Positions 1 through 64,000 of a stretch of 64,000 nt of DNA are shown one piece after another. Made by a program: the position numbers and the translations under genes. Below the pieces are notes generated by a model. The model saw only the letters and a list, made by a program, of their open reading frames with translations. It was not told where the DNA came from and did no database searches. Each line of letters begins with the position of its first letter. The stretch's first letter is position 1. The stretch comes from Bradyrhizobium sp. SZCCHNS1050 (GTDB taxonomy: Bacteria > Pseudomonadota > Alphaproteobacteria > Rhizobiales > Xanthobacteraceae), in assembly GCF_032484785.1 (NCBI RefSeq), contig NZ_JAUETR010000001.1, positions 4,281,501-4,345,500 of the forward strand. The letters are read 5' to 3'.

Positions 1-857
<857 letters not shown>

Positions 858-936
858 TCATGGTTCCCCCCTGGGGTGGGAGCCGGGACCCTACGCGGCT
901 GCTTCGATCAGGGGAAATTGAGATTGGTGATCGCAA

Positions 937-956
937 CGATAAGATTATCTGATGAA
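937..956. promoter_or_regulatory. Candidate OxyR-binding repeat, katG-proximal copy
   Basis: CGATAAGATTATCTGATGAA contains the inverted repeat GATAA-GA-TTATC (938-949). It matches 18 of 20 bases of a second copy at 1051-1070. It lies about 100 bp upstream of the katG start. The position between katG and a LysR-type peroxide regulator suggests an operator; binding is inferred. Confidence 0.45.
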
Positions 957-1050
957 TCTGGTCTGACGCCATCCAAACGCATATGGACACGGTGCGTAAC
1001 CGCGGCATCTCAAGATTGTGGTCAGGGAAAATTGACTCCGCGGCGGTGAA

Positions 1051-1070
1051 CGATAAGATTAACTGATGAT
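1051..1070. promoter_or_regulatory. Candidate OxyR-binding repeat, oxyR-proximal copy
   Basis: CGATAAGATTAACTGATGAT differs from the copy at 937-956 at two positions. It covers the first possible oxyR start codon (ATG at 1066), which would allow autoregulation. It is also a reason to suspect that translation really begins at the next in-frame ATG at 1081. Confidence 0.4.
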
Positions 1071-1995
1071 ACATTTGACGATGCGGCAGCTTCGCTATTT
1101 CGATGCGCTGGCGCGTCTCGGCCATTTCGGCCGCGCCGCGGAGGCCTGCGCGATCTCGCAGCCGGCGCTGTCGATGCAGATCAAGGAGATGGAGGACGCG
1201 CTTGGCGGCGTGCTGCTGGAGCGCAATGCGCGCCAGGTGGTGCTGACGCGATTCGGCGAGCAGCTCGCCGAGCGCGTGCGCGAGATCCTGCGCTCGGTCG
1301 ATGAGCTCGGCGACTTCGCCCGCGCCTCGCGCGACAAGCTCACGGGCCGGCTGCGGCTCGGCATGATCCCGACGATCGCGCCCTATCTGCTGCCCAAGGT
1401 GATCGGGAACCTGACGCGCAGACATCCCGAGATCGACATCCACGTCCGCGAGTCCAAGACGCCGAAGCTGATCGAGGAACTGGTCGAGGGCCGCCTCGAT
1501 GCCGCGATCGTCGCGCTGCCGGTGTCGGAGCCGTCGCTGACCGAGGTCGCGCTGTTCGCGGAGAGCTTCCTGCTGGTGCGGCCGCCGGAATATGAAGGCG
1601 CGGCGGTGCCGAGCAGCGAGATGCTGCGCGAGATGCGGCTGCTGTTGCTGGAGGAGGGGCACTGCTTCCGTGACCAGGCGCTGTCGTTCTGCAACATGCA
1701 GGCGCCGCGCGAGATGCTCGATGCCTCCTCGCTGTCGACCCTGGTGCAGATGGTCGGCGCCGGCATGGGCGTGACGTTGATTCCGGAGATGGCGGTCGGC
1801 GTCGAGACGCGGTCGGCGTCGGTGTCGCTCGCGCGTTTCGCCGATCCGCAGCCGCAGCGTACGGTCGGCATGGTCTGGCGCAAGACCAGCCCGCTCGCCA
1901 AGCAACTGATGCAGATTTCCGAGATCGTCGGCAGCGCGGCCGAGGGTCTGCGCAAGCAGGCCGCGGCAGCGCAGGGCCGCAAACGGCGAAGCTGA
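1066..1995 (+). CDS. oxyR: LysR-family peroxide-sensing regulator OxyR
   Basis: Transcription factor that senses hydrogen peroxide through a thiol switch and controls catalase genes. Residues 1-65 form the LysR winged helix-turn-helix (LRYFDALARLGHFGRAAEAC, SQPALSMQIKEME). Residues 95-300 are the LysR substrate domain. The two redox cysteines are visible as HCFRDQALSFC, Cys200 and Cys209 counted from this start, with the spacing of E. coli OxyR Cys199/Cys208. The length of 309 aa is normal. It diverges from katG. Two starts are possible: ATG 1066 (inside the putative operator) and ATG 1081; neither has a good Shine-Dalgarno sequence. Autoregulation and katG control are inferred from the shared spacer. 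Confidence 0.93.
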   Translation: MIHLTMRQLRYFDALARLGHFGRAAEACAISQPALSMQIKEMEDALGGVLLERNARQVVLTRFGEQLAERVREILRSVDELGDFARASRDKLTGRLRLGMIPTIAPYLLPKVIGNLTRRHPEIDIHVRESKTPKLIEELVEGRLDAAIVALPVSEPSLTEVALFAESFLLVRPPEYEGAAVPSSEMLREMRLLLLEEGHCFRDQALSFCNMQAPREMLDASSLSTLVQMVGAGMGVTLIPEMAVGVETRSASVSLARFADPQPQRTVGMVWRKTSPLAKQLMQISEIVGSAAEGLRKQAAAAQGRKRRS

Positions 1996-2060
1996 TCCTT
2001 CGGGACCATCCCGTCCGAGGCGGCCTTGTCCTTCCTTAGGGAAGGGCATCCTCCACGAAA

Positions 2061-2351
2061 TTGACCTTGATCGCATCCGCTGCTGCGCTCGCGTTGCCGA
2101 GCAAGCTCGCCTTGGCTGATGGCAGCGGCACGGGTGGCAGCAGCGCCGGCGCCTCCCGCGACGCGACAACCTCAACGCCGGGCGGACCCGGAAACGCGAC
2201 GGGGACGACCGGAATGGGATCGGGCGCGGCGGGGAACGGATCGGGGCGCACGCCATCGGCGCCGAATGACGCCACCGGCTTGCTCGACAACAACAGCCCG
2301 AGCACCGGCGACGACAATTCCGGCAGCTCAAGCAATCTCGGCCGGCATTGA
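2061..2351 (+). CDS. Small putative exported Gly/Ser-rich protein
   Basis: Possible 96-residue secreted protein of unknown function. From a TTG start at 2061 the reading frame gives a short hydrophobic Ala/Leu-rich leader (IASAAALALPSKLALA) and then a low-complexity Gly/Ser/Thr/Asn/Pro tail without cysteines. A purine-rich stretch (GGGAAGGG) lies upstream but somewhat far from the start. The opposite strand is also open here, so coding is not certain. The leader followed by a hydrophilic disordered tail is the only argument for a real gene. No domain is recognised. Confidence 0.35.
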   Translation: MTLIASAAALALPSKLALADGSGTGGSSAGASRDATTSTPGGPGNATGTTGMGSGAAGNGSGRTPSAPNDATGLLDNNSPSTGDDNSGSSSNLGRH

Positions 2352-2520
2352 AGGGATGTCTCGCCGGCGATCGCGCTTTTGCAATGGAACGGTCGCGCCG
2401 ACAGGTGGTTCGTAGCGACGAGCAGCTCATTTGCTCGTCGCCGCGATCGCGGCGGAGGACTGCGCCGGATGACCTTCGCGGGCAGTCATGCGTGATGACC
2501 TTGGTCGAGGAGTCCTTGCG

Positions 2521-2943
2521 ATGCGAAGCTTGAACTATGTGGGAGCGCTGGCCCTGTCCGGCGCGCTGCTGGCCGGAGCGAGCGCTCCGGCGTTGTCTGC
2601 ACCCGTCACTGCGCTGTCGGCCGCGGCGAAGGCCGACGTTGCGCCGCTCAGCACGGTTCAGGTCCGCTATGGCGGCTGGCATGGCGGCGGCTGGCGTGGT
2701 GGCGGTTGGCGTGGCGGCGGCTGGGGCTGGGGAGCAGGCGCGCTCGCGGCCGGCGCGCTTCTCGGCGCCGGGATCGCGGCGACGGCATCGCCCTATTACT
2801 ACGACGATCCCTATTATTATGGTCCGCCCTACGGCTATGTCGGCGTCGGCTACGGGCCGTATTACGGCCGTCCCTATTATGCCCGTCCGTATTGGCGGCA
2901 TCACTATTATGGCTGGGGTGGTCCGTGGGGCGGCCCCTGGTGA
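2521..2943 (+). CDS. Gly/Tyr-rich small exported protein
   Basis: Predicted periplasmic or surface protein of 140 residues, function unknown. The start at 2521 is chosen because GAGGAG precedes it and the protein then opens with a clean signal peptide (MRSLNYVGALALSGALLAG, then ASAPALSA). The mature part has GGWRGGGW repeats, a hydrophobic Ala/Gly stretch (GALAAGALLGAGIAATA) and a Tyr/Pro/Gly-rich tail (PYYYDDPYYYGPPYGYVG). Proteins of this composition are common in Bradyrhizobium and relatives and are usually annotated as hypothetical. A similar gene lies at 10184. A strong hairpin terminator follows directly. Confidence 0.75.
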   Translation: MRSLNYVGALALSGALLAGASAPALSAPVTALSAAAKADVAPLSTVQVRYGGWHGGGWRGGGWRGGGWGWGAGALAAGALLGAGIAATASPYYYDDPYYYGPPYGYVGVGYGPYYGRPYYARPYWRHHYYGWGGPWGGPW

Positions 2944-2971
2944 GATCGGCTGATTGGTTCCGGATGCCCTG

Positions 2972-3009
2972 TCGTCTGCGCGAGCGATCGCGCAGACGAT
3001 TTCGTGTTT
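2972..3009 (+). terminator. Rho-independent terminator after the Gly/Tyr-rich gene
   Basis: A perfect 12-bp stem, TCGTCTGCGCGA (2972-2983), GCGA loop, TCGCGCAGACGA (2988-2999), is followed by the T-rich run TTTCGTGTTT. It lies 28 bp after the stop codon at 2943. Confidence 0.8.
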
Positions 3010-3057
3010 GCTGCGAGCTGATCGTGATCGCGTGGCAGCCAGAACGCTGAAGGCAAG

Positions 3058-3071
3058 TTGATCTTGCTCAA
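3058..3071. promoter_or_regulatory. FixK/FNR-type box upstream of the hibernation factor
   Basis: TTGATCTTGCTCAA fits the TTGA-N6-TCAA consensus of FNR/FixK regulators. It lies 54 bp upstream of the ATG at 3126, which suits a class II activation site. It is the first of eight such sites in the next 11 kb. Confidence 0.7.
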
Positions 3072-3125
3072 AGCTGCTCCTCGCTCCCGTGGTCCAATAA
3101 GTTCGACACGGGAGAGGAGCCGGAA

Positions 3126-3692
3126 ATGCAAACACCAGTTCAAATCGAATTTGAAGGGATTCGCGTCTCCGCTGAAATCCGGGCTGCCGTTGAGCAACAT
3201 ATCGCGGAACTGGAGAGCCGCTTTGGCCGGATCACTGCGGCGCGCGTCATGGTCAAAGGTCCGGGTGGTCATCACCAAACCGGCGGTCAATATCTGGTGA
3301 GCGTTCGGCTGGCGCTGCCCGACGGTCGGGAAGTCCACGTTGGCCGTACCCCGAAGCTGGATGAACGGTACGTCGACTTGACCTTCGCCGTAGACAACGC
3401 ATTCAAACGCGCGCGTCGACAATTGCAGGACCGGGCGCGACTGATGCGTGGCGATGTCAAGACGCACGAGTCTCAACCGATCGGAACCGTTGCGCGTATC
3501 GATCCAAGCGGCCAGTTCGGCTTTCTGGAAGCCGCCGACGGCCACGAAGTCTATTTCAACTGCAATAGTGTCGTTGATGGTGGATCAAGCATCGTGCCCG
3601 GCGCCCGCGTAAGCTACGTCGAGGAGATCGGAGAAAAAGGACCGCAGGCGAGCACGGTCAGAATGCTCGGGAAACATGGGCTGCGGGCTTAG
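3126..3692 (+). CDS. HPF/RaiA-type ribosome hibernation factor with C-terminal cold-shock-like domain
   Basis: Predicted ribosome-associated factor that would dampen translation under low oxygen or stress. Residues 1-105 resemble the HPF/RaiA (sigma-54 modulation) fold: VQIEFEGIRVSAEIRAAVEQ, then HVGRTPKLDERYVDLTFAVD and a basic helix (AFKRARRQLQDRARL). Residues about 118-182 resemble a cold-shock domain (GTVARIDPSGQFGFLEA, then EVYFNCNSVV). This is not the long-HPF C-terminal dimerisation domain. The ATG at 3126 has a strong GAGAGGAG site. A FixK-type box lies 54 bp upstream, and the PRPP-synthetase-like gene follows after 51 bp, so co-transcription is likely. The domain fusion is read directly from the sequence; ribosome binding is inferred from the family. 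Confidence 0.85.
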   Translation: MQTPVQIEFEGIRVSAEIRAAVEQHIAELESRFGRITAARVMVKGPGGHHQTGGQYLVSVRLALPDGREVHVGRTPKLDERYVDLTFAVDNAFKRARRQLQDRARLMRGDVKTHESQPIGTVARIDPSGQFGFLEAADGHEVYFNCNSVVDGGSSIVPGARVSYVEEIGEKGPQASTVRMLGKHGLRA

Positions 3693-3743
3693 ATCGGCGG
3701 CCGAGACGCGAGCGGCGAGCAGGTTTGACGTTGGAGGTAACCG

Positions 3744-4736
3744 ATGATTGGTGATCGCCTGCGTTTGTTCTGTCTTCATGGCACGGAAGGGCTTGGCGAA
3801 AAAATCGCTCACGCGCTCGGATGCCGTCTCGCCGCTGTCGAAGAACGCAGCTTCGAGGACGGCGAACACAAGGTGCGGCCGCTGGAGGTTGTCGCCGGCT
3901 GCGACGTCTACGTTCTGCATAGCCTCCATGGCGGTCCTGACGAGAGTCCGAACGACAAGCTGTGCCGGCTGCTGTTCCTGGTCGGAGCGTTGAAGGATGC
4001 CGGTGCTGCGCGGGTGACGGCGGTCGCACCGTATCTGTGCTATGCGCGAAAGGATCGTCGCACCAAGGCCAATGACCCCGTCACGATCCGTTATCTTGCG
4101 ACCATGTTCGAGGCGATCGGTGTTGACGCAGTGGTGACCCTCGAAGTTCACAACGAGGCCGCGTTCGAGAACGCGTTTCGTTGCCCATCGGTAGCGCTGA
4201 GCACGGCGCCGCTCTTGATCGGCAGGATCAAGGCGATCGCGGCTGATCGGCCGATTGCCGTGGTTTCGCCGGATCTCGGAGGCGGCAAGCGAGCGGACCT
4301 GCTTCGCGAGGTTCTTGGGAAAGCGCTCGGCCGTCCGATCGGCAAGGCATTCGTGGAGAAGCATCGCAGCTCCGGCGTCGTTTCGGGCGATTTGTTCGCC
4401 GGGGAGGTGGCGAACGCGCTGTGCGTGATCGTGGATGATCTCATCAGCAGCGGTGGAACCCTGGTGCGGGCGGCGAAGGCGGCCCGTGCCCATGGAGCCG
4501 AAGAGGTGATAGCTTGCGTCGCGCACGGCCTGTTCATGCCGGGCGCGGCAACGACGCTCGCCGACCCTGCGATTGGCCGCATCATCGCGACCGACAGCGT
4601 GCCACCGTTCAGGCTTCCGCCGGGCGCGGTTCGCGATAAGCTCGAGATTGTCTCGGCGGCGCCCCTTCTCGGAGAGACCATTCGTCGGCTGCACCACAAC
4701 GAGCCGCTGACGGAGCTGCTTCCGTATCAGGATTGA
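3744..4736 (+). CDS. Ribose-phosphate pyrophosphokinase-like protein (PRPP synthetase family)
   Basis: Member of the PRPP synthetase family, which makes 5-phosphoribosyl-1-diphosphate from ribose-5-phosphate and ATP. It shows the ATP/loop region YLCYARKDRRTKANDPVT and the PRPP-binding loop VIVDDLISSGGTL. The divalent-metal segment reads LEVHN where housekeeping enzymes have DLHA-type sequences, so it is a divergent paralogue. Its 330 residues are close to the normal length of about 315. The ATG at 3744 has GGAGGT upstream. It follows the HPF gene by 51 bp and probably shares its FixK-controlled promoter. The nearby phosphoribosyltransferase (5927) and nicotinate phosphoribosyltransferase (6982) could use or make the same metabolite. 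Catalytic activity is not certain given the altered motif. Confidence 0.85.
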   Translation: MIGDRLRLFCLHGTEGLGEKIAHALGCRLAAVEERSFEDGEHKVRPLEVVAGCDVYVLHSLHGGPDESPNDKLCRLLFLVGALKDAGAARVTAVAPYLCYARKDRRTKANDPVTIRYLATMFEAIGVDAVVTLEVHNEAAFENAFRCPSVALSTAPLLIGRIKAIAADRPIAVVSPDLGGGKRADLLREVLGKALGRPIGKAFVEKHRSSGVVSGDLFAGEVANALCVIVDDLISSGGTLVRAAKAARAHGAEEVIACVAHGLFMPGAATTLADPAIGRIIATDSVPPFRLPPGAVRDKLEIVSAAPLLGETIRRLHHNEPLTELLPYQD

Positions 4737-4746
4737 TCCCCGCAAT

Positions 4747-5826
4747 TCAAATTCTGGCTCTCGCCGTGAGCTGCCGCTCAAGCTGCGCTGCGTCCGCCTT
4801 GGCAAGTTTGAGATAGGTGCGCGCCAGCCGCGGCCATTTTTCCGGCGTCCGTGGATGGGCGTCGGCGAGATGAGCGATGGATAGCCTGGCGCGCAGCATG
4901 GCGCGGCCAATCCGATAGAACAAGAACAGTCCGCTGGCCGGGTCATCATCGAGCTGGACGGCCAGATATCGCCGAAGCCTCTCACCGACCCACGCTCCTC
5001 CCAGTCGAGCGCATTCCAAGTGCAGGAAGGCAATTTCGTCCAGCGCATCCGACGTCCGCAAGCGGGCATTGAACTCCAGGCAGTCGATGATGGGGAAGGG
5101 AGGGCTCAACCAGATATGTTCCGGCCGCAGATCGCCATGGCCGTCGAGGACGAGCCGGTGATGCACCCGCTGCGCCAGTAGCTCGGTCCGCTGCCGCAGG
5201 AAACGGCATTGCAGGTTGGCGATGCGCTCGATGGTGCCGCGGGGCAGGTCGAAGGCCGCCTCGAGCAAACCTCGCCGATCCGCCAGAACTGCCTTTTGCA
5301 GGGTCACCATGTAGCTCTCCGGATTGATCATGATCCGGCGCGCATGCGAATAGAAGCGGCTCAAGCGACCTGCCAAACCATCGATCTGGGCCTGGGAGAC
5401 CTTGCGATCGCGAAGCCCGACTTCGAGCGTCTGGCCTTCGTCGAGCCGGCGCATGACGACGAGCCAATCGACGATGTGCCCGCCTCCTCCGATGGCGTAG
5501 CCACCCGGCGCAGCCGTCAGCGGCACCACGCCGTGATAGACGTCGGGCGCCAGCCTTCGGTTCAGCGAAACCTCCGCGCGGCAGGCCTCTGCGCGGCGCT
5601 CAAGGCTGGAGAAATCGAGATATGGAAAATGAACCGGCTTCTTGAGCTTGTAGACGCGCTCGTCAACCATGAAGACCCAGGACATGTGGGTCTCCCGCGT
5701 GATCACAGCGTCGGGCGCCGGGACATAACTGTCCGGCCGGCTGAGAAACGCCACCTTGCGAGCAAGAGCGGTCGCGCTGCCATTCTCAGCGTCCTCGCCC
5801 CAGGGTTCATTCTGCCATCCGGGCAT
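4747..5826 (-). CDS. Aminoglycoside-phosphotransferase-like protein (COG2187 type)
   Basis: Kinase-fold protein of unknown substrate. It resembles the N-terminal half of COG2187 proteins, which often carry an added P-loop kinase domain that is missing here (359 aa). The catalytic-loop motif HGDLRPEHIWL and a following metal-ligand segment (FPIIDCLEFNARLR) are present, as is an N-terminal lysine-containing element (DERVYKLKKPVHFPY). I chose the ATG at 5826 (MPGWQNEPWG) because the longer frame starts with a TTG lying on a palindromic FixK-type box at 5861-5874. The gene ends 10 bp from the convergent PRPP-synthetase-like gene and diverges from the phosphoribosyltransferase at 5927. Low-oxygen expression is inferred from the shared box. 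Confidence 0.8.
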   Translation of the reverse strand: MPGWQNEPWGEDAENGSATALARKVAFLSRPDSYVPAPDAVITRETHMSWVFMVDERVYKLKKPVHFPYLDFSSLERRAEACRAEVSLNRRLAPDVYHGVVPLTAAPGGYAIGGGGHIVDWLVVMRRLDEGQTLEVGLRDRKVSQAQIDGLAGRLSRFYSHARRIMINPESYMVTLQKAVLADRRGLLEAAFDLPRGTIERIANLQCRFLRQRTELLAQRVHHRLVLDGHGDLRPEHIWLSPPFPIIDCLEFNARLRTSDALDEIAFLHLECARLGGAWVGERLRRYLAVQLDDDPASGLFLFYRIGRAMLRARLSIAHLADAHPRTPEKWPRLARTYLKLAKADAAQLERQLTARARI

Positions 5827-5860
5827 ATGATGCCTATCGCCAATCGAGGCAGCCGGCAGC

Positions 5861-5874
5861 TTGATACGGATCAA
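5861..5874. promoter_or_regulatory. FixK/FNR-type box in a divergent promoter
   Basis: TTGATACGGATCAA is a near-perfect palindrome (TTGAT-N4-ATCAA). It sits 34 bp before the phosphotransferase-like start (5826, minus) and 52 bp before the phosphoribosyltransferase start (5927, plus), so one site could serve both genes. Confidence 0.75.
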
Positions 5875-5926
5875 TAGCAGTGGCTGTCCGGCTCATATCC
5901 TGCCCCTCTTCCGCATGAGGTCTGCC

Positions 5927-6589
5927 ATGCTGTTCCAGAACCGAACCGATGCCGGCCGGCAACTCGCCGAGGCGCTGCTCAAATACAAGGGGCGGCACCC
6001 GGTCGTTCTTGCGCTGCCACGCGGCGGCGTGCCGGTTGCGGCGGAAGTCGCAGCAGCCCTCAATGCGCCACTCGATCTGCTGCTGGTCCGCAAGATCGGG
6101 TTGCCGGGGCAGCCCGAGCTCGCAATGGGCGCCATCGCGGATGGTGAGGGCATGACCACCATACGTAACCAGGACGTGATCGAGCTATCCGGCGTCACCT
6201 CCGAAGAATTTGAGGTCGTCTGCAGGGAGGAACGTGCTGAGATCGAACGGCGCCGCAAGCGCTATCTGGGCGATCGGGCTCGCGCCGAAGTCAAGGGGCA
6301 GGTTGCGATCATCGTCGATGACGGCGTTGCGACAGGCGCAACCACGCTTGCCGCCATCAAGGCTGTTCGGAAGCAGGAACCGAAAGAGCTCGTGCTTGCG
6401 GTCCCGGTCGCGCCGCCGGACGCCATCAGGAAATTGCATGCGGAAGTCGATGCCGTCGTCTGTCTGCATGAGCCTCAGGAGTTTGGCGCGATCGGCTATT
6501 TCTATCGCGACTTTCATCAGGTCAGCGACGACGAGGTGATTGCCACTTTGAGGCAGTTTCCATCAAGCAGATCCATGCACGCCTCCTGA
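5927..6589 (+). CDS. Predicted phosphoribosyltransferase (COG1926 type)
   Basis: Type I phosphoribosyltransferase fold of 220 aa. The PRPP-binding loop reads VAIIVDDGVATGATTLAAIK, the hallmark of the family. The N-terminal part LFQNRTDAGRQLAEALLKY and the segment VVLALPRGGVPVAAEVAAAL match COG1926 proteins, whose substrate is not established. The ATG at 5927 is chosen because GAGG lies 6 bp upstream; a longer frame would start on the FixK box. It is divergent from the phosphotransferase-like gene. Proteins of this family are often found beside universal stress and dormancy genes, as here. The substrate base or sugar cannot be told from the sequence. Confidence 0.88.
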   Translation: MLFQNRTDAGRQLAEALLKYKGRHPVVLALPRGGVPVAAEVAAALNAPLDLLLVRKIGLPGQPELAMGAIADGEGMTTIRNQDVIELSGVTSEEFEVVCREERAEIERRRKRYLGDRARAEVKGQVAIIVDDGVATGATTLAAIKAVRKQEPKELVLAVPVAPPDAIRKLHAEVDAVVCLHEPQEFGAIGYFYRDFHQVSDDEVIATLRQFPSSRSMHAS

Positions 6590-6600
6590 CGAGCCGGCGT

Positions 6601-6819
6601 CTAATGGTCGTGGGGCAGCGGCTCCCAGCGGTCGCCGACCTTCACGTAGGATCGCTTCACCGCTGCCCAGGCTGTACGGTGAGCAATCTCTTCCTGCCGC
6701 TCGTCTTCCGCATGGGAGGCAAAGGCGTGGTTGAATGCTTCCCGATAGATGTCCTGCGCGTGTGATGGGAGGTGAGCGCGAACAGCAGGGGGAAGATCGA
6801 TGTTTGTGCGATAGGGCAT
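6601..6819 (-). CDS. ChaB family protein
   Basis: Short protein of 72 aa of the ChaB family, a small conserved domain first named in the E. coli cha locus; its biochemical role is unclear. The sequence begins MPYRTNIDLPPAVRAHLPSH and contains the family signature AQDIYREAFNHAF and AHRTAWAAVKRSY. It is divergent from the nicotinate phosphoribosyltransferase gene; a FixK-type box lies 90 bp upstream of its ATG. It ends 11 bp from the convergent phosphoribosyltransferase stop. Family assignment is confident, function is not. Confidence 0.88.
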   Translation of the reverse strand: MPYRTNIDLPPAVRAHLPSHAQDIYREAFNHAFASHAEDERQEEIAHRTAWAAVKRSYVKVGDRWEPLPHDH

Positions 6820-6909
6820 GGCTATTGCCTCGGACGCAAACTGCCGCGCCTTGCTCGGGACACCGCGGCGTTTCCAGCAAAAAGGATAGAGGCAACTTGC
6901 TTCCGCCTC

Positions 6910-6923
6910 TTGACCGGCGTCAA
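6910..6923. promoter_or_regulatory. FixK/FNR-type box between chaB and pncB
   Basis: TTGACCGGCGTCAA matches TTGA-N6-TCAA exactly. It lies 58 bp upstream of the nicotinate phosphoribosyltransferase ATG (6982) and 90 bp upstream of the chaB-like ATG on the other strand. Confidence 0.7.
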
Positions 6924-6981
6924 ATGCGGATGCGCAGACATCGAAGGGATGGCTGACGTCATGTGAGCGCCGAGGACATCG

Positions 6982-8325
6982 ATGGACCCGTTACCGAGCG
7001 CGCTGCTAACCGATCTGTATCAGATGACCATGATCGAAGCGTACCTTGAATCGGGCCAGACTGATACAGCCGTATTTGAGTTCTTTGTGCGCAAGCTGCC
7101 GCCTCAGCGCAGCTTCCTGATGGCGGCCGGACTGGAGCAGGCGCTCCATTTCCTGCAAAACATACGGTTCTCGCAAGACGAACTCGGCTGGCTTGAGCGA
7201 ACGGAAAGGTTCAGCAAGTCGTTGATCGACTATCTCGCCAATTTCCGCTTCACCGGCGAGGTTCACGCGATGCCGGAAGGCACCGTGTTCTTTGGCAACG
7301 AACCGATCCTTAGGGTTACGGCTCCTTTGCCGGAGGCGCAGCTTGTCGAGACGCGCCTGATCAACATTATGCATTTTCAGACTCTGATTGCCTCCAAGGC
7401 CGCGCGCTTGGTCTTACTCGCGCCAGACAAGCTCCTGGTCGATTTTGGCTTGCGTCGCTCCCATGGTGCCGAGGCAGGGCTGCTGGCTGCCCGCGCGAGC
7501 TATGTCGCTGGATTCTCCGGCACGGCAACCCTCCTGGCCGAGAAGTCATTCGGCATTCCGACCTATGGCACCATGGCGCATTCGTTTGTTCAATCCTTTG
7601 ATGACGAAGCTGCAGCATTCGAGGCGTTTGCGCGCGCCAGGCCAGAGAATCTCGTCCTGCTGATCGACACTTATGACACCGAGGCGGCCGCGAGGAAGGT
7701 CGTCATGCTGGCGCCCCGATTGAGGGAGCTTGGAATTGCGGTCAGCGCCGTGCGGCTTGACAGCGGGGATCTGTCTGCGCTCGCCAAGAAGGTGCGCTGC
7801 ATTCTGGATTCCGGCGGACTCAAGGACACCGGCATCTTCGTCAGTGGCGGGATCGAGGAGGGTACCCTGATTGCTTTCGCTCGGGATGCGGCGCCGATCG
7901 ACGGTATCGGCATCGGCACGGGCCTCGTCACGTCGTCCGATGCGCCAGCACTCGACTGTGCCTATAAGCTGCAGGAGTATGCGGGCTTGCCCCGTCGCAA
8001 GCGCTCGACGGGAAAGGCCACCTGGCCCGGCCGCAAGCAGGTTTGGCGCCGGTATGACAGGGATGGCCGCATGCTCGCAGACATTCTTTCGACCGAGGAG
8101 GACCAACAAGAGGGGGAAACGCTGATCCAGGCAGTGATGCTCGGCGGACGCCCTATCGCCTCTCAACCTTCACTTCATGACATCCGGGCTCACGCGCGCC
8201 GGCAGCTCGATCAACTGCCTCCGGAGCTGAGAACCTCCAAAGCGGTCGCGCCCTATCCGGTGCAGATTTCGAGCCACCTTGAACAGCTGGCAGCTGTCAC
8301 CGACCGGATAGGCTCGCGTCCTTGA
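6982..8325 (+). CDS. pncB: Nicotinate phosphoribosyltransferase
   Basis: Converts nicotinate and PRPP to nicotinate mononucleotide in NAD salvage; cytoplasmic. The 447-residue protein opens with the family start ALLTDLYQMTMIEAYL. It has the active-site segment FGLRRSHGAEAG with the conserved His, the phosphate-binding stretch LLIDTYDTEAAARK, and the PRTase barrel motif VRLDSGDLSALAKK. GIGTGLVTSSDAPALDCAYKL follows near residue 310. The ATG at 6982 has a GAGGAC site. It is downstream of a consensus FixK box and upstream of polX, with PRPP-related genes nearby, so a role in restoring NAD and DNA integrity during oxygen-limited survival is plausible but inferred. Confidence 0.93.
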   Translation: MDPLPSALLTDLYQMTMIEAYLESGQTDTAVFEFFVRKLPPQRSFLMAAGLEQALHFLQNIRFSQDELGWLERTERFSKSLIDYLANFRFTGEVHAMPEGTVFFGNEPILRVTAPLPEAQLVETRLINIMHFQTLIASKAARLVLLAPDKLLVDFGLRRSHGAEAGLLAARASYVAGFSGTATLLAEKSFGIPTYGTMAHSFVQSFDDEAAAFEAFARARPENLVLLIDTYDTEAAARKVVMLAPRLRELGIAVSAVRLDSGDLSALAKKVRCILDSGGLKDTGIFVSGGIEEGTLIAFARDAAPIDGIGIGTGLVTSSDAPALDCAYKLQEYAGLPRRKRSTGKATWPGRKQVWRRYDRDGRMLADILSTEEDQQEGETLIQAVMLGGRPIASQPSLHDIRAHARRQLDQLPPELRTSKAVAPYPVQISSHLEQLAAVTDRIGSRP

Positions 8326-8328
8326 ATT

Positions 8329-8342
8329 CTGATCTGCATCAA
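8329..8342. promoter_or_regulatory. Near-consensus FixK/FNR-type box upstream of polX
   Basis: CTGATCTGCATCAA has one mismatch to TTGA-N6-TCAA in the left half-site. It lies 50 bp upstream of the polX start codon at 8393. Confidence 0.45.
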
Positions 8343-8392
8343 GGGAAGTGGCTCGATCCCTCTCTAGCCTGTCAAGCGACGGAGGTGCATCG

Positions 8393-10108
8393 ATGCCGGT
8401 ACAGAATGCCGAAATTGCAGAGATGTTCGACCAGACCGCCGAACTTCTCGAGATCAAAGGCGACAATCCGTTTCGTTCGCGGGCCTATCGCAATGCTGCG
8501 CGGGTGATTGAACGTCTGCCCAAGAGCATCACCAACCTCTTGAAGGCGGGTGAGGATCTTTCCGAGCTGCCAGGTATCGGCAAGGATCTGGCAGGAAAGA
8601 TCGAAACGATCGTCGCAACCCATCATTTCGATGTGCTGGACAAGCTCAAGCGTGAACTGCCCGGCGATCTCGGAGAGATCGCGGCACTCCCGGGCTTGGG
8701 TCCGAAACGCGTCAAACTGCTCTACGACAAGCTGGGCGTGCGGTCACTCGCGGACCTCAGGCGCGCGGTGAGGTCGGGTCGGCTGAGAGAGCTTCGGGGC
8801 TTCGGTGCCAAGAGCGAGGAAAAGCTCACCGCGGCGTTGGCCAAGCCTCGAGCCGAGAGGCGCTTCAGACTATCCGAGGCCGAAGCCGAAGCGGAAGCAC
8901 TCCTCAGCTATCTGAGGCCAGACGCGACCGATGGACAGGTGATCGTCGCCGGAAGCTACCGTCGCAGGCGCGATACCGTCGGTGATCTTGATATCTTGAT
9001 GGTGGCACGTGACGGCCACGCCGCCGGCGGGAGACTCTCTCGATACGACAATGTCGCCAATGTGCTCGCTCATGGCGATACGCGGACGGCAGTGGTGCTG
9101 CGCTCCGGGCTGCACGTCGACCTGCGCGTTGTTCCTGAGGCCAGCTACGGCGCCGCGCTGATGTATTTCACCGGATCCAAGGCGCACAACATCTCCTTGC
9201 GCGGACTCGCTACCGACCACGGCTGGAAGCTGAACGAATATGGCCTGTTCGCCGGCAAGCGGCGCATCGCCGGAGCAACCGAGGAGGAGATCTATGGCAA
9301 GCTCGGGCTGCCCCTGATTCCGCCCGAGATGCGCGAGGATCGCGGCGAGATCGCGCTCGCAAGAGCAAAAAAGCTCCCGAAACTGATTACGCTGTCCGAT
9401 ATTCGAGGCGACCTGCACGTCCATTCCAAATGGACCGACGGCACCGCCGCGATCGCCGAGATGGCGACGGCCGCCAAGGCAAGAGGCTATGCCTATATGG
9501 CTCTGACCGACCATAGCCAACACGTCACAGTCGCCCATGGTCTCGATGCCGGACGTCTGTCGCGTCAGATCGACGAGATCGACCGTTTGAACGACCGGCT
9601 GGATGGATTTACGGTGCTGAAAGGCGCCGAAGTCGATATTCTGGCGGACGGACGGCTTGATCTGCCCGACAAGATCCTGTCGCGGCTCGATCTGGTCGTT
9701 GCTTCCGTTCACTACAAGTTCGAGCTCTCGCGCAAGATGCAGACCGAGCGCATCATCCGGGCGATGGACAATCGCCATGTCTCGATTATCGGTCATCCGA
9801 CCGGACGGTTGATCGGGGACCGCGAGCCTTACGAGATCGACATGGAAGCCGTCATTGCGGCGGCGGGCGAGCGCGGCTGTCATCTCGAGCTCAACGCCGA
9901 CCCGGACCGGCTCGATCTCAACGATATCCATGTTCATGCCGCCAAGTCCGCGGGCGTCAAGCTGGCGATCTCGACGGACGCACATTCGACGGCTGGATTC
10001 GCCAACATGCGTTTCGGCGTCGATCAGGCGCGCCGAGGCTGGCTCGAAGCCGCAGACGTCATCAACACTCAACCGTTGTCGCGGGCGAAGAAAATGCTGA
10101 AGCGCTAG
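8393..10108 (+). CDS. polX: DNA polymerase/3'-5' exonuclease PolX
   Basis: Family X gap-filling DNA polymerase with a PHP exonuclease domain, a base-excision repair enzyme. Order: helix-hairpin-helix region at residues 1-170 (ELPGIGKDLAGKIETIV, ALPGLGPKRVKLLYDKLGV), nucleotidyltransferase centre near residue 197 (GDLDILM, metal-binding aspartates), then a PHP domain from about residue 337 (GDLHVHSKWTDGTAAI, MALTDHSQHVTVAHGL) to the end. The length of 571 aa is typical of bacterial PolX. The ATG at 8393 is chosen because GGAGGTG lies 7 bp upstream; the open frame extends further without an RBS. A near-consensus FixK box lies in the 67-bp gap after pncB. All key metal-binding residues that I can see are kept. 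Confidence 0.94.
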   Translation: MPVQNAEIAEMFDQTAELLEIKGDNPFRSRAYRNAARVIERLPKSITNLLKAGEDLSELPGIGKDLAGKIETIVATHHFDVLDKLKRELPGDLGEIAALPGLGPKRVKLLYDKLGVRSLADLRRAVRSGRLRELRGFGAKSEEKLTAALAKPRAERRFRLSEAEAEAEALLSYLRPDATDGQVIVAGSYRRRRDTVGDLDILMVARDGHAAGGRLSRYDNVANVLAHGDTRTAVVLRSGLHVDLRVVPEASYGAALMYFTGSKAHNISLRGLATDHGWKLNEYGLFAGKRRIAGATEEEIYGKLGLPLIPPEMREDRGEIALARAKKLPKLITLSDIRGDLHVHSKWTDGTAAIAEMATAAKARGYAYMALTDHSQHVTVAHGLDAGRLSRQIDEIDRLNDRLDGFTVLKGAEVDILADGRLDLPDKILSRLDLVVASVHYKFELSRKMQTERIIRAMDNRHVSIIGHPTGRLIGDREPYEIDMEAVIAAAGERGCHLELNADPDRLDLNDIHVHAAKSAGVKLAISTDAHSTAGFANMRFGVDQARRGWLEAADVINTQPLSRAKKMLKR

Positions 10109-10117
10109 CCGGATTGT

Positions 10118-10131
10118 TTGATCCTTCGCAA
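10118..10131. promoter_or_regulatory. FixK-type box upstream of the second Gly/Tyr-rich gene
   Basis: TTGATCCTTCGCAA fits the relaxed rhizobial form TTG(A/C)-N6-(T/G)CAA. It lies 52 bp upstream of the ATG at 10184. Confidence 0.5.
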
Positions 10132-10183
10132 CGTTGCGCACGCGATGTTGCGTTCTCTTAGGCAACAGCACAGGAGGGGTGAA

Positions 10184-10513
10184 ATGAGCTTCGAGAAGAA
10201 GATTGGCACGGTTGCGACCGCGGCTGTCCTGACCCTCGCGCTGCTTGCACCGACGGGTGCCGACGCTCGCAACGGGCGCATTGCCGCGGGAATCGTCGGC
10301 GGCCTGGCTGCCGGCGCGCTGTTCGGCGCGGCCCTCGGCGGCGGCTATTGGGGGCCGTATCGCTATTACGGCTATCCGGGGCCAGTCTATTACTACCCAC
10401 CGGCACCGTATTGGGGGCCAGGACCGTTCTGGGGACCGTACGGATACGGCGACTGCTATGTCCGAGCTGTCCGGCACAGGCGGCATGTGCATTACGTGCG
10501 GGTCTGCTATTAA
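10184..10513 (+). CDS. Gly/Tyr/Pro-rich small exported protein
   Basis: Predicted exported protein of 109 residues, function unknown. A strong AGGAGGGG site fixes the ATG at 10184 (MSFEKKIGTVATAAVLTLAL). A signal peptide ends near TGADA; a Gly/Ala segment with glycine-zipper character (AAGIVGGLAAGALFGAALGG) follows, then a Tyr/Pro/Gly region (YWGPYRYYGYPGPVYYYPP) and a short C-terminal part with two Cys (DCYVRAV, VRVCY). It resembles the gene at 2521 in composition. The FixK-type box upstream ties it to the stress island. Confidence 0.78.
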   Translation: MSFEKKIGTVATAAVLTLALLAPTGADARNGRIAAGIVGGLAAGALFGAALGGGYWGPYRYYGYPGPVYYYPPAPYWGPGPFWGPYGYGDCYVRAVRHRRHVHYVRVCY

Positions 10514-10519
10514 ATCCGC

Positions 10520-10533
10520 TTGCACTCGAGCAA
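10520..10533. promoter_or_regulatory. FixK-type box upstream of the cytochrome c gene
   Basis: TTGCACTCGAGCAA is a perfect palindrome that fits TTG(A/C)-N6-(T/G)CAA. It lies 38 bp upstream of the cytochrome c ATG at 10572, a very common target type for FixK2 in Bradyrhizobium. Confidence 0.6.
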
Positions 10534-10571
10534 CGGGCGGGGCTGTTAGATTGCCGCGGAGAGCCAGACGC

Positions 10572-10919
10572 ATGTCGGGGCGTTTCAAGTTTCGGGCTCT
10601 GGGCCTCTTCGTCGGACTGCTCTCGTGTTGGCCGACAAACGTGGACGCCGCGAACCTCAGCAAGGCAGCGCAACGAGGCAGGACCATCCTGCAGGAAAGA
10701 TGCGGGCGCTGTCATGCGATAAAATCGGTTGGCGAAAGCCCGCTCGAGAATGCTCCGCCGATGCGCGATATCTACGCCCGGTTCAATCGGCGCGAGTTGC
10801 GGGCGGAGCTGTCGGAAGGCATGGTGTCGAAGCACAGGGACATGCCGCAAATCGAATTTTCCGACGAGGACGTGTACGCGATCATGAGCTACCTCTACAT
10901 TCTTGCAGTCAGGAAATGA
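10572..10919 (+). CDS. Small periplasmic c-type cytochrome
   Basis: Monohaem cytochrome c of 115 aa, probably periplasmic electron carrier. A signal peptide (FRALGLFVGLLSCWPTNVDA) is followed by the haem-binding motif CGRCH at residues 43-47 and a candidate distal methionine ligand in HRDMPQIEF, then the C-terminal helix DEDVYAIMSYLYIL. This is the class I cytochrome layout. The ATG at 10572 follows the region with the FixK-type box. It may pass electrons during oxygen limitation; its redox partner is not in the window. Confidence 0.87.
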   Translation: MSGRFKFRALGLFVGLLSCWPTNVDAANLSKAAQRGRTILQERCGRCHAIKSVGESPLENAPPMRDIYARFNRRELRAELSEGMVSKHRDMPQIEFSDEDVYAIMSYLYILAVRK

Positions 10920-11112
10920 ATGCTCGCTGCTCAGGAAAGCGCTGATCCCTGCACATCGAAGCTCACTTGGGAAGCTCACTTGGCCGGCTGCGCGGTCCAT
11001 TCGACGGTCCGGCGGCATCGCCGCTGGTCTGGCGACACGCGATTGGGCCGGTACGAAGGCGTCCCGTCGCTGAGTGCGCGGCGGACGTGCCGGGCGCGGC
11101 CAGATGACCGGA

Positions 11113-11538
11113 CTACGATTTCAATTCGCGGATCTGCACCGGCAGATGGTGCATCAGTTTCTCAAATTCACCGGGATCGAGCTTCTCCCACGCGATCTCG
11201 AACACCCCGCGAATGACGGTCAGCGGCGCGATGGGAAACTGCTGGGGCAGCTCCATGGCGACGTGATCCGCGAAGTCGCTGGCATGTCGCTCCTTGGTCG
11301 GCGTTCCCGCCGCGTGCCAGTTCTCGTAGTAGATCCCGCGCAGGAGGATCGGCAGCTGGGCGCCAAGCTTGATCGCCACCTCCGGAGGTACGCGATCGCG
11401 CAACGCATGCAGAACAGCCCGGAGCGCGTTGTAGGCCTGTTGACGACTACCGAGCTCCAGCTTCTCCTCGATCGCCTTGAGCCAGAGATTGGTCTCCTGA
11501 ATGGTGTGATCCAGCGCGGTGACGCCTGTTACGCTCAT
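11113..11538 (-). CDS. DUF2267 family protein
   Basis: Cytoplasmic protein of about 141 aa with a DUF2267 domain, an all-helical family of unknown function often encoded beside universal stress proteins. Conserved features are ALDHTIQETNLWLKAIEEKL, QQAYNALRAVLHALRDRVP, LGAQLPILLRGIYYENWH and AIAPLTVIRGVFEI-like helices (here FPIAPLTVIRGVFE). The start at 11538 is preferred because AGGAGAAC precedes it. It lies 104 bp downstream of the Usp gene on the same strand and is probably in the same transcript, under the FixK box at 12551. Confidence 0.86.
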   Translation of the reverse strand: MSVTGVTALDHTIQETNLWLKAIEEKLELGSRQQAYNALRAVLHALRDRVPPEVAIKLGAQLPILLRGIYYENWHAAGTPTKERHASDFADHVAMELPQQFPIAPLTVIRGVFEIAWEKLDPGEFEKLMHHLPVQIRELKS

Positions 11539-11642
11539 GATGCGTTCTCCTAGATTGGCCACAATAGAGGCATTCCGGATCGACGGCGTCTCCGCAATCA
11601 CGTCCGTTGTCATGATCGGTGAGCACGGATGTCAGCCTCGAT

Positions 11643-12497
11643 TCAATGTGACAGCAGGGTCGGGATCGTCATCGTCCTCAGCATTTCACGGGTGACGCCG
11701 CCGAAAATGCCTTCCCGCAGGCGGGAATGCCCATATGCCCCCATCACCAGCATGTCGAGACTTTCGTCGGCGGCCAGGGACAGGATGGACGGCTGAATTT
11801 CGGAATGCTCTGCCGTCAACTCGAGCAGCGTTGTCGTAAGTCCGGCGCGAGCCATATGTTCAGTCAGTTTCCGCGCTGAGGCCTCGGTGGGAGCAACCTG
11901 CGCCTCATTGATCGAAATCGTGACCAGCGCTTCTGCTTGAGAAAGAAACGGTCTTGCGTCCTTGAAGGCGCGGGCGGCAAGGCGGCTTCCATCCCAGCAG
12001 ATGCCGATACGGTTGGCCCTGAAGGTGCCGCGGAAGATATGCGGCACGAACAGGACGGGTCCGCCCGCCTGGAGCAGGATCTCCGTCGCAGTCCTAGTGT
12101 CGTAGCTGTCCTGTGTTGCGTCCGTCTGCAGGACCACCGTCAGTCCATAGAGCCTGGCCGCAGCGCCGAGCGCGGACGCGGCTTCACCGGGCAGGTCCTC
12201 GACCGAGCGGCTTGCGTGAGAGATGTTCGCATTCCGGGCTTCCGTCTCGAAAATGGCGAGTGCAGCCGCGCTGCGTTGGGCGGCGCGTTGCCGCTCCATT
12301 TCGAAGATCTCTGAAGCGGCGACTGCTGCGCCCGCGCCTCCATCGACCACATACGCGCTACTGGGCGGGATGTATCCGACTGCAATCGCATCGAGATGGG
12401 CGTCGAACCGGGCAGCCAACGAGACGGCGGCATCGACGACAGGCTGCGGTGGCTGCTCGGTCGGAATATACACGAGAATGTCGTTGATATTGATCAC
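11643..12497 (-). CDS. Tandem-domain universal stress protein
   Basis: Cytoplasmic Usp family protein of 284 aa with two Usp-like folds. The first covers residues 1-140 and is degenerate. The second, residues about 160-284, keeps the nucleotide-binding signature GAYGHSRLREGIFGGVTREM. The frame opens with GTG at 12497 preceded by GGAGGGAGG, so the non-ATG start is well supported. A perfect FixK/FNR box lies 54 bp upstream. Such proteins in alphaproteobacteria are commonly induced by low oxygen. The DUF2267 gene follows on the same strand. Confidence 0.92.
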   Translation of the reverse strand: MININDILVYIPTEQPPQPVVDAAVSLAARFDAHLDAIAVGYIPPSSAYVVDGGAGAAVAASEIFEMERQRAAQRSAAALAIFETEARNANISHASRSVEDLPGEAASALGAAARLYGLTVVLQTDATQDSYDTRTATEILLQAGGPVLFVPHIFRGTFRANRIGICWDGSRLAARAFKDARPFLSQAEALVTISINEAQVAPTEASARKLTEHMARAGLTTTLLELTAEHSEIQPSILSLAADESLDMLVMGAYGHSRLREGIFGGVTREMLRTMTIPTLLSH

Positions 12498-12550
12498 GAC
12501 GACCTCCCTCCGGGACCCAATCCATACTCTCCGTCGGATGAAGCGGCATG

Positions 12551-12564
12551 TTGACTTGAATCAA
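12551..12564. promoter_or_regulatory. FixK/FNR-type box upstream of usp
   Basis: TTGACTTGAATCAA matches TTGA-N6-TCAA exactly and lies 53 bp upstream of the usp start codon at 12497 on the minus strand. Confidence 0.75.
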
Positions 12565-12653
12565 CAGTCAATGGCCGGCCGTCACCAGCCGGTCCGCCGC
12601 AAAGTTGTGCTCCGCTCGGGGGAGGGGGCACGGCCCCGTTTCGTGGTCTAGCG

Positions 12654-14276
12654 TCACACCGGAATTTCGGGTTCCGCTAGCCGTTCGCGCTTTGGCTCCG
12701 CGATTTCGGTCATCGTCGCCTCGGTGAGCAGGAGGATGCCGGCAACCGACACCGCGTTCTCGAGGGCTGTCCGAACGACCTTCGCGGGATCGACAATGCC
12801 GGCCTCGACGAGATCGACATATTGCTTGCGCGCGGCGTCAAAACCGAAATTGCCGACGCCACTCAGCATGCGCGCCACGACCACGCCGCCATCCGTTGCC
12901 GAGTTCTCCGCGATCTGGCGAGCGGGGGCCTCGAGCGCGCGCTTCAAGATCTGTACACCGGTCTTTTCGTCGCCTTCGCAGAGTGCTTCCTCCTTGCCGA
13001 CGGCTTCGATGCATCGAAGCAAGGCAAGCCCGCCGCCCGGAACGATACCTTCTGCAACGGCCGCCTTCGTCGAACTGATGGCGTCGTCAAGCGCCTCTTT
13101 TCGTGATTTCATCTCAGCTTCAGTCGGCGCTCCGACACGGATAACGGCAACCCCGCCCGACAGCTTGGCGAGCCGCTCCTCAAGCTTTTCCTTGTCGTAC
13201 TCGCTGGTCGTTTTCTCGATCTCGCGGCGGAGTTGTTGCAGCCGCGCATCGATCTGGCTGCGTTCGCCCTTGCTGCCGATCAGCGTGGTGTTTTCCTTGT
13301 CGGCAACTGCACGGGCGACATGTCCCAACTGCTGCAAAGTGGCGTTTTCAAGCTTCGAACCAAGATCGTCGGAGATGACCTGGGCGCCGGTGAGGATTGC
13401 AATATCCTGCAACATCGCCTTGCGTCGCTCACCAAAACCGGGCGCCTTGACGGCGCAGCCTTTGAGCACGCCGCGAAGCTGATTGACGATGAGCGTGGCC
13501 AACGCCTCGCCTTCAATGTCTTCGGCGATGATCAGGAGCGGTTGTGCCGATTTTGCGATCTGTTCGAGCAGCGGAATGATGTCGCGCAGGGCGCTGATCT
13601 TGTGGTCGCACAACAGGATGAATGGCTCTTCGAGAACCGCTTCCATGCGATCGGCATCGGTCACGAAGTAGGGCGACAGGAAGCCGCGGTCGAATTTCAT
13701 CCCTTCCACCACGTCGAGCGACGTTTCGGTGGTCTTGGATTCCTCCACCGAGATCACTCCATCGCTCCCGACTTTCTCGAGCGCATCGGCGACCAGCGCG
13801 CCAATCGATGGATCGTTGTGAGCCGAGATGGTGGCGACCTGAGCTCTTTCCGCCTTTGTCTTGACGGGGCGCGCCATGGCATGGAGGGCCGCTATCGTCG
13901 CGTGAGCAGCGCGGTCGAGGCCCCGTTTCAGATCGATGGCACTGGCGCCGGCGACCACGTTCCTGACGCCGTCGGCAAGAATCGCATGTGCCAGGATCGT
14001 CGAAGTGCTTGTTCCGTCGCCAACGAGATCGCCGGTCTTCTCCGCGGCCTGGCGCAGCACCTGCGCTCCGAGATTCTCCTCCGGATCCTTGAGGTCAAAT
14101 TCCTTGGCGATCGTGACGCCGTCGTTGCATACGATCGGGGTGCCCCAGCTCTTCTGGATCAACACTGATTTTGATTTGGGGCCGAGCGTCACGCGCACCG
14201 CGTCCGCAAGCAGCGAGGCTCCGCGCAGGATCTTTTCACGGGCCGCGGAATGAAACAGCACCTGCTTGTGAGGCAT
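12654..14276 (-). CDS. groEL: Divergent GroEL-type chaperonin (orphan, without groES)
   Basis: 60-kDa chaperonin of 540 aa. Conserved elements include [20 protein letters not shown], the ATP-binding [34 protein letters not shown] and [12 protein letters not shown]. It differs from the housekeeping form: SKSV for the usual [24 protein letters not shown], and a C-terminus [12 protein letters not shown] that lacks the GGM tail. No groES lies next to it and no CIRCE element is visible upstream. The ATG at 14276 has GAGGAG upstream; a TTG lies directly before it. A palindromic FixK/FNR box 64 bp upstream suggests oxygen-controlled expression. Bradyrhizobium carries many GroEL copies, one kind being co-regulated with nitrogen fixation; this is likely one of the specialised copies. 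Confidence 0.93.
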
Positions 14277-14339
14277 CAATCGCTCCTCAGAAGGACGGCT
14301 TTCATCAGATCAAGATAGAAGTGACGCCGTTTTGGACGC

Positions 14340-14353
14340 TTGATCCTGATCAA
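14340..14353. promoter_or_regulatory. FixK/FNR-type box upstream of the orphan groEL
   Basis: TTGATCCTGATCAA is a near-perfect palindrome. It lies 64 bp upstream of the groEL start (14276, minus). It is also 154 bp upstream of the unknown membrane-protein gene at 14507 on the plus strand. Confidence 0.75.
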
Positions 14354-14506
14354 GCCTAGGCCTGGGAGCAACTCGCCGGTCGGATGCCGAGTGGTCTTGC
14401 ATTGCCCACCGAGCAAGCCTACGCTGTTGCAAGCTTTGGTAGAAAACAGCTTTGCTGCGGTAACGCGCCGCGCAGCTTGCGCTGCGAAATTCATTGGGAG
14501 CGGGAC

Positions 14507-15742
14507 GTGCGCTCTATTCCAATTCCTCGGCTCAATGGGGCTTTTTGGACCATCGTCCTTCAACTGATGGCCTGCTTGCTTCCCGGCCTCACCTGGGCCG
14601 ATGCTCCCAGCAAGCCGGCGTTGACGGTTATTCTCGCGCGCAATGAAATCCTCGCCGGCCAGACGATGGGCTTCAGCATATGGATCGAGAATGCGACCGA
14701 AGCCAGGATCATGGACGCGGGTCTTAGCTTGTTTGGTCCTCCTTCTTTGAAGATCGGAAGCCTCGGGCCAGACGGCACATGCGACGTGAAAGACACCATC
14801 GGTCTCGGCACCGTTGAGCCCGGTTCGACTTTGGTGCGCAGCAGAATGTGCCTCAAAGCCGATTCCAGCATCGCAGAGCGGGACGAGAACCTGGCGTTCA
14901 GTGTCAGTTATTCGCTCCAAAACGTGAAGGACAACAAAACGATCGCCGGCGCATCTGTTGCGGAAAAGAAGATGAGCATCGGTCTTTTCGGGACTGAGAG
15001 CGTGGGCGGTGTTTCGCTCCGCCTCGCGTCGTACGTCATTCCCGGCACGTTCTTCTTGATGATTTTGCGGCTATTCGCCCCCAAGGAGTCAAGAGTTGAA
15101 CTGGGCGCGACCGAGTCCGTTACACTCAGCATCTTTATCTCGACTCTTTTGTTCCTTGGGACGGCGTACCTCATTCCTTCCTTGCAGCTGCATTTTGCGG
15201 GGATCGGATCGACTGTGAGCGCGATCGCGTTTCTCGCGCTGTGTGGCGCTGCAATTGTGCTTGGCGGAATCTTGGCTGCCGTCTTGCAAGGTATTTCGAT
15301 GATCGGCGCCTGGGAGCGCAACGCGCGCATTGTCCAGGAAACCGACAGGGTCGGCCCGATCATTCAGAAAGCCGTGCGTGCGGCCGGGGGCAAGCTCGAT
15401 CCGGTTATGATGATCGCGGATGGCAAGCAATATTTCGGCTCGCTTGTCGTGCCTGCAAGCAATGGCGGCAGGATTTTGCTCGGCTGGTTTCAGCTCAAGG
15501 CGCCTGATGCGAAGTGCCGATCGGAAATGAAAGAATGGTTCGATAAAGACGAGTTCATCAAACCCATTGATGCAGCAGCCCGATGGGGAGTCGAACCGAC
15601 CATGTTCGACCCGATCAAGGAATCAAGAGCCGGCAATCTTGAGCCGACCGAATTTCTCTGGATGTACTTTGACGAAAAGGCAGCGCGGTTGCCGGCCGGG
15701 CGCGAGGATCTTGCACAAATGAAACCGCTCACCTTAACCTGA
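14507..15742 (+). CDS. Unknown membrane protein with N-terminal periplasmic domain
   Basis: I do not recognise this 411-residue protein. The GTG at 14507 is chosen because GGGAGCGGGAC lies just upstream. The N-terminus looks like a signal sequence or anchor (FWTIVLQLMACLLPGLTWADA). Residues about 35-160 resemble a beta-sandwich of the CARDB type with two Cys (TVILARNEILAGQTMGFSIW, GPDGTCDV, RSRMCLKA). Three membrane segments follow (ASYVIPGTFFLMILRLFA, SIFISTLLFLGTAYLIP, AIAFLALCGAAIVLGGILAA), then a soluble C-terminal domain of about 130 residues. Base composition is less GC-rich than its neighbours. A hairpin follows the stop, and a second unknown gene lies downstream, next to an integrase relic. 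Transfer is likely; function is open. Confidence 0.75.
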   Translation: MRSIPIPRLNGAFWTIVLQLMACLLPGLTWADAPSKPALTVILARNEILAGQTMGFSIWIENATEARIMDAGLSLFGPPSLKIGSLGPDGTCDVKDTIGLGTVEPGSTLVRSRMCLKADSSIAERDENLAFSVSYSLQNVKDNKTIAGASVAEKKMSIGLFGTESVGGVSLRLASYVIPGTFFLMILRLFAPKESRVELGATESVTLSIFISTLLFLGTAYLIPSLQLHFAGIGSTVSAIAFLALCGAAIVLGGILAAVLQGISMIGAWERNARIVQETDRVGPIIQKAVRAAGGKLDPVMMIADGKQYFGSLVVPASNGGRILLGWFQLKAPDAKCRSEMKEWFDKDEFIKPIDAAARWGVEPTMFDPIKESRAGNLEPTEFLWMYFDEKAARLPAGREDLAQMKPLTLT

Positions 15743-15752
15743 AGAGCCGGCC

Positions 15753-15776
15753 GGGACCGGCCTTGCGGCCGGTCCC
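15753..15776 (+). terminator. Perfect hairpin after the unknown membrane-protein gene
   Basis: GGGACCGGCC (15753-15762), loop TTGC, GGCCGGTCCC (15767-15776): a 10-bp GC-rich stem 11 bp after the stop codon. There is no T-run, so it may be a weak terminator or a transcript-end stabiliser. Confidence 0.45.
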
Positions 15777-15966
15777 AGGAGATCGCTGCCGCCTTGCTCG
15801 CCTGGTCGGTAAGCACTGGCGACATATTTAGGCAGTCGCCCAGCTGTACAGCTCGTTGAGAATAGCGCGCAAAGCGCGAGAAGACAATGGTTTGCGGATG
15901 ACCGGCGAAGCGAGATGCCGGGGATGCTGCGCTTGTGAGGAAATCGATCTTGTGAGGAAATCGATA

Positions 15967-17055
15967 ATGGCGCGCGCTGTCTATTGTGTTTTTGACGTCC
16001 ACCTCTGGTCGCAGCCGTTCGTTGCGGCCGATTTTGATCCACGGGTTCACTTCCTTTGGTCCTCTCGTGATTATCGCGAGATGCGCAGCCAGGGGGCCAA
16101 GATTGAGCTCGCGAACCTTGTCCTTCTTCCACTGAATGATGAATTCGACCTGCGTCGGAATCACTTCTGGCCGCGCTATCAGGCGGTCGCTAGCAATATC
16201 CCGGGGACCATAACCTCGTTTGGAGATGCCTGCGATCTCGTGTGGCCTCTACGCTGCAGGCCCAAGAATCTCGACTTAACGCTTAACGAGGCCGTGTGGC
16301 ACAAGGCGGGGAGAGTGCGGTCAACCATCTGGCTGTGGCCGTTCGGCTGGTCTTCCATGCTCGAGATCGACCTGCCTGCAGACGATGAATTTGACGGGCT
16401 GCTGGATATTGGAATCGCGTTGCGTGAGAAAGACCCGGCGCCTTTGCTCTTGAAGGGGAAGGCGGTCGGGGTATCAGGCGCGCTTGCTCATCTCTCCCAA
16501 CTCGTCAGGCAGGATCTGTGCACGCCGGCCGCACAGGGAAAGGCGATGGAAACGACCCGCCTTCCGCGCTACGTAGTCTGCGCGCTTGAACTGTCGAAAG
16601 GATTTCAGATCCGTGAGAACATTCCTGTAGCGGATCAGATGCTGTTGATCGGGGCCGTGCGTGGACAGGAACTCGACCTTGCCAAGTTTCTCAGCAATCG
16701 TCCGCTATTTACTCGGCTCGGCTACGGCAATTTTGCCGTTACCGATTTCGATGCGGGGACCGCAATCGTGCAGCGGCATTGGCAGGACCGGCCGGGCACA
16801 AAGCTCGAAAGCAATCATTGCTTCTACGTCAACACACGAAACTTTTTCTCGATTTTTCTGACACTTCACCGAATGATCGCCTACATCACCGTGAAATCAA
16901 AGGACGATGCAAGGGCGGTGGCGGCCGCATCGGTGCTTGCGTCGTTACCTATCGAGTACCATAACAAGCTCTGCTCGGATTTCGCAGCCAAATACGCGCC
17001 GCTGCACGGCGTTCCTGTTGCCGGCAATAAGAGTCCCGCTGGACCAGCTTCTTGA
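15967..17055 (+). CDS. Unknown soluble protein
   Basis: I do not recognise this 362-residue protein. The ATG at 15967 (MARAVYCVFDVHLWSQPF) is chosen because GTGAGGAAA precedes it; the open frame extends further upstream without support. No signal peptide or membrane segment is visible. Features are aromatic-rich blocks (STIWLWPFGWSSMLEIDLP, RLGYGNFAVTDF), a central segment KFLSNRPLFTRLGYGN, and a C-terminal helical part (KDDARAVAAASVLASLP). Codon use is less GC-biased than in the core genes around it. It lies 224 bp after the unknown membrane-protein gene, with a hairpin between, and just before an integrase relic and tRNA fragment, so the two genes are probably island cargo. Confidence 0.65.
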   Translation: MARAVYCVFDVHLWSQPFVAADFDPRVHFLWSSRDYREMRSQGAKIELANLVLLPLNDEFDLRRNHFWPRYQAVASNIPGTITSFGDACDLVWPLRCRPKNLDLTLNEAVWHKAGRVRSTIWLWPFGWSSMLEIDLPADDEFDGLLDIGIALREKDPAPLLLKGKAVGVSGALAHLSQLVRQDLCTPAAQGKAMETTRLPRYVVCALELSKGFQIRENIPVADQMLLIGAVRGQELDLAKFLSNRPLFTRLGYGNFAVTDFDAGTAIVQRHWQDRPGTKLESNHCFYVNTRNFFSIFLTLHRMIAYITVKSKDDARAVAAASVLASLPIEYHNKLCSDFAAKYAPLHGVPVAGNKSPAGPAS

Positions 17056-17389
17056 GGCAACCGTGTGCAGTAGTCGATACGCTGATCGTTCAGTGGATCG
17101 CAGGTCAAGGTGCGGGGACATGCGAGGCGGTCTTGGGCTAGGTGTGCCGCGTCCACATGTGCGTCGTAGGCCTTGCGGCGTATGCGGCGGGCTCAACGCG
17201 TCAATCGGCACCAGGTGCGCCTCGAAACATGTCCAAGACATCGTTCCACATTGCCGGCGTCATTCCCATTTCGTGGCGCACGTCCGGATAGAGCCTGAAG
17301 TGCGCGTCCAGCCCGGCAGCGTGGTACAGCTGCCGTGCGGGCCAACCAGCTTAACGACCGGCTCTGCGTCCTCGCCGCACGTGAAGCCA
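17056..17389. other. No gene seen; probable decayed integrase upstream region
   Basis: No reading frame here has a convincing start, composition or domain. The stretch leads into integrase-like coding sequence at about 17390 and probably contains its decayed N-terminal part, but I could not align it by eye. Confidence 0.4.
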
Positions 17390-17683
17390 ACCGTGCCATA
17401 CAGACGCGTGCGGCTGTCAGGGCTGTTGCCGAAGGAGGGGAAGATCTCGCCGCACACGCTGCGCCACACGGCGGCGACGTGGCTCATGCAGCGGCACGCT
17501 ATCCGGGGCAGGTCTCAGGCCTTCTCGGAATGTCGGTCAAGGTGCTGCTCGACACCTTCGGCCATCATCATCCCGGACTGCATGCGCGAGGCCGCGGCCG
17601 CGATTACCTCGAGGGATCGCAAGCAGAACGTTTCGGTGGTCGAAACGGTGGTTCACCTCGAAAAACACTTGGCGCGTGAGCCG
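17390..17683 (+). pseudogene. Tyrosine recombinase (integrase) C-terminal relic
   Basis: Broken phage-type tyrosine integrase. One frame reads EGKISPHTLRHTAATWLMQR, carrying the conserved H-x-x-R box. The sequence continues in a second frame as QVSGLLGMSVKVLLDTFGHH, with the second active-site histidine and GHHHP. It then returns to the first frame (DRKQNVSVVETVVHLEKHL), which is the typical C-terminus of rhizobial integrases. At least two frameshifts, near 17508 and 17570, are needed to join these pieces, and the N-terminal half is missing. It ends 18 bp before a tRNA 3' fragment, the usual geometry at an island end. No function is expected. Confidence 0.8.
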
Positions 17684-17700
17684 TAAACTCTTGAGCTCAT

Positions 17701-17748
17701 TGGTGGGCCCGGCAGGACTCGAACCTGCAACCAGACCGTTATGAGCGG
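17701..17748 (-). other. 3' half of a CAT-anticodon tRNA gene, probable attachment site
   Basis: On the minus strand the sequence runs from the anticodon loop (CCGCTCATAACGG, anticodon CAT) through a T-arm (GCAGGTTCGAGTCCTGC) and acceptor half to CCA (complement of 17701-17703). No D-arm or 5' acceptor strand matching CGGGCCC is found on its 5' side, and the bases before CCG do not complete the anticodon stem. So this is not a whole tRNA gene. Duplicated tRNA 3' ends mark attachment sites of integrated islands, and an integrase relic lies directly beside it. Confidence 0.7.
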
Positions 17749-18054
17749 CAGAAGATCAATCGGCTCCGTTGATCTTGCTGCGTTTTCATGCCGGATGGAT
17801 CGCGTTCGTTGTGTTTTGTCCTCGTTGTTTCTGGTGCGAAACTGGTGCGGTGCCCGGGAAGGCCCAAGCAAGCCAGATCATTCTTGACTGCTGATTCTTA
17901 ATCAGCGGGTCCTAGATCCGATGCTTCGCGACTCACTCTCCAGCGAGGTTACCCGTCAGCTCAAAAGAGGCTGTGTTGCGCCGGTGCGACCGGGTGTCAT
18001 CTGCGCTTTAAATCCGCGCTTCACTATCGGGCTCTCAAGTAAAAGGCGAGCGAC
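17749..18054. other. Intergenic, no gene seen
   Basis: Region between the tRNA fragment and the broken phosphate transporter. It holds a short inverted repeat (AGATCAA at 17753, TTGATCT at 17769) but no convincing reading frame. The promoter of the transporter gene presumably lay here. Confidence 0.5.
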
Positions 18055-19682
18055 ATGGCCGATATCACCCTCAACCAAGCCGTCGGAGACGAACGGCCGA
18101 TCGAGCCGGCCGGACGGCCGAACCTGGACAAGGGCTTCAACCCACTGACCCTGATTTTCTTCCTCGGCATTCTTGCCGCGGGACTGCTGTTCGTGGCCTA
18201 CAGCATCTATCTCGACGTCGACGCCACGGGCGTCAAGGTGACTACATACCTTCCTTATATGCTGCTGTTCGTCGCGCTGCTGATTGCGCTCGGCTTCGAA
18301 TTCGTCAATGGCTTCCATGACACTGCCAAGGCGGTGGACGCTGTGATCTATACTCATTCGCTGCCGGCCGAGTTTGCCGTGACGTGGTCCGGCTTCTTCA
18401 ACTTCCTCGGCGTGCTGCTCTCGATCGGCGCGGTGGCGTTCGGCATCGTCTCGCTGCTGCCGGTCGAGCTGATCCTCCAGGTCGGGTCGAGCGCCGGCTT
18501 CGCTATGGTGTTCGCGTTGCTGATCGCAGCCATCCTGTGGAATCTCGGTACCTGGTATTTTGGCCTGCCGGCCTCGTCCTCGCATACGCTGATCGGATCG
18601 ATCATCGGCGTCGGCATCGCGAATGCGCTGCTGCGCGGCCGCGACGGCACCTCCGGGGTGGACTGGAGCAAGGCGATCGAAATCGGTTATGCGCTGCTGC
18701 TGTCGCCGCTGGTCGGCTTCATCTGCGCCGCGGCGCTTCTCTATCTGCTCAAATTCCTCGTTCATAACCCGGCGCTCTACGCCGCCCCGGAGGGCCCGAA
18801 GGCGCCGCCATTGTGGATCCGCGGCCTGCTGATCCTGACGTGCACGGGCGTCAGCTTTGCTCACGGTTCAAACGACGGTCAGAAGGGCATGGGCCTGATC
18901 ATGCTGATCCTGATCGGCACGGTTCCGACAGCCTATGCGCTGAACCGCACGCTGCCGGAGTCGTAGATCGCCAAATTCCAGGAGACCTCGCAGGCCGCCT
19001 CCAAGGTGGTCGCGGCGAAGGCGCCGGTTACAACGTGATCGGTGATCCGCGTCCCGCGGTGACGCTCTACGTCTCCCAGCGCAAGATCAATGAGGGTACC
19101 TATCCCTCGCTCGCCGTGCTGGTTAAGGATGTCGGCGACCAGGTGCAGACCTATGGCTCGTTGAACAAGGTGCCTGCTGACGCCGTCGGTAATACCCGCA
19201 ACGACATGTACCTGACCTCCGAGGCGATCCGCTTCCTGATGAAGGACAAGGAGAACGATCTCAACAAAGACGAGATCGGGACCCTCAACGCGTACAAGGC
19301 CTCGCTCGACAGCGTCACCAAGTTCATCCCGACCTGGGTCAAGATCGCGGTCGCGATCGCGCTGGGGCTCGGCACCATGATCGGCTGGAAGCGCATCGTG
19401 ATCACGGTCGGCGAGAAGATCGGTAAGTCGCATCTGACCTATGCGCAGGGTGCCTCGGCCGAGCTGGTCGCCGCTGCCACGATCGGCGCTGCCGACGTGT
19501 TCGGTCTGCCGGTCTCCACCACGCACGTGCTGTCGTCCGGCGTGGCCGGCACGATGGCGGCCAACGGCTCCGGGCTTCAGATGTCGACCGTGCGCAACAT
19601 GTTGATGGCTTGGGTGCTGACGCTGCCCGCCGCGATCCTGCTCTCGGGATCGCTCTACGTGATCTTCAGCCGGATATTCTGA
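18055..19682 (+). pseudogene. Pit-type inorganic phosphate transporter, broken by a stop and a frameshift
   Basis: Low-affinity phosphate permease of the PiT family in the inner membrane. The first frame (18055-18963) gives about 300 residues with membrane segments and the PiT signature GFEFVNGFHDTAKAVDAVIY, PASSSHTLIGSIIGVGIANA and FAHGSNDGQKGMGLI. It ends at TAG (18964), where relatives have a Gln codon after TLPES. A second lesion, one missing G near 19020 (AAGGCGCC where AAGGGCGCC is expected), shifts the frame. The rest (GAGYNVIGDPRPAVTLYV to VIFSRIF, with GLPVSTTHVLSSGVAGTM) is otherwise intact to 19682. Two lesions within 60 bp of well-kept sequence suggest recent inactivation, or less likely sequence errors. 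Flanking genes also concern ion or phosphate transport. Confidence 0.88.
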
Positions 19683-19684
19683 AG

Positions 19685-20299
19685 ATGTGCGCTGACAGAG
19701 CGGCCCTCGCTGCTGTGACCGTGCCGCCTCTCGAAGGACTGGTGTGGGCCTTCCGCTTCACGGCGGATGGCGCACCCCAGGCGCTGGGCCACGACGTCCC
19801 GCTGCATCTCGACCATGAAGGGTGGTATTGGCTGCATTTCAATCTGGCCGATGCGCGGGCGTTGCACTGGCTGGCCAATGCTGAGCCGTCGCCGGCTGTC
19901 CGGGCGCTGCTGCTGTCGAAGGAGACCTATCAACAGTTGCACGGATCCGACGCATGCGTGCACGGCGTGATCGCCGACCTGGCGCGCGATATCGGCGGAT
20001 CCACCGAAGAGGCGGGATTGCTGCGCTTTGCGATGACCGAGCGTCTGCTCATCAGCGGACGTCATCAGGCACCGCATGCGGTCGACGTGACGCGACGTGC
20101 GATCGAAGGCGGTCAGCGGGTTCAGAGTGCAGCCGTGCTGTTCGAGCAGATCGTCGAAAACGTCGCCGAAGCCATGGAGCGCATCATCGAATATGTGATG
20201 CATCCAGGTGGCGGAAGGCTCAATCCCAACAATCCAACGCAGACTCGGCGAATTCCAGATGCGATCGTATTCGGCCTGCGCACGACCACGACGTTCTGA
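19685..20299 (+). pseudogene. CorA/ZntB-like transporter gene lacking the membrane half
   Basis: The N-terminal cytoplasmic domain of a CorA-superfamily (ZntB-like) divalent cation transporter is recognisable from the ATG at 19685: LEGLVWAFRFTADGAPQALG, EGWYWLHFNLADARALHWL and LLRFAMTERLLISGRHQA. Similarity stops around residue 180 (ENVAEAME). The remaining 25 residues are unrelated, and there is no transmembrane pair and no GMN-type motif before the next gene at 20398. A complete protein would be about 330 aa. It follows the Pit pseudogene stop by 2 bp, so the genes may once have been an operon. I treat it as a truncated remnant; a soluble product could still be made. Confidence 0.72.
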
Positions 20300-20397
20300 A
20301 CAGGCAATACATCCTCATGGCCAAGCCGCGGATGCCGCGCGCTCGATTTCGAGTGTGACAATTTCATGAATGATCCAGCGCAAGACCTTTGTGGTCG

Positions 20398-22365
20398 ATG
20401 GCTGTTACGAAGCGCTTCATCAGACTGCGACATCAGCCCATGAAGACAGACATCGTCAAAGAGCTCGGACAGCCCGACATCCTGTTGCCGCAACTGGTTG
20501 CGGAAGGCTTGGCGGCGAACGATCGCATCAAGCTCCGTCTCAGTGCGCTGCAGGCGGCGGCACAACATGCAAAGCAACCGCGCGGCAACGTGCCTGATCT
20601 CACGATGGAGAGTCGCGCCGCCGGAATTGCGCCTGCCGCGCTGGTCACGCTGATCAGCGGAGCTCATCTCGCCGGCGACGACAAGGTCGTTGCACCGGGA
20701 CTGGCGCCTTTGCTGAAGAGCATCGAGGGCGATATCGTCGCGATGATCAGCGCGGCGGCCGCTGGCGATCCGGCCGAAGGCCAACACTTCGAAAAGCGCC
20801 TGGCTTCGATCCGCAGCGCCGGTCATCTCGACGCGACGCCGGAAATCGAGATCGCCCGCATTGGTCGTCTTACGGGCGTGGACCATGAAGGGCCGGACAG
20901 CCTCCATCGGCTGGTGATGGATCTGCACAAAGCTTTGAACGGTCTGGCCGCAAGTCAGTCAGAGGCGGTCATCGCGGGGGCCCATGTGTTCGGCATCCAG
21001 GACTCCGATCGCGCTCCGATCGCGAGTTTCATGCGTGGCCTCAACGAGACACGACCGCTCAAGTTCAACCATCCTGGGCTGGATGCGACCGCGATACGGG
21101 CGGGCGATCGCCTGGTGATTCAGAACGACATCGGCACCACCGATGCCCATGTGATCGTCATCGTCGTAACGGCAAGTACTGTCACGATCACCTATACCGA
21201 CATTCATCTTGCGCGCGCGAAATTCTTCGTGTCGCTGTTCGATGGTCGGCCGCTGAAATGGAGCGGGTTGGACAAGCATGCCGCCGCCGGACTCGAGGAC
21301 GACGGGACCTTCTATCTCATCACCGGATCCTACGAGTATGGCAGGCCTGATGATCGAGACGAATTGCTCGCCGTCATCGGTGCGTCGCTGGTGTTCTTGA
21401 TCGACTGGAACAAAGCCCGCAAGCTGCTGCGCAGCTGGGTCGCGAAGAACGATGCGGTACGGATCCTGGAGTGGGCGGCTCGCCAGCGGATCGGCCACCG
21501 CGGCTTCCTGGAACTCGGCGGCTACGAACTGCTCGGTGCAGCCGTTCGTAGCGCGGCTCCCACGCGCATCGGCTTCGGCGAGAGGCTCGATCAGGTGCTG
21601 GGACGGGACGGCGCGGTCAGCTTCCTCAAGACGGCATTGCAGATTTCGACCGAGGCTCTGCTTGGAGGTCAGTCCTCGCGGCTGGCGCGTGACCGGATCG
21701 GCGCCGACCTCGTCAGGCATCTCGATCGCGTCGATAGCGCACTGCTTGCCATGGTACTCCGACAGATCGGCCTATCGCGCGATGTCGCTGCGCTCGTTCT
21801 GCAATCCTTGTCCATGATTGATCCGGATCCGGTCGCAGTCAGACAGCTAGCGGAACGGGCTGGCCGGATCGAGCGCAAGGCCGACAAGATCGCCATCGAA
21901 GCGCGTGCTGAAATTGCACGGCTCAATGCGAAGCCAGTCATCGGCGAGCTCGTTGATCGCATCGAGCAGACGATCGACGAGCTGGAACAAGCCGCGTTCA
22001 TCGCGTCTTTGGCGCCGGGGCCGATGAAGCCGGAGATCAGATCCGCGCTGGGAAGTCTGGCCTCCATCACCGTCACTGCAACTGAGCAGGCGGCGTCTGG
22101 ACTGGCTGCCGCCGCAGAGGTCCAGGAAGGCCGCCGCGCGGATTCGGAGGATGCGCTTGCGGCCGTTGCCCGGCTGATGGATGCGGAGCATGAGGCCGAT
22201 GCCAGGGAGCGCGAGATCACCGCGAGCGTGTTCTCCGGCGGGCTCGACGTCGCCGCATCGCTGGCTGCGCTGGAGCTCGCGCGAGCGATCGAGCGCGCAA
22301 CCGATTGTCTGGCGGGCTTCGGCCACCTGCTGCGACGCTACACGATGAGTGACCTCTCGGCTTGA
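20398..22365 (+). CDS. Long protein with C-terminal PhoU-like (DUF47) domain
   Basis: Protein of about 655 aa. The C-terminal third (residues about 430-650) resembles PhoU-like DUF47 proteins, which partner Pit phosphate transporters: RVDSALLAMVLRQIGLSRDV, AGRIERKADKIAIEARAEI and IEQTIDELEQAAFIASL. Residues 1-420 are not recognised; they include VIAGAHVFGIQDSDRAPI and a beta-rich part with VIVIVVTASTVTITYTDIHL. Normal DUF47 proteins have about 210 aa, so this is a long variant. Start: ATG 20398 or 20440, both with weak RBS. It lies downstream of the broken Pit gene and 11 bp upstream of the PPDK-like gene, with which it is surely co-transcribed. A regulatory role in phosphate-linked metabolism is inferred. 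Confidence 0.72.
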   Translation: MAVTKRFIRLRHQPMKTDIVKELGQPDILLPQLVAEGLAANDRIKLRLSALQAAAQHAKQPRGNVPDLTMESRAAGIAPAALVTLISGAHLAGDDKVVAPGLAPLLKSIEGDIVAMISAAAAGDPAEGQHFEKRLASIRSAGHLDATPEIEIARIGRLTGVDHEGPDSLHRLVMDLHKALNGLAASQSEAVIAGAHVFGIQDSDRAPIASFMRGLNETRPLKFNHPGLDATAIRAGDRLVIQNDIGTTDAHVIVIVVTASTVTITYTDIHLARAKFFVSLFDGRPLKWSGLDKHAAAGLEDDGTFYLITGSYEYGRPDDRDELLAVIGASLVFLIDWNKARKLLRSWVAKNDAVRILEWAARQRIGHRGFLELGGYELLGAAVRSAAPTRIGFGERLDQVLGRDGAVSFLKTALQISTEALLGGQSSRLARDRIGADLVRHLDRVDSALLAMVLRQIGLSRDVAALVLQSLSMIDPDPVAVRQLAERAGRIERKADKIAIEARAEIARLNAKPVIGELVDRIEQTIDELEQAAFIASLAPGPMKPEIRSALGSLASITVTATEQAASGLAAAAEVQEGRRADSEDALAAVARLMDAEHEADAREREITASVFSGGLDVAASLAALELARAIERATDCLAGFGHLLRRYTMSDLSA

Positions 22366-22376
22366 GGAATGATGTG

Positions 22377-24005
22377 ATGATGATCGTACGGATCGGTGAT
22401 GGCCGACGTGAGCTGCCCACGGCGGAAGACATCGGCGCAAAAGCGGCCAATCTCGCCAGAATGGCGGCGCTGGACTTGCCGGTTCCGCCTGCCTTCGTGC
22501 TGCCCGTGCAACTTTGCGCGGACGTGGTGGCCGGGAAGGGCCACGCAACGCGCCAACTGGTCGAAGGACTGAAGGAGGGGATCGCCTTTCTCGAGCAGAC
22601 GACCGGAAAATCGTTCGGCTGCTCCCGCAACCCGCTGCTCGTCTCGGTCCGCTCTGGCGCCGCGCGGTCGATGCCCGGCATGCTGGACACTGTTCTCAAC
22701 GTCGGCTGTACGTCCCGCGCCGTGCGCGGTCTCATTCGCGCGACCGGACGGCTCCGCCTGGCATGGGACTGCAGGCGGCGCCTGCTCGAGAGCTACGCCG
22801 AAACGGTCCTCGGGATCGATCCCGCTCCGCTGGCCGAGCGTCTGAACCAGATGATTGCTGCCGAACGCGTCAGCAACGATCGCGAGCTGGACAGCGAGGC
22901 GCTCGAGCGCCTGGCTTCCGATGAGCGCAAGCTCTTGGAAGATTTCGACGACGACGGCTGGCTGGAGGATGCCGCGCTCCAGCTGGAACGTTCGGCACGA
23001 GCCGTCTATCGATCCTGGACCAGCGAGCGGGCACAGACCTATCGCGGCCTGCAGGGGATGGAGCATCTGAAGGGCACTGCCGTCACCGTGCAAGCCATGG
23101 TCTTCGGTAATGGCGGCACGTCGTCCGGTGCGGGTGTCGCATTCTCGCGCGATCCCTCGACAGGAGCGCGCGAGCCGGTGATCGACGTGCTGTTCGATTC
23201 GCAGGGTGAGGACGTCGTGTCCGGCCGACGGACGCCGGAGACGGAGGCGGCTCTCGTGCGGGCGCTGCCGGCGGTGGCGGAGCAATTGCGCGCCACGCTC
23301 AAGCGGCTCGAGGGCGAATTTCGCGATGTGCAGGACGTGGAGTTCACGATCGAGGAAGGCCGGCTGTGGATCCTGCAGACACGAGCAGCGAAGCGCACCC
23401 CGTATGCTGCGACCCGCATTGCGGTCGATCTGGTGCATGAAGGGCTGACCACGCGCGCGGAGGCGATCGGAAGGATCGAAGGTATCGACCTCACCGCGCT
23501 CACGGAGACCTCGCTTGTCGCAACCGGGCAGCCCGCAGCCGTCGGAATTCCGGCGTCGAGCGGCGTCGCAACCGGACGAGTTGCATTCGACAGCGCTTCC
23601 GCAGAGCGGCTCGCGGCATCGGGCGATCCAGTCATCCTGATGCGTCATGACACCAGCACCGCTGACGTCGCCGGTTTTGATGCCGCCGCCGGGATCGTCA
23701 CCGCCGTGGGTGCTCGCACCGCACATGCGTCGCTGGTCGCCCGACAGATGGGCAAACCATGCGTGGTCGGGTGTGGCGCGATCCGGGTTGATGGCGAAGC
23801 TCGTCAGGCGCGCATTGGTGAAGCGGTCATTTCCGCAGGTGATTGGATCACCGTCGACGGCAATGCAGGCTGCATCTATCTCGGTCGCTGCGAAATCGTC
23901 GCGCGGCGGCCTGAAGCCGAACTCGCGGAGCTGGCGAGCTGGCGCAGCTTGCAGGATTCCGAGTTTGACGGAGCGAACGTGGTCGCGGCGGCACCGGCTG
24001 CCTGA
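22377..24005 (+). CDS. Half-length pyruvate phosphate dikinase-like protein
   Basis: Protein of about 542 aa with the ATP-grasp and phosphohistidine domains of pyruvate phosphate dikinase (PPDK). ATP-grasp motifs: DIGAKAANLARMAALDLPVP, LVSVRSGAARSMPGMLDTVL and GGTSSGAGVAFSRDP. Phosphohistidine domain: GIVTAVGARTAHASLVARQM, with the catalytic His in TAHAS where PPDK has TSHAA. The C-terminal PEP/pyruvate barrel of about 340 residues is absent, so it cannot catalyse the whole PPDK reaction alone. It may be a phosphotransfer protein acting on another acceptor. The ATG at 22377 has GAGGA upstream and lies 11 bp after the PhoU-like gene. The pairing suggests a joint role; substrate unknown. Confidence 0.85.
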   Translation: MMIVRIGDGRRELPTAEDIGAKAANLARMAALDLPVPPAFVLPVQLCADVVAGKGHATRQLVEGLKEGIAFLEQTTGKSFGCSRNPLLVSVRSGAARSMPGMLDTVLNVGCTSRAVRGLIRATGRLRLAWDCRRRLLESYAETVLGIDPAPLAERLNQMIAAERVSNDRELDSEALERLASDERKLLEDFDDDGWLEDAALQLERSARAVYRSWTSERAQTYRGLQGMEHLKGTAVTVQAMVFGNGGTSSGAGVAFSRDPSTGAREPVIDVLFDSQGEDVVSGRRTPETEAALVRALPAVAEQLRATLKRLEGEFRDVQDVEFTIEEGRLWILQTRAAKRTPYAATRIAVDLVHEGLTTRAEAIGRIEGIDLTALTETSLVATGQPAAVGIPASSGVATGRVAFDSASAERLAASGDPVILMRHDTSTADVAGFDAAAGIVTAVGARTAHASLVARQMGKPCVVGCGAIRVDGEARQARIGEAVISAGDWITVDGNAGCIYLGRCEIVARRPEAELAELASWRSLQDSEFDGANVVAAAPAA

Positions 24006-24145
24006 TCGGCGGCAGCCTTTGCGGCAGAACTTTCGGACGGAGCACAAGGAAAAGCGGACGGTCTCGAATGCCCGTCATATCTCCGTGTTAAGCTCATAAC
24101 TCGGTCATGGTCTAACATTAGCCTGCAGGTGTTCCAGAGCGTTCG

Positions 24146-24892
24146 ATGGGGAGGGAGCGTCACCATCAAATTGCGGCTGTGTCGGCCAGGAGCGGCGTGC
24201 TGCATCGTACCGTCTTGCCGCTGCTGGTCGCCATGGCGTTCATGCTCGTCAATGCGGCGGCGAGTTTGGCTGTCGAAGCCGGCAGCCCAGGCGACGAGCA
24301 GCCCCGCTTCTTTACAATTCCAGCGCAGCCACTTGCGGCGGCGCTACAGGCCTTCGGCCAGACGGCTGGAGTTCAATTGCTCTATGAAAGCAGGTCGGCT
24401 GAAGGACGACAGTCCGCGGCGATCGACGGACTCTATACCTCCCGTGAGGCCTTGATCAGGCTCCTGGCGGGCACCGATCTCAAAATCCAATACAGCCGCC
24501 CTGGAGCGGTGACGCTGATGCTTGATGCTCCGACCGGTTCCGATGGTGTCACGCCACGATTTGGCGCGGATCTGTCGCTCGGAACGCTGCACGTCCGGGG
24601 CGAAGCGGCGAGCACGTCACACTCGCAGGAGTTCAGTGACTCGGTGCGGAGGGATGTCCATAACGCGCTGCGCAGCAACCCCCGGACGCGCGACGGCAAC
24701 TATCGCGCGGTCGTGAACCTGTGGATCAACAACGAGCGCACCATCGAGCAGGTCGAGGTGGCCGCCACATCCGGCGATCCGGCGCGGGATACATCCTTGA
24801 TCGCGGCATTGCGTGGGCTCACCATGAGTCGCCCACAACCGCCCGGAACGGCGCAGCCGGTCCGTGTCGGCGTCAGTGTCCGGACGTACTGA
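24146..24892 (+). CDS. Exported STN domain-TonB C-terminal domain protein (VreA-like)
   Basis: Exported protein of 248 aa that joins two signalling or energy-transfer parts. An N-terminal membrane/signal segment (LPLLVAMAFMLVNAAASLAV) is followed by an STN domain at residues about 52-120 (FFTIPAQPLAAALQAFGQTA, GVQLLYESRSAEG, DGLYTSREALIRLLAGTDL). This is the domain by which TonB-dependent receptors and VreA-type proteins contact FecR-type anti-sigma factors. Residues about 165-248 resemble a TonB C-terminal domain (DGNYRAVVNLWINNERTIEQ, then RVGVSVR). There is no beta-barrel. It ends 252 bp before the giant haemagglutinin gene and belongs with the sigma/FecR genes at 43.5-45.4 kb. Its closest described counterpart in architecture that I know is VreA of the Pseudomonas PUMA3 system. 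Confidence 0.82.
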   Translation: MGRERHHQIAAVSARSGVLHRTVLPLLVAMAFMLVNAAASLAVEAGSPGDEQPRFFTIPAQPLAAALQAFGQTAGVQLLYESRSAEGRQSAAIDGLYTSREALIRLLAGTDLKIQYSRPGAVTLMLDAPTGSDGVTPRFGADLSLGTLHVRGEAASTSHSQEFSDSVRRDVHNALRSNPRTRDGNYRAVVNLWINNERTIEQVEVAATSGDPARDTSLIAALRGLTMSRPQPPGTAQPVRVGVSVRTY

Positions 24893-25144
24893 CGTTTCGG
24901 TTCTCGCTTGGTCGACCGTCCCGCCGTGGACGTTGGCGGCGGTCATGCGCTCAGGTTGCGTTATTCGACTGGATCGCGCATCCGGCCGGCACGCGGCGTC
25001 GACATTCCGCCGATCGCGACCGAAACTCTTTCGGTGCCGGTCCCGATCAATCGTCTGTTTACCAGTGAACCGACCCACAGCGGCGCGCGTCCCGGACGCG
25101 CGCTTGGAGGTGAGGTTGCGCGCGCCGGAAATCAGGAGCGAACG

Positions 25145-28100
25145 ATGTCGCAGGGCAGGTCGATGCACGCGAGGCGGGCAGCAGTGGCGATCACGTGCCA
25201 GCGACGTGCTGTGCATGCGGGCGACAGCGGCCGGCGCTCGCCGGACATCGGGGTACAGGCGCCGGCTGCAGGTCCCGCCGTCGCGTACCGGCACGCTGCG
25301 TGCGGGGCGCATACGTCCCGCTTCAAGCGATTGGTATGGCTCGGTTGCGTGAGTGCAATCGCGCTCTTCTTGAATGGCGCTGCCGTCCAGGCGCGACCAC
25401 TCGGTGCGTCGGGGGCGGCGTCGGCTGCCGCCGCGGCGAGCGCTGCAGCCTCGGCCGCCTCTCAACAGGCAGCAACGATCGCAAAGCAGTCGCAGGATGC
25501 GATGACCAAGGCTGCAGCCATGCTGAAGGCGATGCAAGCGGCGCAGGCTGCTGCCCGCAATGTCGCGACGACCGGCACGTCGAACAGCCTCGGCGTCGGC
25601 CTTCCGGCTGTGACCGACGGTTTGTCGCCCGGCGGCCTCGTGGTCGATCCACGCGTCGTGAACGCTTCCCAGGCCGGCACGGCCACCAACCTCTGGAGCG
25701 GAGCCGACCAGCCGGTTCAGTCCGCGAGCAATGGCCAGACCACGGTCACGATCAAGCAGACCGCCTCTCAGGCGATCATGACCTGGTACCAGTTCAATGT
25801 CGGCAAGAACACCACACTCGTTTTCGATCAGAAGGGCAATCCCGGCTGGGTTGCTCTCAACCGCGTGGATGCGACCGGCAAGCCGAGCCAGATCCTCGGC
25901 AACATCAAGGCCGATGGCACGGTTCTGCTGATCAATCCGAACGGCATCATCTTCGGCGGCGCCAGTCAGGTGAATGTCGGGTCACTGATTGCGACCACCC
26001 ACGATATCGCTGGAACCTCGACCGCTGCTGCCTCGGCCTTCTCGGGTACCAGCCCGAACTACAGCCTGCAGAGCGTCACCGCGAACGGTACGTCGTACTC
26101 GTTTGCCGCACCGGCCAACGAGAGCGGCGCTAACGACTTCTTCCTGCAGAGCGGGCTTTTCGTCACGGCCGCAACGAACTCCAACGGACTCTCGGTGGCC
26201 AGCGGCAAATCTGCCGTCTTCGTGATGGGCGACCAGACGCTGGGATCGCTCGGCGGCGGCGGCATCGTGGTGCAGCCGGGTGCGAACATCACCGCCAACC
26301 CCGGTGGCTCGACGACCAGCAACGGCTATGTAGCGCTGATCGGACCTACGGTCACCAATTCCGGCACGCTGACCGCCATTAATGGCCAGATCGTCCTCGC
26401 AGCTGGAAGCGGGATCGTGCTCACCGAGCCGTTCTCGTCGGCGACCGGGGTCAAGCAGGCGCTGACGGCGACCTCGTTCACGCCGGGCACGACCACAGTG
26501 TTTGTCAACGTGGCGAATCAGGACCAGATCGCGCTCTCGGCGGCGATCGCGACCAAATCTCTCACCACGGTTTTGCCGAATGGCGGCCTCGTTACCAATG
26601 ATGGCCTGATCGTCTCCAACGACGGTGCGGTCAGCGTGGTCGCCGATAGCATCCGCCAACTCGGAGTGATCGAAGCTACGACGAGCGTCACCCGACCTGG
26701 GTCGATCGGTCTGAGCACATCCTACACGGCTCCGACGGCCAACGGAGCGATCGGGAGCATCGTGCTCGGACCGAGCAGCCTGACGACGATCCTGCCGGAC
26801 GAGACCAGCAGCACCATCCCCACCAATACGGCCACGTCGACCTATTTCGCGGCCAACATCCAGCCGCAGATCTCGATCAAGGCGAGCGGTGACGTCGACC
26901 TGCAAGGCACTGCAGATGGTGCTGGAGGGGCGTTCCTCAGGGCGCCCGGAGCGGCGGTCGAACTGGCGGCCGGAGTTCTGTCAAGTGGGACGAGCGGCAC
27001 CGTTCTGATGGAAACGGGCAGCAGCATCGACCTGTCAGGTCTCGTCGGCGTGACCTTGCCGACTTCCAACTACATATTGAGCTTTAAGGTGACTGCTGCC
27101 GAGGTCGCGGATACGCCGCTGGCGCGGGGGCTGATCGGCAGCACCGTCACGATCGATGCACGGCTCAGCGGAACGCGGGCCGACGGATTTTCGTGGGTCG
27201 GTTCGCCGCTTCTCAATGCCCAGGGCTTTACCGGCCTGATTCCGAAGACGATCGAAGAGTTGCTGACCGTGGGCGGCAAGCTCACGATCACTGCGGGACA
27301 GAACGCGATCACGCTGCCTGGTTCCTCGATCAACCTCTCCGGCGGCTATGTCCAATATGCCCCGGGCTTCGTGGCCACGACACGGGTGGTCGGCTCCAAC
27401 GGCCGCGTCTACAACATTGGCAGCGCGCCGTCCGATCTCAGCTACACCGTTCTCAGCGGCTTCACGGTCGATCATGCACGCTGGGGCGTGACCGAGACCT
27501 ACGCCAGCATGTTGGCGGCCGGCTATTATGATCCGGGCTACGTCTCCGGCCGAAGCGCCGGCTCCGCCGGCTTCACCGCGGCCGCGCCAATTCTGGAAGG
27601 ATCGTTCGTATCGGGGATCGTTGTCGGTGAGCGCCAGCGCGCCGGCCTCGAAAGCATGCCGAATGGCGCAGGACTCGGCGTGACCCTGTCGGGCACCAAC
27701 AGCACGACCTACACAGTGTTGCTCGAACCGCGGGCCGACGCCGGCCTGGATCCGTTCGGCATGTCGACGTTCAAGCTCGGAACATCCTGGTCTCCGACGC
27801 TGGTCGCGCTTGCCGACGGCACGCTGGCATTCCCGGTGTTCAGCGACCTCCTCACATCGTCAGCCTTCCGCAGTGTCAGCATCAACACCGGCAGCAATGC
27901 CATGCTGCAGATGACCGCAGATGCCGCGCTCACCGTGCTGCCCGGTGGCAGCGTGACGCTCGGCAACGTCGAGCGGGTCGACGGGACCATCACGGCGCGC
28001 AGCGGCAGCATCGTCCTGACGGGATCGACCATCGACACCGGGCTCGCCCGATCCGTGGCGGTGCAGGATCTCCTCGTCACGGGTCGGCTCGATGTCAGCG

Positions 28101-31100
28101 GACTGTGGATCAACGACAGCGGCGCCGCTAACGGCTCGCTGCTCGGATCCGCCTATGTCGACGGCGGCTTGGTGACGATCAGCACGACGGCGGACATCGT
28201 CCCCACGATCGGAGCTTTGATCGGATCGGGAACGACCACCTCCGGAACCGACCTTAGCAAGACGGTCGACAACATCGTCAGTGCGACCGACGACCTCACG
28301 CGCAGCATCACGTTGGCGAAAGGAAGCGTCATCGACGTCTCGAGCGGGGGCTATCTCGATCGCGGCGGTGTCCTTAAGAGAGGTGCCGACGGGGTGCCGC
28401 TCGGACGAGGTGGAAGTCTCAGCCTCAATACCTACGTCTCGTCTCGTTCGTTCCTGCTGCCGACCTATGACGTTGCGAAGACTGCGATCCTGGACAGCTC
28501 AGGAAAAGTCCTGGTGAATGCGGGCGGCACCTTCTATCACGCGTCGGCTACGCTGGATCTCGGCACCGTCATCTTTACGCCGATCCAGAGTGGCTATCGT
28601 GCCAACACCTATATGCAAGGGAGCATCTACGCCCAGAGTTTTGCCGGGGGAGGCACTTTCACACTCAAGGCGCCCTACCTCCAGGTCGGTGGGACCGACA
28701 CGGTCTCCTATGCACCGGGTGAGACCCAGAGTGGCGGCGTCGGCCAGATCAACCTGCCGACCTCCTTCTTCAGCAAAAGCGGGTTCGGCAGCTACGCGCT
28801 GATCGGGCTGGCGGAAGCCAATGTAGCCGCAAACACCGCGCTGACGCTGCAACAGTCGAATCTCCTGACCCCGGCTCCCGGATCGCTGGCAGGGACCGCG
28901 ACGAACGCTGCAAAGGCGAGCGATCTTGCCCAGGCCGGGACCGTGATCGATGGCCTGCGCAAGCCGCTCAATCTGTCGCTCACGCAGTCCGGCATCGATC
29001 TGTCCCAGTCCGGCTTTGCGAACGTGACCGGCGGTATCAATGTCGGCGCGGGGACGACGATTACCGCCGATGCCGGAGCAACAGTGAGCTTGGTCGCCGA
29101 TCAGGCCGTGAGCTTTAAAGGCAGCATTGCCGCCGGGGCGGGCGCCACGGTCACGATGGTCTCGAACAATGCCGCCTTGACCGTCGCCGGCAGCGTCAAG
29201 GCGCAAGGCGGGGCTATCAACCTCGCGAGCGCTGGCAACCTCACGATCGCCGCCGGCAGCATGCTCGACGTGAGCGGCGTGTTCGTGCCCGATCCGACAG
29301 TGAGCCGTTATACGACCGGAACGGTCTATGATGGCGGCACGGTCACCCTGCTCAGCAACGCCACGGTCGAGGTGCAGCCGGGTGCCACGATCAACATTGC
29401 CGGCGCGGCGGGGGTGATCGAAGTCCCCGTCGGGCGCGAGCTCCAGACCCAGGCGGTGTGGAGCAATGGCGGCACGCTGCAGATTGGAGGCGTCACGGTC
29501 TATCTCGGTGGCACCTTGTCCGCGGCCGGAGGCGCGCCGCTGGCCACGGGTGGATCCCTGTCACTCGGTGATTTCGCGTTGCCGGGGACGCTTGCGTCCT
29601 ATGGGTCGATCATCTCCAACATCTACAACGCCGATACGCAATCTGTCATTGGCATCAGGTCCGGCATCCTGATCGCCCAGAGCGGTCTGGCGACGCCGTC
29701 CACGACTGTCACGCTCACCGCCGACACGATCAACAATAGCGGACTCAGCTCCGTGTCGCTCGCGGCCGGAGGATATTTGGGCGTGCAAAATAAAGCCACG
29801 ATCGGGTTTGCCGGGTCGACGGAGATCAGCGTGCCAGGATCGCTGGTGCTTCACAGCGGAAGCAACCTGATCAGCATCCTGGCGGCCGGCGCCAAATTGG
29901 CCAATCTCAATGATACTCCGACGAGCGTCGGTGGCGCGACCGTCACGCTCGACGCCGGTTACGTCCGGCTGGCAGGGAGCAGCTATGAGCAATTCCCCTC
30001 TCCCCCCGCAGCGAAGAACTTGGCGGACGGCACGCTCTATGTCGGCTCGGACGGCGTATCCCATGGCCGCTTTGTCACGCAATGGATCGATCTCCAGGGT
30101 GACCTGTCACTGGTGAATGTCGGCAATGCCACGCTGACCACGGCCGGCGCAGTGCGGCTGCTGCCCGGCCGCTATGGCAGCGAAGCTGTTGCGCCCACCG
30201 GCACCACGCTCGGCGGCTACTTCGTCACGCCCGGTCGGCTCACCATCACGGCGTCCGAGATCTTTCCAGCCACGAGCACCGCCTTCCTGCTGATGTCGAC
30301 GATGAGCGTCAGCGATTCCTCGCCGACGCTGACCATCAGGCAATATGCTGGTAGCTCGCCGACCGCGCCGCTGTCGGCCGGCGGCACGCTCGTGCTCGAC
30401 GCGCAGAACATCGAGCAGGACGGCACGCTGTGGGCGCCGCTCGGCAACATCGTCATCGGGCTGCGCTCGGCCGCCGACATGCCGCTGGCGGTGACCCAGT
30501 CGATCGTGTTGACATCGGCAACGGCCTATTCGGGCGCACTGGCGCAGACCCAGTCGGTGACTCTCGGCGCCGGCAGTCTGACCGCGGTCTCGACCGGCGG
30601 TCTCGACATCCCCTATGGAACGACGGTCGATGGCGCGACCTGGTACTACGGCATCAATCTGAACAATAGCTCTAGTCCCGTTCCCCAACAAACCGCAGCG
30701 CCGGCAAAATCGATCAGCGTCTTCGGCTCCTCGGTCAAGCTGGGCGGCAGCATCGATGCCAGCGGCGGTGGCGACGTGTACGCGGTCGAATATGTCCCGG
30801 GCACTGGCGGGACCCGCAACGTCCTGCTCAACTATCAGACGGTTTCAACCGTCACCTCGAGCGGCACGACCACCAGCTTCACGTCGACATATGCCGATGG
30901 ACGTCAGGTCTACGCGCTAGTGCCGGCCTACGAGGCCCAGGTGGCCGCCTACGACCCGGCCTTCGCCACCTATCCTTTTTATTCCGGGAAGAGCGTGACG
31001 TCCGCCGGTCTCGTTGCAAGCGGGAGCAAGCTGTCCAGCTTCCCCGCTTCGGCCTTGAACAATGCCGCCGGGATCGCGCCGGGGACCTCCGTCACCTTGA

Positions 31101-34100
31101 GCGGTGGCAACGGAATCGCGGCCGGCACCTATGTGCTGCTCCCCGGCATGTACGCGACCTTGCCCGGCGCCTACCGGGTTGTGCAATACGCAGCCGGTGC
31201 TGCAGCATCGACCGGCAGCTTCACCGGGGCCGACGGCTCGGTCTATGTGACCGGCTCTTTCGGCAATGCGATCACGGGTGCCCGCTCGTCGCAAACGGTG
31301 CTGTTCCAGCTGCAATCGCAGGCGGTCTGGGGACAGTCCTCCAAGATCAACATCACCAGCGGCACCAGCTATTTCTCGAGCTACGCGGCAAACAACGGCC
31401 TCGCGCCGACTGCTCTGCCGGTCGATGGCGGACTGCTCGTGATCGGTGCCACCAGCCGGCTGAGCCTCGGCGGCACCAACAATTTTGCCGCCGGCAGCAG
31501 CGATCTGGCGCCGGCGGTCCAGGGGGCGACCGGGCAGATCGACATCGCGGCCGCGAACATCGCGATCGTCGCCAGCGATCGGCTGGGCCAGTTCGGCACC
31601 GTCGCCGCCGATGGCAGCTTCACGGCAAGCGCGGCGTTCAGCAATTATCTGTTCCTGGATGCCGACCAGATCAGCAATCTCGGCGCCGGCAGCGTGCTGA
31701 TCGGCGGCACCGCGTCCGTCACCTCGCCGGGCTCGATCACGGCGATTGCCACGAATCTCGAGGTCGCGTCCGATGCACAGCATCAGCTCGTTGGTCCCGA
31801 GCTGATCCTGGTCACCCAGGCCGGCGGCGCCAGAGGACTCACCGTCGATGCCGGCAGCGTGGTTACCACCAAGGGAACCGTATCCGGGACCAGCCGGAAC
31901 ATCACGCTGAGTGGGGACGGCGCATTGCTGCGGGTGTCGAACGGCCGCATGGTTTCCGTTACCCGCAGCGGCGCCACCGGCACCGGGAGCTTCGCCATCG
32001 GCACGGCTGTTGGAACGGCGCAGCTCGTGGCCGGCGCCGGCGTCGTGATCACGGCCGGCAATTCGCTCATGGTCGATACCAGCGGCTCGGGTGCGTTCGC
32101 GCCCGATTTGGCGAACAGCAATGGTGCGTCCACGACCGGCGTCACGCTCAAGGCGCCCAACCTGTCGATCGCCGCGAACACGTTCAATTTCGGTCCCGAG
32201 GGCCTGGCGGCCAGCGGCCTCAATCTGACGCCCGGTCAGTTCAACAGCCTGTTTGCCGGGGCCACGTCGGTGACCCTGCGCAGCAATACCGGATTCGACT
32301 TCTACGACCAGGCCGGCCTGACGCTCGGTGACGCCGCCAATCCGATCGGCACGCTGACCTTCGACGGCTCCGGCTTTTACAGCATCGGCAGCAACACGAG
32401 CGGGGCTGGCGCCACGGATTGCTCTGCCTACTGTGCCACCATCGCGGCGACCAACATTACTCTCATCAACAGCCGCGGCGCGTCCGGCGTCAGCGCCGAC
32501 CCGACCGTCGTCGCCGGCGCAGGCGGCACGCTCAACCTCAATGCTGCCAAGGTGATCACCGCAGATGCCGGCGCCAAGAGCTTCGGCGGGTTCAGTAAGG
32601 TCAACTGGAACGCTTCCGACGGCATCGTCTTCACCGGAGCAGGCAGCATCGATGCGGCTGTCGCCACCGCGACGGCAAAGTTCAACCTCAGCTCGGTCAA
32701 GATCAACAACGCTGGCACGGGATATACCAGCGTGCCGACGGTGACGATCTCCGGCGCCGGCGGAACGACGGCGACCGGCACCGCGCTGCTCGGCATCGTA
32801 TCGTTCAACGTGTCTACCTCCGGCAGCGGATCGAGCTATCGCAACGGTGATCTGATCACGATCAAGGACTCGGTCACGGGAGCCGTTGCCACCGGAACGG
32901 CCGTCATCAGCTCCACGGGCGCCATCACCGGCGTCAACATCATCTCCGGCGGTTCCGGCTTCAGCGGCGTCCTCGCCAACTTGACGCTGACGGTCTCTGC
33001 CGGCTCGGGCTCCGGCGCGGCCATCGGCACGACAGCCTCACCCACCGTGGGGCTTCAACCGCAGTTCGGTGTGGTCGGCGTGAACGTGACAGGAGGCACA
33101 GGCTACACCGGAATTCCGACGGTCACGATTTCCGGCGGCGGCGGCTCCGGTGCCTCCGTGCAGGCGGTCGCCACGGTTAGTTCCCTGACGGTCGCCAATG
33201 GCGGCACCGGTTACACGAGCGCGCCGCTCGTCACCATCACCGGAGGCGGCGGCGCCGGTGCGGCGGCGACGGCCACGCTCGGCGGCACGGGCATCTCCGG
33301 GCTGACCCTGACCAATGGCGGAACCGGCTACACCAGCGTGCCGACCATCTCGATCTGGGGCGGCTCCGATCTCACGCTGTCGGCGCCTGACGTCGTGGTG
33401 AAAGCCGGCGCCAATCAGACGGTCACCGCACGCGGCAATCTCGTGGTGCAGGGAAATGGCGCCAGCGTGTTTGCCGCCGACAACAGCATCAGCGGCAAGC
33501 TGGCGCTGACCGGGGCGTCGGTCACGGCCCGGAACGGCGTGCATATCGATGCCGCCGGCGGCAAGGTCAGCCTGACTGCGGCGGCGGGGGACGTCGCGCT
33601 CACGTCCGGCGCCGCGATCAACGCCCAGGGCTTGCGGCTGCCGGTGAACGATCAGTTCATGGATGCGCCGGGCGGCAGCGTGCAGCTGATCTCCAGCCTC
33701 GGCAATGTCAGCATCGTCGGCGCGACCGTCGACGTGTCCAATCCCTATGCCGGCTATGCCGGGTCGCTCGCAATCCAGACCGGCAACAACGGCACGACCG
33801 GCACCGCCACGCTGGCGGGCACGCTCAATGGCGCAGCGCGGTTCAACGATCTCGGCGGCACTTTCAGCCTGCTAGCGGGCAACCTGAACGGCACGCTGCC
33901 GCTCGACGGCGCGACGCCGAACTTCTCGAGCAGTTTCACGGTGAGCTTGCAGAGCGGCAACATCGAGCTTCCGGCAGGCGCGACACTGACGTCGCGCAAC
34001 GTCCAGCTCACTGCCAATGGCGGCAGCGTCAATGTCGGCGGCACCATCGATGCGCGCGGTCTCAGCGGCGGCCAGATCTCGCTGTTCGGAACGGGAACGT

Positions 34101-37100
34101 TGCCGTCGTCATCCGGCTGCACGAGCTCCTGTGGCGTGTGGATCCAATCGTCCGCGCGGCTGCTTGCTAGCGCCGTCACCCAGGATGATGCCGCCTTCAG
34201 CCGCTATTCCACGCTCGACAACGGCGCCACCAATCCCAACGGCGGCACCATCACCCTCGCCACGACGGGAACGCCGACGCCGAACGCCTATGATCCCACC
34301 TACGGCTTCGAGCAGGTGGCGAGCGCCAATTCCGGCTGGATCAAGGTCGATGCCGGCGCGGTTCTCGACGTGAGCGGCGGGCCCACGGCGCCAGCCGGCC
34401 AGGTCATCGTGCGCGCGCCACTGCTCAGCGACTCCACGGTGAACGTGCGCTTCAAGGGCAACGTCGTCACCAACGGATCGACGTCCGGCGGCGGCCTGGC
34501 GCTGAACGCCTATGCGACCTGGAGCACCACGGACGGCACGACGGCGGGCCGCCATTTCGACGGCATCATCGATCCTGCCGGCTGGTTCGACGGCACGGGC
34601 ACGCGGGTCGCCGGCACCGTGATCGCCGGAGATACCATCAGCTACAGCTCGACCTCGACCTTCACCGCGGTGCCGACGATTCTGGTGGGTGGCGCCAGCG
34701 GGGTGGCCACCGCGATCATGACCACCCAGGCGGGGAATCTTACGCCGACAACAGCCAACAAGGGATCGGGCTTCGGCACAGCGAGTCGAACTTGCAGGGG
34801 CGGCGGTGCGACATTCACCTGTTATTCCGATGCTGCCATGACGCTCAATCCGGTCGTCGTGACATTGACGGGCGGCGGCAGCGGCAGCGGACTGGTCGTG
34901 AAGTCGCTGACCTTCATTTCGGGTGCCGTCAGCACGGTCACTGTGGATAACACCGCCGCCATCGGCTATACCAGCCCGGTCACGTTGACCGTGACCGGGG
35001 GCACGACGGCGGCAACCGTGACAGCCAACCTGCTCATCGCAGGCCTCGTTCCCACCAATCCGAACACGACCTACGCCACTGCTCCGGCCGTGACGGCCAA
35101 CGGTGTGGCTCTCACCGCCAAATATACGGTCCAGCAATCCTATTCGCTGTCGCAGACGACCAACGTCGCGCAGGGCATCGGCATCTTCGTGCCGACCACG
35201 GCGAACGCCGATCACGTCAATTTCTATCAGACCACGCTGACCGGCTTCGTTCAGAAGGCGCTCGCGGGCTCCGTCAGCGCGGGCGACGGCGACGCGTTCG
35301 ATTTCGCCAGCGGGCTCGGTGCCATCCTGCACGTGCGTCCCGAGCTCGTGCTGTCGAACCCGTCATCGTCGATCAATGCCGGCAACGTCACGGTCGCCAG
35401 CAACTGGAACCTCGGCGGCGTGAAGGGCCTGACAAACGCAACAGCATTCACGGCCGTGAACGGCACGTCGGTCGCCGCGAATACCGTCATCACCGACGTC
35501 GCCGGCAAGCTTCTCGCCAACTACACGAACTACACCGGGCAGCTCGTCGCCACGGCCAATACGCCGCTGGCTTATCGAACTGCTGCCGGGGAGCCCGGCG
35601 TCCTGACCGTGCGTGCGGTCAACGACGTCGCCGTCAAGGCGACCATCAGCGATGGCTTCTACGAGACACGGGACTACTTCGGTGGATCCGTTGCCGTGGC
35701 CGACCTGATCGCCAACAATCCGGCGCTGTCGGGCAAAGTGGCCGATTACAATACGACGGCCGCAGCGGATCTGATGTCGCGAGTCCAAGGCGTCAACAAT
35801 GGCTCGTTCTCGATCAACCTGGTCGCGAGCGCGGCTTTCACCTCCAATCGCGACACGACGGTGAACCCATACGCGGTCACACCTGTGTGGGCGCTCACCG
35901 GCGCCTTGACCGGCAATGTCAATATCGACGGCCACGGGAACTATTTCTTGTCGGCGACGAAGCTGCTCATGATCCCGACATTGGTACGCACAGGAACCGG
36001 CAACATCTCGATTGCCGCGGCCGGCAATTTCCAGCTGCTCGATCAATTGGCTCCGGGTGCAGTCTATACCGCGGGCGCGGCGACAGCGACGCCCAGCGAT
36101 TTCACGCCGTTGACGCTCCCGTCCAACTACAATTGCTACGGCTGTTCCAATGGAAGCGTGAACGTGCCGACCTGGGCCGCAGGCGGTGGTTCGGTGTCCA
36201 TCAGCGCCGGGCAGTCGATCATCGGGGTGGAGACGCCGATCGACAATGCTGCGGGATCACAGACCGGAACGGCCTATCAGTATATGATGCAGCTGTGGAG
36301 CAATTGGTACTTCCATGGCGGCTGGGGCAATGGGACGTCGACACCATTCGCCAATTGCACCGGCGTGGCAAGCTGCCAAACCACAGCTTGGATCAACTAC
36401 GCGTCGTTCTTCCAGGGCATCGGTTCGCTCGGGGGCGGCAACGCGACCCTGGTGGCGGGGAACGACATCAAGCAGATCGGGGTCTCGCTTCCCGAAACCC
36501 TGGTCGTCGCCGGTGGCCTCACCGCCAGCGATCCGGCGCACATGGTCACCTATGGCGGCGGCAACCTGTCGGTGCAGGCCGGCGGCAACCTTCTCAGCGG
36601 CGACTTCCTGGTCGGGCTCGGCAGCGGTCGGATCAAGGTCGGCGGCTCGATCAGTGCGGACCCCAACTCCGCGCTTTCGGCGACGATCCGGACCGGAAAT
36701 TCGAACGCGACCGCCAAGGCGAGAACGACTTCGCCGACCGGTAAACCGCTTGATCTGATCCTCGGCGCGCAGAACGGATTCATCAGCGCGATGGCCGGCG
36801 GCAGCATCAACCTCCTGTCCGTCTATGATCCGGCGCAACTGCCCGTCGTTTCCAACGTCGCCCTGCCAGCAGCGTCCAATCTGGCGACGTCCTCCTGGAT
36901 GGGCACGCCTTTCACCAGTTACGGGGCCCAGAGTGGCGTCTCGCTAACCAGCGTCTCCAGCGACATCACTCTCGCAACCGCGACTGCGGGCACATTGGTG
37001 CCCAAGGGCACCAACGTCTATGGAACCAGCGTTCCTGGGATTTACCCCGCCACCTTGGACGTCACGGCCCTCAGCGGATCCATCCTCGTCGGTGCCGTGG

Positions 37101-39217
37101 GGCAGAGCATCAATATCATCCCAATCCCGAGCTCCACCGGGACGGCTTCGGGAACGCTGTCGCTAATGGCGGCCCAGTCGATCAATATCGGTGCCGCCTC
37201 AGGGATCTCCATGCTGGATCTGGCGACCGGAGCGTCGAGCAGATACGTGCATAGCGCCGCCACCGGTCAAAGCTACATCAATCCGCTCGGGCAAACCTTT
37301 GCCGATCTGACCCAGGCGCTGCACGCCAATGACCCGGTGCCGGTGATCATCGCCGCGGGACAGGATATCACTATAGCGAGCACCGCCGCCATCGCGCTGA
37401 TCAAGCCGGCCGCCATGACCGCGGGTAACAACATTCTGTCTGAATTAGCGATCAGGTCGGCTGTCGACGGTGTCCCGCAGACCAATGCCGGACTTGCGAC
37501 CATCACCTTCCAGAACAACAATGTCAGCGACGTCACATCTCTGGTGGCGGGAAACTCCATCATCGGCGGTTCCTATGTTCTCTACGGTCCCGGCTCGTGG
37601 CTGATCCAGGCCGGGCGCAACATCGGTCCGCTCCGCCAGAGCCAGAACGGCTACGCGGGCCTGGTCGCGGCAGGCAATGGCACCAACTATGGCACCAATA
37701 CGGATGTTCCGGGACAACTGGTCAAATACCTGCCGAACCAGAGCGCCGACATCTATGTGATGGCCGGCGTCAGGCCGCAGCACATCGACTACGCGGCAGT
37801 GATCGCCGAATATGTCGATCCGGCCCGGTCGGTCACCAGCGGGATCGATCTGTTGCGGCTCATCGCCGCCAGGCTCAACGACGGGATTGATCCGTCCAAG
37901 TCGTGGGACACAGCCACCCGCGCCAAGGCATGGAGCGACTTCAATGCGCTTGCCGTAGACAAACAGCACGGCTTGGTCGATCAGGCGCTGAGCGGCTATT
38001 TCGGCACCGGCGCGCGCGCCAACTATATCGCCTTCATCAACACCTATATCGCGCCGACGGCGCCGGATGTCGGCTTCGATTTCCTGGCCGACATCGCCGG
38101 CGTCCTTGGAATCACGAAGGACGCCGCGAGTGCGAGGTTCGCCACCATCGCCGCCGGACAGGATACGCCCAGCTTGCGCGAGAAGCTCGCCATCGTCAGC
38201 AGTTTCAACGACTTCCTCATCCGGGTCGGCAAGGATCGCAACGATCCGGCCAGCGCGTATGCCGGCGAGTATGGCCGCGCCTATGCTGCGATCTCGACCC
38301 TGTTCCCGGCGGCGCTCGGCTATACCGACAACCGCCCCGTCAACGGCGTCAACGGCGCAGCCAATCGCGTCGTGACAGGCACGATCTCGCTCGGCGGCTC
38401 GGTGCTCGAGACACAGATGGGCAGCGACATCAACATCCTGGTGCCCGGCGGCAACATCAATGTCGGCCGCAATGGAAGTGACCTGCTGAGTCCCATTCAG
38501 GAAGGAATTTTCACGCTCGCCGGCGGGACGATTCGCGGCTACAGCGACGGCACGATCCAGCTCGCGCAGAGCCGGGTCATGACCATGCAGGGCGGCGACA
38601 TCGACCTGTTCTCCGCCAATGGCGACATCAACGCCGGGCAGGGCTCCAAGACCTATGCGGCCAGTCCGCCGCAGCAGACCATCTGCGACGCCAACGGCTA
38701 TTGCTACCTCAATCCGACCGGATTGGTGACCGGCGCCGGCATCGCCGCGCTGGTCACGCGGATGGGGCAGGACCCGAGCCAGAGCGACGTCAACCTGTAC
38801 GCGCCGACCGGCACCATCGACGCCGGCGCGGCCGGAATTCGCGTCGCCGGCAATCTCAGCCTCGGTGCCGCGCATATCCTCAACGCCTTCAACATCAACG
38901 TCCAGGGTGCGACGACAGGCCTTCCGACCGTCGCGCCGCCGCCGGTGGCGGCCTTGACCCTCGGCAACAACACGGCGGCCGCGCCGCAGAAGCTCGCGCC
39001 GTCGCAGCAGTCGTCCACTGATGCGCGGCCGTCGGTGATCATCGTCGAAGTGCTCGGCTATGGTGGCAGCGGCCAGGGCAGTTCCGGCACCGACACGCCT
39101 GCGCGCAACGGCGCAGGCCAGAGCGGCAACAACAGCGGCGCCATGGCGCCTCAGAGCGGTGGATCCAAGCCCGAGGCCTGCAAGGATGGCGCGGCGGAGT
39201 GCCGTCCACAGCCGTGA
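25145..39217 (+). CDS. Giant filamentous haemagglutinin-family exoprotein (TpsA)
   Basis: Secreted two-partner-secretion exoprotein of about 4690 aa, presumably an adhesin or surface fibre. The ATG at 25145 is preceded by AGGAG; the frame is open further upstream. An extended signal region has its hydrophobic core at residues 63-84 (LVWLGCVSAIALFLNGAAVQ). The haemagglutination/TPS secretion domain follows, with the hallmark NPNGIIFGG near residue 263 and ASQAIMTWYQFNVGKNTTLV. The body is beta-helix-like, rich in Gly/Ser/Thr/Ala/Asn. A block of GGTGYTSxPTVTIxGGGG repeats sits near residues 2520-2740. The C-terminal part (residues about 4200-4500, e.g. DINILVPGGNINVGRNGSD, GGTIRGYSDGTIQLAQSRVM) resembles the DUF3739 region. 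The tail is Gly/Ser-rich. No toxin domain is seen. The cognate transporter lies 6.4 kb downstream. Confidence 0.93.
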   Translation: MSQGRSMHARRAAVAITCQRRAVHAGDSGRRSPDIGVQAPAAGPAVAYRHAACGAHTSRFKRLVWLGCVSAIALFLNGAAVQARPLGASGAASAAAAASAAASAASQQAATIAKQSQDAMTKAAAMLKAMQAAQAAARNVATTGTSNSLGVGLPAVTDGLSPGGLVVDPRVVNASQAGTATNLWSGADQPVQSASNGQTTVTIKQTASQAIMTWYQFNVGKNTTLVFDQKGNPGWVALNRVDATGKPSQILGNIKADGTVLLINPNGIIFGGASQVNVGSLIATTHDIAGTSTAAASAFSGTSPNYSLQSVTANGTSYSFAAPANESGANDFFLQSGLFVTAATNSNGLSVASGKSAVFVMGDQTLGSLGGGGIVVQPGANITANPGGSTTSNGYVALIGPTVTNSGTLTAINGQIVLAAGSGIVLTEPFSSATGVKQALTATSFTPGTTTVFVNVANQDQIALSAAIATKSLTTVLPNGGLVTNDGLIVSNDGAVSVVADSIRQLGVIEATTSVTRPGSIGLSTSYTAPTANGAIGSIVLGPSSLTTILPDETSSTIPTNTATSTYFAANIQPQISIKASGDVDLQGTADGAGGAFLRAPGAAVELAAGVLSSGTSGTVLMETGSSIDLSGLVGVTLPTSNYILSFKVTAAEVADTPLARGLIGSTVTIDARLSGTRADGFSWVGSPLLNAQGFTGLIPKTIEELLTVGGKLTITAGQNAITLPGSSINLSGGYVQYAPGFVATTRVVGSNGRVYNIGSAPSDLSYTVLSGFTVDHARWGVTETYASMLAAGYYDPGYVSGRSAGSAGFTAAAPILEGSFVSGIVVGERQRAGLESMPNGAGLGVTLSGTNSTTYTVLLEPRADAGLDPFGMSTFKLGTSWSPTLVALADGTLAFPVFSDLLTSSAFRSVSINTGSNAMLQMTADAALTVLPGGSVTLGNVERVDGTITARSGSIVLTGSTIDTGLARSVAVQDLLVTGRLDVSGLWINDSGAANGSLLGSAYVDGGLVTISTTADIVPTIGALIGSGTTTSGTDLSKTVDNIVSATDDLTRSITLAKGSVIDVSSGGYLDRGGVLKRGADGVPLGRGGSLSLNTYVSSRSFLLPTYDVAKTAILDSSGKVLVNAGGTFYHASATLDLGTVIFTPIQSGYRANTYMQGSIYAQSFAGGGTFTLKAPYLQVGGTDTVSYAPGETQSGGVGQINLPTSFFSKSGFGSYALIGLAEANVAANTALTLQQSNLLTPAPGSLAGTATNAAKASDLAQAGTVIDGLRKPLNLSLTQSGIDLSQSGFANVTGGINVGAGTTITADAGATVSLVADQAVSFKGSIAAGAGATVTMVSNNAALTVAGSVKAQGGAINLASAGNLTIAAGSMLDVSGVFVPDPTVSRYTTGTVYDGGTVTLLSNATVEVQPGATINIAGAAGVIEVPVGRELQTQAVWSNGGTLQIGGVTVYLGGTLSAAGGAPLATGGSLSLGDFALPGTLASYGSIISNIYNADTQSVIGIRSGILIAQSGLATPSTTVTLTADTINNSGLSSVSLAAGGYLGVQNKATIGFAGSTEISVPGSLVLHSGSNLISILAAGAKLANLNDTPTSVGGATVTLDAGYVRLAGSSYEQFPSPPAAKNLADGTLYVGSDGVSHGRFVTQWIDLQGDLSLVNVGNATLTTAGAVRLLPGRYGSEAVAPTGTTLGGYFVTPGRLTITASEIFPATSTAFLLMSTMSVSDSSPTLTIRQYAGSSPTAPLSAGGTLVLDAQNIEQDGTLWAPLGNIVIGLRSAADMPLAVTQSIVLTSATAYSGALAQTQSVTLGAGSLTAVSTGGLDIPYGTTVDGATWYYGINLNNSSSPVPQQTAAPAKSISVFGSSVKLGGSIDASGGGDVYAVEYVPGTGGTRNVLLNYQTVSTVTSSGTTTSFTSTYADGRQVYALVPAYEAQVAAYDPAFATYPFYSGKSVTSAGLVASGSKLSSFPASALNNAAGIAPGTSVTLSGGNGIAAGTYVLLPGMYATLPGAYRVVQYAAGAAASTGSFTGADGSVYVTGSFGNAITGARSSQTVLFQLQSQAVWGQSSKINITSGTSYFSSYAANNGLAPTALPVDGGLLVIGATSRLSLGGTNNFAAGSSDLAPAVQGATGQIDIAAANIAIVASDRLGQFGTVAADGSFTASAAFSNYLFLDADQISNLGAGSVLIGGTASVTSPGSITAIATNLEVASDAQHQLVGPELILVTQAGGARGLTVDAGSVVTTKGTVSGTSRNITLSGDGALLRVSNGRMVSVTRSGATGTGSFAIGTAVGTAQLVAGAGVVITAGNSLMVDTSGSGAFAPDLANSNGASTTGVTLKAPNLSIAANTFNFGPEGLAASGLNLTPGQFNSLFAGATSVTLRSNTGFDFYDQAGLTLGDAANPIGTLTFDGSGFYSIGSNTSGAGATDCSAYCATIAATNITLINSRGASGVSADPTVVAGAGGTLNLNAAKVITADAGAKSFGGFSKVNWNASDGIVFTGAGSIDAAVATATAKFNLSSVKINNAGTGYTSVPTVTISGAGGTTATGTALLGIVSFNVSTSGSGSSYRNGDLITIKDSVTGAVATGTAVISSTGAITGVNIISGGSGFSGVLANLTLTVSAGSGSGAAIGTTASPTVGLQPQFGVVGVNVTGGTGYTGIPTVTISGGGGSGASVQAVATVSSLTVANGGTGYTSAPLVTITGGGGAGAAATATLGGTGISGLTLTNGGTGYTSVPTISIWGGSDLTLSAPDVVVKAGANQTVTARGNLVVQGNGASVFAADNSISGKLALTGASVTARNGVHIDAAGGKVSLTAAAGDVALTSGAAINAQGLRLPVNDQFMDAPGGSVQLISSLGNVSIVGATVDVSNPYAGYAGSLAIQTGNNGTTGTATLAGTLNGAARFNDLGGTFSLLAGNLNGTLPLDGATPNFSSSFTVSLQSGNIELPAGATLTSRNVQLTANGGSVNVGGTIDARGLSGGQISLFGTGTLPSSSGCTSSCGVWIQSSARLLASAVTQDDAAFSRYSTLDNGATNPNGGTITLATTGTPTPNAYDPTYGFEQVASANSGWIKVDAGAVLDVSGGPTAPAGQVIVRAPLLSDSTVNVRFKGNVVTNGSTSGGGLALNAYATWSTTDGTTAGRHFDGIIDPAGWFDGTGTRVAGTVIAGDTISYSSTSTFTAVPTILVGGASGVATAIMTTQAGNLTPTTANKGSGFGTASRTCRGGGATFTCYSDAAMTLNPVVVTLTGGGSGSGLVVKSLTFISGAVSTVTVDNTAAIGYTSPVTLTVTGGTTAATVTANLLIAGLVPTNPNTTYATAPAVTANGVALTAKYTVQQSYSLSQTTNVAQGIGIFVPTTANADHVNFYQTTLTGFVQKALAGSVSAGDGDAFDFASGLGAILHVRPELVLSNPSSSINAGNVTVASNWNLGGVKGLTNATAFTAVNGTSVAANTVITDVAGKLLANYTNYTGQLVATANTPLAYRTAAGEPGVLTVRAVNDVAVKATISDGFYETRDYFGGSVAVADLIANNPALSGKVADYNTTAAADLMSRVQGVNNGSFSINLVASAAFTSNRDTTVNPYAVTPVWALTGALTGNVNIDGHGNYFLSATKLLMIPTLVRTGTGNISIAAAGNFQLLDQLAPGAVYTAGAATATPSDFTPLTLPSNYNCYGCSNGSVNVPTWAAGGGSVSISAGQSIIGVETPIDNAAGSQTGTAYQYMMQLWSNWYFHGGWGNGTSTPFANCTGVASCQTTAWINYASFFQGIGSLGGGNATLVAGNDIKQIGVSLPETLVVAGGLTASDPAHMVTYGGGNLSVQAGGNLLSGDFLVGLGSGRIKVGGSISADPNSALSATIRTGNSNATAKARTTSPTGKPLDLILGAQNGFISAMAGGSINLLSVYDPAQLPVVSNVALPAASNLATSSWMGTPFTSYGAQSGVSLTSVSSDITLATATAGTLVPKGTNVYGTSVPGIYPATLDVTALSGSILVGAVGQSINIIPIPSSTGTASGTLSLMAAQSINIGAASGISMLDLATGASSRYVHSAATGQSYINPLGQTFADLTQALHANDPVPVIIAAGQDITIASTAAIALIKPAAMTAGNNILSELAIRSAVDGVPQTNAGLATITFQNNNVSDVTSLVAGNSIIGGSYVLYGPGSWLIQAGRNIGPLRQSQNGYAGLVAAGNGTNYGTNTDVPGQLVKYLPNQSADIYVMAGVRPQHIDYAAVIAEYVDPARSVTSGIDLLRLIAARLNDGIDPSKSWDTATRAKAWSDFNALAVDKQHGLVDQALSGYFGTGARANYIAFINTYIAPTAPDVGFDFLADIAGVLGITKDAASARFATIAAGQDTPSLREKLAIVSSFNDFLIRVGKDRNDPASAYAGEYGRAYAAISTLFPAALGYTDNRPVNGVNGAANRVVTGTISLGGSVLETQMGSDINILVPGGNINVGRNGSDLLSPIQEGIFTLAGGTIRGYSDGTIQLAQSRVMTMQGGDIDLFSANGDINAGQGSKTYAASPPQQTICDANGYCYLNPTGLVTGAGIAALVTRMGQDPSQSDVNLYAPTGTIDAGAAGIRVAGNLSLGAAHILNAFNINVQGATTGLPTVAPPPVAALTLGNNTAAAPQKLAPSQQSSTDARPSVIIVEVLGYGGSGQGSSGTDTPARNGAGQSGNNSGAMAPQSGGSKPEACKDGAAECRPQP
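32711..33360 (+). repeat. Repeat block GGTGYTSxPTVTISGGGG inside the haemagglutinin
   Basis: Four related units start near 32711, 33092, 33200 and 33317; the last three are 108-117 bp apart. They encode AGTGYTSVPTVTISGAGG, GGTGYTGIPTVTISGGGGSG, GGTGYTSAPLVTITGGGGAG and GGTGYTSVPTISIWGG. A diverged module (SGGSGFSGVLANLTLTVSAG) lies between units 1 and 2, and distant cousins occur near 34660 and 34950. The units look like inserted beta-structured modules that differ from the surrounding haemagglutinin sequence. Confidence 0.75.
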
Positions 39218-39398
39218 GCCGGCGTCATATGGCTCCGCGCGAGCAGGCCGGTAACGTCATGTCTTTTCGTCGCGCGGGTAAGCTGCGCTTCGATGAGACC
39301 GAGGGCGAGCGCCGCAGGTCGCCTTTTGTTGGCGCTGCGTCGACTCGACGACGACAGGGTCGGAAGGCCCCCGCGAGACAGTCCAGCTTGTGAAAGGT

Positions 39399-39434
39399 CC
39401 GCGGCGATGGCGCGGACGGCCGTCATCGCCGCGG
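39399..39434. terminator. Hairpin between convergent haemagglutinin and sigma genes
   Basis: CCGCGGCGATG (39399-39409) pairs with CATCGCCGCGG (39424-39434), an 11-bp stem with a 14-base loop. It lies between the haemagglutinin stop (39217) and the convergent sigma stop (39437). A two-way terminator is possible; there is no T-run. Confidence 0.4.
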
Positions 39435-39436
39435 TC

Positions 39437-40036
39437 CTAACTACCAGTGTCTTCCAGCGCCGGCGTCCAGGCCCGCACGGGAGGGCAAGGCAACAGGCGG
39501 GCGTCTGGCCGTGACGGTGCCCGCCGCTCCAGCGAACGATCGAGCTGGCCTGCGCAATGGAGCAGCGCCTCGCGCAACTCGACCTGAATCCGGCGGGTGG
39601 AAATCCGGTGCCGTCGGGCGATCTCGTGCACCGATAGCTCATCGACGAAGGTCGCGAAGACGATGTCGCGCTGACGTGCGGAGAGTTGCCCCAGCACACG
39701 GCTCAGTGCCGCCATTTCGGAGCGGGACTCTGCGATGCGGGCGGGATCAGGCGAATCGTCCGGAATCTCGAGCAGCGCGTCGATCTCCGATGTCGTGAGC
39801 CTGCGGCTCTCAGCCACGCGGCGGTTGGTTGCGAGATTGAGCGCGGTCCGGAACAGATAGGCGCGCGGACTCTGGATGACGCCGACGTCGTTGCCGCATT
39901 CCAGGCGCAGGAACGTATCCTGAAGCGCCTCGCCCGCCAGCTCGGTCGAACCTAATCGGCGGGCGAGCCGCCGCTTCAGTTCGTCATAGCCATCGATCAG
40001 CGCGCGCAGCAACGCCGCTCGGCCCGGATCCCGCAT
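39437..40036 (-). CDS. ECF sigma factor, FecI-like
   Basis: Extracytoplasmic-function sigma factor of about 199 aa. Region 2 reads GSTELAGEALQDTFLRLE and SPRAYLFRTALNLATNRRVA; region 4 reads LSARQRDIVFATFVDELSVH and EIARRHRISTRRIQVELREA. The ATG at 40036 (MRDPGRAALLRALIDGYD) is preferred over a TTG at 40102. It is a paralogue of the sigma factor at 43546, to which it is similar throughout, and shares SPxxYLFRxALNLA. No anti-sigma gene is adjacent; the FecR-type protein at 44415 may serve both. A candidate Pho box lies about 80 bp upstream on the same strand. It converges on the giant haemagglutinin gene. Target promoters are unknown. Confidence 0.85.
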   Translation of the reverse strand: MRDPGRAALLRALIDGYDELKRRLARRLGSTELAGEALQDTFLRLECGNDVGVIQSPRAYLFRTALNLATNRRVAESRRLTTSEIDALLEIPDDSPDPARIAESRSEMAALSRVLGQLSARQRDIVFATFVDELSVHEIARRHRISTRRIQVELREALLHCAGQLDRSLERRAPSRPDARLLPCPPVRAWTPALEDTGS

Positions 40037-40116
40037 TTCTGAAACGCCCGCCCCTGGGTGACCTTTCGGAACACGCGGCCGCGAAGGTCTCGTCACTAAC
40101 AAAGTACCGGCTCACA

Positions 40117-40134
40117 ATGACTGACCCATGACAT
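40117..40134 (-). promoter_or_regulatory. Candidate Pho box upstream of the sigma gene
   Basis: On the minus strand the sequence is ATGTCAT-GGGT-CAGTCAT: two heptamers, each one mismatch from CTGTCAT, separated by 4 bp (11-bp period), as in PhoB sites. It faces the sigma gene that starts at 40036. The rest of the 443-bp gap (40037-40479) holds two small hairpins at 40394-40414 and 40415-40431 before the PstS-like gene, and no further gene. Confidence 0.5.
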
Positions 40135-40479
40135 GTGTTGCAGCACGTGTCTCAAACACAGAGTTGTGCTCGCTCGCAGCCACCAAGGTTCCGGCGCACT
40201 GCTCGATCACCGAACGGTAGCGCGAGATTTTTCGAAGAAAGAGATTCGCTGAGACGCCGTGTCGATTGTCTCTCCCATGCAAGCCACCGATTGCAATGAT
40301 GCGGGCGAGCTTTGTGGGATCGTCAATCCGTCCCCAATGATCGCACCGGTCGTGCCGGAGAGTGGATCGCTCGTCCGACTGATCGTTGCATCACGATGGG
40401 TCCTCCTCCCATCGATGATGACCTGCATCATTGTGCATCGAAGGCTCGCAATCCGACTGCAACCCCACGGAGATTTCCG

Positions 40480-42435
40480 ATGACGACTCGTTCTTCGATC
40501 AGCCGCCTGCGCTGCACCGCTTCGGTGCTGGTGCTGTCGACCGCCGCGACCTTTGCCGCAGCGGTGCAGCCCGTCGCTGCCCAGACCGCCGTCTACGGCG
40601 GCGGCAGCACGCTGGTATCGCTCGCCATGCGTCAGGCGATGGACTGCTATAACGCGCAGACCGTGACCAGCGACGGCTACAGCTTCTCGACCGGCTTCAA
40701 TGCGGCGACCCCGACTCCCGGATTGCTTCCCGCAACGCCGGACGGCGCCAATTGCAGCCAGCTCGGTGCGCTCGGAACGGTCGGTCTCTACGCCGCGGTC
40801 GGCTCCGGTGCCGGCCAGCGCGCCTTCATCACCAACGATCCGAAGCAGCTGCTGCGTGGCAGCGCGCCGTCGCTGTCGCTGCCGGCCGTGCCGCCGGTGT
40901 TCCTCGAGAGCAGCGTTCCGGCGCTCGCGACCTATCCCTATGCGCGCGTCGACTTCGGCGCCGGTGACTCGCCGCTTCCGAGCTCGCCGACGAACACGCC
41001 GAGCGTGACGGCCCTGACCAACTTCTCCTCGGTCAGCAACTGGCAGAACCAGACCACCATCACGGCCAGCAACGCATCCTCGGCAACGGCCTACAACGCT
41101 GCCGCATTCGGTCCGGCGATCCAGCTGCCTATGATCGAGGCGCCGGTCGCGATCGTCGTCAACACCAACGCCACCCCGACGGCCACGTGGACCATCAACT
41201 CGGCCGGCACCGCGGGCGCCCCCGGCTCGGCGATCCAGCTCTCGACCGCTCAGCTCTGCGCCATCTTCTCGGGCGAGGTGCGCGACTGGAGCTCCACCGC
41301 TGCCATCGCGGCGCTCGACAACGCCGGTCAGGCCCGCGTCCAGACCTTCATGGACGACAACACCGGCAACGGCGGCGCGGCTCAGGCCTATGTGTCGAAC
41401 TCGCTGCCGATCCAGATCGCGTTCCGTTCCGACGGCTCCGGCACCAGCTTCATCCTCACCAACTTCCTCGCCAACAGCTGCCCGCAACTCGACGACACCG
41501 CTGGTTCGCACAACTACGCGAAGATCTTCACCGGCGTGGGCGTCACTTTCGCCAGCACGGTCGTCACGCTCAACGACCAGGTGACCGGTACGACCACGAC
41601 CACCACGATCGCCGCCAAGACCAACGCGTCGGCCGCCAACCTGCCGTCGACGACCTTCGCCAACCTGATCGCCAACATCAAGGCCGTGAAGGGTGTGGAC
41701 GTCTCGACCGGCGCCGGCGGCTGGCTCGCGGGCAACGGTACCGGCGAAGTCGCCGACACCGTCAACAGCAACGCGCAGGATGCCAACGGCAACTATCTGG
41801 GCGGCCGCATCGGCTATGTCAGCAACGACTTCGCCAAGCCCTACAACCCCGCCGCCAGCGCGCCGCTGTCGGCCAGCGTCCAGAACGATGATCAGCGTGC
41901 TCGTGGCGTCTATCACCCGGGTGACCTTGGGGAGAGCTTCGTTGCGCCGACCCCGGCATCGGCCGATAACGCTTTCAGGAGCGTTGCGGTCCCCACTGGC
42001 ACAACCTATACGGCTTGGAATCTGTACAACCAACAGTATGCGGCCGGTGCAACGTTGGCCGATGGCGTGACGGTTGTTCCTGCCGACGGGAAAGTGAGCG
42101 GGGTGAACGTTGTCGGCAAGTCGCAGCTCGGTCTGCCGATCATCGCGGGTGCCTATCCCGTCACGGGCACGACCTTCGCCTATCTCTATAGCTGCTACAA
42201 CACGGCGTCGGCCCCGACCCGCGTGGCGGACATCACCAACTTCCTGAATTGGTTCTATTCGAGCCAGGATGCGGCCAGCGTGCTGCAGAACAACGGCTTC
42301 AATGCTTTGAATAGCGCCTTTGTGACGGCGATCAGCTCGTCGTACCTGGCCTCAGGCAGCGGCACTGCCATCGCCGCCAGCTCGACCCAGGTCGACGGTT
42401 GCAGCACCGTCGCCGCTGGCGCCGGCGCTCAGTAA
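40480..42435 (+). CDS. Large PstS-like exported substrate-binding protein
   Basis: Periplasmic or secreted protein of the PstS/phosphate-binding family, 651 aa, about twice the length of ordinary PstS. A signal peptide (TASVLVLSTAATFAAAVQPV ending AAQ) precedes TAVYGGGSTLVSLAMRQAMD, the usual first strand. The phosphate-contact loop reads IAFRSDGSGTSFILTNFLA. The segment LCAIFSGEVRDWSS matches the PstS hinge, and the C-terminus has FAYLYSCYNTASAPTRVADI. The extra length is spread as Ser/Thr/Ala-rich insertions. The ATG at 40480 has GGAG upstream. A classic terminator follows. No PstCAB genes are near, so it is probably not an ABC-transporter subunit. A phosphate scavenging or sensing role beside the secretion locus is inferred. 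Confidence 0.85.
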   Translation: MTTRSSISRLRCTASVLVLSTAATFAAAVQPVAAQTAVYGGGSTLVSLAMRQAMDCYNAQTVTSDGYSFSTGFNAATPTPGLLPATPDGANCSQLGALGTVGLYAAVGSGAGQRAFITNDPKQLLRGSAPSLSLPAVPPVFLESSVPALATYPYARVDFGAGDSPLPSSPTNTPSVTALTNFSSVSNWQNQTTITASNASSATAYNAAAFGPAIQLPMIEAPVAIVVNTNATPTATWTINSAGTAGAPGSAIQLSTAQLCAIFSGEVRDWSSTAAIAALDNAGQARVQTFMDDNTGNGGAAQAYVSNSLPIQIAFRSDGSGTSFILTNFLANSCPQLDDTAGSHNYAKIFTGVGVTFASTVVTLNDQVTGTTTTTTIAAKTNASAANLPSTTFANLIANIKAVKGVDVSTGAGGWLAGNGTGEVADTVNSNAQDANGNYLGGRIGYVSNDFAKPYNPAASAPLSASVQNDDQRARGVYHPGDLGESFVAPTPASADNAFRSVAVPTGTTYTAWNLYNQQYAAGATLADGVTVVPADGKVSGVNVVGKSQLGLPIIAGAYPVTGTTFAYLYSCYNTASAPTRVADITNFLNWFYSSQDAASVLQNNGFNALNSAFVTAISSSYLASGSGTAIAASSTQVDGCSTVAAGAGAQ

Positions 42436-42488
42436 GGCAGCTGCAGGCGACGCGGGTCCCGTGCAGATCGCCCAGTCACGATCCTGAG

Positions 42489-42520
42489 CCGGGCGCCGTC
42501 ATGGCGCCCGGTTTCGTTTT
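42489..42520 (+). terminator. Rho-independent terminator after the PstS-like gene
   Basis: CCGGGCGCC (42489-42497), loop GTCAT, GGCGCCCGG (42503-42511), then TTTCGTTTT. A perfect 9-bp GC stem and T-run 53 bp after the stop codon at 42435. Confidence 0.88.
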
Positions 42521-42733
42521 GTAGTTGCAGACTCCAAATTGCTGAACGCCTCTGACGTCGAGGCTCCGCGAGCGGCCCAAACGATCGCGCGGCGCCTCGA
42601 CATCGGATCAATAACGCGATACCAGCTTGGCTATGCCAGGGAAGATGTCCGCGGGAAAGATCATGTGGCGCTCGGCGTCCCTCAGCCGGCCGGTTCATGA
42701 TTTCGGCATGCGTGCTTGAATGGATTGAATTCG

Positions 42734-43480
42734 ATGGCGCAGAGCGCGTGGTGGTCCAAGCACCTTGATGAGGAGTCGCAGCATCACGACTGGCGTGCGG
42801 CGGCCCCGGCAATCGGTCTGCGCTCGCTCGCAGCCGTTGCGATGACCGTGCCAGCCCTTCTGGCCGTCGGCGTGTATTGGCTGCGTCACACGCCGACCGG
42901 CACCGGAATGCACTCGAGTGACAACGTGATGCAGGTGCGGCTCGTCGCGTCGCCGGCGGCTGATGCCGCGCGGCCGGCCGTTACACCGACCGCGCCGGCC
43001 TTGTCTCCGGCCAGCGCTCCGGCTCAGGATCCGAAAGTCGTCGCTGCTGCAGTCGTGGCGGGGTCCGAGAGCGTGACGACCCGGGATTCAACAGCTTCGG
43101 GCCTGGTGTTGTCGCATCTGCCGGCCGCGCCGGCCTGGGACGCGCCTGTTCCTGGCTCGCCGCTGGCCGCCCAGCAGACCAAGCCTGACCAAAAGACGAT
43201 GACCTTCGTTCGCACGGTCAAGTCGCACATCGCCCGCTTTCAATATTATCCTGAACGTGCCCAGCGCGATCGCATCCAGGGACAGGTCGGCCTTGTGCTC
43301 ACGCTGCGACGTGACGGCACGGTCACCAACGTCCGCATCGCGTCGAGTTCCGGTTTTGCCTCTCTCGACGCTGCCGCCGTCGACACGGTGAAGAGGGCGC
43401 AGCCGCTGCCGAGCATTCCGGTGGAATTGCCCGGGCAGCTCAGCCTGGACTACACGATCGCGTTCGATCTGCCACAGTAG
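42734..43480 (+). CDS. TonB-family protein (first copy)
   Basis: Inner-membrane anchored energy transducer of about 248 aa. The ATG at 42734 (MAQSAWWSKHLDEESQHHDW) precedes a single membrane segment (SLAAVAMTVPALLAVGVYWL). A Pro/Ala-rich periplasmic linker follows, shorter in Pro-Lys repeats than classic TonB. The TonB C-terminal domain lies at residues about 155-248 (VKSHIARFQYYPERAQRDRI, GQVGLVLTLRRDGTVTNVRI, SLDAAAVDTVKRAQPLP). It stands before the sigma/FecR pair and after a strong terminator, so it probably starts a new transcript. It may energise a TonB-dependent partner not in the window, or one of the locus proteins. Confidence 0.88.
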   Translation: MAQSAWWSKHLDEESQHHDWRAAAPAIGLRSLAAVAMTVPALLAVGVYWLRHTPTGTGMHSSDNVMQVRLVASPAADAARPAVTPTAPALSPASAPAQDPKVVAAAVVAGSESVTTRDSTASGLVLSHLPAAPAWDAPVPGSPLAAQQTKPDQKTMTFVRTVKSHIARFQYYPERAQRDRIQGQVGLVLTLRRDGTVTNVRIASSSGFASLDAAAVDTVKRAQPLPSIPVELPGQLSLDYTIAFDLPQ

Positions 43481-43545
43481 TTGGTCAACGGCGTCGCCAT
43501 CTCTGGTCGTCACGTCACTGTCATTCTCCGCCGATAGGTACAACA

Positions 43546-44154
43546 GTGGGGTTGAGAACCGCCTGCAAATGCGGGCGGCGTCACGGGGCTGCGTTGGTGT
43601 CCTACTCGAACAGCAAATCGCTGCGTGATGTGCTCGCGGCGGACTATGAAAGTCTGGCCCGCCGCCTGACGCGCTGCCTCGGCTCGCCGGATGTCGCGCG
43701 CGAGGCGCTTCACGAAGCCTTCGTACGGGCGGATCGCGTCTCCGATGCCATCCCCGTTCGCAGTCCCGTCGACTATCTGTTCCGGATGGCGCTCAATTTG
43801 GCAAAGGATCACCGCAAGAGCGAGCGCCGGCTGCTGAACGCCTCGGAAATCGAAGCGATCATGGCTCTGCCCGACGAGCGGCCGGGACCTGCAGCCGAGG
43901 TCGAGGCTCGCTTCGAACTCGAACAATTCGAAAAGGCGCTTGCGGAGTTGCCGCCGCGAAAGCGCGACGTCTTCATCTGTGCTCACCTCGAGTTGATGCC
44001 GCATCGTGAGATCGCCCAGCGTTTCAGCATCAACGTACGCACCGTCGAATTCGATCTGCAGCATGCCATGGAGCATCTCGGCCGCCGGCTCGGGCGCAAG
44101 GTGGTCCGCCGATTCGGTCCTCGCGCCGTCTCTCAATCCAGCAATCGCAGCTAG
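43546..44154 (+). CDS. ECF sigma factor, FecI/VreI-like
   Basis: Extracytoplasmic-function sigma factor of up to 202 aa. Region 2: LARRLTRCLGSPDVAREALH and SPVDYLFRMALNLAKDHRKS. Region 4: LAELPPRKRDVFICAHLEL and EIAQRFSINVRTVEFDLQHA. The frame opens with GTG at 43546; TTG 43594 or GTG 43597 would give the more usual N-terminus (VSYSNSKSLRDVLAADYESL). A FecR-type regulator follows, the normal sigma/anti-sigma order of cell-surface signalling systems. A second, similar sigma gene lies at 39437. Likely targets are the secretion and Ton genes of this locus, which is inferred. Confidence 0.88.
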   Translation: MGLRTACKCGRRHGAALVSYSNSKSLRDVLAADYESLARRLTRCLGSPDVAREALHEAFVRADRVSDAIPVRSPVDYLFRMALNLAKDHRKSERRLLNASEIEAIMALPDERPGPAAEVEARFELEQFEKALAELPPRKRDVFICAHLELMPHREIAQRFSINVRTVEFDLQHAMEHLGRRLGRKVVRRFGPRAVSQSSNRS

Positions 44155-44414
44155 CGCGGCGCGATCGAGCGAGAAGGGAGCTTGCTGCATTCCGGCTTTG
44201 TACGCTATTCAGCGGTGCACCAGCGCCCGGATAGAACTGCGGCTCCGCCGATATCGAGATTGACGCGTGCGAAGTATTCGATTTTCCCTTTCGGTCCAGC
44301 GCTATACGAATCGTCTATCAGATGACCGCAGGGCGTTGCCATGAGGGAACCGTCCTTCGGCCGCCGAAACGAGCGAGCCTCATCTTGATCGCAGGCGACG
44401 ACAGCCAGTCGGAC

Positions 44415-45386
44415 ATGGATCAGACCCTTCGTCAGGCTTTGGCATGGGTGATCCGTCTTCATTCCGGGGAGGCAACCTCGGACGATGCTACTGCGTTGAC
44501 GTCGTGGCGACAGCGAAGCCCTGAGCACGAAGCCGCGTTTCGGCAGGCGGTCACGCTATGGCGCGGCTTTGGCGACGCCACCCGCAAGCTCGCTGGCGAT
44601 GCTGCGTTCGTCAAAGCAGCTTCGCGCCCGGAGCCGATGCCTCGTGCTGGTCTCGGCCGCCGCGCGCTGATCGGCGGAGCGATTGCGGCTGCAGCTTCAG
44701 TGGCCGGCGGCTATCTGGCGCTCCGTCCGCCGTTGGATCTCTGGCCGTCGCTGCAGGAACTGTCCGCCGACATGCGGACGGCCAAGGGCGAGCGGCGCAG
44801 CGTTGCGCTGGCGAGTGACGCCTCCCTGGTGCTCAACACCCAGACCAGCATCGCCTTGCGACCCGCGGATGGGCCACGGCGGTTCGAACTCATTTCGGGA
44901 GAGACCGCGGTGCAGTGCGGATCGACCGCACGGGACCCGGTCGTCATCGATGCTGCAGGCGGTCAGATTACGGCGTCGCAGGCCGACTTCAACCTGAAGT
45001 GCCTCGATGGTCTCGTGACCGTCTCGTGTCTCGACGGCAGCGTCGATGTTGCGTGCAAGAGCCGTGTCGTCAAGCTCGTCAAAGCTCAGCAGATTTCCTA
45101 CTCGGGCGACAAAGGGCTTGGCTCGACCTCGCGGCTGGATCTCGACACGGCCAAGGCCTGGCAGAATGGCCTTCTGATCGTGCGCGATTGGCCGGTCAGT
45201 CGCCTGGTCACCGAGATCAACCGCTATCGCCCAGGCAAGATCGTGGTCCTGGACGAGCAACTCGGGCGGCGCATGATTTCCGGGACGTTTCATCTCGACC
45301 GCCTGGATGATTTCATCAGCCAGGCCGAGAACCTGTTCGGAGCCAAGGCACGCTCGCTGCCGGGCGGTCTCGTTCTGCTGAGCTGA
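44415..45386 (+). CDS. FecR-type anti-sigma factor
   Basis: Inner-membrane sigma regulator of about 323 aa. An N-terminal cytoplasmic DUF4880-like segment binds sigma (LRQALAWVIRLHSGEATSDD, then WRQRSPEHEAAFRQAVTLW). One membrane helix follows (GGAIAAAASVAGGYLAL). The periplasmic FecR domain has ERRSVALASDASLVLNTQTS and FELISGETAV. The C-terminal STN-like part ends DWPVSRLVTEINRYRPGKIV and ISGTFHLDRLDDF. The start is uncertain: ATG 44415 (MDQTLRQ) or ATG 44322. It follows the sigma gene after a spacer of at least 167 bp. In related systems the signal comes from an STN domain; the STN-TonB protein at 24146 is the obvious candidate, as no TonB-dependent receptor is present. Confidence 0.88.
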   Translation: MDQTLRQALAWVIRLHSGEATSDDATALTSWRQRSPEHEAAFRQAVTLWRGFGDATRKLAGDAAFVKAASRPEPMPRAGLGRRALIGGAIAAAASVAGGYLALRPPLDLWPSLQELSADMRTAKGERRSVALASDASLVLNTQTSIALRPADGPRRFELISGETAVQCGSTARDPVVIDAAGGQITASQADFNLKCLDGLVTVSCLDGSVDVACKSRVVKLVKAQQISYSGDKGLGSTSRLDLDTAKAWQNGLLIVRDWPVSRLVTEINRYRPGKIVVLDEQLGRRMISGTFHLDRLDDFISQAENLFGAKARSLPGGLVLLS

Positions 45387-45600
45387 TATCTCCTCACGGA
45401 GCGTGACGGCGCTGGATCGCCGTAGCTTCAGAACTACAAATGTAGCGCACGGACTACGCCGGAGGCGCTTGCCCGGCGGCTCATCGCGGTCGTTCTGCGA
45501 ACGGATTGACAGTCTGCGAATCGGCTCGGTCGAACTCGGCATTCGTTAAAATTCCGATTCAGTCTCTTGAGGGGCCGGTCGTCTTTCCTGCTGAGGCACC

Positions 45601-47376
45601 ATGCTCGCGGCTTCCTGCCGTGGCGTCATGGGCGTGCCCGAAGGTGAGCGGAAGTCCGTGCGGGTCAGAATTGGTTACGAGCGTGGCAGGCGCTCGCCTT
45701 CGCGGCCGGCATGGATCGGCTCGGTGGCCATGCTCCTGTCGGTGGCAGCTTTTGCAGGCGGCAGCGTCGCGCCGGTTCGGGCCGAGGCTGCGGCAGCACA
45801 GCAGCCGCCGACTGGCGCAGCCCTGGCCAAGCCGGCGGCTGGTCCGCTACAGCGCTTCGATATCGATGATTTCGCCGTCCAAGGCGCCGAGAAGCTGGCA
45901 CAGGTCGACCTCGAAGAGGCTATCTATCCTTTCCTTGGTCCGAACAAGACGGCAGACGATGTCGAGAAGGCGCGCGCGGCGCTGGAGAAGGCCTATCACG
46001 ACAAGGGGTTTCAGACCGTCTCGGTCGAGGTCCCACCCCAGAATCCGTCGAATAAGGTCGTCATTCTCAAGGTGAGAGAGCTCAAGGTCGGCCGGCTCCG
46101 CGTCAAGAACTCGCGCTACTTCGATACTGACAAGATCAAGGACGGGGCGCCTTCGCTCAAGGAGGGCACCGTCCCGAACTTCAACGACCTCACCAAGGAT
46201 ATCTACGCGCTCAACCAATGGCCGGATCGCCGGGTGACGCCGGCACTGCGCGCCGGCGTTGCGCCTGGAACTGTCGATGTTGACCTCACCGTCGAGGATA
46301 AGGCGCCGATTCACGGCAGCCTCGAAGTCAACAACCGTCGTTCCGGCGATACGACCGCGACCAGGGCGATCGCCACGGTTCACTACGACAATCTCTGGCA
46401 GCTCGGGCACTCCCTGACGCTCAGCTATCAGGTCGCGCCGCAGCGTCCGAAGGACACGGAAGTGTTTTCCGCCTCCTATCTGGCGCGCCTGCCGGTCGAT
46501 TGGCTGGCGTTGCTGGCTTACGCCGTGAAGTCGAACAGCGACGTCGCCACGGTCGGCGGCACTAACATCGTTGGCCCCGGCCAGATCGTGGGTACGCGTG
46601 CGGTCATGACGCTGCCGGGCCGCGATGGGTTCACGCAGACGCTGTCGGCCGGCGTCGACTACAAGCATTTCTTCCAGCTCGTCTCCCTGAACGGCGGCGG
46701 TTTCGCGTCCCCGGTCACGTATTTCCCTGCCGTGGCCAGCTATACGGCAACCTTCCAGGGCGAGAAGTTTACGACGCAGTTCAACGCATCGCTGACGTCC
46801 AATCTGCGGCCGCTGTCGAGTGATCATGTCGCGTTCGACAACAAGCGCTATGCGGCGTCCGCGAGCTTCACGCATGTGAACGTCGACGTTTCGCACACCC
46901 AGGAGCTGCCCGAAGGCTATCTGCTTTGGGGCAGGCTGCAGGGACAGAAGGCGGATGGGCCACTGGTCTCGAGCGAGCAGATCAGCGCCGGCGGCCTCGA
47001 CACCGTGCGCGGCTATCTGGAATCGGAAGCACTGGGCGACGACGGCATCATCGGCAATATCGAACTGCGCAGCCCCGACATCGGCGCGATGCTGCAGAAG
47101 CAGATGAAGGACGAGACCGGGCAGGGCGCGCCGCGCTTTACCACCTTCAACGAGACGCGGCTGTTCCTGTTTGCCGATGCCGGTCTGGTTCACACCCAGC
47201 GCACGCTGCCGGATCAGACGTCGCAAACGGACCTCTGGAGCTATGGCGTCGGCACCCGCTTCAAGATGTTCAACGCATTCAATGGTGTGTTCGCGCTGTC
47301 GGTCCCGATGACCAACCAAACCTATACCCGCGCGGGCAATCCGCGCCTCAATGTCCGGCTCTGGGGCGAATTCTGA
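45601..47376 (+). CDS. Two-partner secretion outer-membrane transporter TpsB (FhaC/ShlB family)
   Basis: Outer-membrane pore of 591 aa that would export the giant haemagglutinin. A signal segment (IGSVAMLLSVAAFAGGSVAP) is followed by two POTRA domains (LQRFDIDDFAVQGAEKLAQV and VVILKVRELKVGRLRVKNSR) and the 16-strand barrel (APIHGSLEVNNRRSGDTTAT, LWQLGHSLTLSYQVAPQRPK, ISAGGLDTVRGYLESEALGD). The last has the conserved VRGY motif, and the protein ends LNVRLWGEF with the terminal Phe of barrel proteins. The ATG at 45601 has TGAGG upstream; ATG 45628 is an alternative. The stop overlaps the next start (TGATG at 47374-47378), so the ExbB-fusion gene is translationally coupled. The transporter is separated from its likely substrate by 6.4 kb, an unusual layout. 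Confidence 0.93.
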   Translation: MLAASCRGVMGVPEGERKSVRVRIGYERGRRSPSRPAWIGSVAMLLSVAAFAGGSVAPVRAEAAAAQQPPTGAALAKPAAGPLQRFDIDDFAVQGAEKLAQVDLEEAIYPFLGPNKTADDVEKARAALEKAYHDKGFQTVSVEVPPQNPSNKVVILKVRELKVGRLRVKNSRYFDTDKIKDGAPSLKEGTVPNFNDLTKDIYALNQWPDRRVTPALRAGVAPGTVDVDLTVEDKAPIHGSLEVNNRRSGDTTATRAIATVHYDNLWQLGHSLTLSYQVAPQRPKDTEVFSASYLARLPVDWLALLAYAVKSNSDVATVGGTNIVGPGQIVGTRAVMTLPGRDGFTQTLSAGVDYKHFFQLVSLNGGGFASPVTYFPAVASYTATFQGEKFTTQFNASLTSNLRPLSSDHVAFDNKRYAASASFTHVNVDVSHTQELPEGYLLWGRLQGQKADGPLVSSEQISAGGLDTVRGYLESEALGDDGIIGNIELRSPDIGAMLQKQMKDETGQGAPRFTTFNETRLFLFADAGLVHTQRTLPDQTSQTDLWSYGVGTRFKMFNAFNGVFALSVPMTNQTYTRAGNPRLNVRLWGEF

Positions 47377-49373
47377 TGATCATGGAACGCGAGGACAGGC
47401 GAGCGAGCTGCTGTGGGAGAGTTGCGAAGCGCGTCGCCGCGAGGCTGTTCGGTGTGGTCGCCGCATTGGCGATTCTGTCGTCGCCGGCAAGTGCCTGGTG
47501 GAACGACGAGTGGCAGCTGCGCAAGAAGATCGGCATCGATGCGAGTGCTGCCGGCGCCAACATCACCGATCCGATCGGCACGACGCCTGTCCTGGTGAGG
47601 CTGCATCCCGGCAACTTCCGGTTCAGCGCTACCAAGGACGACGGCAGCGATCTCCGTTTCGTCGCCGGCGACGACAAGACCCCGCTGAAGCACCACATCG
47701 AAAAATATGACGCGCTCCTGGGCGAAGCGCTGGTCTGGGTCTCGGTGCCGAGCCTGCCGTCGGGCGCCAAGACGGAGATCTGGCTCTACTACGGCAACAA
47801 AAAAGCTGTGCCTGCTGCGGATGCCAAGGGCAGCTACGATCCCGATTTTGCCCTCGTGTACCATCTGGCGGAGCGGGGCACGCCTGCGTTGGACTCCACG
47901 GTCTGGGGCAACAACGCGCAAAGCGTCGGACAACCGGCGGAGGGCTCCCTGATCGGGACGGGCCTTCGGCTGGACGGGCGCACGCCTCTCATGCTGCCGT
48001 CATCATCGTCGCTGGCGACGGCCGCCGATGCCGGCTGGACGTTCTCGCTGTGGATCAAGCCGGCGACGCTGCAGCCCAATGCAGCGCTGTTCAGCCGCCG
48101 CAACGGCGGCAGCGGCATCGTGATCGGCCTCGACAATGGCGCGCCATTCGTAGAGATGACCAATGCCGGCTCCGCGCAGCGGACTTCGGCAGGTGCGGCG
48201 ATCGCTCCGGCGAGCTGGCATCATCTGGCCGTCGTTGCAGCCGGCGGCAGGATCTCGCTCTATCTCGACGGCAATGCCTACGCAGCGCTTGATGCGAGTC
48301 TGCCAGAGCTCGACACCACCGCGCAGATCGGTGGCGGCGATGCCGCGGCGGCCAGCCAGGCTGCCGCTCAACCGGCTTCCGCTGCGGCACCCGGTGATGC
48401 GGCCTCGGCGGATGCGAATGGTGTGCCGGAAAGTACCAATGATGCTACCGTCGCGGCGAGCCCGACGTTTGCGGGATTCGTCGGCGACGTCGACGAGATC
48501 CAGATCAGCAAGGTCGCGCGCCCGGCAGGTTTCATCCGCATCGCTGCGATCGGTCAGGGGCTGGATCAAGGCAAGCTCGTCACGTTCAGCGTCGACGAGG
48601 AGACGGCAAGCTGGCTGTCCGGCTATTTCGCGGTCATTCTGAAGTCGGTCACGCTCGACGGATGGGTGGTGATCGGAATCCTGCTGGTCATGGCCGCGAT
48701 CAGCTGGATGGTTATGTTCGATCGCGCCTCTTACTTGAGGCATCAGGCGAAGGCCAATGCACGCTTCCTGAAGGTCTATCGCGATCCGAAGTTCGACCTC
48801 GCCATCTTCGGCAGTGGTGATGCCGAGGCCGTCGCGTCGCTCGCGGGCGGCATCGGCAAGCGCGATACGATCGTGCTGCGGTCATCGTCGCTCTATCGTA
48901 TCTATCGCATTGCAGCCGACGAGATCCAGCGACGTTCGGCCCGAAACGCCCAGCCTTACCTTTCCGCCACGTCGATGGCCGCGATCCGTGCTGCTCTCGA
49001 CGGCGGCGTCGTCAGGGAGATCCAGCGCCTGAACCGGCTCATGGTGATGTTGACGATCGCGATCTCGGGAGGACCGTTCCTCGGTCTGCTCGGAACGGTC
49101 GTTGGTGTCATGATCACCTTCGCTGCGATTGCGGCGAGCGGTGACGTCAACGTCAACGCCATCGCGCCCGGCATTGCCGCGGCGCTGGTCGCCACCGTCG
49201 CGGGGCTCGGCGTCGCGATCCCGGCCTTGTTCGGCTACAACTACCTCATCTCACGGATCAAGGATCTCACCGGCGACATCCAGGTGTTCGTCGACGAATT
49301 GGTGACGCGGCTCGCGGAGCTTCATTCCGCGGATCAGCCGGATCCGGTCGAGCGCCGCATGGCGGCGGAGTAG
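47376..49373 (+). CDS. DUF2341/LamG periplasmic domain fused to an ExbB/MotA/TolQ proton channel
   Basis: Inner-membrane protein of about 665 aa joining a recognition-type module to a proton-channel subunit. Signal peptide (ARLFGVVAALAILSSPASAW), then a DUF2341-type domain (residues about 50-160, WWNDEWQLRKKIGIDASAAG, EIWLYYGNKKAV). A concanavalin/LamG-like domain covers about 160-400 (DPDFALVYHLAERGTPALDS, WTFSLWIKPATLQPNAALFS, ASWHHLAVVAAGGRISLYLD) with an Ala-rich insertion. A membrane segment follows (GWVVIGILLVMAAISWMVMF) and the ExbB core (ISGGPFLGLLGTVVGVMITF, IAPGIAAALVATVAGLGVAI). The start overlaps the tpsB stop, and exbD follows after 4 bp. The lectin-like part would sit in the periplasm. 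No separate ExbB exists here, so this is the motor subunit. Confidence 0.9.
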   Translation: MIMEREDRRASCCGRVAKRVAARLFGVVAALAILSSPASAWWNDEWQLRKKIGIDASAAGANITDPIGTTPVLVRLHPGNFRFSATKDDGSDLRFVAGDDKTPLKHHIEKYDALLGEALVWVSVPSLPSGAKTEIWLYYGNKKAVPAADAKGSYDPDFALVYHLAERGTPALDSTVWGNNAQSVGQPAEGSLIGTGLRLDGRTPLMLPSSSSLATAADAGWTFSLWIKPATLQPNAALFSRRNGGSGIVIGLDNGAPFVEMTNAGSAQRTSAGAAIAPASWHHLAVVAAGGRISLYLDGNAYAALDASLPELDTTAQIGGGDAAAASQAAAQPASAAAPGDAASADANGVPESTNDATVAASPTFAGFVGDVDEIQISKVARPAGFIRIAAIGQGLDQGKLVTFSVDEETASWLSGYFAVILKSVTLDGWVVIGILLVMAAISWMVMFDRASYLRHQAKANARFLKVYRDPKFDLAIFGSGDAEAVASLAGGIGKRDTIVLRSSSLYRIYRIAADEIQRRSARNAQPYLSATSMAAIRAALDGGVVREIQRLNRLMVMLTIAISGGPFLGLLGTVVGVMITFAAIAASGDVNVNAIAPGIAAALVATVAGLGVAIPALFGYNYLISRIKDLTGDIQVFVDELVTRLAELHSADQPDPVERRMAAE

Positions 49374-49377
49374 CGCC

Positions 49378-49782
49378 ATGCAGATCAATACCGACTCCAA
49401 GCCCTATGACGACATCAACATCACGCCGATGTTGGACCTCGCCTACGTGCTGCTCGTCATCTTCATTATCATGACGACGGCGACGGTGCAGGGGCAGAAG
49501 GTCAATCTGCCGAAAGCGTCGGCGGCGCCGAGCCTCGCGACGCAGACGACCAAGGCGATCACCGTGGCCAACGACGGCAAGATCTTCCTCGACACCATTC
49601 CGGTGACCTTGCCGGAGCTCGAGCAGCGCCTGATCCAGCAGAAGGCATTGACGCCGGAATTTCCGGTGGTGCTGCGCGGTGATGCGCAAGCGCAATATCA
49701 GAGCGTGATGGACGTGCTCGACCTGCTGGGCCGCATCGGCCTGACCCAGGTCGGGCTTGCGACCAAGCCGTTGGTGAAGTGA
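49378..49782 (+). CDS. exbD: ExbD/TolR-family proton channel subunit
   Basis: Inner-membrane partner of the ExbB-type channel, 134 aa. A short cytoplasmic N-terminus leads to DINITPMLDLAYVLLVIFII, with the conserved membrane aspartate (MLDLAYVLL) needed for proton flow. The periplasmic domain follows (ITVANDGKIFLDTIPVTLPE, VVLRGDAQAQYQSVMDVLDL). Its ATG lies 4 bp after the ExbB-fusion stop; its stop overlaps the next start (GTGATC at 49779). Length and motif order are normal. Confidence 0.95.
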   Translation: MQINTDSKPYDDINITPMLDLAYVLLVIFIIMTTATVQGQKVNLPKASAAPSLATQTTKAITVANDGKIFLDTIPVTLPELEQRLIQQKALTPEFPVVLRGDAQAQYQSVMDVLDLLGRIGLTQVGLATKPLVK

Positions 49783-50279
49783 TCGAGGTGGACCAGATCA
49801 TGCGCAAACGGCCTCCGCATCATCCGCCTGGTTCGCATCGCCCTGAAGCTGGCGTGCTCGTGCACATGCGTGAGCTCATCCTGCGGCGGCGGATGCAATT
49901 GCTGCCAGCGCGGCCTGAAGGGGAGACGGCGCTGAGTGAATGCGACGAGTCTGCTGCTGTGCTGCCGTTTCCGGTCCGGAGCGAAGCGCTGCTCGCCAGC
50001 CTGGTGCCGACACTGCGCGGCCTCTACGTCAGTGGAGAGGATGAGAGCGACCCGTTTCTGATGACCATGTCGCACGGTCCGCGGCCGCGATTGTCGATCG
50101 ATCGCGACGCCTATGTCGAGCTTCGGCACCAGCCCGAGGCGTTCCTCCTGAAGATCGCCGCCGCGCCGGATTCGAAGATCACGTTCGAAACGCCGGATTT
50201 CACAACGCTGGTGAAGTTCGTGCTGCAGTACATGGCCGAGCGTCATGGTGAGCCCAGGCCGGGCGGGAGCTTGTCGTGA
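49779..50279 (+). CDS. Unknown protein between exbD and tonB
   Basis: I do not recognise this 166-residue protein. The GTG at 49779 overlaps the exbD stop and its own stop (TGA 50277-50279) overlaps the tonB start (GTG 50276), so it is tightly coupled within the operon. No signal peptide or membrane segment is visible. Features are a basic N-terminus with HPPGSHRPEAG and RELILRRRMQLLPARP, then a compact region FRSEALLASLVPTLRGLYVS-like (here VRSEALLASLVPTLRGLYV) and AFLLKIAAAPDSKITFETPD. It may be a cytoplasmic regulator or adaptor of the Ton motor. Overlap at both ends supports a real gene. Confidence 0.75.
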   Translation: MIEVDQIMRKRPPHHPPGSHRPEAGVLVHMRELILRRRMQLLPARPEGETALSECDESAAVLPFPVRSEALLASLVPTLRGLYVSGEDESDPFLMTMSHGPRPRLSIDRDAYVELRHQPEAFLLKIAAAPDSKITFETPDFTTLVKFVLQYMAERHGEPRPGGSLS

Positions 50280-51031
50280 GCAAGCTCGAGAGCGGCTGTC
50301 AAGCAGCGGCCGAGCCGGCGCGAGCCGGTGCCCAACCAAGCCGGTTGCGCTCGTCGCTGAGTCTGACCGCAAAGATCATGGCGATCGCATTGCCGTTGGG
50401 CGGTGTCGCCTATTGGGTTCTCGCCCAGCGCGATCAGCCGCCTCCGCCGCGTCAGGTTCACGAGATCACGCTGCTCAACATCACGCCGCCGCCTCCACCG
50501 CCTCCGCCCCCGAAGGTGGCACCGCCGGTCGAGCAGAGGATGATCGAGCAGCAGAAGATGGCGGAGCCGGAATTCAAAGAGGACAAGCCGCTCGACAAGC
50601 CGCAGGACAAGCCGGTCAAGGACGCCAAGGACGATCAGCCGCCGGGCCCGCTGTCGCTCGACGCCAAGGCGACCGGCCCCGGCGATCTGTTCGGTCTCGG
50701 CGGCAAGCCCGGCGGCAGCCCCTATGGCGGCGGCGGAGGCGGCGGCGGGAGCCGCTGGGGATGGTACGCCTCGATCATTCAGCAGCAGATCGAGGCGGCA
50801 CTGCGCGCCAACGACAAGACCAAGAAGGCGGTCATCAGAGTGCAGATCAGCCTTTGGGCCGACAGCTCCGGACGCGTCAGCCGCGTCCAGCTGCTCTCGT
50901 CAACGGGGGACGCTGCGTTGGATCAGGCGCTGCGCGACGACGTTCTCGGCAGTCTGACGCTGCGCCAACCGCCGCCGAAGGACATGCCGATGCCGATCGT
51001 GACACGCGTCACGGCGAGCCGGCCGAGCTGA
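50276..51031 (+). CDS. tonB: TonB-family protein (second copy, with the ExbBD-like motor)
   Basis: Energy transducer of 251 aa. One N-terminal membrane helix (LTAKIMAIALPLGGVAYWVL), a Pro-rich linker (ITPPPPPPPPPKVAPPVEQ) with Lys/Asp/Pro repeats (DKPLDKPQDKPVKDAKDDQP), a Gly hinge, and a TonB C-terminal domain (WYASIIQQQIEAALRANDKT, AVIRVQISLWADSSGRVSRV). The GTG at 50276 overlaps the preceding stop. The C-terminal domain resembles that of the STN-TonB protein at 24146 (both have xVxLWxxxxx and a TSGD/STGD segment), which suggests duplication of a partner-specific domain. It completes an ExbB-ExbD-TonB set. Confidence 0.93.
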   Translation: MSKLESGCQAAAEPARAGAQPSRLRSSLSLTAKIMAIALPLGGVAYWVLAQRDQPPPPRQVHEITLLNITPPPPPPPPPKVAPPVEQRMIEQQKMAEPEFKEDKPLDKPQDKPVKDAKDDQPPGPLSLDAKATGPGDLFGLGGKPGGSPYGGGGGGGGSRWGWYASIIQQQIEAALRANDKTKKAVIRVQISLWADSSGRVSRVQLLSSTGDAALDQALRDDVLGSLTLRQPPPKDMPMPIVTRVTASRPS

Positions 51032-51069
51032 TTTCCGTCAAACACGACGAACTAAAAGGACTGGGGACG

Positions 51070-52944
51070 ATGTTCGAGACTTTTCCAAATGCACGCCGAT
51101 GTGCGCTTCTGATTGCCGCCTCGCTCGCGGTGGCCGGTAGTGCCGCTCCGGCATTTGGCCAGACTTCCGATCAGGCCACAGCATCCGAGAAGAAGTCGGG
51201 CTCGACCAAACCGAGATTGTCCGATGCCCGTCCGACCTCGCCGAACGCCACGATCAATCTCGTCCATCTCCTGGTCAAGCAGGGCGTCCTCACCGAGGAC
51301 CAGGCGGCGGGGCTGATCAAGCAGGCCGACGACGAAGCCTACATCGCGCGCCAGGCGGCGAAGAACGCGTCGACCAGAGCCGAGGAAGCCGCCAAGGCTG
51401 CCAATGCCGCGGCGGCGGCGACCGAGCCGAACGGGACGCGGCACGTCACCTACGTGCCGGAAGTCGTCAAGCGGCAGCTGCGTGAGGACATCAAGCGCGA
51501 GGTGATGGCGAAGGCCGAGCACGAGAACTGGGCGTCTCCGGGCAAATACCCGGAATGGGCGCAGCGCATCCGCTTCTACGGGGATATTCGTGCCCGCTAC
51601 CAGGGCAGCTTCTTCCCGACCGGGAATGATCAGCTCGATGCGTTCAACTTCAACACCGTGAACACAGGCTCTCCGTACGACATGGCGAGTGCCTACAATC
51701 TGCCGACTTACAACGCCTCCAAGAACCGCAACCAGGTCAAGCTTCGCGCGCGCCTCGGAATGGAGGCGGATCTCACTAACGGCTTCTATGCTGGACTCCG
51801 CATTGCCACGGGAGAGTCGAATTCTCCGGTTTCGACGAACCAGACAATGGGCGGCGGTGGTTCGAATTTTTCCAAGTTCGGGCTGTGGCTCGATCGGGGT
51901 TACCTGACCTATCAGGCATGGGACCGGGACCTGGTTGCGTCGGTCGGACGTTTCGATAATCCGTTCTGGTCGCCGACCGATCTCGTCTGGCATCGCGATC
52001 TCGGTTTCGACGGCTTTGCGCTACAGGGCAAATATCGCGTGTCCGAGAGCTTCACGCCGTTCGGCGTGATCGGCGCCTTTCCGATCTTCAACACCGACTT
52101 CAACGCTGGTACCAATCTGACGCAGCTGGACTCCAAGTTTGCAAGTCACGACAAGTGGCTGTTCGGCGCGCAGGGCGGCTTTGCGTCGCGTTTTGATCCA
52201 CTGCACGAATTCCGGGTCGCCGCTGCATTCTACGATTTCGAGAACGTGCAGGGCCAGCCTTCCGAGCCTTGCTACGTTCAGTCGAGCTCGGATGTCTGCA
52301 ACACGGACCAGACGCGGCCATTGTTCGCCCAAAAGGGAAACACCTACACTTTGCTGCGCAACTTCCAGGTGGGCTCCTGGAATAATTACGGCACGACGGG
52401 TCTCTATCAATATTTCGGTCTGCTGCAGAAATACCGGCCGCTGACGGTGAGCGCATCGGTCGATCTCGGCGACTTTCATCCCTATCACATCGTGATCGAT
52501 GGCGAGTTCGTCTGGAATACGGCCTTTAATCGGGCGCTCACTGCCGCCGGCACCGGCCTCGCCGCAAGCACCGGCATCACGGCGCCCGGCATGGCGCTAA
52601 ACAATCGCGCAGCCACGTCGAACGGACAGACCATCGGCCCGTTCAATGGCGGTGATAAAGGATGGATGACACGTGTTACGGTCGGCAACAAGGAGATCAA
52701 GCAGCTCGGCGACTGGAATGTCCACGCCGGCTACAAATATTTGGAGTCCGACGCCACGCTCGATGCGTTCGTCGATTCCGATTTTGGTCTCGGTGGCACC
52801 AATCTCAAGGGCTATTTCCTCGGCGGCAGCTACGGTCTCAGCCCGAATGTCTGGGCCTCGCTGCGCTGGATGAGTGCCAATAGCATCGGGGGCGCGCCCT
52901 ACGCGGTCGACGTGCTGCTCGTCGACCTTAACGCGAAGTTCTGA
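51070..52944 (+). CDS. Putative outer-membrane porin with N-terminal coiled coil
   Basis: Predicted beta-barrel porin of 624 aa. Signal peptide (ALLIAASLAVAGSAAPAFGQ). A periplasmic segment follows with LVHLLVKQGVLTEDQAAGLI and an Ala-rich coiled coil (AKNASTRAEEAAKAANAAAA). From residue 160 on it has barrel strands rich in Tyr/Phe/Asn (IRFYGDIRARYQGSFFPTGN, LRARLGMEADLTNGFYAGLR, DRDLVASVGRFDNPFWSPTD), ending VDVLLVDLNAKF with a terminal Phe. This fits the putative-porin family with an SLH-like or linker start. It could be the outer-membrane partner energised by the TonB set, but it lacks a plug domain. ATG 51070 is 38 bp after the tonB stop. Confidence 0.85.
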   Translation: MFETFPNARRCALLIAASLAVAGSAAPAFGQTSDQATASEKKSGSTKPRLSDARPTSPNATINLVHLLVKQGVLTEDQAAGLIKQADDEAYIARQAAKNASTRAEEAAKAANAAAAATEPNGTRHVTYVPEVVKRQLREDIKREVMAKAEHENWASPGKYPEWAQRIRFYGDIRARYQGSFFPTGNDQLDAFNFNTVNTGSPYDMASAYNLPTYNASKNRNQVKLRARLGMEADLTNGFYAGLRIATGESNSPVSTNQTMGGGGSNFSKFGLWLDRGYLTYQAWDRDLVASVGRFDNPFWSPTDLVWHRDLGFDGFALQGKYRVSESFTPFGVIGAFPIFNTDFNAGTNLTQLDSKFASHDKWLFGAQGGFASRFDPLHEFRVAAAFYDFENVQGQPSEPCYVQSSSDVCNTDQTRPLFAQKGNTYTLLRNFQVGSWNNYGTTGLYQYFGLLQKYRPLTVSASVDLGDFHPYHIVIDGEFVWNTAFNRALTAAGTGLAASTGITAPGMALNNRAATSNGQTIGPFNGGDKGWMTRVTVGNKEIKQLGDWNVHAGYKYLESDATLDAFVDSDFGLGGTNLKGYFLGGSYGLSPNVWASLRWMSANSIGGAPYAVDVLLVDLNAKF

Positions 52945-52947
52945 CCC

Positions 52948-53547
52948 ATGCGCAAACGTTGGATCGTCCACAGCATCGCAGCTATCGCCTGCATGCAGGT
53001 GAGCCTCGCATACGCCGCCGACAGCGACGCCGACAAGCTGCGCGAGGCGTTGCGCGCGGCCACCATGCAGACGCGCCAGTTGGAGGACCAGCGCGCCGCG
53101 CTGCAGGCGAAGCTTGCCGACGCCGACAAGGAGAAGGCCGCCGCCAAGGTCCAGATCGAGGCTGCGAAGGCCGAGACCCGCAGGGTCGAGAAGCGCGAGC
53201 GCGAGATGACGGAGGAGTTCAACCGCCGCCTCGCGGAGCGCGACGAGACCCTGGACAAATGGAAGGCCGCCTATGAGGAGGCGGCCAGCGTCGCCCGCGA
53301 TCGCGACGCGGCGCGCGCCAAGTTCGAGGCTGACGCCAAAGCGTACAAGGCATCGACCGACAGCTGTGTTGCCAAGAACACGCAACTGATCAAGCACGGC
53401 CAGGATCTGCTGCAGCGTTATCAAAGTGTCACCATCGGCGACACAATCGTGGCGCGTGAGCCCGTCCTCCGCTTTCGGCGGGTCGAAATCCAGAACGCGA
53501 TCCAAGATCTCCAAGACAAGATCCTCGACCAGAAGGCAGCACCATGA
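52948..53547 (+). CDS. Periplasmic coiled-coil protein
   Basis: Exported protein of 199 aa, function unknown. After a signal peptide (IVHSIAAIACMQVSLAYAAD) residues about 25-130 form a long charged coiled coil (heptads in RQLEDQRAALQAKLADADKE and AKAETRRVEKREREMTEEF). The C-terminal part has SCVAKNTQLIKHGQDLLQRY. Its ATG lies 3 bp after the porin stop; its stop overlaps the isomerase start (ATGA at 53544). It may act as a periplasmic spacer or chaperone for the secretion partners. Confidence 0.85.
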   Translation: MRKRWIVHSIAAIACMQVSLAYAADSDADKLREALRAATMQTRQLEDQRAALQAKLADADKEKAAAKVQIEAAKAETRRVEKREREMTEEFNRRLAERDETLDKWKAAYEEAASVARDRDAARAKFEADAKAYKASTDSCVAKNTQLIKHGQDLLQRYQSVTIGDTIVAREPVLRFRRVEIQNAIQDLQDKILDQKAAP

Positions 53548-54599
53548 GCTCTTCATCGTTCGGCAGCACAGTCCGGCTGCGATCGTTCCAGGTTTCCATG
53601 CTCGCCGCGGCGCTGGCCTGCGCCCCCTTGGTGGCTTCGGCGCAGACCGCCCCACCGCGTCCTGCTGCGCCGGCCGTCAAGCCGAAGCCGTCAGCACCGG
53701 TGGCGGCCACGGCCGCGCAACCTCCGGCCTCGACGCCGGTGCAGAGCGTCGCATCCGGCAAGGGCACGGGAGGCGATGACGTCATCGCGCGCGTGGGTGG
53801 CACCAACGTCTCCGCCGACGAGATCCGCGGCTATGTCGCCGCGCTCGGGCCGCGCGAACGCGCTGCGTTCGGACAGGATCCGGGCCTGCTCAGCCAGGCC
53901 GTTCGCATGATGCTGGCCAATCGGATTGTGCTGCAGGAGGTCGTCGCCAAGAAGTGGGATCAGCAGCCGAACATCGCCGAACAGCTTGACCGCGTGCGCG
54001 AGAACGCCGTGGTGGAGCTGTATCTGCAGTCGGTGTCGACACCTCCCGCCGGCTTTCCCAGCGAGGACGAGCTGCAGAAGGTCTATGATGCCAACCGTGC
54101 CGCCCTGCTGATGCCGCGCCAGTTCCAGCTGGCGCAGATCTTCGTGCCGCTGACAAAGGATTCCGACAAGGCGGCCGAGGACAAGAGCAAGAAGACGATC
54201 GAGGACATTCAGCGTAAGCTGAAAGCGCCGGGCGCCGATTTCGCGGCCCTCGCCAACGACACCAGCGAGGTCAAGAATGGCGGCGATTTGGGCTGGATCG
54301 TCGAGAGCCAGATCCGGCCGGAGATCCGCACCAGCGTGATGGAGCTCGCCAAGGGCGCCGTGTCGGAGCCGATCAAGCTCGACGATGGCTGGCACATCCT
54401 CAAGCTGGTGGACACCAAGGCGTCCTACACGCGGACTTTGCCCGAGGTCCGTGATGCGCTCGTGCAGCAGATCCGCAACGAGCGCGCGAGCGCGCTGCGG
54501 CGCGCCTATCTCGCCGAACTCGTGAAGCAGCATCCGCCTGTCATCAACGAGCTCGCGCTGTCCAATCTGCTCAGCGAGCAGGTCTCGGCGGCGAGATAG
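53544..54599 (+). CDS. SurA/PpiC-type periplasmic peptidyl-prolyl isomerase
   Basis: Exported isomerase/chaperone of 351 aa. The signal peptide ends near LVASAQ; an Ala/Pro linker follows. A SurA-like N-terminal domain covers residues 75-180 (VIARVGGTNVSADEIRGYVA, LANRIVLQEVVAKKW). One PpiC rotamase domain follows at about 190-310 (QFQLAQIFVPLTKDSDKAAE, GGDLGWIVESQIRPEIRTS, DGWHILKLVDTK). SurA-type proteins carry outer-membrane barrels and two-partner exoproteins through the periplasm, which fits the locus. The start overlaps the coiled-coil gene stop by 4 bp. Confidence 0.92.
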   Translation: MSSSSFGSTVRLRSFQVSMLAAALACAPLVASAQTAPPRPAAPAVKPKPSAPVAATAAQPPASTPVQSVASGKGTGGDDVIARVGGTNVSADEIRGYVAALGPRERAAFGQDPGLLSQAVRMMLANRIVLQEVVAKKWDQQPNIAEQLDRVRENAVVELYLQSVSTPPAGFPSEDELQKVYDANRAALLMPRQFQLAQIFVPLTKDSDKAAEDKSKKTIEDIQRKLKAPGADFAALANDTSEVKNGGDLGWIVESQIRPEIRTSVMELAKGAVSEPIKLDDGWHILKLVDTKASYTRTLPEVRDALVQQIRNERASALRRAYLAELVKQHPPVINELALSNLLSEQVSAAR

Positions 54600-54665
54600 C
54601 GCCGCTATGTCTTCTCGCGCTGCCGGCACGCCGGCCGTCCTCTCGTTTCTTCGCCGGAGCTTCTG

Positions 54666-55193
54666 ATGTCCGACACCATCATCGACAGGCTGCCCCTCGA
54701 TCAGCTGCGCGAGCAGTTCCAGCACGCGGGCTACCGCGTCGAAACACTGACCGATCCCGCCGCGAACGTGTCCTATCTGCGGTCCGCGACCAACGGGATC
54801 GCATTCGACATTCGTCCCGGCAATATGGTGCCCGGCGACGAGCAGGTCTTCGTCGATGTCGCGCTGACTGCGGTCCTGCATGTGCAGGGTGAGATGCCGC
54901 TCGATCTCGTCAATCGCTGGAACGCGACGCGCCGCTTTGCGCGCCTGCAATTCAGCCCGCCCTTCCTGGCTTTGTCGCTGGACATCTCCCTGGCGGGCGG
55001 CGTTTCGCCGGACCATGTACGCGGACAGATCGAGATCTGGGATCAGCTCGTGCAGCAGCTGGTGTCTTTCCTCCGTGAGGAGATCTCAGCCCTTGCCAAG
55101 CCGAAGCAGGCCGACGATGCCCAGATGGCGACGACGACCGCGTCCGCAAACGGCCACATCGCTGATGCGGGTCCGGCTCGTCCAGTGCAGTAG
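54666..55193 (+). CDS. YbjN-domain protein
   Basis: Cytoplasmic protein of 175 aa with a YbjN fold, a small family structurally like type III secretion chaperones. Visible features: LDQLREQFQHAGYRVETLTD, FVDVALTAVLHVQGEMPLDL, VNRWNATRRFARLQF and ALSLDISLAGGVSPDHVRGQ. No signal peptide. It lies 66 bp after the isomerase stop and 7 bp before the lytic transglycosylase gene, in the same run of genes. A chaperone-like role for the secreted protein is possible but is inference. Confidence 0.86.
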   Translation: MSDTIIDRLPLDQLREQFQHAGYRVETLTDPAANVSYLRSATNGIAFDIRPGNMVPGDEQVFVDVALTAVLHVQGEMPLDLVNRWNATRRFARLQFSPPFLALSLDISLAGGVSPDHVRGQIEIWDQLVQQLVSFLREEISALAKPKQADDAQMATTTASANGHIADAGPARPVQ

Positions 55194-55200
55194 CGCGCGC

Positions 55201-56061
55201 ATGGGGGACAGCGTGAGCATCGATCCTGGTAGGCCAAACGCGGCCATACCGTGCGACCGCCGCAGGGGTGTGCTCGCAGCCGTCGCGATTGCACTGGCGG
55301 GGGCCGTCTCGGCCGTCCCGTTGCACGCGGAGCCGGCTGCGGAGGATCGCGCCACTCGCGAGAGTGATGCTGGCTCTGGAGCAACGCTGAACGTTGTCGC
55401 CAGGCCGCCAGTGGCTTCTGCACTCGCAAAGCCAGGATCATCCTCGTCTCCTTCCCTCGGCACGTCTTCGAATGCAGGTCAGTCAGACGCACTCGGCACC
55501 TATCGGGCGTTGATCACCAAGGAGGCTCGGAACTCAACACTTGCGCCGGAGATTGCCGAGGCGGTCATGGCCGTGGAGAGCGGCTACAACCCCGACGCGA
55601 TCGGCGGCTCCGGCGAGATCGGCCTGATGCAGATCATGCCGTCGACGGCGCGGATGCTGGGGTTTATCGGTAGCAATGCCGAGCTCGCGGTGCCCGAGAC
55701 CAACATTCACTATGGTGTGCTTTACCTGGCCCAGGCTTGGCGTCTCGCCGGCGGCGATCTCTGTACTGCCACGATGAAATATCGCGCCGGTCATGGCGAG
55801 ACGCGGTTCTCCTATCTGTCGGTCAACTACTGCCTGGCGGTGCGGGCCAAGCTCGCCGCCCGCGGCTTCGCCGTGACCGGCGAGGTTCCGACGGCGACCT
55901 TCGGAGCGCCCGGCAGCGCCGGTTCGAGCAGCGTTGTGCGCGCTGCAGGCGCCTGTGGCCGCCGCTGTCTCATCGGACCGGCGACGGTCGGCCGTGTCGA
56001 TTTGGCATCCCTCAATGCGAGACTCAGCACGCTAGTCGTGCAGGCGCGCGCGGGCAGGTGA
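55201..56061 (+). CDS. Lytic transglycosylase (SLT family)
   Basis: Peptidoglycan-cleaving enzyme of 286 aa. Signal segment (GVLAAVAIALAGAVSAVPLH), low-complexity linker, then an SLT domain at residues about 105-200: LAPEIAEAVMAVESGYNPDA with the catalytic Glu in ES, GEIGLMQIMPSTARMLGF and NIHYGVLYLAQAWRLAGGDL. The C-terminal tail has two Cys (ACGRRCLIG). The ATG at 55201 lies 7 bp after the YbjN stop. In a secretion locus such enzymes open gaps in the wall for large envelope machines. Confidence 0.92.
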   Translation: MGDSVSIDPGRPNAAIPCDRRRGVLAAVAIALAGAVSAVPLHAEPAAEDRATRESDAGSGATLNVVARPPVASALAKPGSSSSPSLGTSSNAGQSDALGTYRALITKEARNSTLAPEIAEAVMAVESGYNPDAIGGSGEIGLMQIMPSTARMLGFIGSNAELAVPETNIHYGVLYLAQAWRLAGGDLCTATMKYRAGHGETRFSYLSVNYCLAVRAKLAARGFAVTGEVPTATFGAPGSAGSSSVVRAAGACGRRCLIGPATVGRVDLASLNARLSTLVVQARAGR

Positions 56062-56067
56062 CAACCC

Positions 56068-56541
56068 ATGCTGTTCTTGAGCCGATGGCCCATCCCGGCA
56101 ATGACAACCGTTCCTGCCGTGATGTTGCTCCTCGTCAGCGGGCCTTCCATCGCTGCCGAGCCGCAACTTCTTCCGCCGGTGACGGTGGACCTGCCTGATC
56201 GCCCGCCAGCGAGTCCGCTGTTGCCGGGATCAGGGGACGCGGCCGCGGCTCCAGTGCTGGGTGGTCGCATGGCGACGTCTGGCGACAAACCCGAGCGCTG
56301 CACGGGCAATGCATCGGCACAGCCTCGCACGTTCGGCTGCATCAACGAGAGCCTCAGGCGCAAGGTGGACGCCGTGAACCCCGCCGAAAACCAGACGCCG
56401 ATCGACGCGAGATCATCCGATCTCAAAGTCGGCACCGTGAACATTCCCGCGGTACGGCAGCAGTATGGAGCCAATTTCGGACGCTCGGTCGTGCCGTATC
56501 GGCCTACGGCGGTGTTTCCTTCGGGCTTGGGGCGACGCTGA
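56068..56541 (+). CDS. Small unknown exported protein at the end of the secretion locus
   Basis: Predicted exported protein of 157 aa, not recognised. A signal peptide (TTVPAVMLLLVSGPSIAAEP) is followed by a Pro-rich stretch (LLPPVTVDLPDRPPASPLLP) and a region with two Cys (KPERCTGNASAQPRTFGCIN), which may form a disulphide. The C-terminal part (YGANFGRSVVPYRPTAVF) is Tyr/Arg-rich. It lies 6 bp after the transglycosylase gene. A weak hairpin (CGGGCGT at 56543, ACGCCCG at 56560) follows the stop and may end the transcript. Confidence 0.75.
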   Translation: MLFLSRWPIPAMTTVPAVMLLLVSGPSIAAEPQLLPPVTVDLPDRPPASPLLPGSGDAAAAPVLGGRMATSGDKPERCTGNASAQPRTFGCINESLRRKVDAVNPAENQTPIDARSSDLKVGTVNIPAVRQQYGANFGRSVVPYRPTAVFPSGLGRR

Positions 56542-56665
56542 GCGGGCGTCGGACGTTCCACGCCCGACATGTCTGCCGCAAGTGCCTCTCGTCAGGGGGC
56601 TGCAGAGTCGAGTCTTCGCGAAAATTGGGTTCCACTCTGCGCGAAGCTGCTTCAGTCTAGCTCGC

Positions 56666-56836
56666 TTATTCCGACCCGGCCTCTCTCAGCGGAAGGCCCA
56701 TCTCGGCGGCGCGCTGCTTGCGATCTTGCCGGAGGAATTCATTCTCTCGCGCTTCAAATTTAGCGAGTTCGTCGCGCAACGTCTTCAGGAAACGATCGCG
56801 CTTGGTCAGGACAATTGAGAGTTGGGTGGACTCCAT
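56666..56836 (-). CDS. Small unknown protein
   Basis: Possible 56-residue protein, not recognised. The ATG at 56836 (MESTQLSIVLTKRDRFLKTL) has GAGG upstream on the minus strand. The product is a charged amphipathic helix (RDELAKFEARENEFLRQDRK) ending in EMGLPLREAGSE. The frame extends further upstream (to 56923) without an RBS. It lies in the junction between the secretion locus and mobile DNA. Confidence 0.35.
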   Translation of the reverse strand: MESTQLSIVLTKRDRFLKTLRDELAKFEARENEFLRQDRKQRAAEMGLPLREAGSE

Positions 56837-56931
56837 CGGACCTCGCTCCGGACCTCCGTACCCCACTATTACAAATTTATGAATAGCTGGCAACGACCAA
56901 CGTTGAGGCTCGTCATCGGACATTCGATCAC

Positions 56932-57050
56932 TCCGGTTCGCGGTACGGCCTGAGCAAGCGCGACGTCGTCTGCAACCTGAACTTCTTCATGAACGTGCCG
57001 ATCGAGACTTCCGGCAATTCACTGTGCTCGACGGCCCCTCGATACCGGGA
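56932..57050 (+). pseudogene. Fragment resembling a DUF1989 urea-carboxylase-associated gene
   Basis: The plus strand reads RYGLSKRDVVCNLNFFMNVP from 56941, close to the core of DUF1989 (urea carboxylase-associated) proteins. One frame over, it continues as FTVLDGPSIPGTVST from about 57015, so at least one frameshift lies near 57013. Only about 40 codons remain. The IS66 remnant begins directly afterwards, so the gene was probably cut by that insertion. The assignment rests on memory of the family pattern. Confidence 0.45.
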
Positions 57051-57974
57051 ACAGTGTCGACGTGACCGCGGAGATCACGTCGTAGAACCTGCGTCGCGTG
57101 TGGCTCCAGCACGCTGCGAGCGTGATGCCCTCCTTATCGGCCCGCTGCTCGAAGCCAGCGTATCCATCGACATGCAGGATGCCCTTGAAGGCAGCAAGAT
57201 GTGCGGCTGGACGTTCGGCTTTGCGGTCCGGCGCGAACAGATAGATGGCTGCCGGAGGTTCGGGTCCGCTCCACGGCCGTTGCTCGCGGGCATAGATCCA
57301 GAGCCGCCCCCGTCTTGGTTCGTCCGCGGCCAGGATCGAGTACTGGGATCGGCGTGTCATCGGCGAACAGATGGTTGGAGGCGAACACGTTCTTGCAAAG
57401 TCGCTCGTGCAAAGCCTCGAGCCACCAGCATGCACCACCAGCCCAGCCAGTCAGCGTCGAGCGGCGGAGATCGATACCATGACGGTGGAAGATCTGCGAC
57501 TGCCGATAGAGCGGAAGGTGATCGCAGTATTTGCTGATCAACACGTGCGCGAGCAGCGCGGGGGGCGCCAGGCCGCCAGCGATCAACCAGTCCGGCGCGC
57601 CGGCTTGCACGACCTTGTTGCCGGCTCGGCAGGCGTACTTCGGACGGGGTAGTGCGCACGACGCGAAGCTGCGCCGGGACCCAATCCAGCATCTCACTGA
57701 CACTCTCGCCGATCATATGAAGAGTACCTCCACAGCAGCTGCAGAGTCTGCTGTCGACGTCGAGGAGAACATCTTTTCTCTGCAGGTGATCTGGCAGCGT
57801 GCGACGTCGCGGTGGTGCTTTGGTTTCCGGAGCGAGCCTTGGTTGCGCTTCCTCGACGCGGCCGATGTCGCTGTCAAGGTCCTCAAGACCGAGCGTAAGC
57901 TGGTCGGGATCGAAGCGCTCGGAGCTGCGTCCGAACTGCATTCGCTGCAGCTGTTTGATGATTGGGCAACACGA
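57019..57974 (-). pseudogene. IS66 transposase TnpC remnant, frameshifted
   Basis: Three frames must be joined to follow the transposase. First LQRMQFGRSSERFDPDQLTL and LCSCCGGTLHMIGESVSEML, the zinc-finger-like N-terminal part. Then GAPDWLIAGGLAPPALLAHV, LISKYCDHLPLYRQSQIFHR and NHLFADDTPIPVLDPGRGRT, with the first catalytic Asp region. Then GPEPPAAIYLFAPDRKAERP and GYAGFEQRADKEGITLAACW to RRRFYDV. Similarity stops near 57060; the remaining DDE residues are lost. Not functional. Confidence 0.8.
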
Positions 57975-58700
57975 CACGGCGAGCTTGGAGCGTTTCTTAT
58001 TCGCGATGCCGAACTGCGCGCGCCAGCGGAACAGCAGCCTGGTGACGATGCCGTGCTTGCGCGCGAGGGCAGAGACCTTGCGCCTGGTAGCTCGGTTTCC
58101 CTGGCGATCCCGAGCGTTTCCTCGCCGCTGAAGAAAGCGTCGAACCGGTGCCGGCGGCGCTGCCGGATCGCCGATTTCGGCAGCCGTCAAGCGGCGTTCG
58201 GGCTGTGAGTTCCTAGCACTAGTGCTAACGGCCGGACGGGCGGAGGGATGAAGATGGGCGCGCCAGTCGATCGTGACCTCGCCGGTGGCCAGTCGGTCGC
58301 GCCATTTGCGCAGCGAATGCGGCGACAACTGCATCGCCGCAGCGTAGGCGCGGAGCTCCATTCCGCTCCAGTTCAGTGCCTCGACATGCATCGCCCAGAA
58401 TGCCTGGGACGCCCGATTGCGCACATCCGAGGTGACCGTGAACCTGCGCTGCTTCTGCTTTCGGAGCGCCTTTCTTCGCTCTTCCCGGGCGCGCTCGCGG
58501 CGCAATTCCGTCTGATATTTCTCGAGCTTAAGCGCAGTCTCGTTGCCGGCCAGCCGCTTCAGCCAACGCCGCAACGTGTTCTCGGTCAGACGTTGTTGCT
58601 GGCAGTATTTGCGGATCCCGAGACCGCTCCGACGCCACGCTTCGATGTGCAGCGACCACCACTCGCGGCGCGCTTTGTTCTCGAAATGTTTGGATCCCAC
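57975..58700 (-). pseudogene. IS66-associated TnpA-like remnant
   Basis: About 242 codons from the ATG at 58700 (MGSKHFENKARREWWSLHIE, then IRKYCQQQRLTENTLRRWLK). It is followed by FWAMHVEALNWSGMELRAYA and, after a short out-of-frame patch (RRFFSGEETL in another frame), VSALARKHGIVTRLLFRWRA, a helix-turn-helix end. It runs in frame into TnpC-like sequence, so the two genes have been fused by deletion. Confidence 0.7.
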
Positions 58701-59109
58701 CGGAAATTCTCCACAGTAGCAGAGAGACCGAAATGGAACGACAACACACGAGGGGGAAGGCGTGCAGAGACCGGACGGTTACCTGCCGACGGTCGATCGC
58801 AAGATAAAAGCGGCTCGCCGGTCGAACAGCAAGCCATTGACTTGGCTTGCGTTCAACCGTGCCGGTCGGTCGGAGGGCGTGCCGCGATTGAGAGTTTTCC
58901 CAGCAAACTCAAAGATCATTTCAGCACTGCTCGTGCTGTAGCGAACTCTGGCGAAGACTCGGATCATTCCGCGCCAAGGGCAGAATCCGCTACGCGGTCT
59001 GCGCCGGCGGATGAAGCCGTATTGCGGCCTTGGCGCCTGCGAGTCTGCGCTGACGCATTCCACCCAGGGCTGGGGGAAGGCTGTCTTAGACGATGAATCG
59101 GATCGCGCA
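58701..59109. other. No gene seen between the IS66 remnant and the methyltransferase
   Basis: Open frames exist on both strands (one minus-strand frame from about 59264 to 58779), but they have Ser/Arg-rich, non-coding-like composition, overlap the methyltransferase end and match nothing I know. Probably decayed mobile DNA. Confidence 0.4.
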
Positions 59110-60018
59110 TCAGGCGGTGTCGTTGTTGCCGCCTTCGGCCTGCTGTGTGTTCGCATTGACCTCCGATCCCTGTCGCTCCAGCCAGAAACCAGGTGCCTGG
59201 TACCAGACCCGTTCGGACTCGGCGGATGATGGAAAGCCACGGTGGAGTGCTTGGATCGGAACATTCATCATCGGCGAGTTCGCGAGGGCGCTCTTCAGCC
59301 GGCCGCCAGCGTCCTCATCGCGGCCGTTTATACAGGAGTAGATGCTGACTCCGCCGATCGACGCGGCTTCGAAGGAGGCACCGCGGCGGACCACGCGCAG
59401 CAGGAAGCCGGACCAATCTTCGCTGGTCAGCGGGAGCAGCAGCCGACCGTTGTCGGCGAGGCCATCCAGCCATTGCGGAGCGGGGTGCGTGCAGCCTGCG
59501 AACACGATCACGACGTTATGGTCGCTCGCGCCGGCATGGAAATCCCGGCCGTCGCCCGAGATCACCTGGACCTGCGGCCAGCCGTTGAGGTTGGCGTGGG
59601 CTCGAGCGGCGAGAGCCGGGTCGACTTCGACCGCCGTTACCCGCCCGGTGGGCCCGACGATTTCGGCGAGCACGGCCGAATAGTAGCCGCGGCCCGCTCC
59701 GATCTGTAGTACCCGTTCACCTCGGGCGATATCGAGGTGCTCGAAATTGCGCGCCCAAAAGCTCGGCATCCCATTGTTGAGCTTCCGGCCCGGGTCGATC
59801 GAGACCAGGACGTCGTGATAGAGCCAACTCGGATCGTCGTCCGGGGTGATGAACGGCTCCGGGTGGGGGTAGGGTATGATCCACCAAGGACCTGGGCCGA
59901 CGAACGCCTCTCGCGGGACGGCGCCGAAGGCCTCGACTATGTGTGGGTTGCGCAGAATTGGCGTCTTGCAGCGTAGGTCCTCGGCATACCAGCGGCGGGC
60001 TTTTGCGATCTGATCCAC
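59110..60018 (-). CDS. PCMT-family (protein-L-isoaspartate methyltransferase-like) methyltransferase
   Basis: SAM-dependent methyltransferase of 302 aa. Residues 1-90 have the PCMT entry pattern (VPREAFVGPGPWWIIPYPHP, YHDVLVSIDPGRKLNNGMPS). The SAM site is RVLQIGAGRGYYSAVLAEIV, then VTAVEVDPALAARAHANLN and VISGDGRDF. A C-terminal extension of about 80 residues is unlike housekeeping Pcm (about 210 aa). Start ATG 60018 with GAGGAGCG upstream. It diverges from the sigma-like gene at 60135, with a 116-bp spacer. In mobile or peptide-modifying clusters such enzymes methylate specific Asp residues; here the substrate is unknown and no precursor peptide is evident. Confidence 0.85.
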   Translation of the reverse strand: MDQIAKARRWYAEDLRCKTPILRNPHIVEAFGAVPREAFVGPGPWWIIPYPHPEPFITPDDDPSWLYHDVLVSIDPGRKLNNGMPSFWARNFEHLDIARGERVLQIGAGRGYYSAVLAEIVGPTGRVTAVEVDPALAARAHANLNGWPQVQVISGDGRDFHAGASDHNVVIVFAGCTHPAPQWLDGLADNGRLLLPLTSEDWSGFLLRVVRRGASFEAASIGGVSIYSCINGRDEDAGGRLKSALANSPMMNVPIQALHRGFPSSAESERVWYQAPGFWLERQGSEVNANTQQAEGGNNDTA

Positions 60019-60512
60019 GGTTCGCTCCTCTCGTCATGGAGAGGATGCGGATCGCGGATCGGTAGCGCGGACACGGCCCAAAATTTTTCCCGAGGGTGTC
60101 CGCAACGTATCTACTCGGCCGCATAATAGGGGTGATGGAACGATCGATTGGCACCCCTGGAGTTGGCTCAAACGCCGGTCGCACCGTCGCCGATGCAGCG
60201 GCGGCGATCGAGGCCTTGTCCGAGACCGATCTGGTGCGGCTGAAAGCTCTGGCGCAATTGTGGAGCCGCGGGCTGCCCGGAGGGATCGGCTGGACCGACG
60301 TGCTGCATGAGGCCACCCTCCGCGTTCTCGACGGATCGCGGGTCTGGCCGATGGGCGTGCCAATCCTGGCTTTCCTGTCCGGCGTCATGCGCAGCCTCTG
60401 CGACGATTATTGGCGGCGCGTTTGGAGCGAGAAACGGCTACTGGTCAGCTGACCTGCCCCTAAGAATTTCCTCCAGAACGATTTAGAGTCCGGCCTGACG
60501 AAGGACGGACAG

Positions 60513-60779
60513 ATGAAGCGAAAGCGGTTCACGGAAGAGCAGATCATCGCGGTTTTGAAGGAGCACGAGGCCGGTGCGAAGACGGCCGATCTGGCTCGGA
60601 AGCACGGGATTTCGGAAGCGACGTTCTACAATTGGAAGGCTAAATTCGGCGGCATGGACGTCTCCGAAGCCAAGCGGCTGAAGGCGCTCGAGGACGAGAA
60701 TGCCAAGCTGAAGAAGCTGCTGGCCGAGCAGATGCTCGATGCGGCCGCGCTGCGGGAGCTGCTCTCAAAAAAATGGTAA
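60513..60779 (+). CDS. IS3-family transposase OrfA
   Basis: Helix-turn-helix DNA-binding part of the transposase, 88 aa: MKRKRFTEEQIIAVLKEHEA, LARKHGISEATFYNWKAKF, and a leucine-zipper-like end KALEDENAKLKKLLAEQML. It ends at TAA 60777-60779, just after an A7 run (60767-60773), and overlaps orfB by 7 bp. Confidence 0.95.
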   Translation: MKRKRFTEEQIIAVLKEHEAGAKTADLARKHGISEATFYNWKAKFGGMDVSEAKRLKALEDENAKLKKLLAEQMLDAAALRELLSKKW

Positions 60780-61699
60780 GGCCTGCCGCCAAGCGCGCCG
60801 CGGCGGCGCACCTGCAGGCCAAGCTGGGCCTGTCGGAACGGCGGGCCTGTTCGATCGTCGGAGCGGACCGGACGATGGTCCGCTACCGGTCCCGCCGGCC
60901 CCCCGACACCGCGCTTCGGGGCCGCTTGCGCGAGCTCGCCAGCGAGCGGCGGCGCTTCGGCTATCGACGGCTGTTCATTCTGTTGCGGCGGGAGGGCGAG
61001 CCGTCCGGGATCAACCGCGTCCATCGACTTTACCGGGAGGAAGGGCTCACGGTGCGCAAGCGCCGCAGCCGCCGCAAGGCCTGCGGCGTCCGCGTGCCAA
61101 TCCTGGTCGATGCGAGGCCGAATGCGCGCTGGTCGCTGGACTTCGTGTCCGATCAGTTCGTAGGCGGGCGGCGCTTCCGCATCCTCAACATCGTTGACGA
61201 CGTCACCAAGGAGTGCCTGGGCGCGATTGCCGACACTTCGCTCTCGGGGCGGCGGGTGGCGCGGGAGCTGACCTCGATCATCGCCCGGCGCGGCAAGCCG
61301 GGCTCGATCGTCTCGGACAACGGCACCGAGTTTACCAGCAACGCGATGCTGGCCTGGTGCAGGGACAACGCGATCGACTGGCACTTCATCGCACCGGGCA
61401 AGCCGATCCAGAACGCCTTCGTCGAGAGCTTCAACGGCCGGATGCGCGACGAGTTCTTGAATGAAACGCTGTTCTTCGGTCTCGATGATACCAGGCGCAG
61501 GCTCGCCGCCTGGGTTGCCGACTACAACAACGCGCGGCCGCATTCCTCGCTGAGATACCAGACCCCTGCGGCCTTTGCCGCCAACCTCACCGCAACGGGC
61601 GATCGGCTGCGCAACCCCGACCAGCTCCGCCAATCGCCCGTTGCTCCACCCGCGCCACTCGGCGTACAACCCACCCGGACTCTAAACGCTGCTGGATGA
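60773..61699 (+). CDS. IS3-family transposase OrfB (DDE integrase core)
   Basis: Catalytic part of 308 aa. An HTH_21-like start (RRFGYRRLFILLRREGEPSG) precedes the rve core with the three acidic residues: WSLDFVSDQFVGGRRF (D), SIVSDNGTEFTSNAMLAWC (D) and NAFVESFNGRMRDEFLNETL (E). Then comes ADYNNARPHSSLRYQTPAAF. It is probably made as an OrfAB fusion by -1 slippage on the A7 run at 60767-60773. The long C-terminal tail runs to the right inverted repeat. It appears intact, so the element may be active. Confidence 0.95.
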   Translation: MVRPAAKRAAAAHLQAKLGLSERRACSIVGADRTMVRYRSRRPPDTALRGRLRELASERRRFGYRRLFILLRREGEPSGINRVHRLYREEGLTVRKRRSRRKACGVRVPILVDARPNARWSLDFVSDQFVGGRRFRILNIVDDVTKECLGAIADTSLSGRRVARELTSIIARRGKPGSIVSDNGTEFTSNAMLAWCRDNAIDWHFIAPGKPIQNAFVESFNGRMRDEFLNETLFFGLDDTRRRLAAWVADYNNARPHSSLRYQTPAAFAANLTATGDRLRNPDQLRQSPVAPPAPLGVQPTRTLNAAG

Positions 61700-61993
61700 A
61701 ACTTCGGTGGCAGCTCACAGCCGCGATGATCCCGGCCAGCACGGCGTCCCGAGCGATCCCGTTGACGAATTGGCCGATCCCGAACGCATGGCTGTGGCGG
61801 TCGCAGGGCTCGCCGAGGTGTTCCGGCTGTTTGCAGGAGATCCAGTCGTGTTGCAGATCATCGACGGGCTGGCCAACGGCCTCACGGCCAGGGACATCTG
61901 CCGGGCGTATGGCATCTCGGATATCGATTACGATACTGCGCGGCGGCGAATGCGGCGCGCGCTGCTCCGGCACCAGCGGAATTGGAGCACGCC

Positions 61994-62239
61994 ATGACAC
62001 GTTGGCACCCCCGTCTAGAACTTGCGCGCCTGCTCCAGGCGCTCAGCGATGATATCATTGCGGCGACTGACGAGGAGCTCCGGGAGATCCAGGGACGTGC
62101 CCTGGCCGGCACGGCACGGCAGGTCAGGCGTCTCGTCAAGGCGGCGCAGGCGGCCGAGGGCGGCGAGCCCCGCATTGTGAGCTCTAGCGATACAGAACGC
62201 GGCCTCGAGTCAGTCCTATCACTTCACAATCGGCACTGA
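61994..62239 (+). CDS. Small unknown helical protein, partner of the sigma-like gene
   Basis: Protein of about 81 aa, not recognised. The ATG at 61994 overlaps the stop of the interrupted sigma-like gene (ATGA), a sign of translational coupling. The sequence is helical and charged: RLELARLLQALSDDIIAATD, EELREIQGRALAGTARQVRR and LVKAAQAAEGGEP. It could be an anti-sigma-like or accessory protein. After the IS insertion it may no longer be translated efficiently. Confidence 0.65.
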   Translation: MTRWHPRLELARLLQALSDDIIAATDEELREIQGRALAGTARQVRRLVKAAQAAEGGEPRIVSSSDTERGLESVLSLHNRH

Positions 62240-62658
62240 TCGAGTGGGAGAAGGCCTGGAAGAGTAGGGGAGCCGGTCTCTCTGAGGGACCGTCGGCTTA
62301 GCAGGGGCGGCCGGTTTGGGGGACAGCATGCGGTCCACAGCCTCGCACTGGCGACGCTCATTGTGGTGACGCCCTTACGTCTCCCGGACCCCCGCGACTT
62401 GTCGATCGCATAGCGGCGTAGCACAGCGAAGAATCGGCGATATGCGAGCTCGGAGTTGCTGTGGCACAATCGACCTATGTCGTCGTGCAGCCATTGCCAG
62501 AGCGAGTTGCGCGCTCCGACGAATGCGAGGTCCTGCAAGCGCCCGAACCGCGCGTATGCTCGTGAGAGCCTCGCGCGCCTTCGCGTAGGGCAATTGGGCC
62601 GTCGGCCGGCTGAAGTTCGCAACGGTCTGCATGGGGTCACCTGGACGGTCACCCGCCA
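62240..62658. other. Intergenic stretch without a convincing gene
   Basis: Minus-strand frames of 85 and 152 codons cover this region but overlap each other and are Arg-rich without a recognisable domain or RBS. The region ends just before the GTG start at 62659. It may hold the promoter or a control region of the replication-like gene. Confidence 0.4.
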
Positions 62659-63366
62659 GTGACGATCGTCCGTCGGGAGCACAAGGCGCAGTTCACCATC
62701 GTCCCGAACGCGGTCTTCGCGGATCCCCGCCTCTCTGTCGAGGCCAAGGGCGTTCTCGGCTATCTCTTGTCACGCCCCCACAAATGGCATGTCCGCCTCG
62801 ATCATATCGGGCGAACCCTCCTGGTCGGCCGCAAGAAGCTGCAGCGCATTTTCCGCGAGTTGATCGACGCTGGCTACGTCACACGCGAAGCGCAACGAAT
62901 TGTCGACGGACATCGGTTCGGTGAGATTGATTACGTCGTCCGAGACGTGCCTGCGCCTGTGGATAAGTCGGCGCGTCCGCGGGGTCGAAAGGGACCTGCG
63001 GCTCCGCGGGTCCAAAAGGGACCTGCGTATAAAGACTCACCGCGGGGCCCTGAGGGACCTGCCTATAAAGAACTATATAAAAACAGATCTGCATTGCCGG
63101 CGGGCCTCCCTCTTGAGGGTCGGCCGGAAACCATCGGCGTGATGCGCGATCAGATGGCCGAGCTCCAGGATGACGCTCGCCTTGATCCGGGGATTGTCCA
63201 GCTTTTCGACGACGCTGCTGAAGGTTGGGAGTTGATTGTCGCGATCCCGGACCAAGCTCGGGACGAGCTGCGCCAGCGCTACAAGCGGGGTGAGCTCGAT
63301 CGATTGACGATGATGGAGCTACGGAACAGATACCGACACTTGCTGCGTGGCAGTCGCCGCAAGTGA
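62659..63366 (+). CDS. Phage/plasmid-type winged-helix replication-like protein
   Basis: DNA-binding protein of 235 aa. The N-terminal 90 residues form a helix-turn-helix of the kind seen in phage/plasmid replication proteins and in mobile elements of Bradyrhizobium (FTIVPNAVFADPRLSVEAKG, LGYLLSRPHKWHVRLDHIGR, IFRELIDAGYVTREAQRI). A low-complexity linker with three KGPA/GPA repeats follows (RKGPAAPRVQKGPAYKDSP, then GPEGPAYKELYK), then a C-terminal helical part (DQARDELRQRYKRGELDRLT). The start is GTG 62659. It lies between the sigma-like pair and the excisionase/integrase pair, so it belongs to an integrative element. The enzymatic role is unproven. Confidence 0.78.
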   Translation: MTIVRREHKAQFTIVPNAVFADPRLSVEAKGVLGYLLSRPHKWHVRLDHIGRTLLVGRKKLQRIFRELIDAGYVTREAQRIVDGHRFGEIDYVVRDVPAPVDKSARPRGRKGPAAPRVQKGPAYKDSPRGPEGPAYKELYKNRSALPAGLPLEGRPETIGVMRDQMAELQDDARLDPGIVQLFDDAAEGWELIVAIPDQARDELRQRYKRGELDRLTMMELRNRYRHLLRGSRRK

Positions 63367-63451
63367 TCGGCGCTTTTGGGAAAGCGCTGAGAAGCTGCGG
63401 ACGCCTCGGAGCAGGCGAAGCCGTTTTTCCTCGTTGATCTCCCACCCATTC

Positions 63452-63481
63452 TACGCGATTGTACGCAATCCTACGCATTCG
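63452..63481. repeat. Three 10-bp TACGC repeats upstream of the excisionase gene
   Basis: TACGCGATTG, TACGCAATCC and TACGCATTCG follow one another at 63452, 63462 and 63472, exactly one helical turn apart. The first two overlap an inverted repeat GATTG-TACG-CAATC (63457-63470). They lie about 80-110 bp upstream of the excisionase start and could be binding sites for Xis, integrase or a repressor. The rest of 63367-63558 holds no gene. Confidence 0.45.
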
Positions 63482-63558
63482 TCCTACAAGTGGGCAAGAG
63501 AACTGTTGTTGGATGATGATTGATTCAATGATCGCACGTCGCACAAGAGTCGAGAGAC

Positions 63559-63942
63559 GTGAATTCATCGATCGCAGCTCAAACGCAGCCCGCCATTACA
63601 CGGGATACCCCGCTTCGCCTTGCGGATGCCGTGAAGATTGCGTTTCCTATGGGCGGTATGACCGTTGCAGGCTTGCGACGTGAGCGCGACCGGAAGCGCC
63701 TGGTCATCGAGAGGATTGCCGGCAAGGAATTTACGACGCTGGCTCACATTGAACGGATGCGAGAGCTATGCCGCGACGAAGCAAGGGAGCTCGACTCCAG
63801 CTTAAGGCCGCCCGCCGCGACAAGCGCGGAAAGATCACCCATCGTGCGACCTGGATCATCAGAGACAACGGTCGGGATGTCGGCACAGGCTGCGCTGCGG
63901 ATGAGGTTGCAGCAGCCGAGAAGAAGCTCGAGGAGTACATAG
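63559..63942 (+). CDS. Excisionase-like DNA-binding protein
   Basis: Small protein of 127 aa encoded just before an integrase. The N-terminal 75 residues form a MerR/Xis-like helix-turn-helix (TPLRLADAVKIAFPMGGMTV, AGLRRERDRKRLVIERIAGK, FTTLAHIERMRELCR). This is the pattern of excisionase genes in rhizobial islands. The remaining tail is Ser/Pro/Arg-rich and overlaps the integrase gene (from 63768) by 175 bp in another frame. The start is GTG 63559 with GAGAGA upstream. Confidence 0.75.
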   Translation: MNSSIAAQTQPAITRDTPLRLADAVKIAFPMGGMTVAGLRRERDRKRLVIERIAGKEFTTLAHIERMRELCRDEARELDSSLRPPAATSAERSPIVRPGSSETTVGMSAQAALRMRLQQPRRSSRST

Positions 63943-64000
63943 CGTCCAAATATACGCCGAAGCGACGCGTGCGGCATATCGACGATATCCCGATCGCAGA
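63768..64000 (+). CDS. Tyrosine-type integrase, N-terminal part (runs off the window)
   Basis: The frame from the ATG at 63768 stays open to the window end (77 codons): MPRRSKGARLQLKAARRDKR, ITHRATWIIRDNGRDVGTGC, AAEKKLEEYIASKYTPKRRV. This is the N-terminal arm-binding domain of phage-type integrases common in Bradyrhizobium islands. The catalytic part lies outside. It overlaps the excisionase gene. It differs from the dead integrase at 17390, so it marks a second element. Confidence 0.8.
   Translation, partial: MPRRSKGARLQLKAARRDKRGKITHRATWIIRDNGRDVGTGCAADEVAAAEKKLEEYIASKYTPKRRVRHIDDIPIA

Follow-up and report, generated by a model that had tools for sequence, protein, structure and literature searches.

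A PUMA3-like two-partner secretion locus of Bradyrhizobium with a probable Ton motor of its own

The prevailing view is that type V secretion requires no source of energy, and the process has reportedly been reconstituted with liposomes in vitro. The closest described relative of the locus studied here is the PUMA3 system of Pseudomonas aeruginosa. In Llamas 2009, the VreI-regulated neighbours are tpsA, tpsB, exbB2, exbD2, PA0696-PA0698 and PA0699, which encodes a PpiC protein, and the PUMA3 clusters of Rhodopseudomonas palustris hold TPS, ExbBD and PA0696 homologues. Quesada 2016 places phdA, pdtB, exbB2D2, tonB4 and PA0696-PA0701 under one promoter, describes this operon and pdtA as expressed from PhoB- and VreI-dependent promoters, and reports that loss of vreA left PpdtA and PphdA activity unchanged. 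Published accounts of the system also report unchanged virulence upon vreA loss, term the exbB2-exbD2-tonB4 set beside pdtB ‘still uncharacterized’ and give the function of VreA as unknown. The first-pass annotation of the present DNA had taken the presence of a motor and envelope helpers in one block to be its new part; for P. aeruginosa PUMA3, that arrangement had already been published.

We analysed a 64,000-nucleotide stretch of Bradyrhizobium sp. SZCCHNS1050 DNA (the window), in which open-reading-frame and Pfam checks found every gene named earlier where it had been placed. All features lie on the forward strand unless stated. The run opens with a VreA-like protein (24146..24892) comprising a signal peptide, an STN signalling domain (about 24371-24520) and a TonB_2 C-terminal domain (about 24626-24865), with no barrel (Pfam). 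The STN domain scored 27.3 bits, just below the Pfam cut-off of 28.4. Its assignment is supported by matches to the signalling domains of FemA, HasR and PupB (E 3e-9 to 1e-7), and also of FpvA, and to the FecA N-terminus (E 7e-12, a match that falls far short of the cut-off set for that model). Next to it lies the TpsA exoprotein (24908..39217; Pfam, NCBIfam), 4690 residues long when counted from the first in-frame ATG at 25145, with a TPS domain near its N-terminus, a DUF3739 domain near its C-terminus (about 38591-38929; Pfam) and, beyond that, a conserved 12-residue motif, PSVIIVEVLGYG (39029..39064), recognized in alignments.

Regulatory genes follow. A FecI-like ECF sigma factor (sigma 1; 39437..40102, reverse strand; Pfam, NCBIfam) has no same-strand FecR beside it, and is followed by a PstS-like secreted protein (PBP_like_2; 40312..42435; Pfam), a TonB_C protein distinct from the motor TonB (TonB_a; 42716..43480; Pfam), a second FecI-like ECF sigma factor (sigma 2; 43546..44154; Pfam, NCBIfam) and a VreR-like anti-sigma factor of the FecR type (DUF4880 and FecR; 44322..45386; Pfam, NCBIfam). 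Candidate Pho-box-like sites lie just upstream of both sigma genes, one with two mismatches before sigma 1 (40117..40134, reverse strand) and one with three before sigma 2 (43507..43524). The window holds five such hits against 3.5 expected by chance, and the sites are little conserved, with a three-mismatch site preceding the same sigma 2 gene in genome G003.

The exporter and motor genes begin with TpsB (POTRA_2 and ShlB; 45601..47376; Pfam), followed by an ExbB whose proton-channel core is preceded by a large N-terminal extension of DUF2341 and laminin-G-like domains (~47370..49373; Pfam), ExbD (49378..49782; Pfam), a small protein of no known family (49779..50279), matched only in G003, G004 and G239 among the loci scanned, and the motor TonB with its TonB_2 C-terminal domain (TonB_b; 50276..51031; Pfam). 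Three proteins, rather than one, carry a TonB-type C-terminal domain, namely the VreA-like protein, TonB_a and the motor TonB. Downstream are a Porin_5 outer-membrane porin (51073..52944; Pfam, AF2, Foldseek), a secreted coiled-coil protein of no clear Pfam family in the position of PA0697 (52948..53547), a PA0699-like PpiC-type isomerase (53544..54599) and a YbjN-domain protein (54666..55193), the last two assigned by Pfam and with counterparts in P. aeruginosa PA7, and a lytic transglycosylase (SLT; ~55150..56061; Pfam), whose gene is near the core in all seven other Bradyrhizobium loci read. The small secreted protein after it (56068..56541) contains a TonB-box-like segment, LPPVTVDL (56170-56193), that is partially conserved and scores 16.1 on a TonB-box profile whose 16 building boxes score 12.3-22.1. 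The Pit, PhoU-like and PPDK genes upstream were considered as members and set aside, being unmatched in the 28-33 kb around the core of six relatives. Anatomy and gene order match PUMA3, and PA7 has the same fused ExbB, upholding the proposed resemblance; the locus almost certainly belongs, as a Bradyrhizobium-like member, to the PUMA3/PdtAB group already described, and does not represent a new type of system.

The first-pass annotation had named a lack of conserved gene order among relatives as a refuting outcome. Across relatives, the exporter and motor core has kept its arrangement, whereas TpsA, VreA, the PstS-like gene and the second sigma factor vary in position. The order TpsB-ExbB-ExbD-(hyp)-TonB-porin-coil-PpiC was kept in six of six congeners examined. 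In a wider survey, 80 named loci were fetched, of which 72 had room; TpsB, ExbB, ExbD, TonB and porin were all present in 72/72 and consecutive in 71, the presence of Porin_5 in each being partly by construction because the porin served to find the loci. VreA, TonB_a, sigma and FecR genes are adjacent in G003, G004 and G239. In G022, G002 and G014, the 33 kb read includes a TpsA match; G004 has four DUF3739 TpsA copies far from the core, and in G003 the gene is on another contig, so the description of the locus as ‘self-contained’ does not hold as a rule.

The grouping extends beyond local gene order. DUF3739-type TpsA was found in 14 of 398 Pseudomonadota genomes, compared with 141 that have a TPS domain. 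Full-length Porin_5 occurred in exactly those 14, and DUF2341 in 13 of the 14 and in 0 of the 384 others; the other 127 TPS-domain genomes of this set lacked both DUF3739 and DUF2341. Among 41 genomes (our own and 40 relatives), the same seven have all three families, and a reciprocal test found a DUF3739 match in 28 of 28 named genomes tested. The link between motor and TpsA appears in named alpha-, beta- and gammaproteobacteria. Given this genome-wide co-occurrence, the grouping is not a matter of chance. One reading would make these genes co-regulated neighbours only, members of a single starvation regulon with no physical coupling. The PhoB- and VreI-dependent promoters described in Quesada 2016 are consistent with it, as is a TpsA that sometimes sits far from the motor; presence and absence nonetheless agree almost one-to-one across the 398 genomes even when TpsA lies outside the same stretch, and we consider this reading improbable. 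The joint inheritance of motor, TpsB and porin with DUF3739-type TpsA lends comparative support to the earlier suggestion of a coupling between Ton energy and the export or display of the fibre, although this is unproven; we hold a functional coupling between motor and two-partner secretion to be somewhat more likely than not.

The motor keeps residues expected of a working proton channel. An aspartate in the ExbD transmembrane segment and a threonine in that of ExbB function in the proton motor, and they are conserved in 98/98 and 95/96 aligned sequences, respectively. Escherichia coli TonB has an SxxxH motif; a pattern like it is absent from the motor TonB and from all family members inspected (0/99). 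The C-terminal domain of the VreA-like protein is close to the motor TonB domain (hhalign 99%, E 4e-18). TonB_a, whose profile contains only four sequences, aligns to the motor TonB as well, across 43 columns (hhalign 95%, E 3e-8), so the kinship of VreA and TonB_b is not exclusive evidence.

A different use of the motor would be uptake. Here, TpsA would be a surface binder, as HxuA is in partnership with HxuC; a phosphorus compound would be handled by the PstS-like protein and Porin_5, and the motor would power scavenging, not export. HxuABC is a reported precedent, and phosphate control is reported for P. aeruginosa. All named loci with room have Porin_5 in their core, subject to the bias noted above, and the 14 DUF3739 genomes show it as an independent observation; PstS-like homologues adjoin TpsA in the window, G003 and G004, with weak matches in loci L174 and L136. 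Yet no PstS-like homologue was found in PA7, G417 or G239, and the porin does not resemble a TonB-dependent receptor in that its AF2 model (mean pLDDT 66) has 16 long strands and N-terminal helices with no plug, and the protein has no profile-grade TonB box. The modelled barrel thus falls outside the receptor criterion of 22 strands with a plug; Foldseek matched the model to porins, searching PDB sequences with the Porin_5 alignment returned nothing at E <= 1, and Pfam assigned none of the proteins in the block to a Plug or receptor family. We regard scavenging as unlikely.

If the motor instead serves secretion, the TpsA tail is a candidate point of contact. DUF3739 TpsAs end in a predicted disordered tail with a conserved motif; here, AF2 models the motif region at a pLDDT of about 43 without secondary structure, and Foldseek of the TpsA C-terminus returned nothing at E <= 0.001. 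The motif was considered as a TonB box, using 8- and 6-column profiles built from 16 receptor boxes picked by eye. The best hit fell within the motif in 22 of 61 tails (8-column) and 24 of 61 (6-column), and mean best scores were 2.1 and 4.3; shuffled tails gave 0.7 and 3.8, and internal stretches 2.2 and 5.2. We dropped the TonB-box identity because the receptor-derived profile does not pick out the motif.

Sequence comparisons suggest that the motif tracks each genome's own machine, most clearly in G004 and G239. In a first set, motif similarity was 0.87 within genomes (13 pairs) versus 0.59 between them (653 pairs), and that of DUF3739 was 0.50 versus 0.55; in the 60/71-tail set, label shuffles for DUF3739 reached the observed value 88 of 2,000 times. 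In a set of 66 tails (71 read, five left out for gaps in motif columns), DUF3739 similarity, too, was higher within genomes, at 0.685 compared with 0.43 between them (0 of 2,000 shuffles). The trend is reversed in two Pandoraea genomes, where the motif varies (0.57, 0.75) and DUF3739 stays alike (0.78, 0.81). A comparison of TPS domains counts for little because the aligned pieces were often short (16-139 residues). In a mirror-tree analysis of 41 genomes, two TonB C-terminal windows took ranks 1 and 2 among 100 for how strongly they covary with the motif. Leaving out the Burkholderia-Paraburkholderia group lowered these ranks to 9 and 11, and leaving out the Xanthomonadales set lowered them to 3 and 10; the apparent motif-TonB signal is thus clade-dependent. 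The motif might also serve as a stop-transfer or chaperone signal that docks elsewhere, for example on the TpsB POTRA domains, PpiC, the coiled-coil protein or the porin, with the motor acting on the envelope independently. Edge pairing is how POTRA domains, too, bind strands; the motif is negative on the TonB-box profile; and porin stretch 241-320 covaries with it nearly as strongly as TonB does (0.45 versus 0.49). TpsB POTRA distances, by contrast, show little specific covariation (partial 0.08), although a TpsB barrel window reaches 0.31. We judge such a dock doubtful, and the tail motif as a dock for TonB and VreA remains tentative, if slightly less so.

Our overall explanation, which we hold to be somewhat more likely than not, starts from what anatomy and gene order show: a two-partner secretion locus of the PUMA3 type, controlled by cell-surface signalling and equipped with a dedicated Ton motor. 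The VreA-like, sigma and FecR proteins would switch on the export genes, with phosphate starvation acting through PhoB as the probable trigger, by analogy with P. aeruginosa and with weak Pho-box hits here. TpsB would export the 4690-residue DUF3739-type TpsA, and DUF2341-LamG-ExbB, ExbD and TonB would form a proton motor particular to this two-partner secretion branch, acting, as joint inheritance suggests, on a step of TpsA export or surface retention. The most likely contact would be in the periplasm, where the motor TonB domain may grip the strand-like motif of the disordered tail and so retain, pull or let go of the fibre. VreA, through its related domain, might read the same tail and report the export state to FecR. 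Several observations weigh against this explanation: the negative TonB-box profile, the clade dependence of the covariation, the Pandoraea exceptions, the unchanged promoter activity and virulence of P. aeruginosa after vreA loss, the reported energy independence of type V secretion, the missing SxxxH pattern and a number of Pho-box hits close to chance. The broadest version, in which DUF3739-type secretion is proton-motor-driven and self-monitoring, with TonB gripping a tail peptide that VreA reads to inform sigma and FecR of export completion, we offer as a speculative and rather unlikely model. Two-partner secretion is described as energy-free, and the near one-to-one link of one TpsA class with one motor makes the motor's role in secretion a testable question. 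Genome comparison adds to the published picture an export pair accompanied by its own proton-driven motor and a conserved fibre tail signal as a testable clue to that motor's role.

Among known systems, HxuABC of Haemophilus influenzae is similar in that a TPS pair works with a Ton-linked step; HxuC, however, is a TonB-dependent transporter, whereas the porin model here lacks a plug. The similar plan in G004 and G239 recalls R. palustris PUMA3 as described in Llamas 2009, from which the window differs in that one TpsA and its companions sit inside the TpsB cluster. P. aeruginosa PUMA3, as published, likewise has an STN- and TonB-like VreA without a barrel, an ECF sigma factor and a FecR. Its single vreA-vreI-vreR operon is absent here: VreA adjoins TpsA, 19 kb from sigma 2 and FecR, with TpsA, sigma 1, the PstS-like gene and TonB_a intervening; sigma 2 is beside FecR, and sigma 1 is alone. 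The second sigma factor, extra TonB, PstS-like gene and SLT protein are further differences, and PpiC precedes YbjN here whereas it follows YbjN in PA7. Neither phdA nor hxc genes, the type II secretion genes of the PUMA3 regulon, came to notice in passing in the window. PA7 shares the DUF3739 TpsA, TpsB, DUF2341-LamG-ExbB, ExbD, TonB_2 TonB, Porin_5, coiled coil, YbjN and PpiC, and the TpsB-ExbB-ExbD-TonB-porin-coil order, with PpiC and YbjN, agrees with PUMA3 (pdtB-exbB2-exbD2-tonB4). In PMC12505986, DUF2341 is an N-terminal appendage without known function in A subunits of generic ion transporters, relatives of ExbB and MotA; the appendage is common to both, and here it is tied to one secretion class.

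Analysis of open reading frames and Pfam domains across the window placed every gene named in the first-pass annotation where that annotation had put it, and added a TonB_C protein (TonB_a, 42716-43480), a small protein (49779-50279) and a small secreted protein (56068-56541). The window corresponds to positions 4281501-4345500 of contig C1 in a Bradyrhizobium-like genome (G000). The DUF2341-LamG-ExbB fusion of the motor is 92% identical to its Bradyrhizobium ontarionense counterpart in the match listing. Immediately 5' of the locus (20389-24005, + strand) lie a PhoU_div-like protein, slightly below cut-off at 22.1 bits, and a PPDK_N/PEP-utilizer protein; both genes were unmatched in the stretches examined from six relatives. 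Farther upstream, a Pit/PHO4 phosphate permease gene (18055-19682, + strand) is split over two frames, with 18055-18966 covering profile positions 1-236 and 18813-19682 covering 237-350. IS66-type transposase domains occur past the 3' end of the block (57357-58700, - strand).

DUF2341, DUF3739 and Porin_5 each occurred in 7 of 41 genomes (our own and 40 relatives), and these seven were identical. Across 398 evenly drawn Pseudomonadota genomes, DUF3739 was present in 14 and full-length Porin_5 (best match E 1e-141 or better) in the same 14, and DUF2341 was present in 13 of these and nowhere else; the sole DUF3739 genome lacking it, G323, has its ExbB truncated by a 3.8-kb contig. TPS domains were found in 141 of the 398, including all 14 DUF3739 genomes. 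In six further genomes the Porin_5 hits were all weak or partial, the best E ranging from 2e-34 to 7e-4; four of these genomes belong to the other 127 TPS genomes. In G276, G325, G349, G383 and G395, which carry neither DUF3739 nor DUF2341, partial Porin_5 matches fall in shorter proteins (frames of 446-483 aa) that perhaps form a separate porin family. All 28 named genomes picked from the best 80 porin loci had at least one DUF3739 match, with a maximum of six. By inheritance, the link between motor and TPS system is strong; the proposed contact between TonB and the TpsA tail is not proven.

The first-pass annotation had raised conservation of gene order in relatives, and this held for the core and failed for the position of TpsA. 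Among the 14 DUF3739 genomes, the order TpsB-ExbB-ExbD-TonB-porin is found in the window and in G239, G169, G294, G417, G363, G133, G341, G431 and, twice, G194; G399 and G059 have ExbB-ExbD-TonB-porin with TpsB absent from the examined stretch, G307 has ExbB-ExbD-TonB on one contig and TpsB-porin on another, and the G323 locus is cut by a contig end. A profile search of genome contigs with the porin alignment confirmed 539 stretches, of which the best 80 were used; 72 of these had sufficient sequence upstream of the porin. All five core genes were present in 72/72 of these loci and consecutive in 71/72, the exception (L142) having its TonB match divided between two frames. Within the same 72, a DUF3739 match lay inside the stretch in 32, and the coiled-coil protein, YbjN and PpiC were found in 54, 49 and 31, respectively. 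One genome, G194, holds two TpsB-motor-porin sets (L074 and L075) and two DUF3739 TpsAs. A record titled Bacillus subtilis SK7B5 (L164) bears this Gram-negative locus, and its assembly is probably mislabelled or contaminated.

TpsA (24908-39217 in the window) need not stay with the core: in G004 four DUF3739 TpsA genes lie apart from it, and G003 carries one on a different contig. A VreA-sigma-FecR set precedes three of these four G004 genes and, judging by position, the two examined of G239's three TpsAs. In G003, G004 and G239, TonB_a-sigma-FecR-TpsB directly follows VreA, whereas in the window TpsA, a second sigma factor and the PstS-like gene are interposed. TpsA is likewise joined by a PstS-like gene in G003 (three copies) and in G004; G239, G417 and P. 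aeruginosa PA7 yielded no homologue, and the PstS-like model gave weak matches in L174, L136, L109 and L122.

Each of the two sigma genes has a Pho-box-like site upstream of its longest frame, at distances of about 15 and 22 bases. The window holds 5 such sites, which is close to the chance mean of 3.5, and 24 of 100 shuffles gave at least 5. Among six congeners and G239, a site upstream of the same sigma gene recurred only in G003; G239 has one upstream of a VreA. By analogy with P. aeruginosa, rather than from these sites, phosphate control of the locus is likely. In G022, G009 and G014, a minus-strand Pho-box-like site sits in a similar place, upstream of a hyp157-like gene.

The transmembrane aspartate of ExbD was conserved in 98/98 aligned proteins and the transmembrane threonine of ExbB in 95/96, the remaining one being a gap. 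The SxxxH motif, considered important in TonB, was found in 0/99 motor TonB matches. By hhalign, the C-terminal domain of the VreA-like protein (24146-24892) is close to that of the motor TonB (50276-51031; 99.0%, E 4e-18, from profiles of 38 and 101 sequences), whereas it shows no such likeness to that of TonB_a (4%), whose profile comprised only four sequences; this four-sequence profile did match the motor TonB, along 43 columns (95%, E 3e-8).

In the AF2 model of the TpsA C-terminus (mean pLDDT 71), DUF3739 is rich in strands, with most blocks above pLDDT 90, which on our own reading suggests a beta-helix-like fold; Foldseek returned no PDB match at E <= 0.001. The 95-residue tail that follows has pLDDT of about 43 over most of its length and no predicted strand. 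Within it, PSVIIVEVLGYG (39029-39064; residues 269-280 of the folded stretch, 50 residues before the end) forms an island of conservation, its columns carrying 2.3-4.1 bits against mostly 1-2 in the flanks. The strict pattern occurred in 57/62 tails and 10 times per 12,400 shuffled tails; the five misses were variants (L141, L072 and L094), a degenerate copy (L093) and a wrong frame (L098), where the motif was visible once the correct frame was used. TPS proteins without DUF3739 had it in 0/20 (four stretches stop-less to the end, at least two apparently in wrong frames). By eye the motif is TonB-box-like; profiles built from 16 receptor boxes, chosen by eye from our own genome, G417 and PA7, did not recognize it as a TonB box.

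Across 41 genomes, inter-genome motif distances correlated best with those of the motor TonB C-terminal domain (rho 0.62; partial correlation 0.44 and 0.49 in two analyses), and two windows of that domain ranked 1 and 2 of 100, a porin stretch nearly equalling TonB at 0.45. Both windows remained within ranks 1-3 when the Bradyrhizobium, Variovorax-Janthinobacterium or Pandoraea sets were left out, but dropped to 9 and 11 on removal of the Burkholderia-Paraburkholderia group and to 3 and 10 on removal of the Xanthomonadales set. Motif likeness within genomes exceeded all 2000 label shuffles, as did that of DUF3739, and the contrast between the two was clean only in G004 (0.90 vs 0.53) and G239 (0.94 vs 0.43). 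The two motor sets of G194 accompany two dissimilar motifs (0.08; DUF3739 0.39), and two Pandoraea genomes go against tracking (motif 0.57 and 0.75, DUF3739 0.78 and 0.81). Because the TonB-box profiles were negative, the covariation clade-dependent and Pandoraea contradictory, we hold docking of the tail motif to TonB or VreA as a hypothesis, and a rather unlikely one.

The AF2 model of the porin (mean pLDDT 66) has N-terminal helices, 16 long strands by our count and no plug; its best PDB match by Foldseek was OmpM1, the Veillonella outer-membrane attachment porin, followed by MOMP, OprB and OmpF-type porins. Pfam found no Plug or receptor family among the block's proteins. Among the block proteins scored, the sole segment within the range of the receptor boxes that built the profile (12.3-22.1) was LPPVTVDL (16.1). 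This TonB-box-like segment belongs to the small secreted protein encoded at 56068-56541 (+ strand), which has no barrel. A similar segment is present in one group of aligned Bradyrhizobium relatives (G003, G004 and G239) and absent from aligned G002, G009, G014, G022 and betaproteobacterial relatives.

The proposed resemblance to P. aeruginosa PUMA3 is borne out by the published gene set and by the PA7 locus (L096). For PUMA3, Llamas 2009 (PMC2729926) describes VreA as an STN domain joined to a C-terminal domain of TolA/TonB type, lists tpsA, tpsB, exbB2, exbD2, PA0696-PA0698 and the PpiC protein PA0699 among VreI-induced genes, and reports that other bacteria, R. palustris among them, have homologous clusters. 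Quesada 2016 (PMC4971064) describes phdA, pdtB, exbB2D2, tonB4 and PA0696-PA0701 as expressed from a single promoter. Like the window, the PA7 locus contains TpsB, DUF2341+LamG+ExbB, ExbD, TonB_2, Porin_5, YbjN and PpiC by Pfam and, by our own profile models, the coiled-coil protein and an upstream DUF3739 TpsA. Since PA7 and the published operon already hold motor and envelope helpers, these are not new, contrary to the claim of the first-pass annotation; the window locus is a confirmed, well-conserved locus of the known PUMA3 type.
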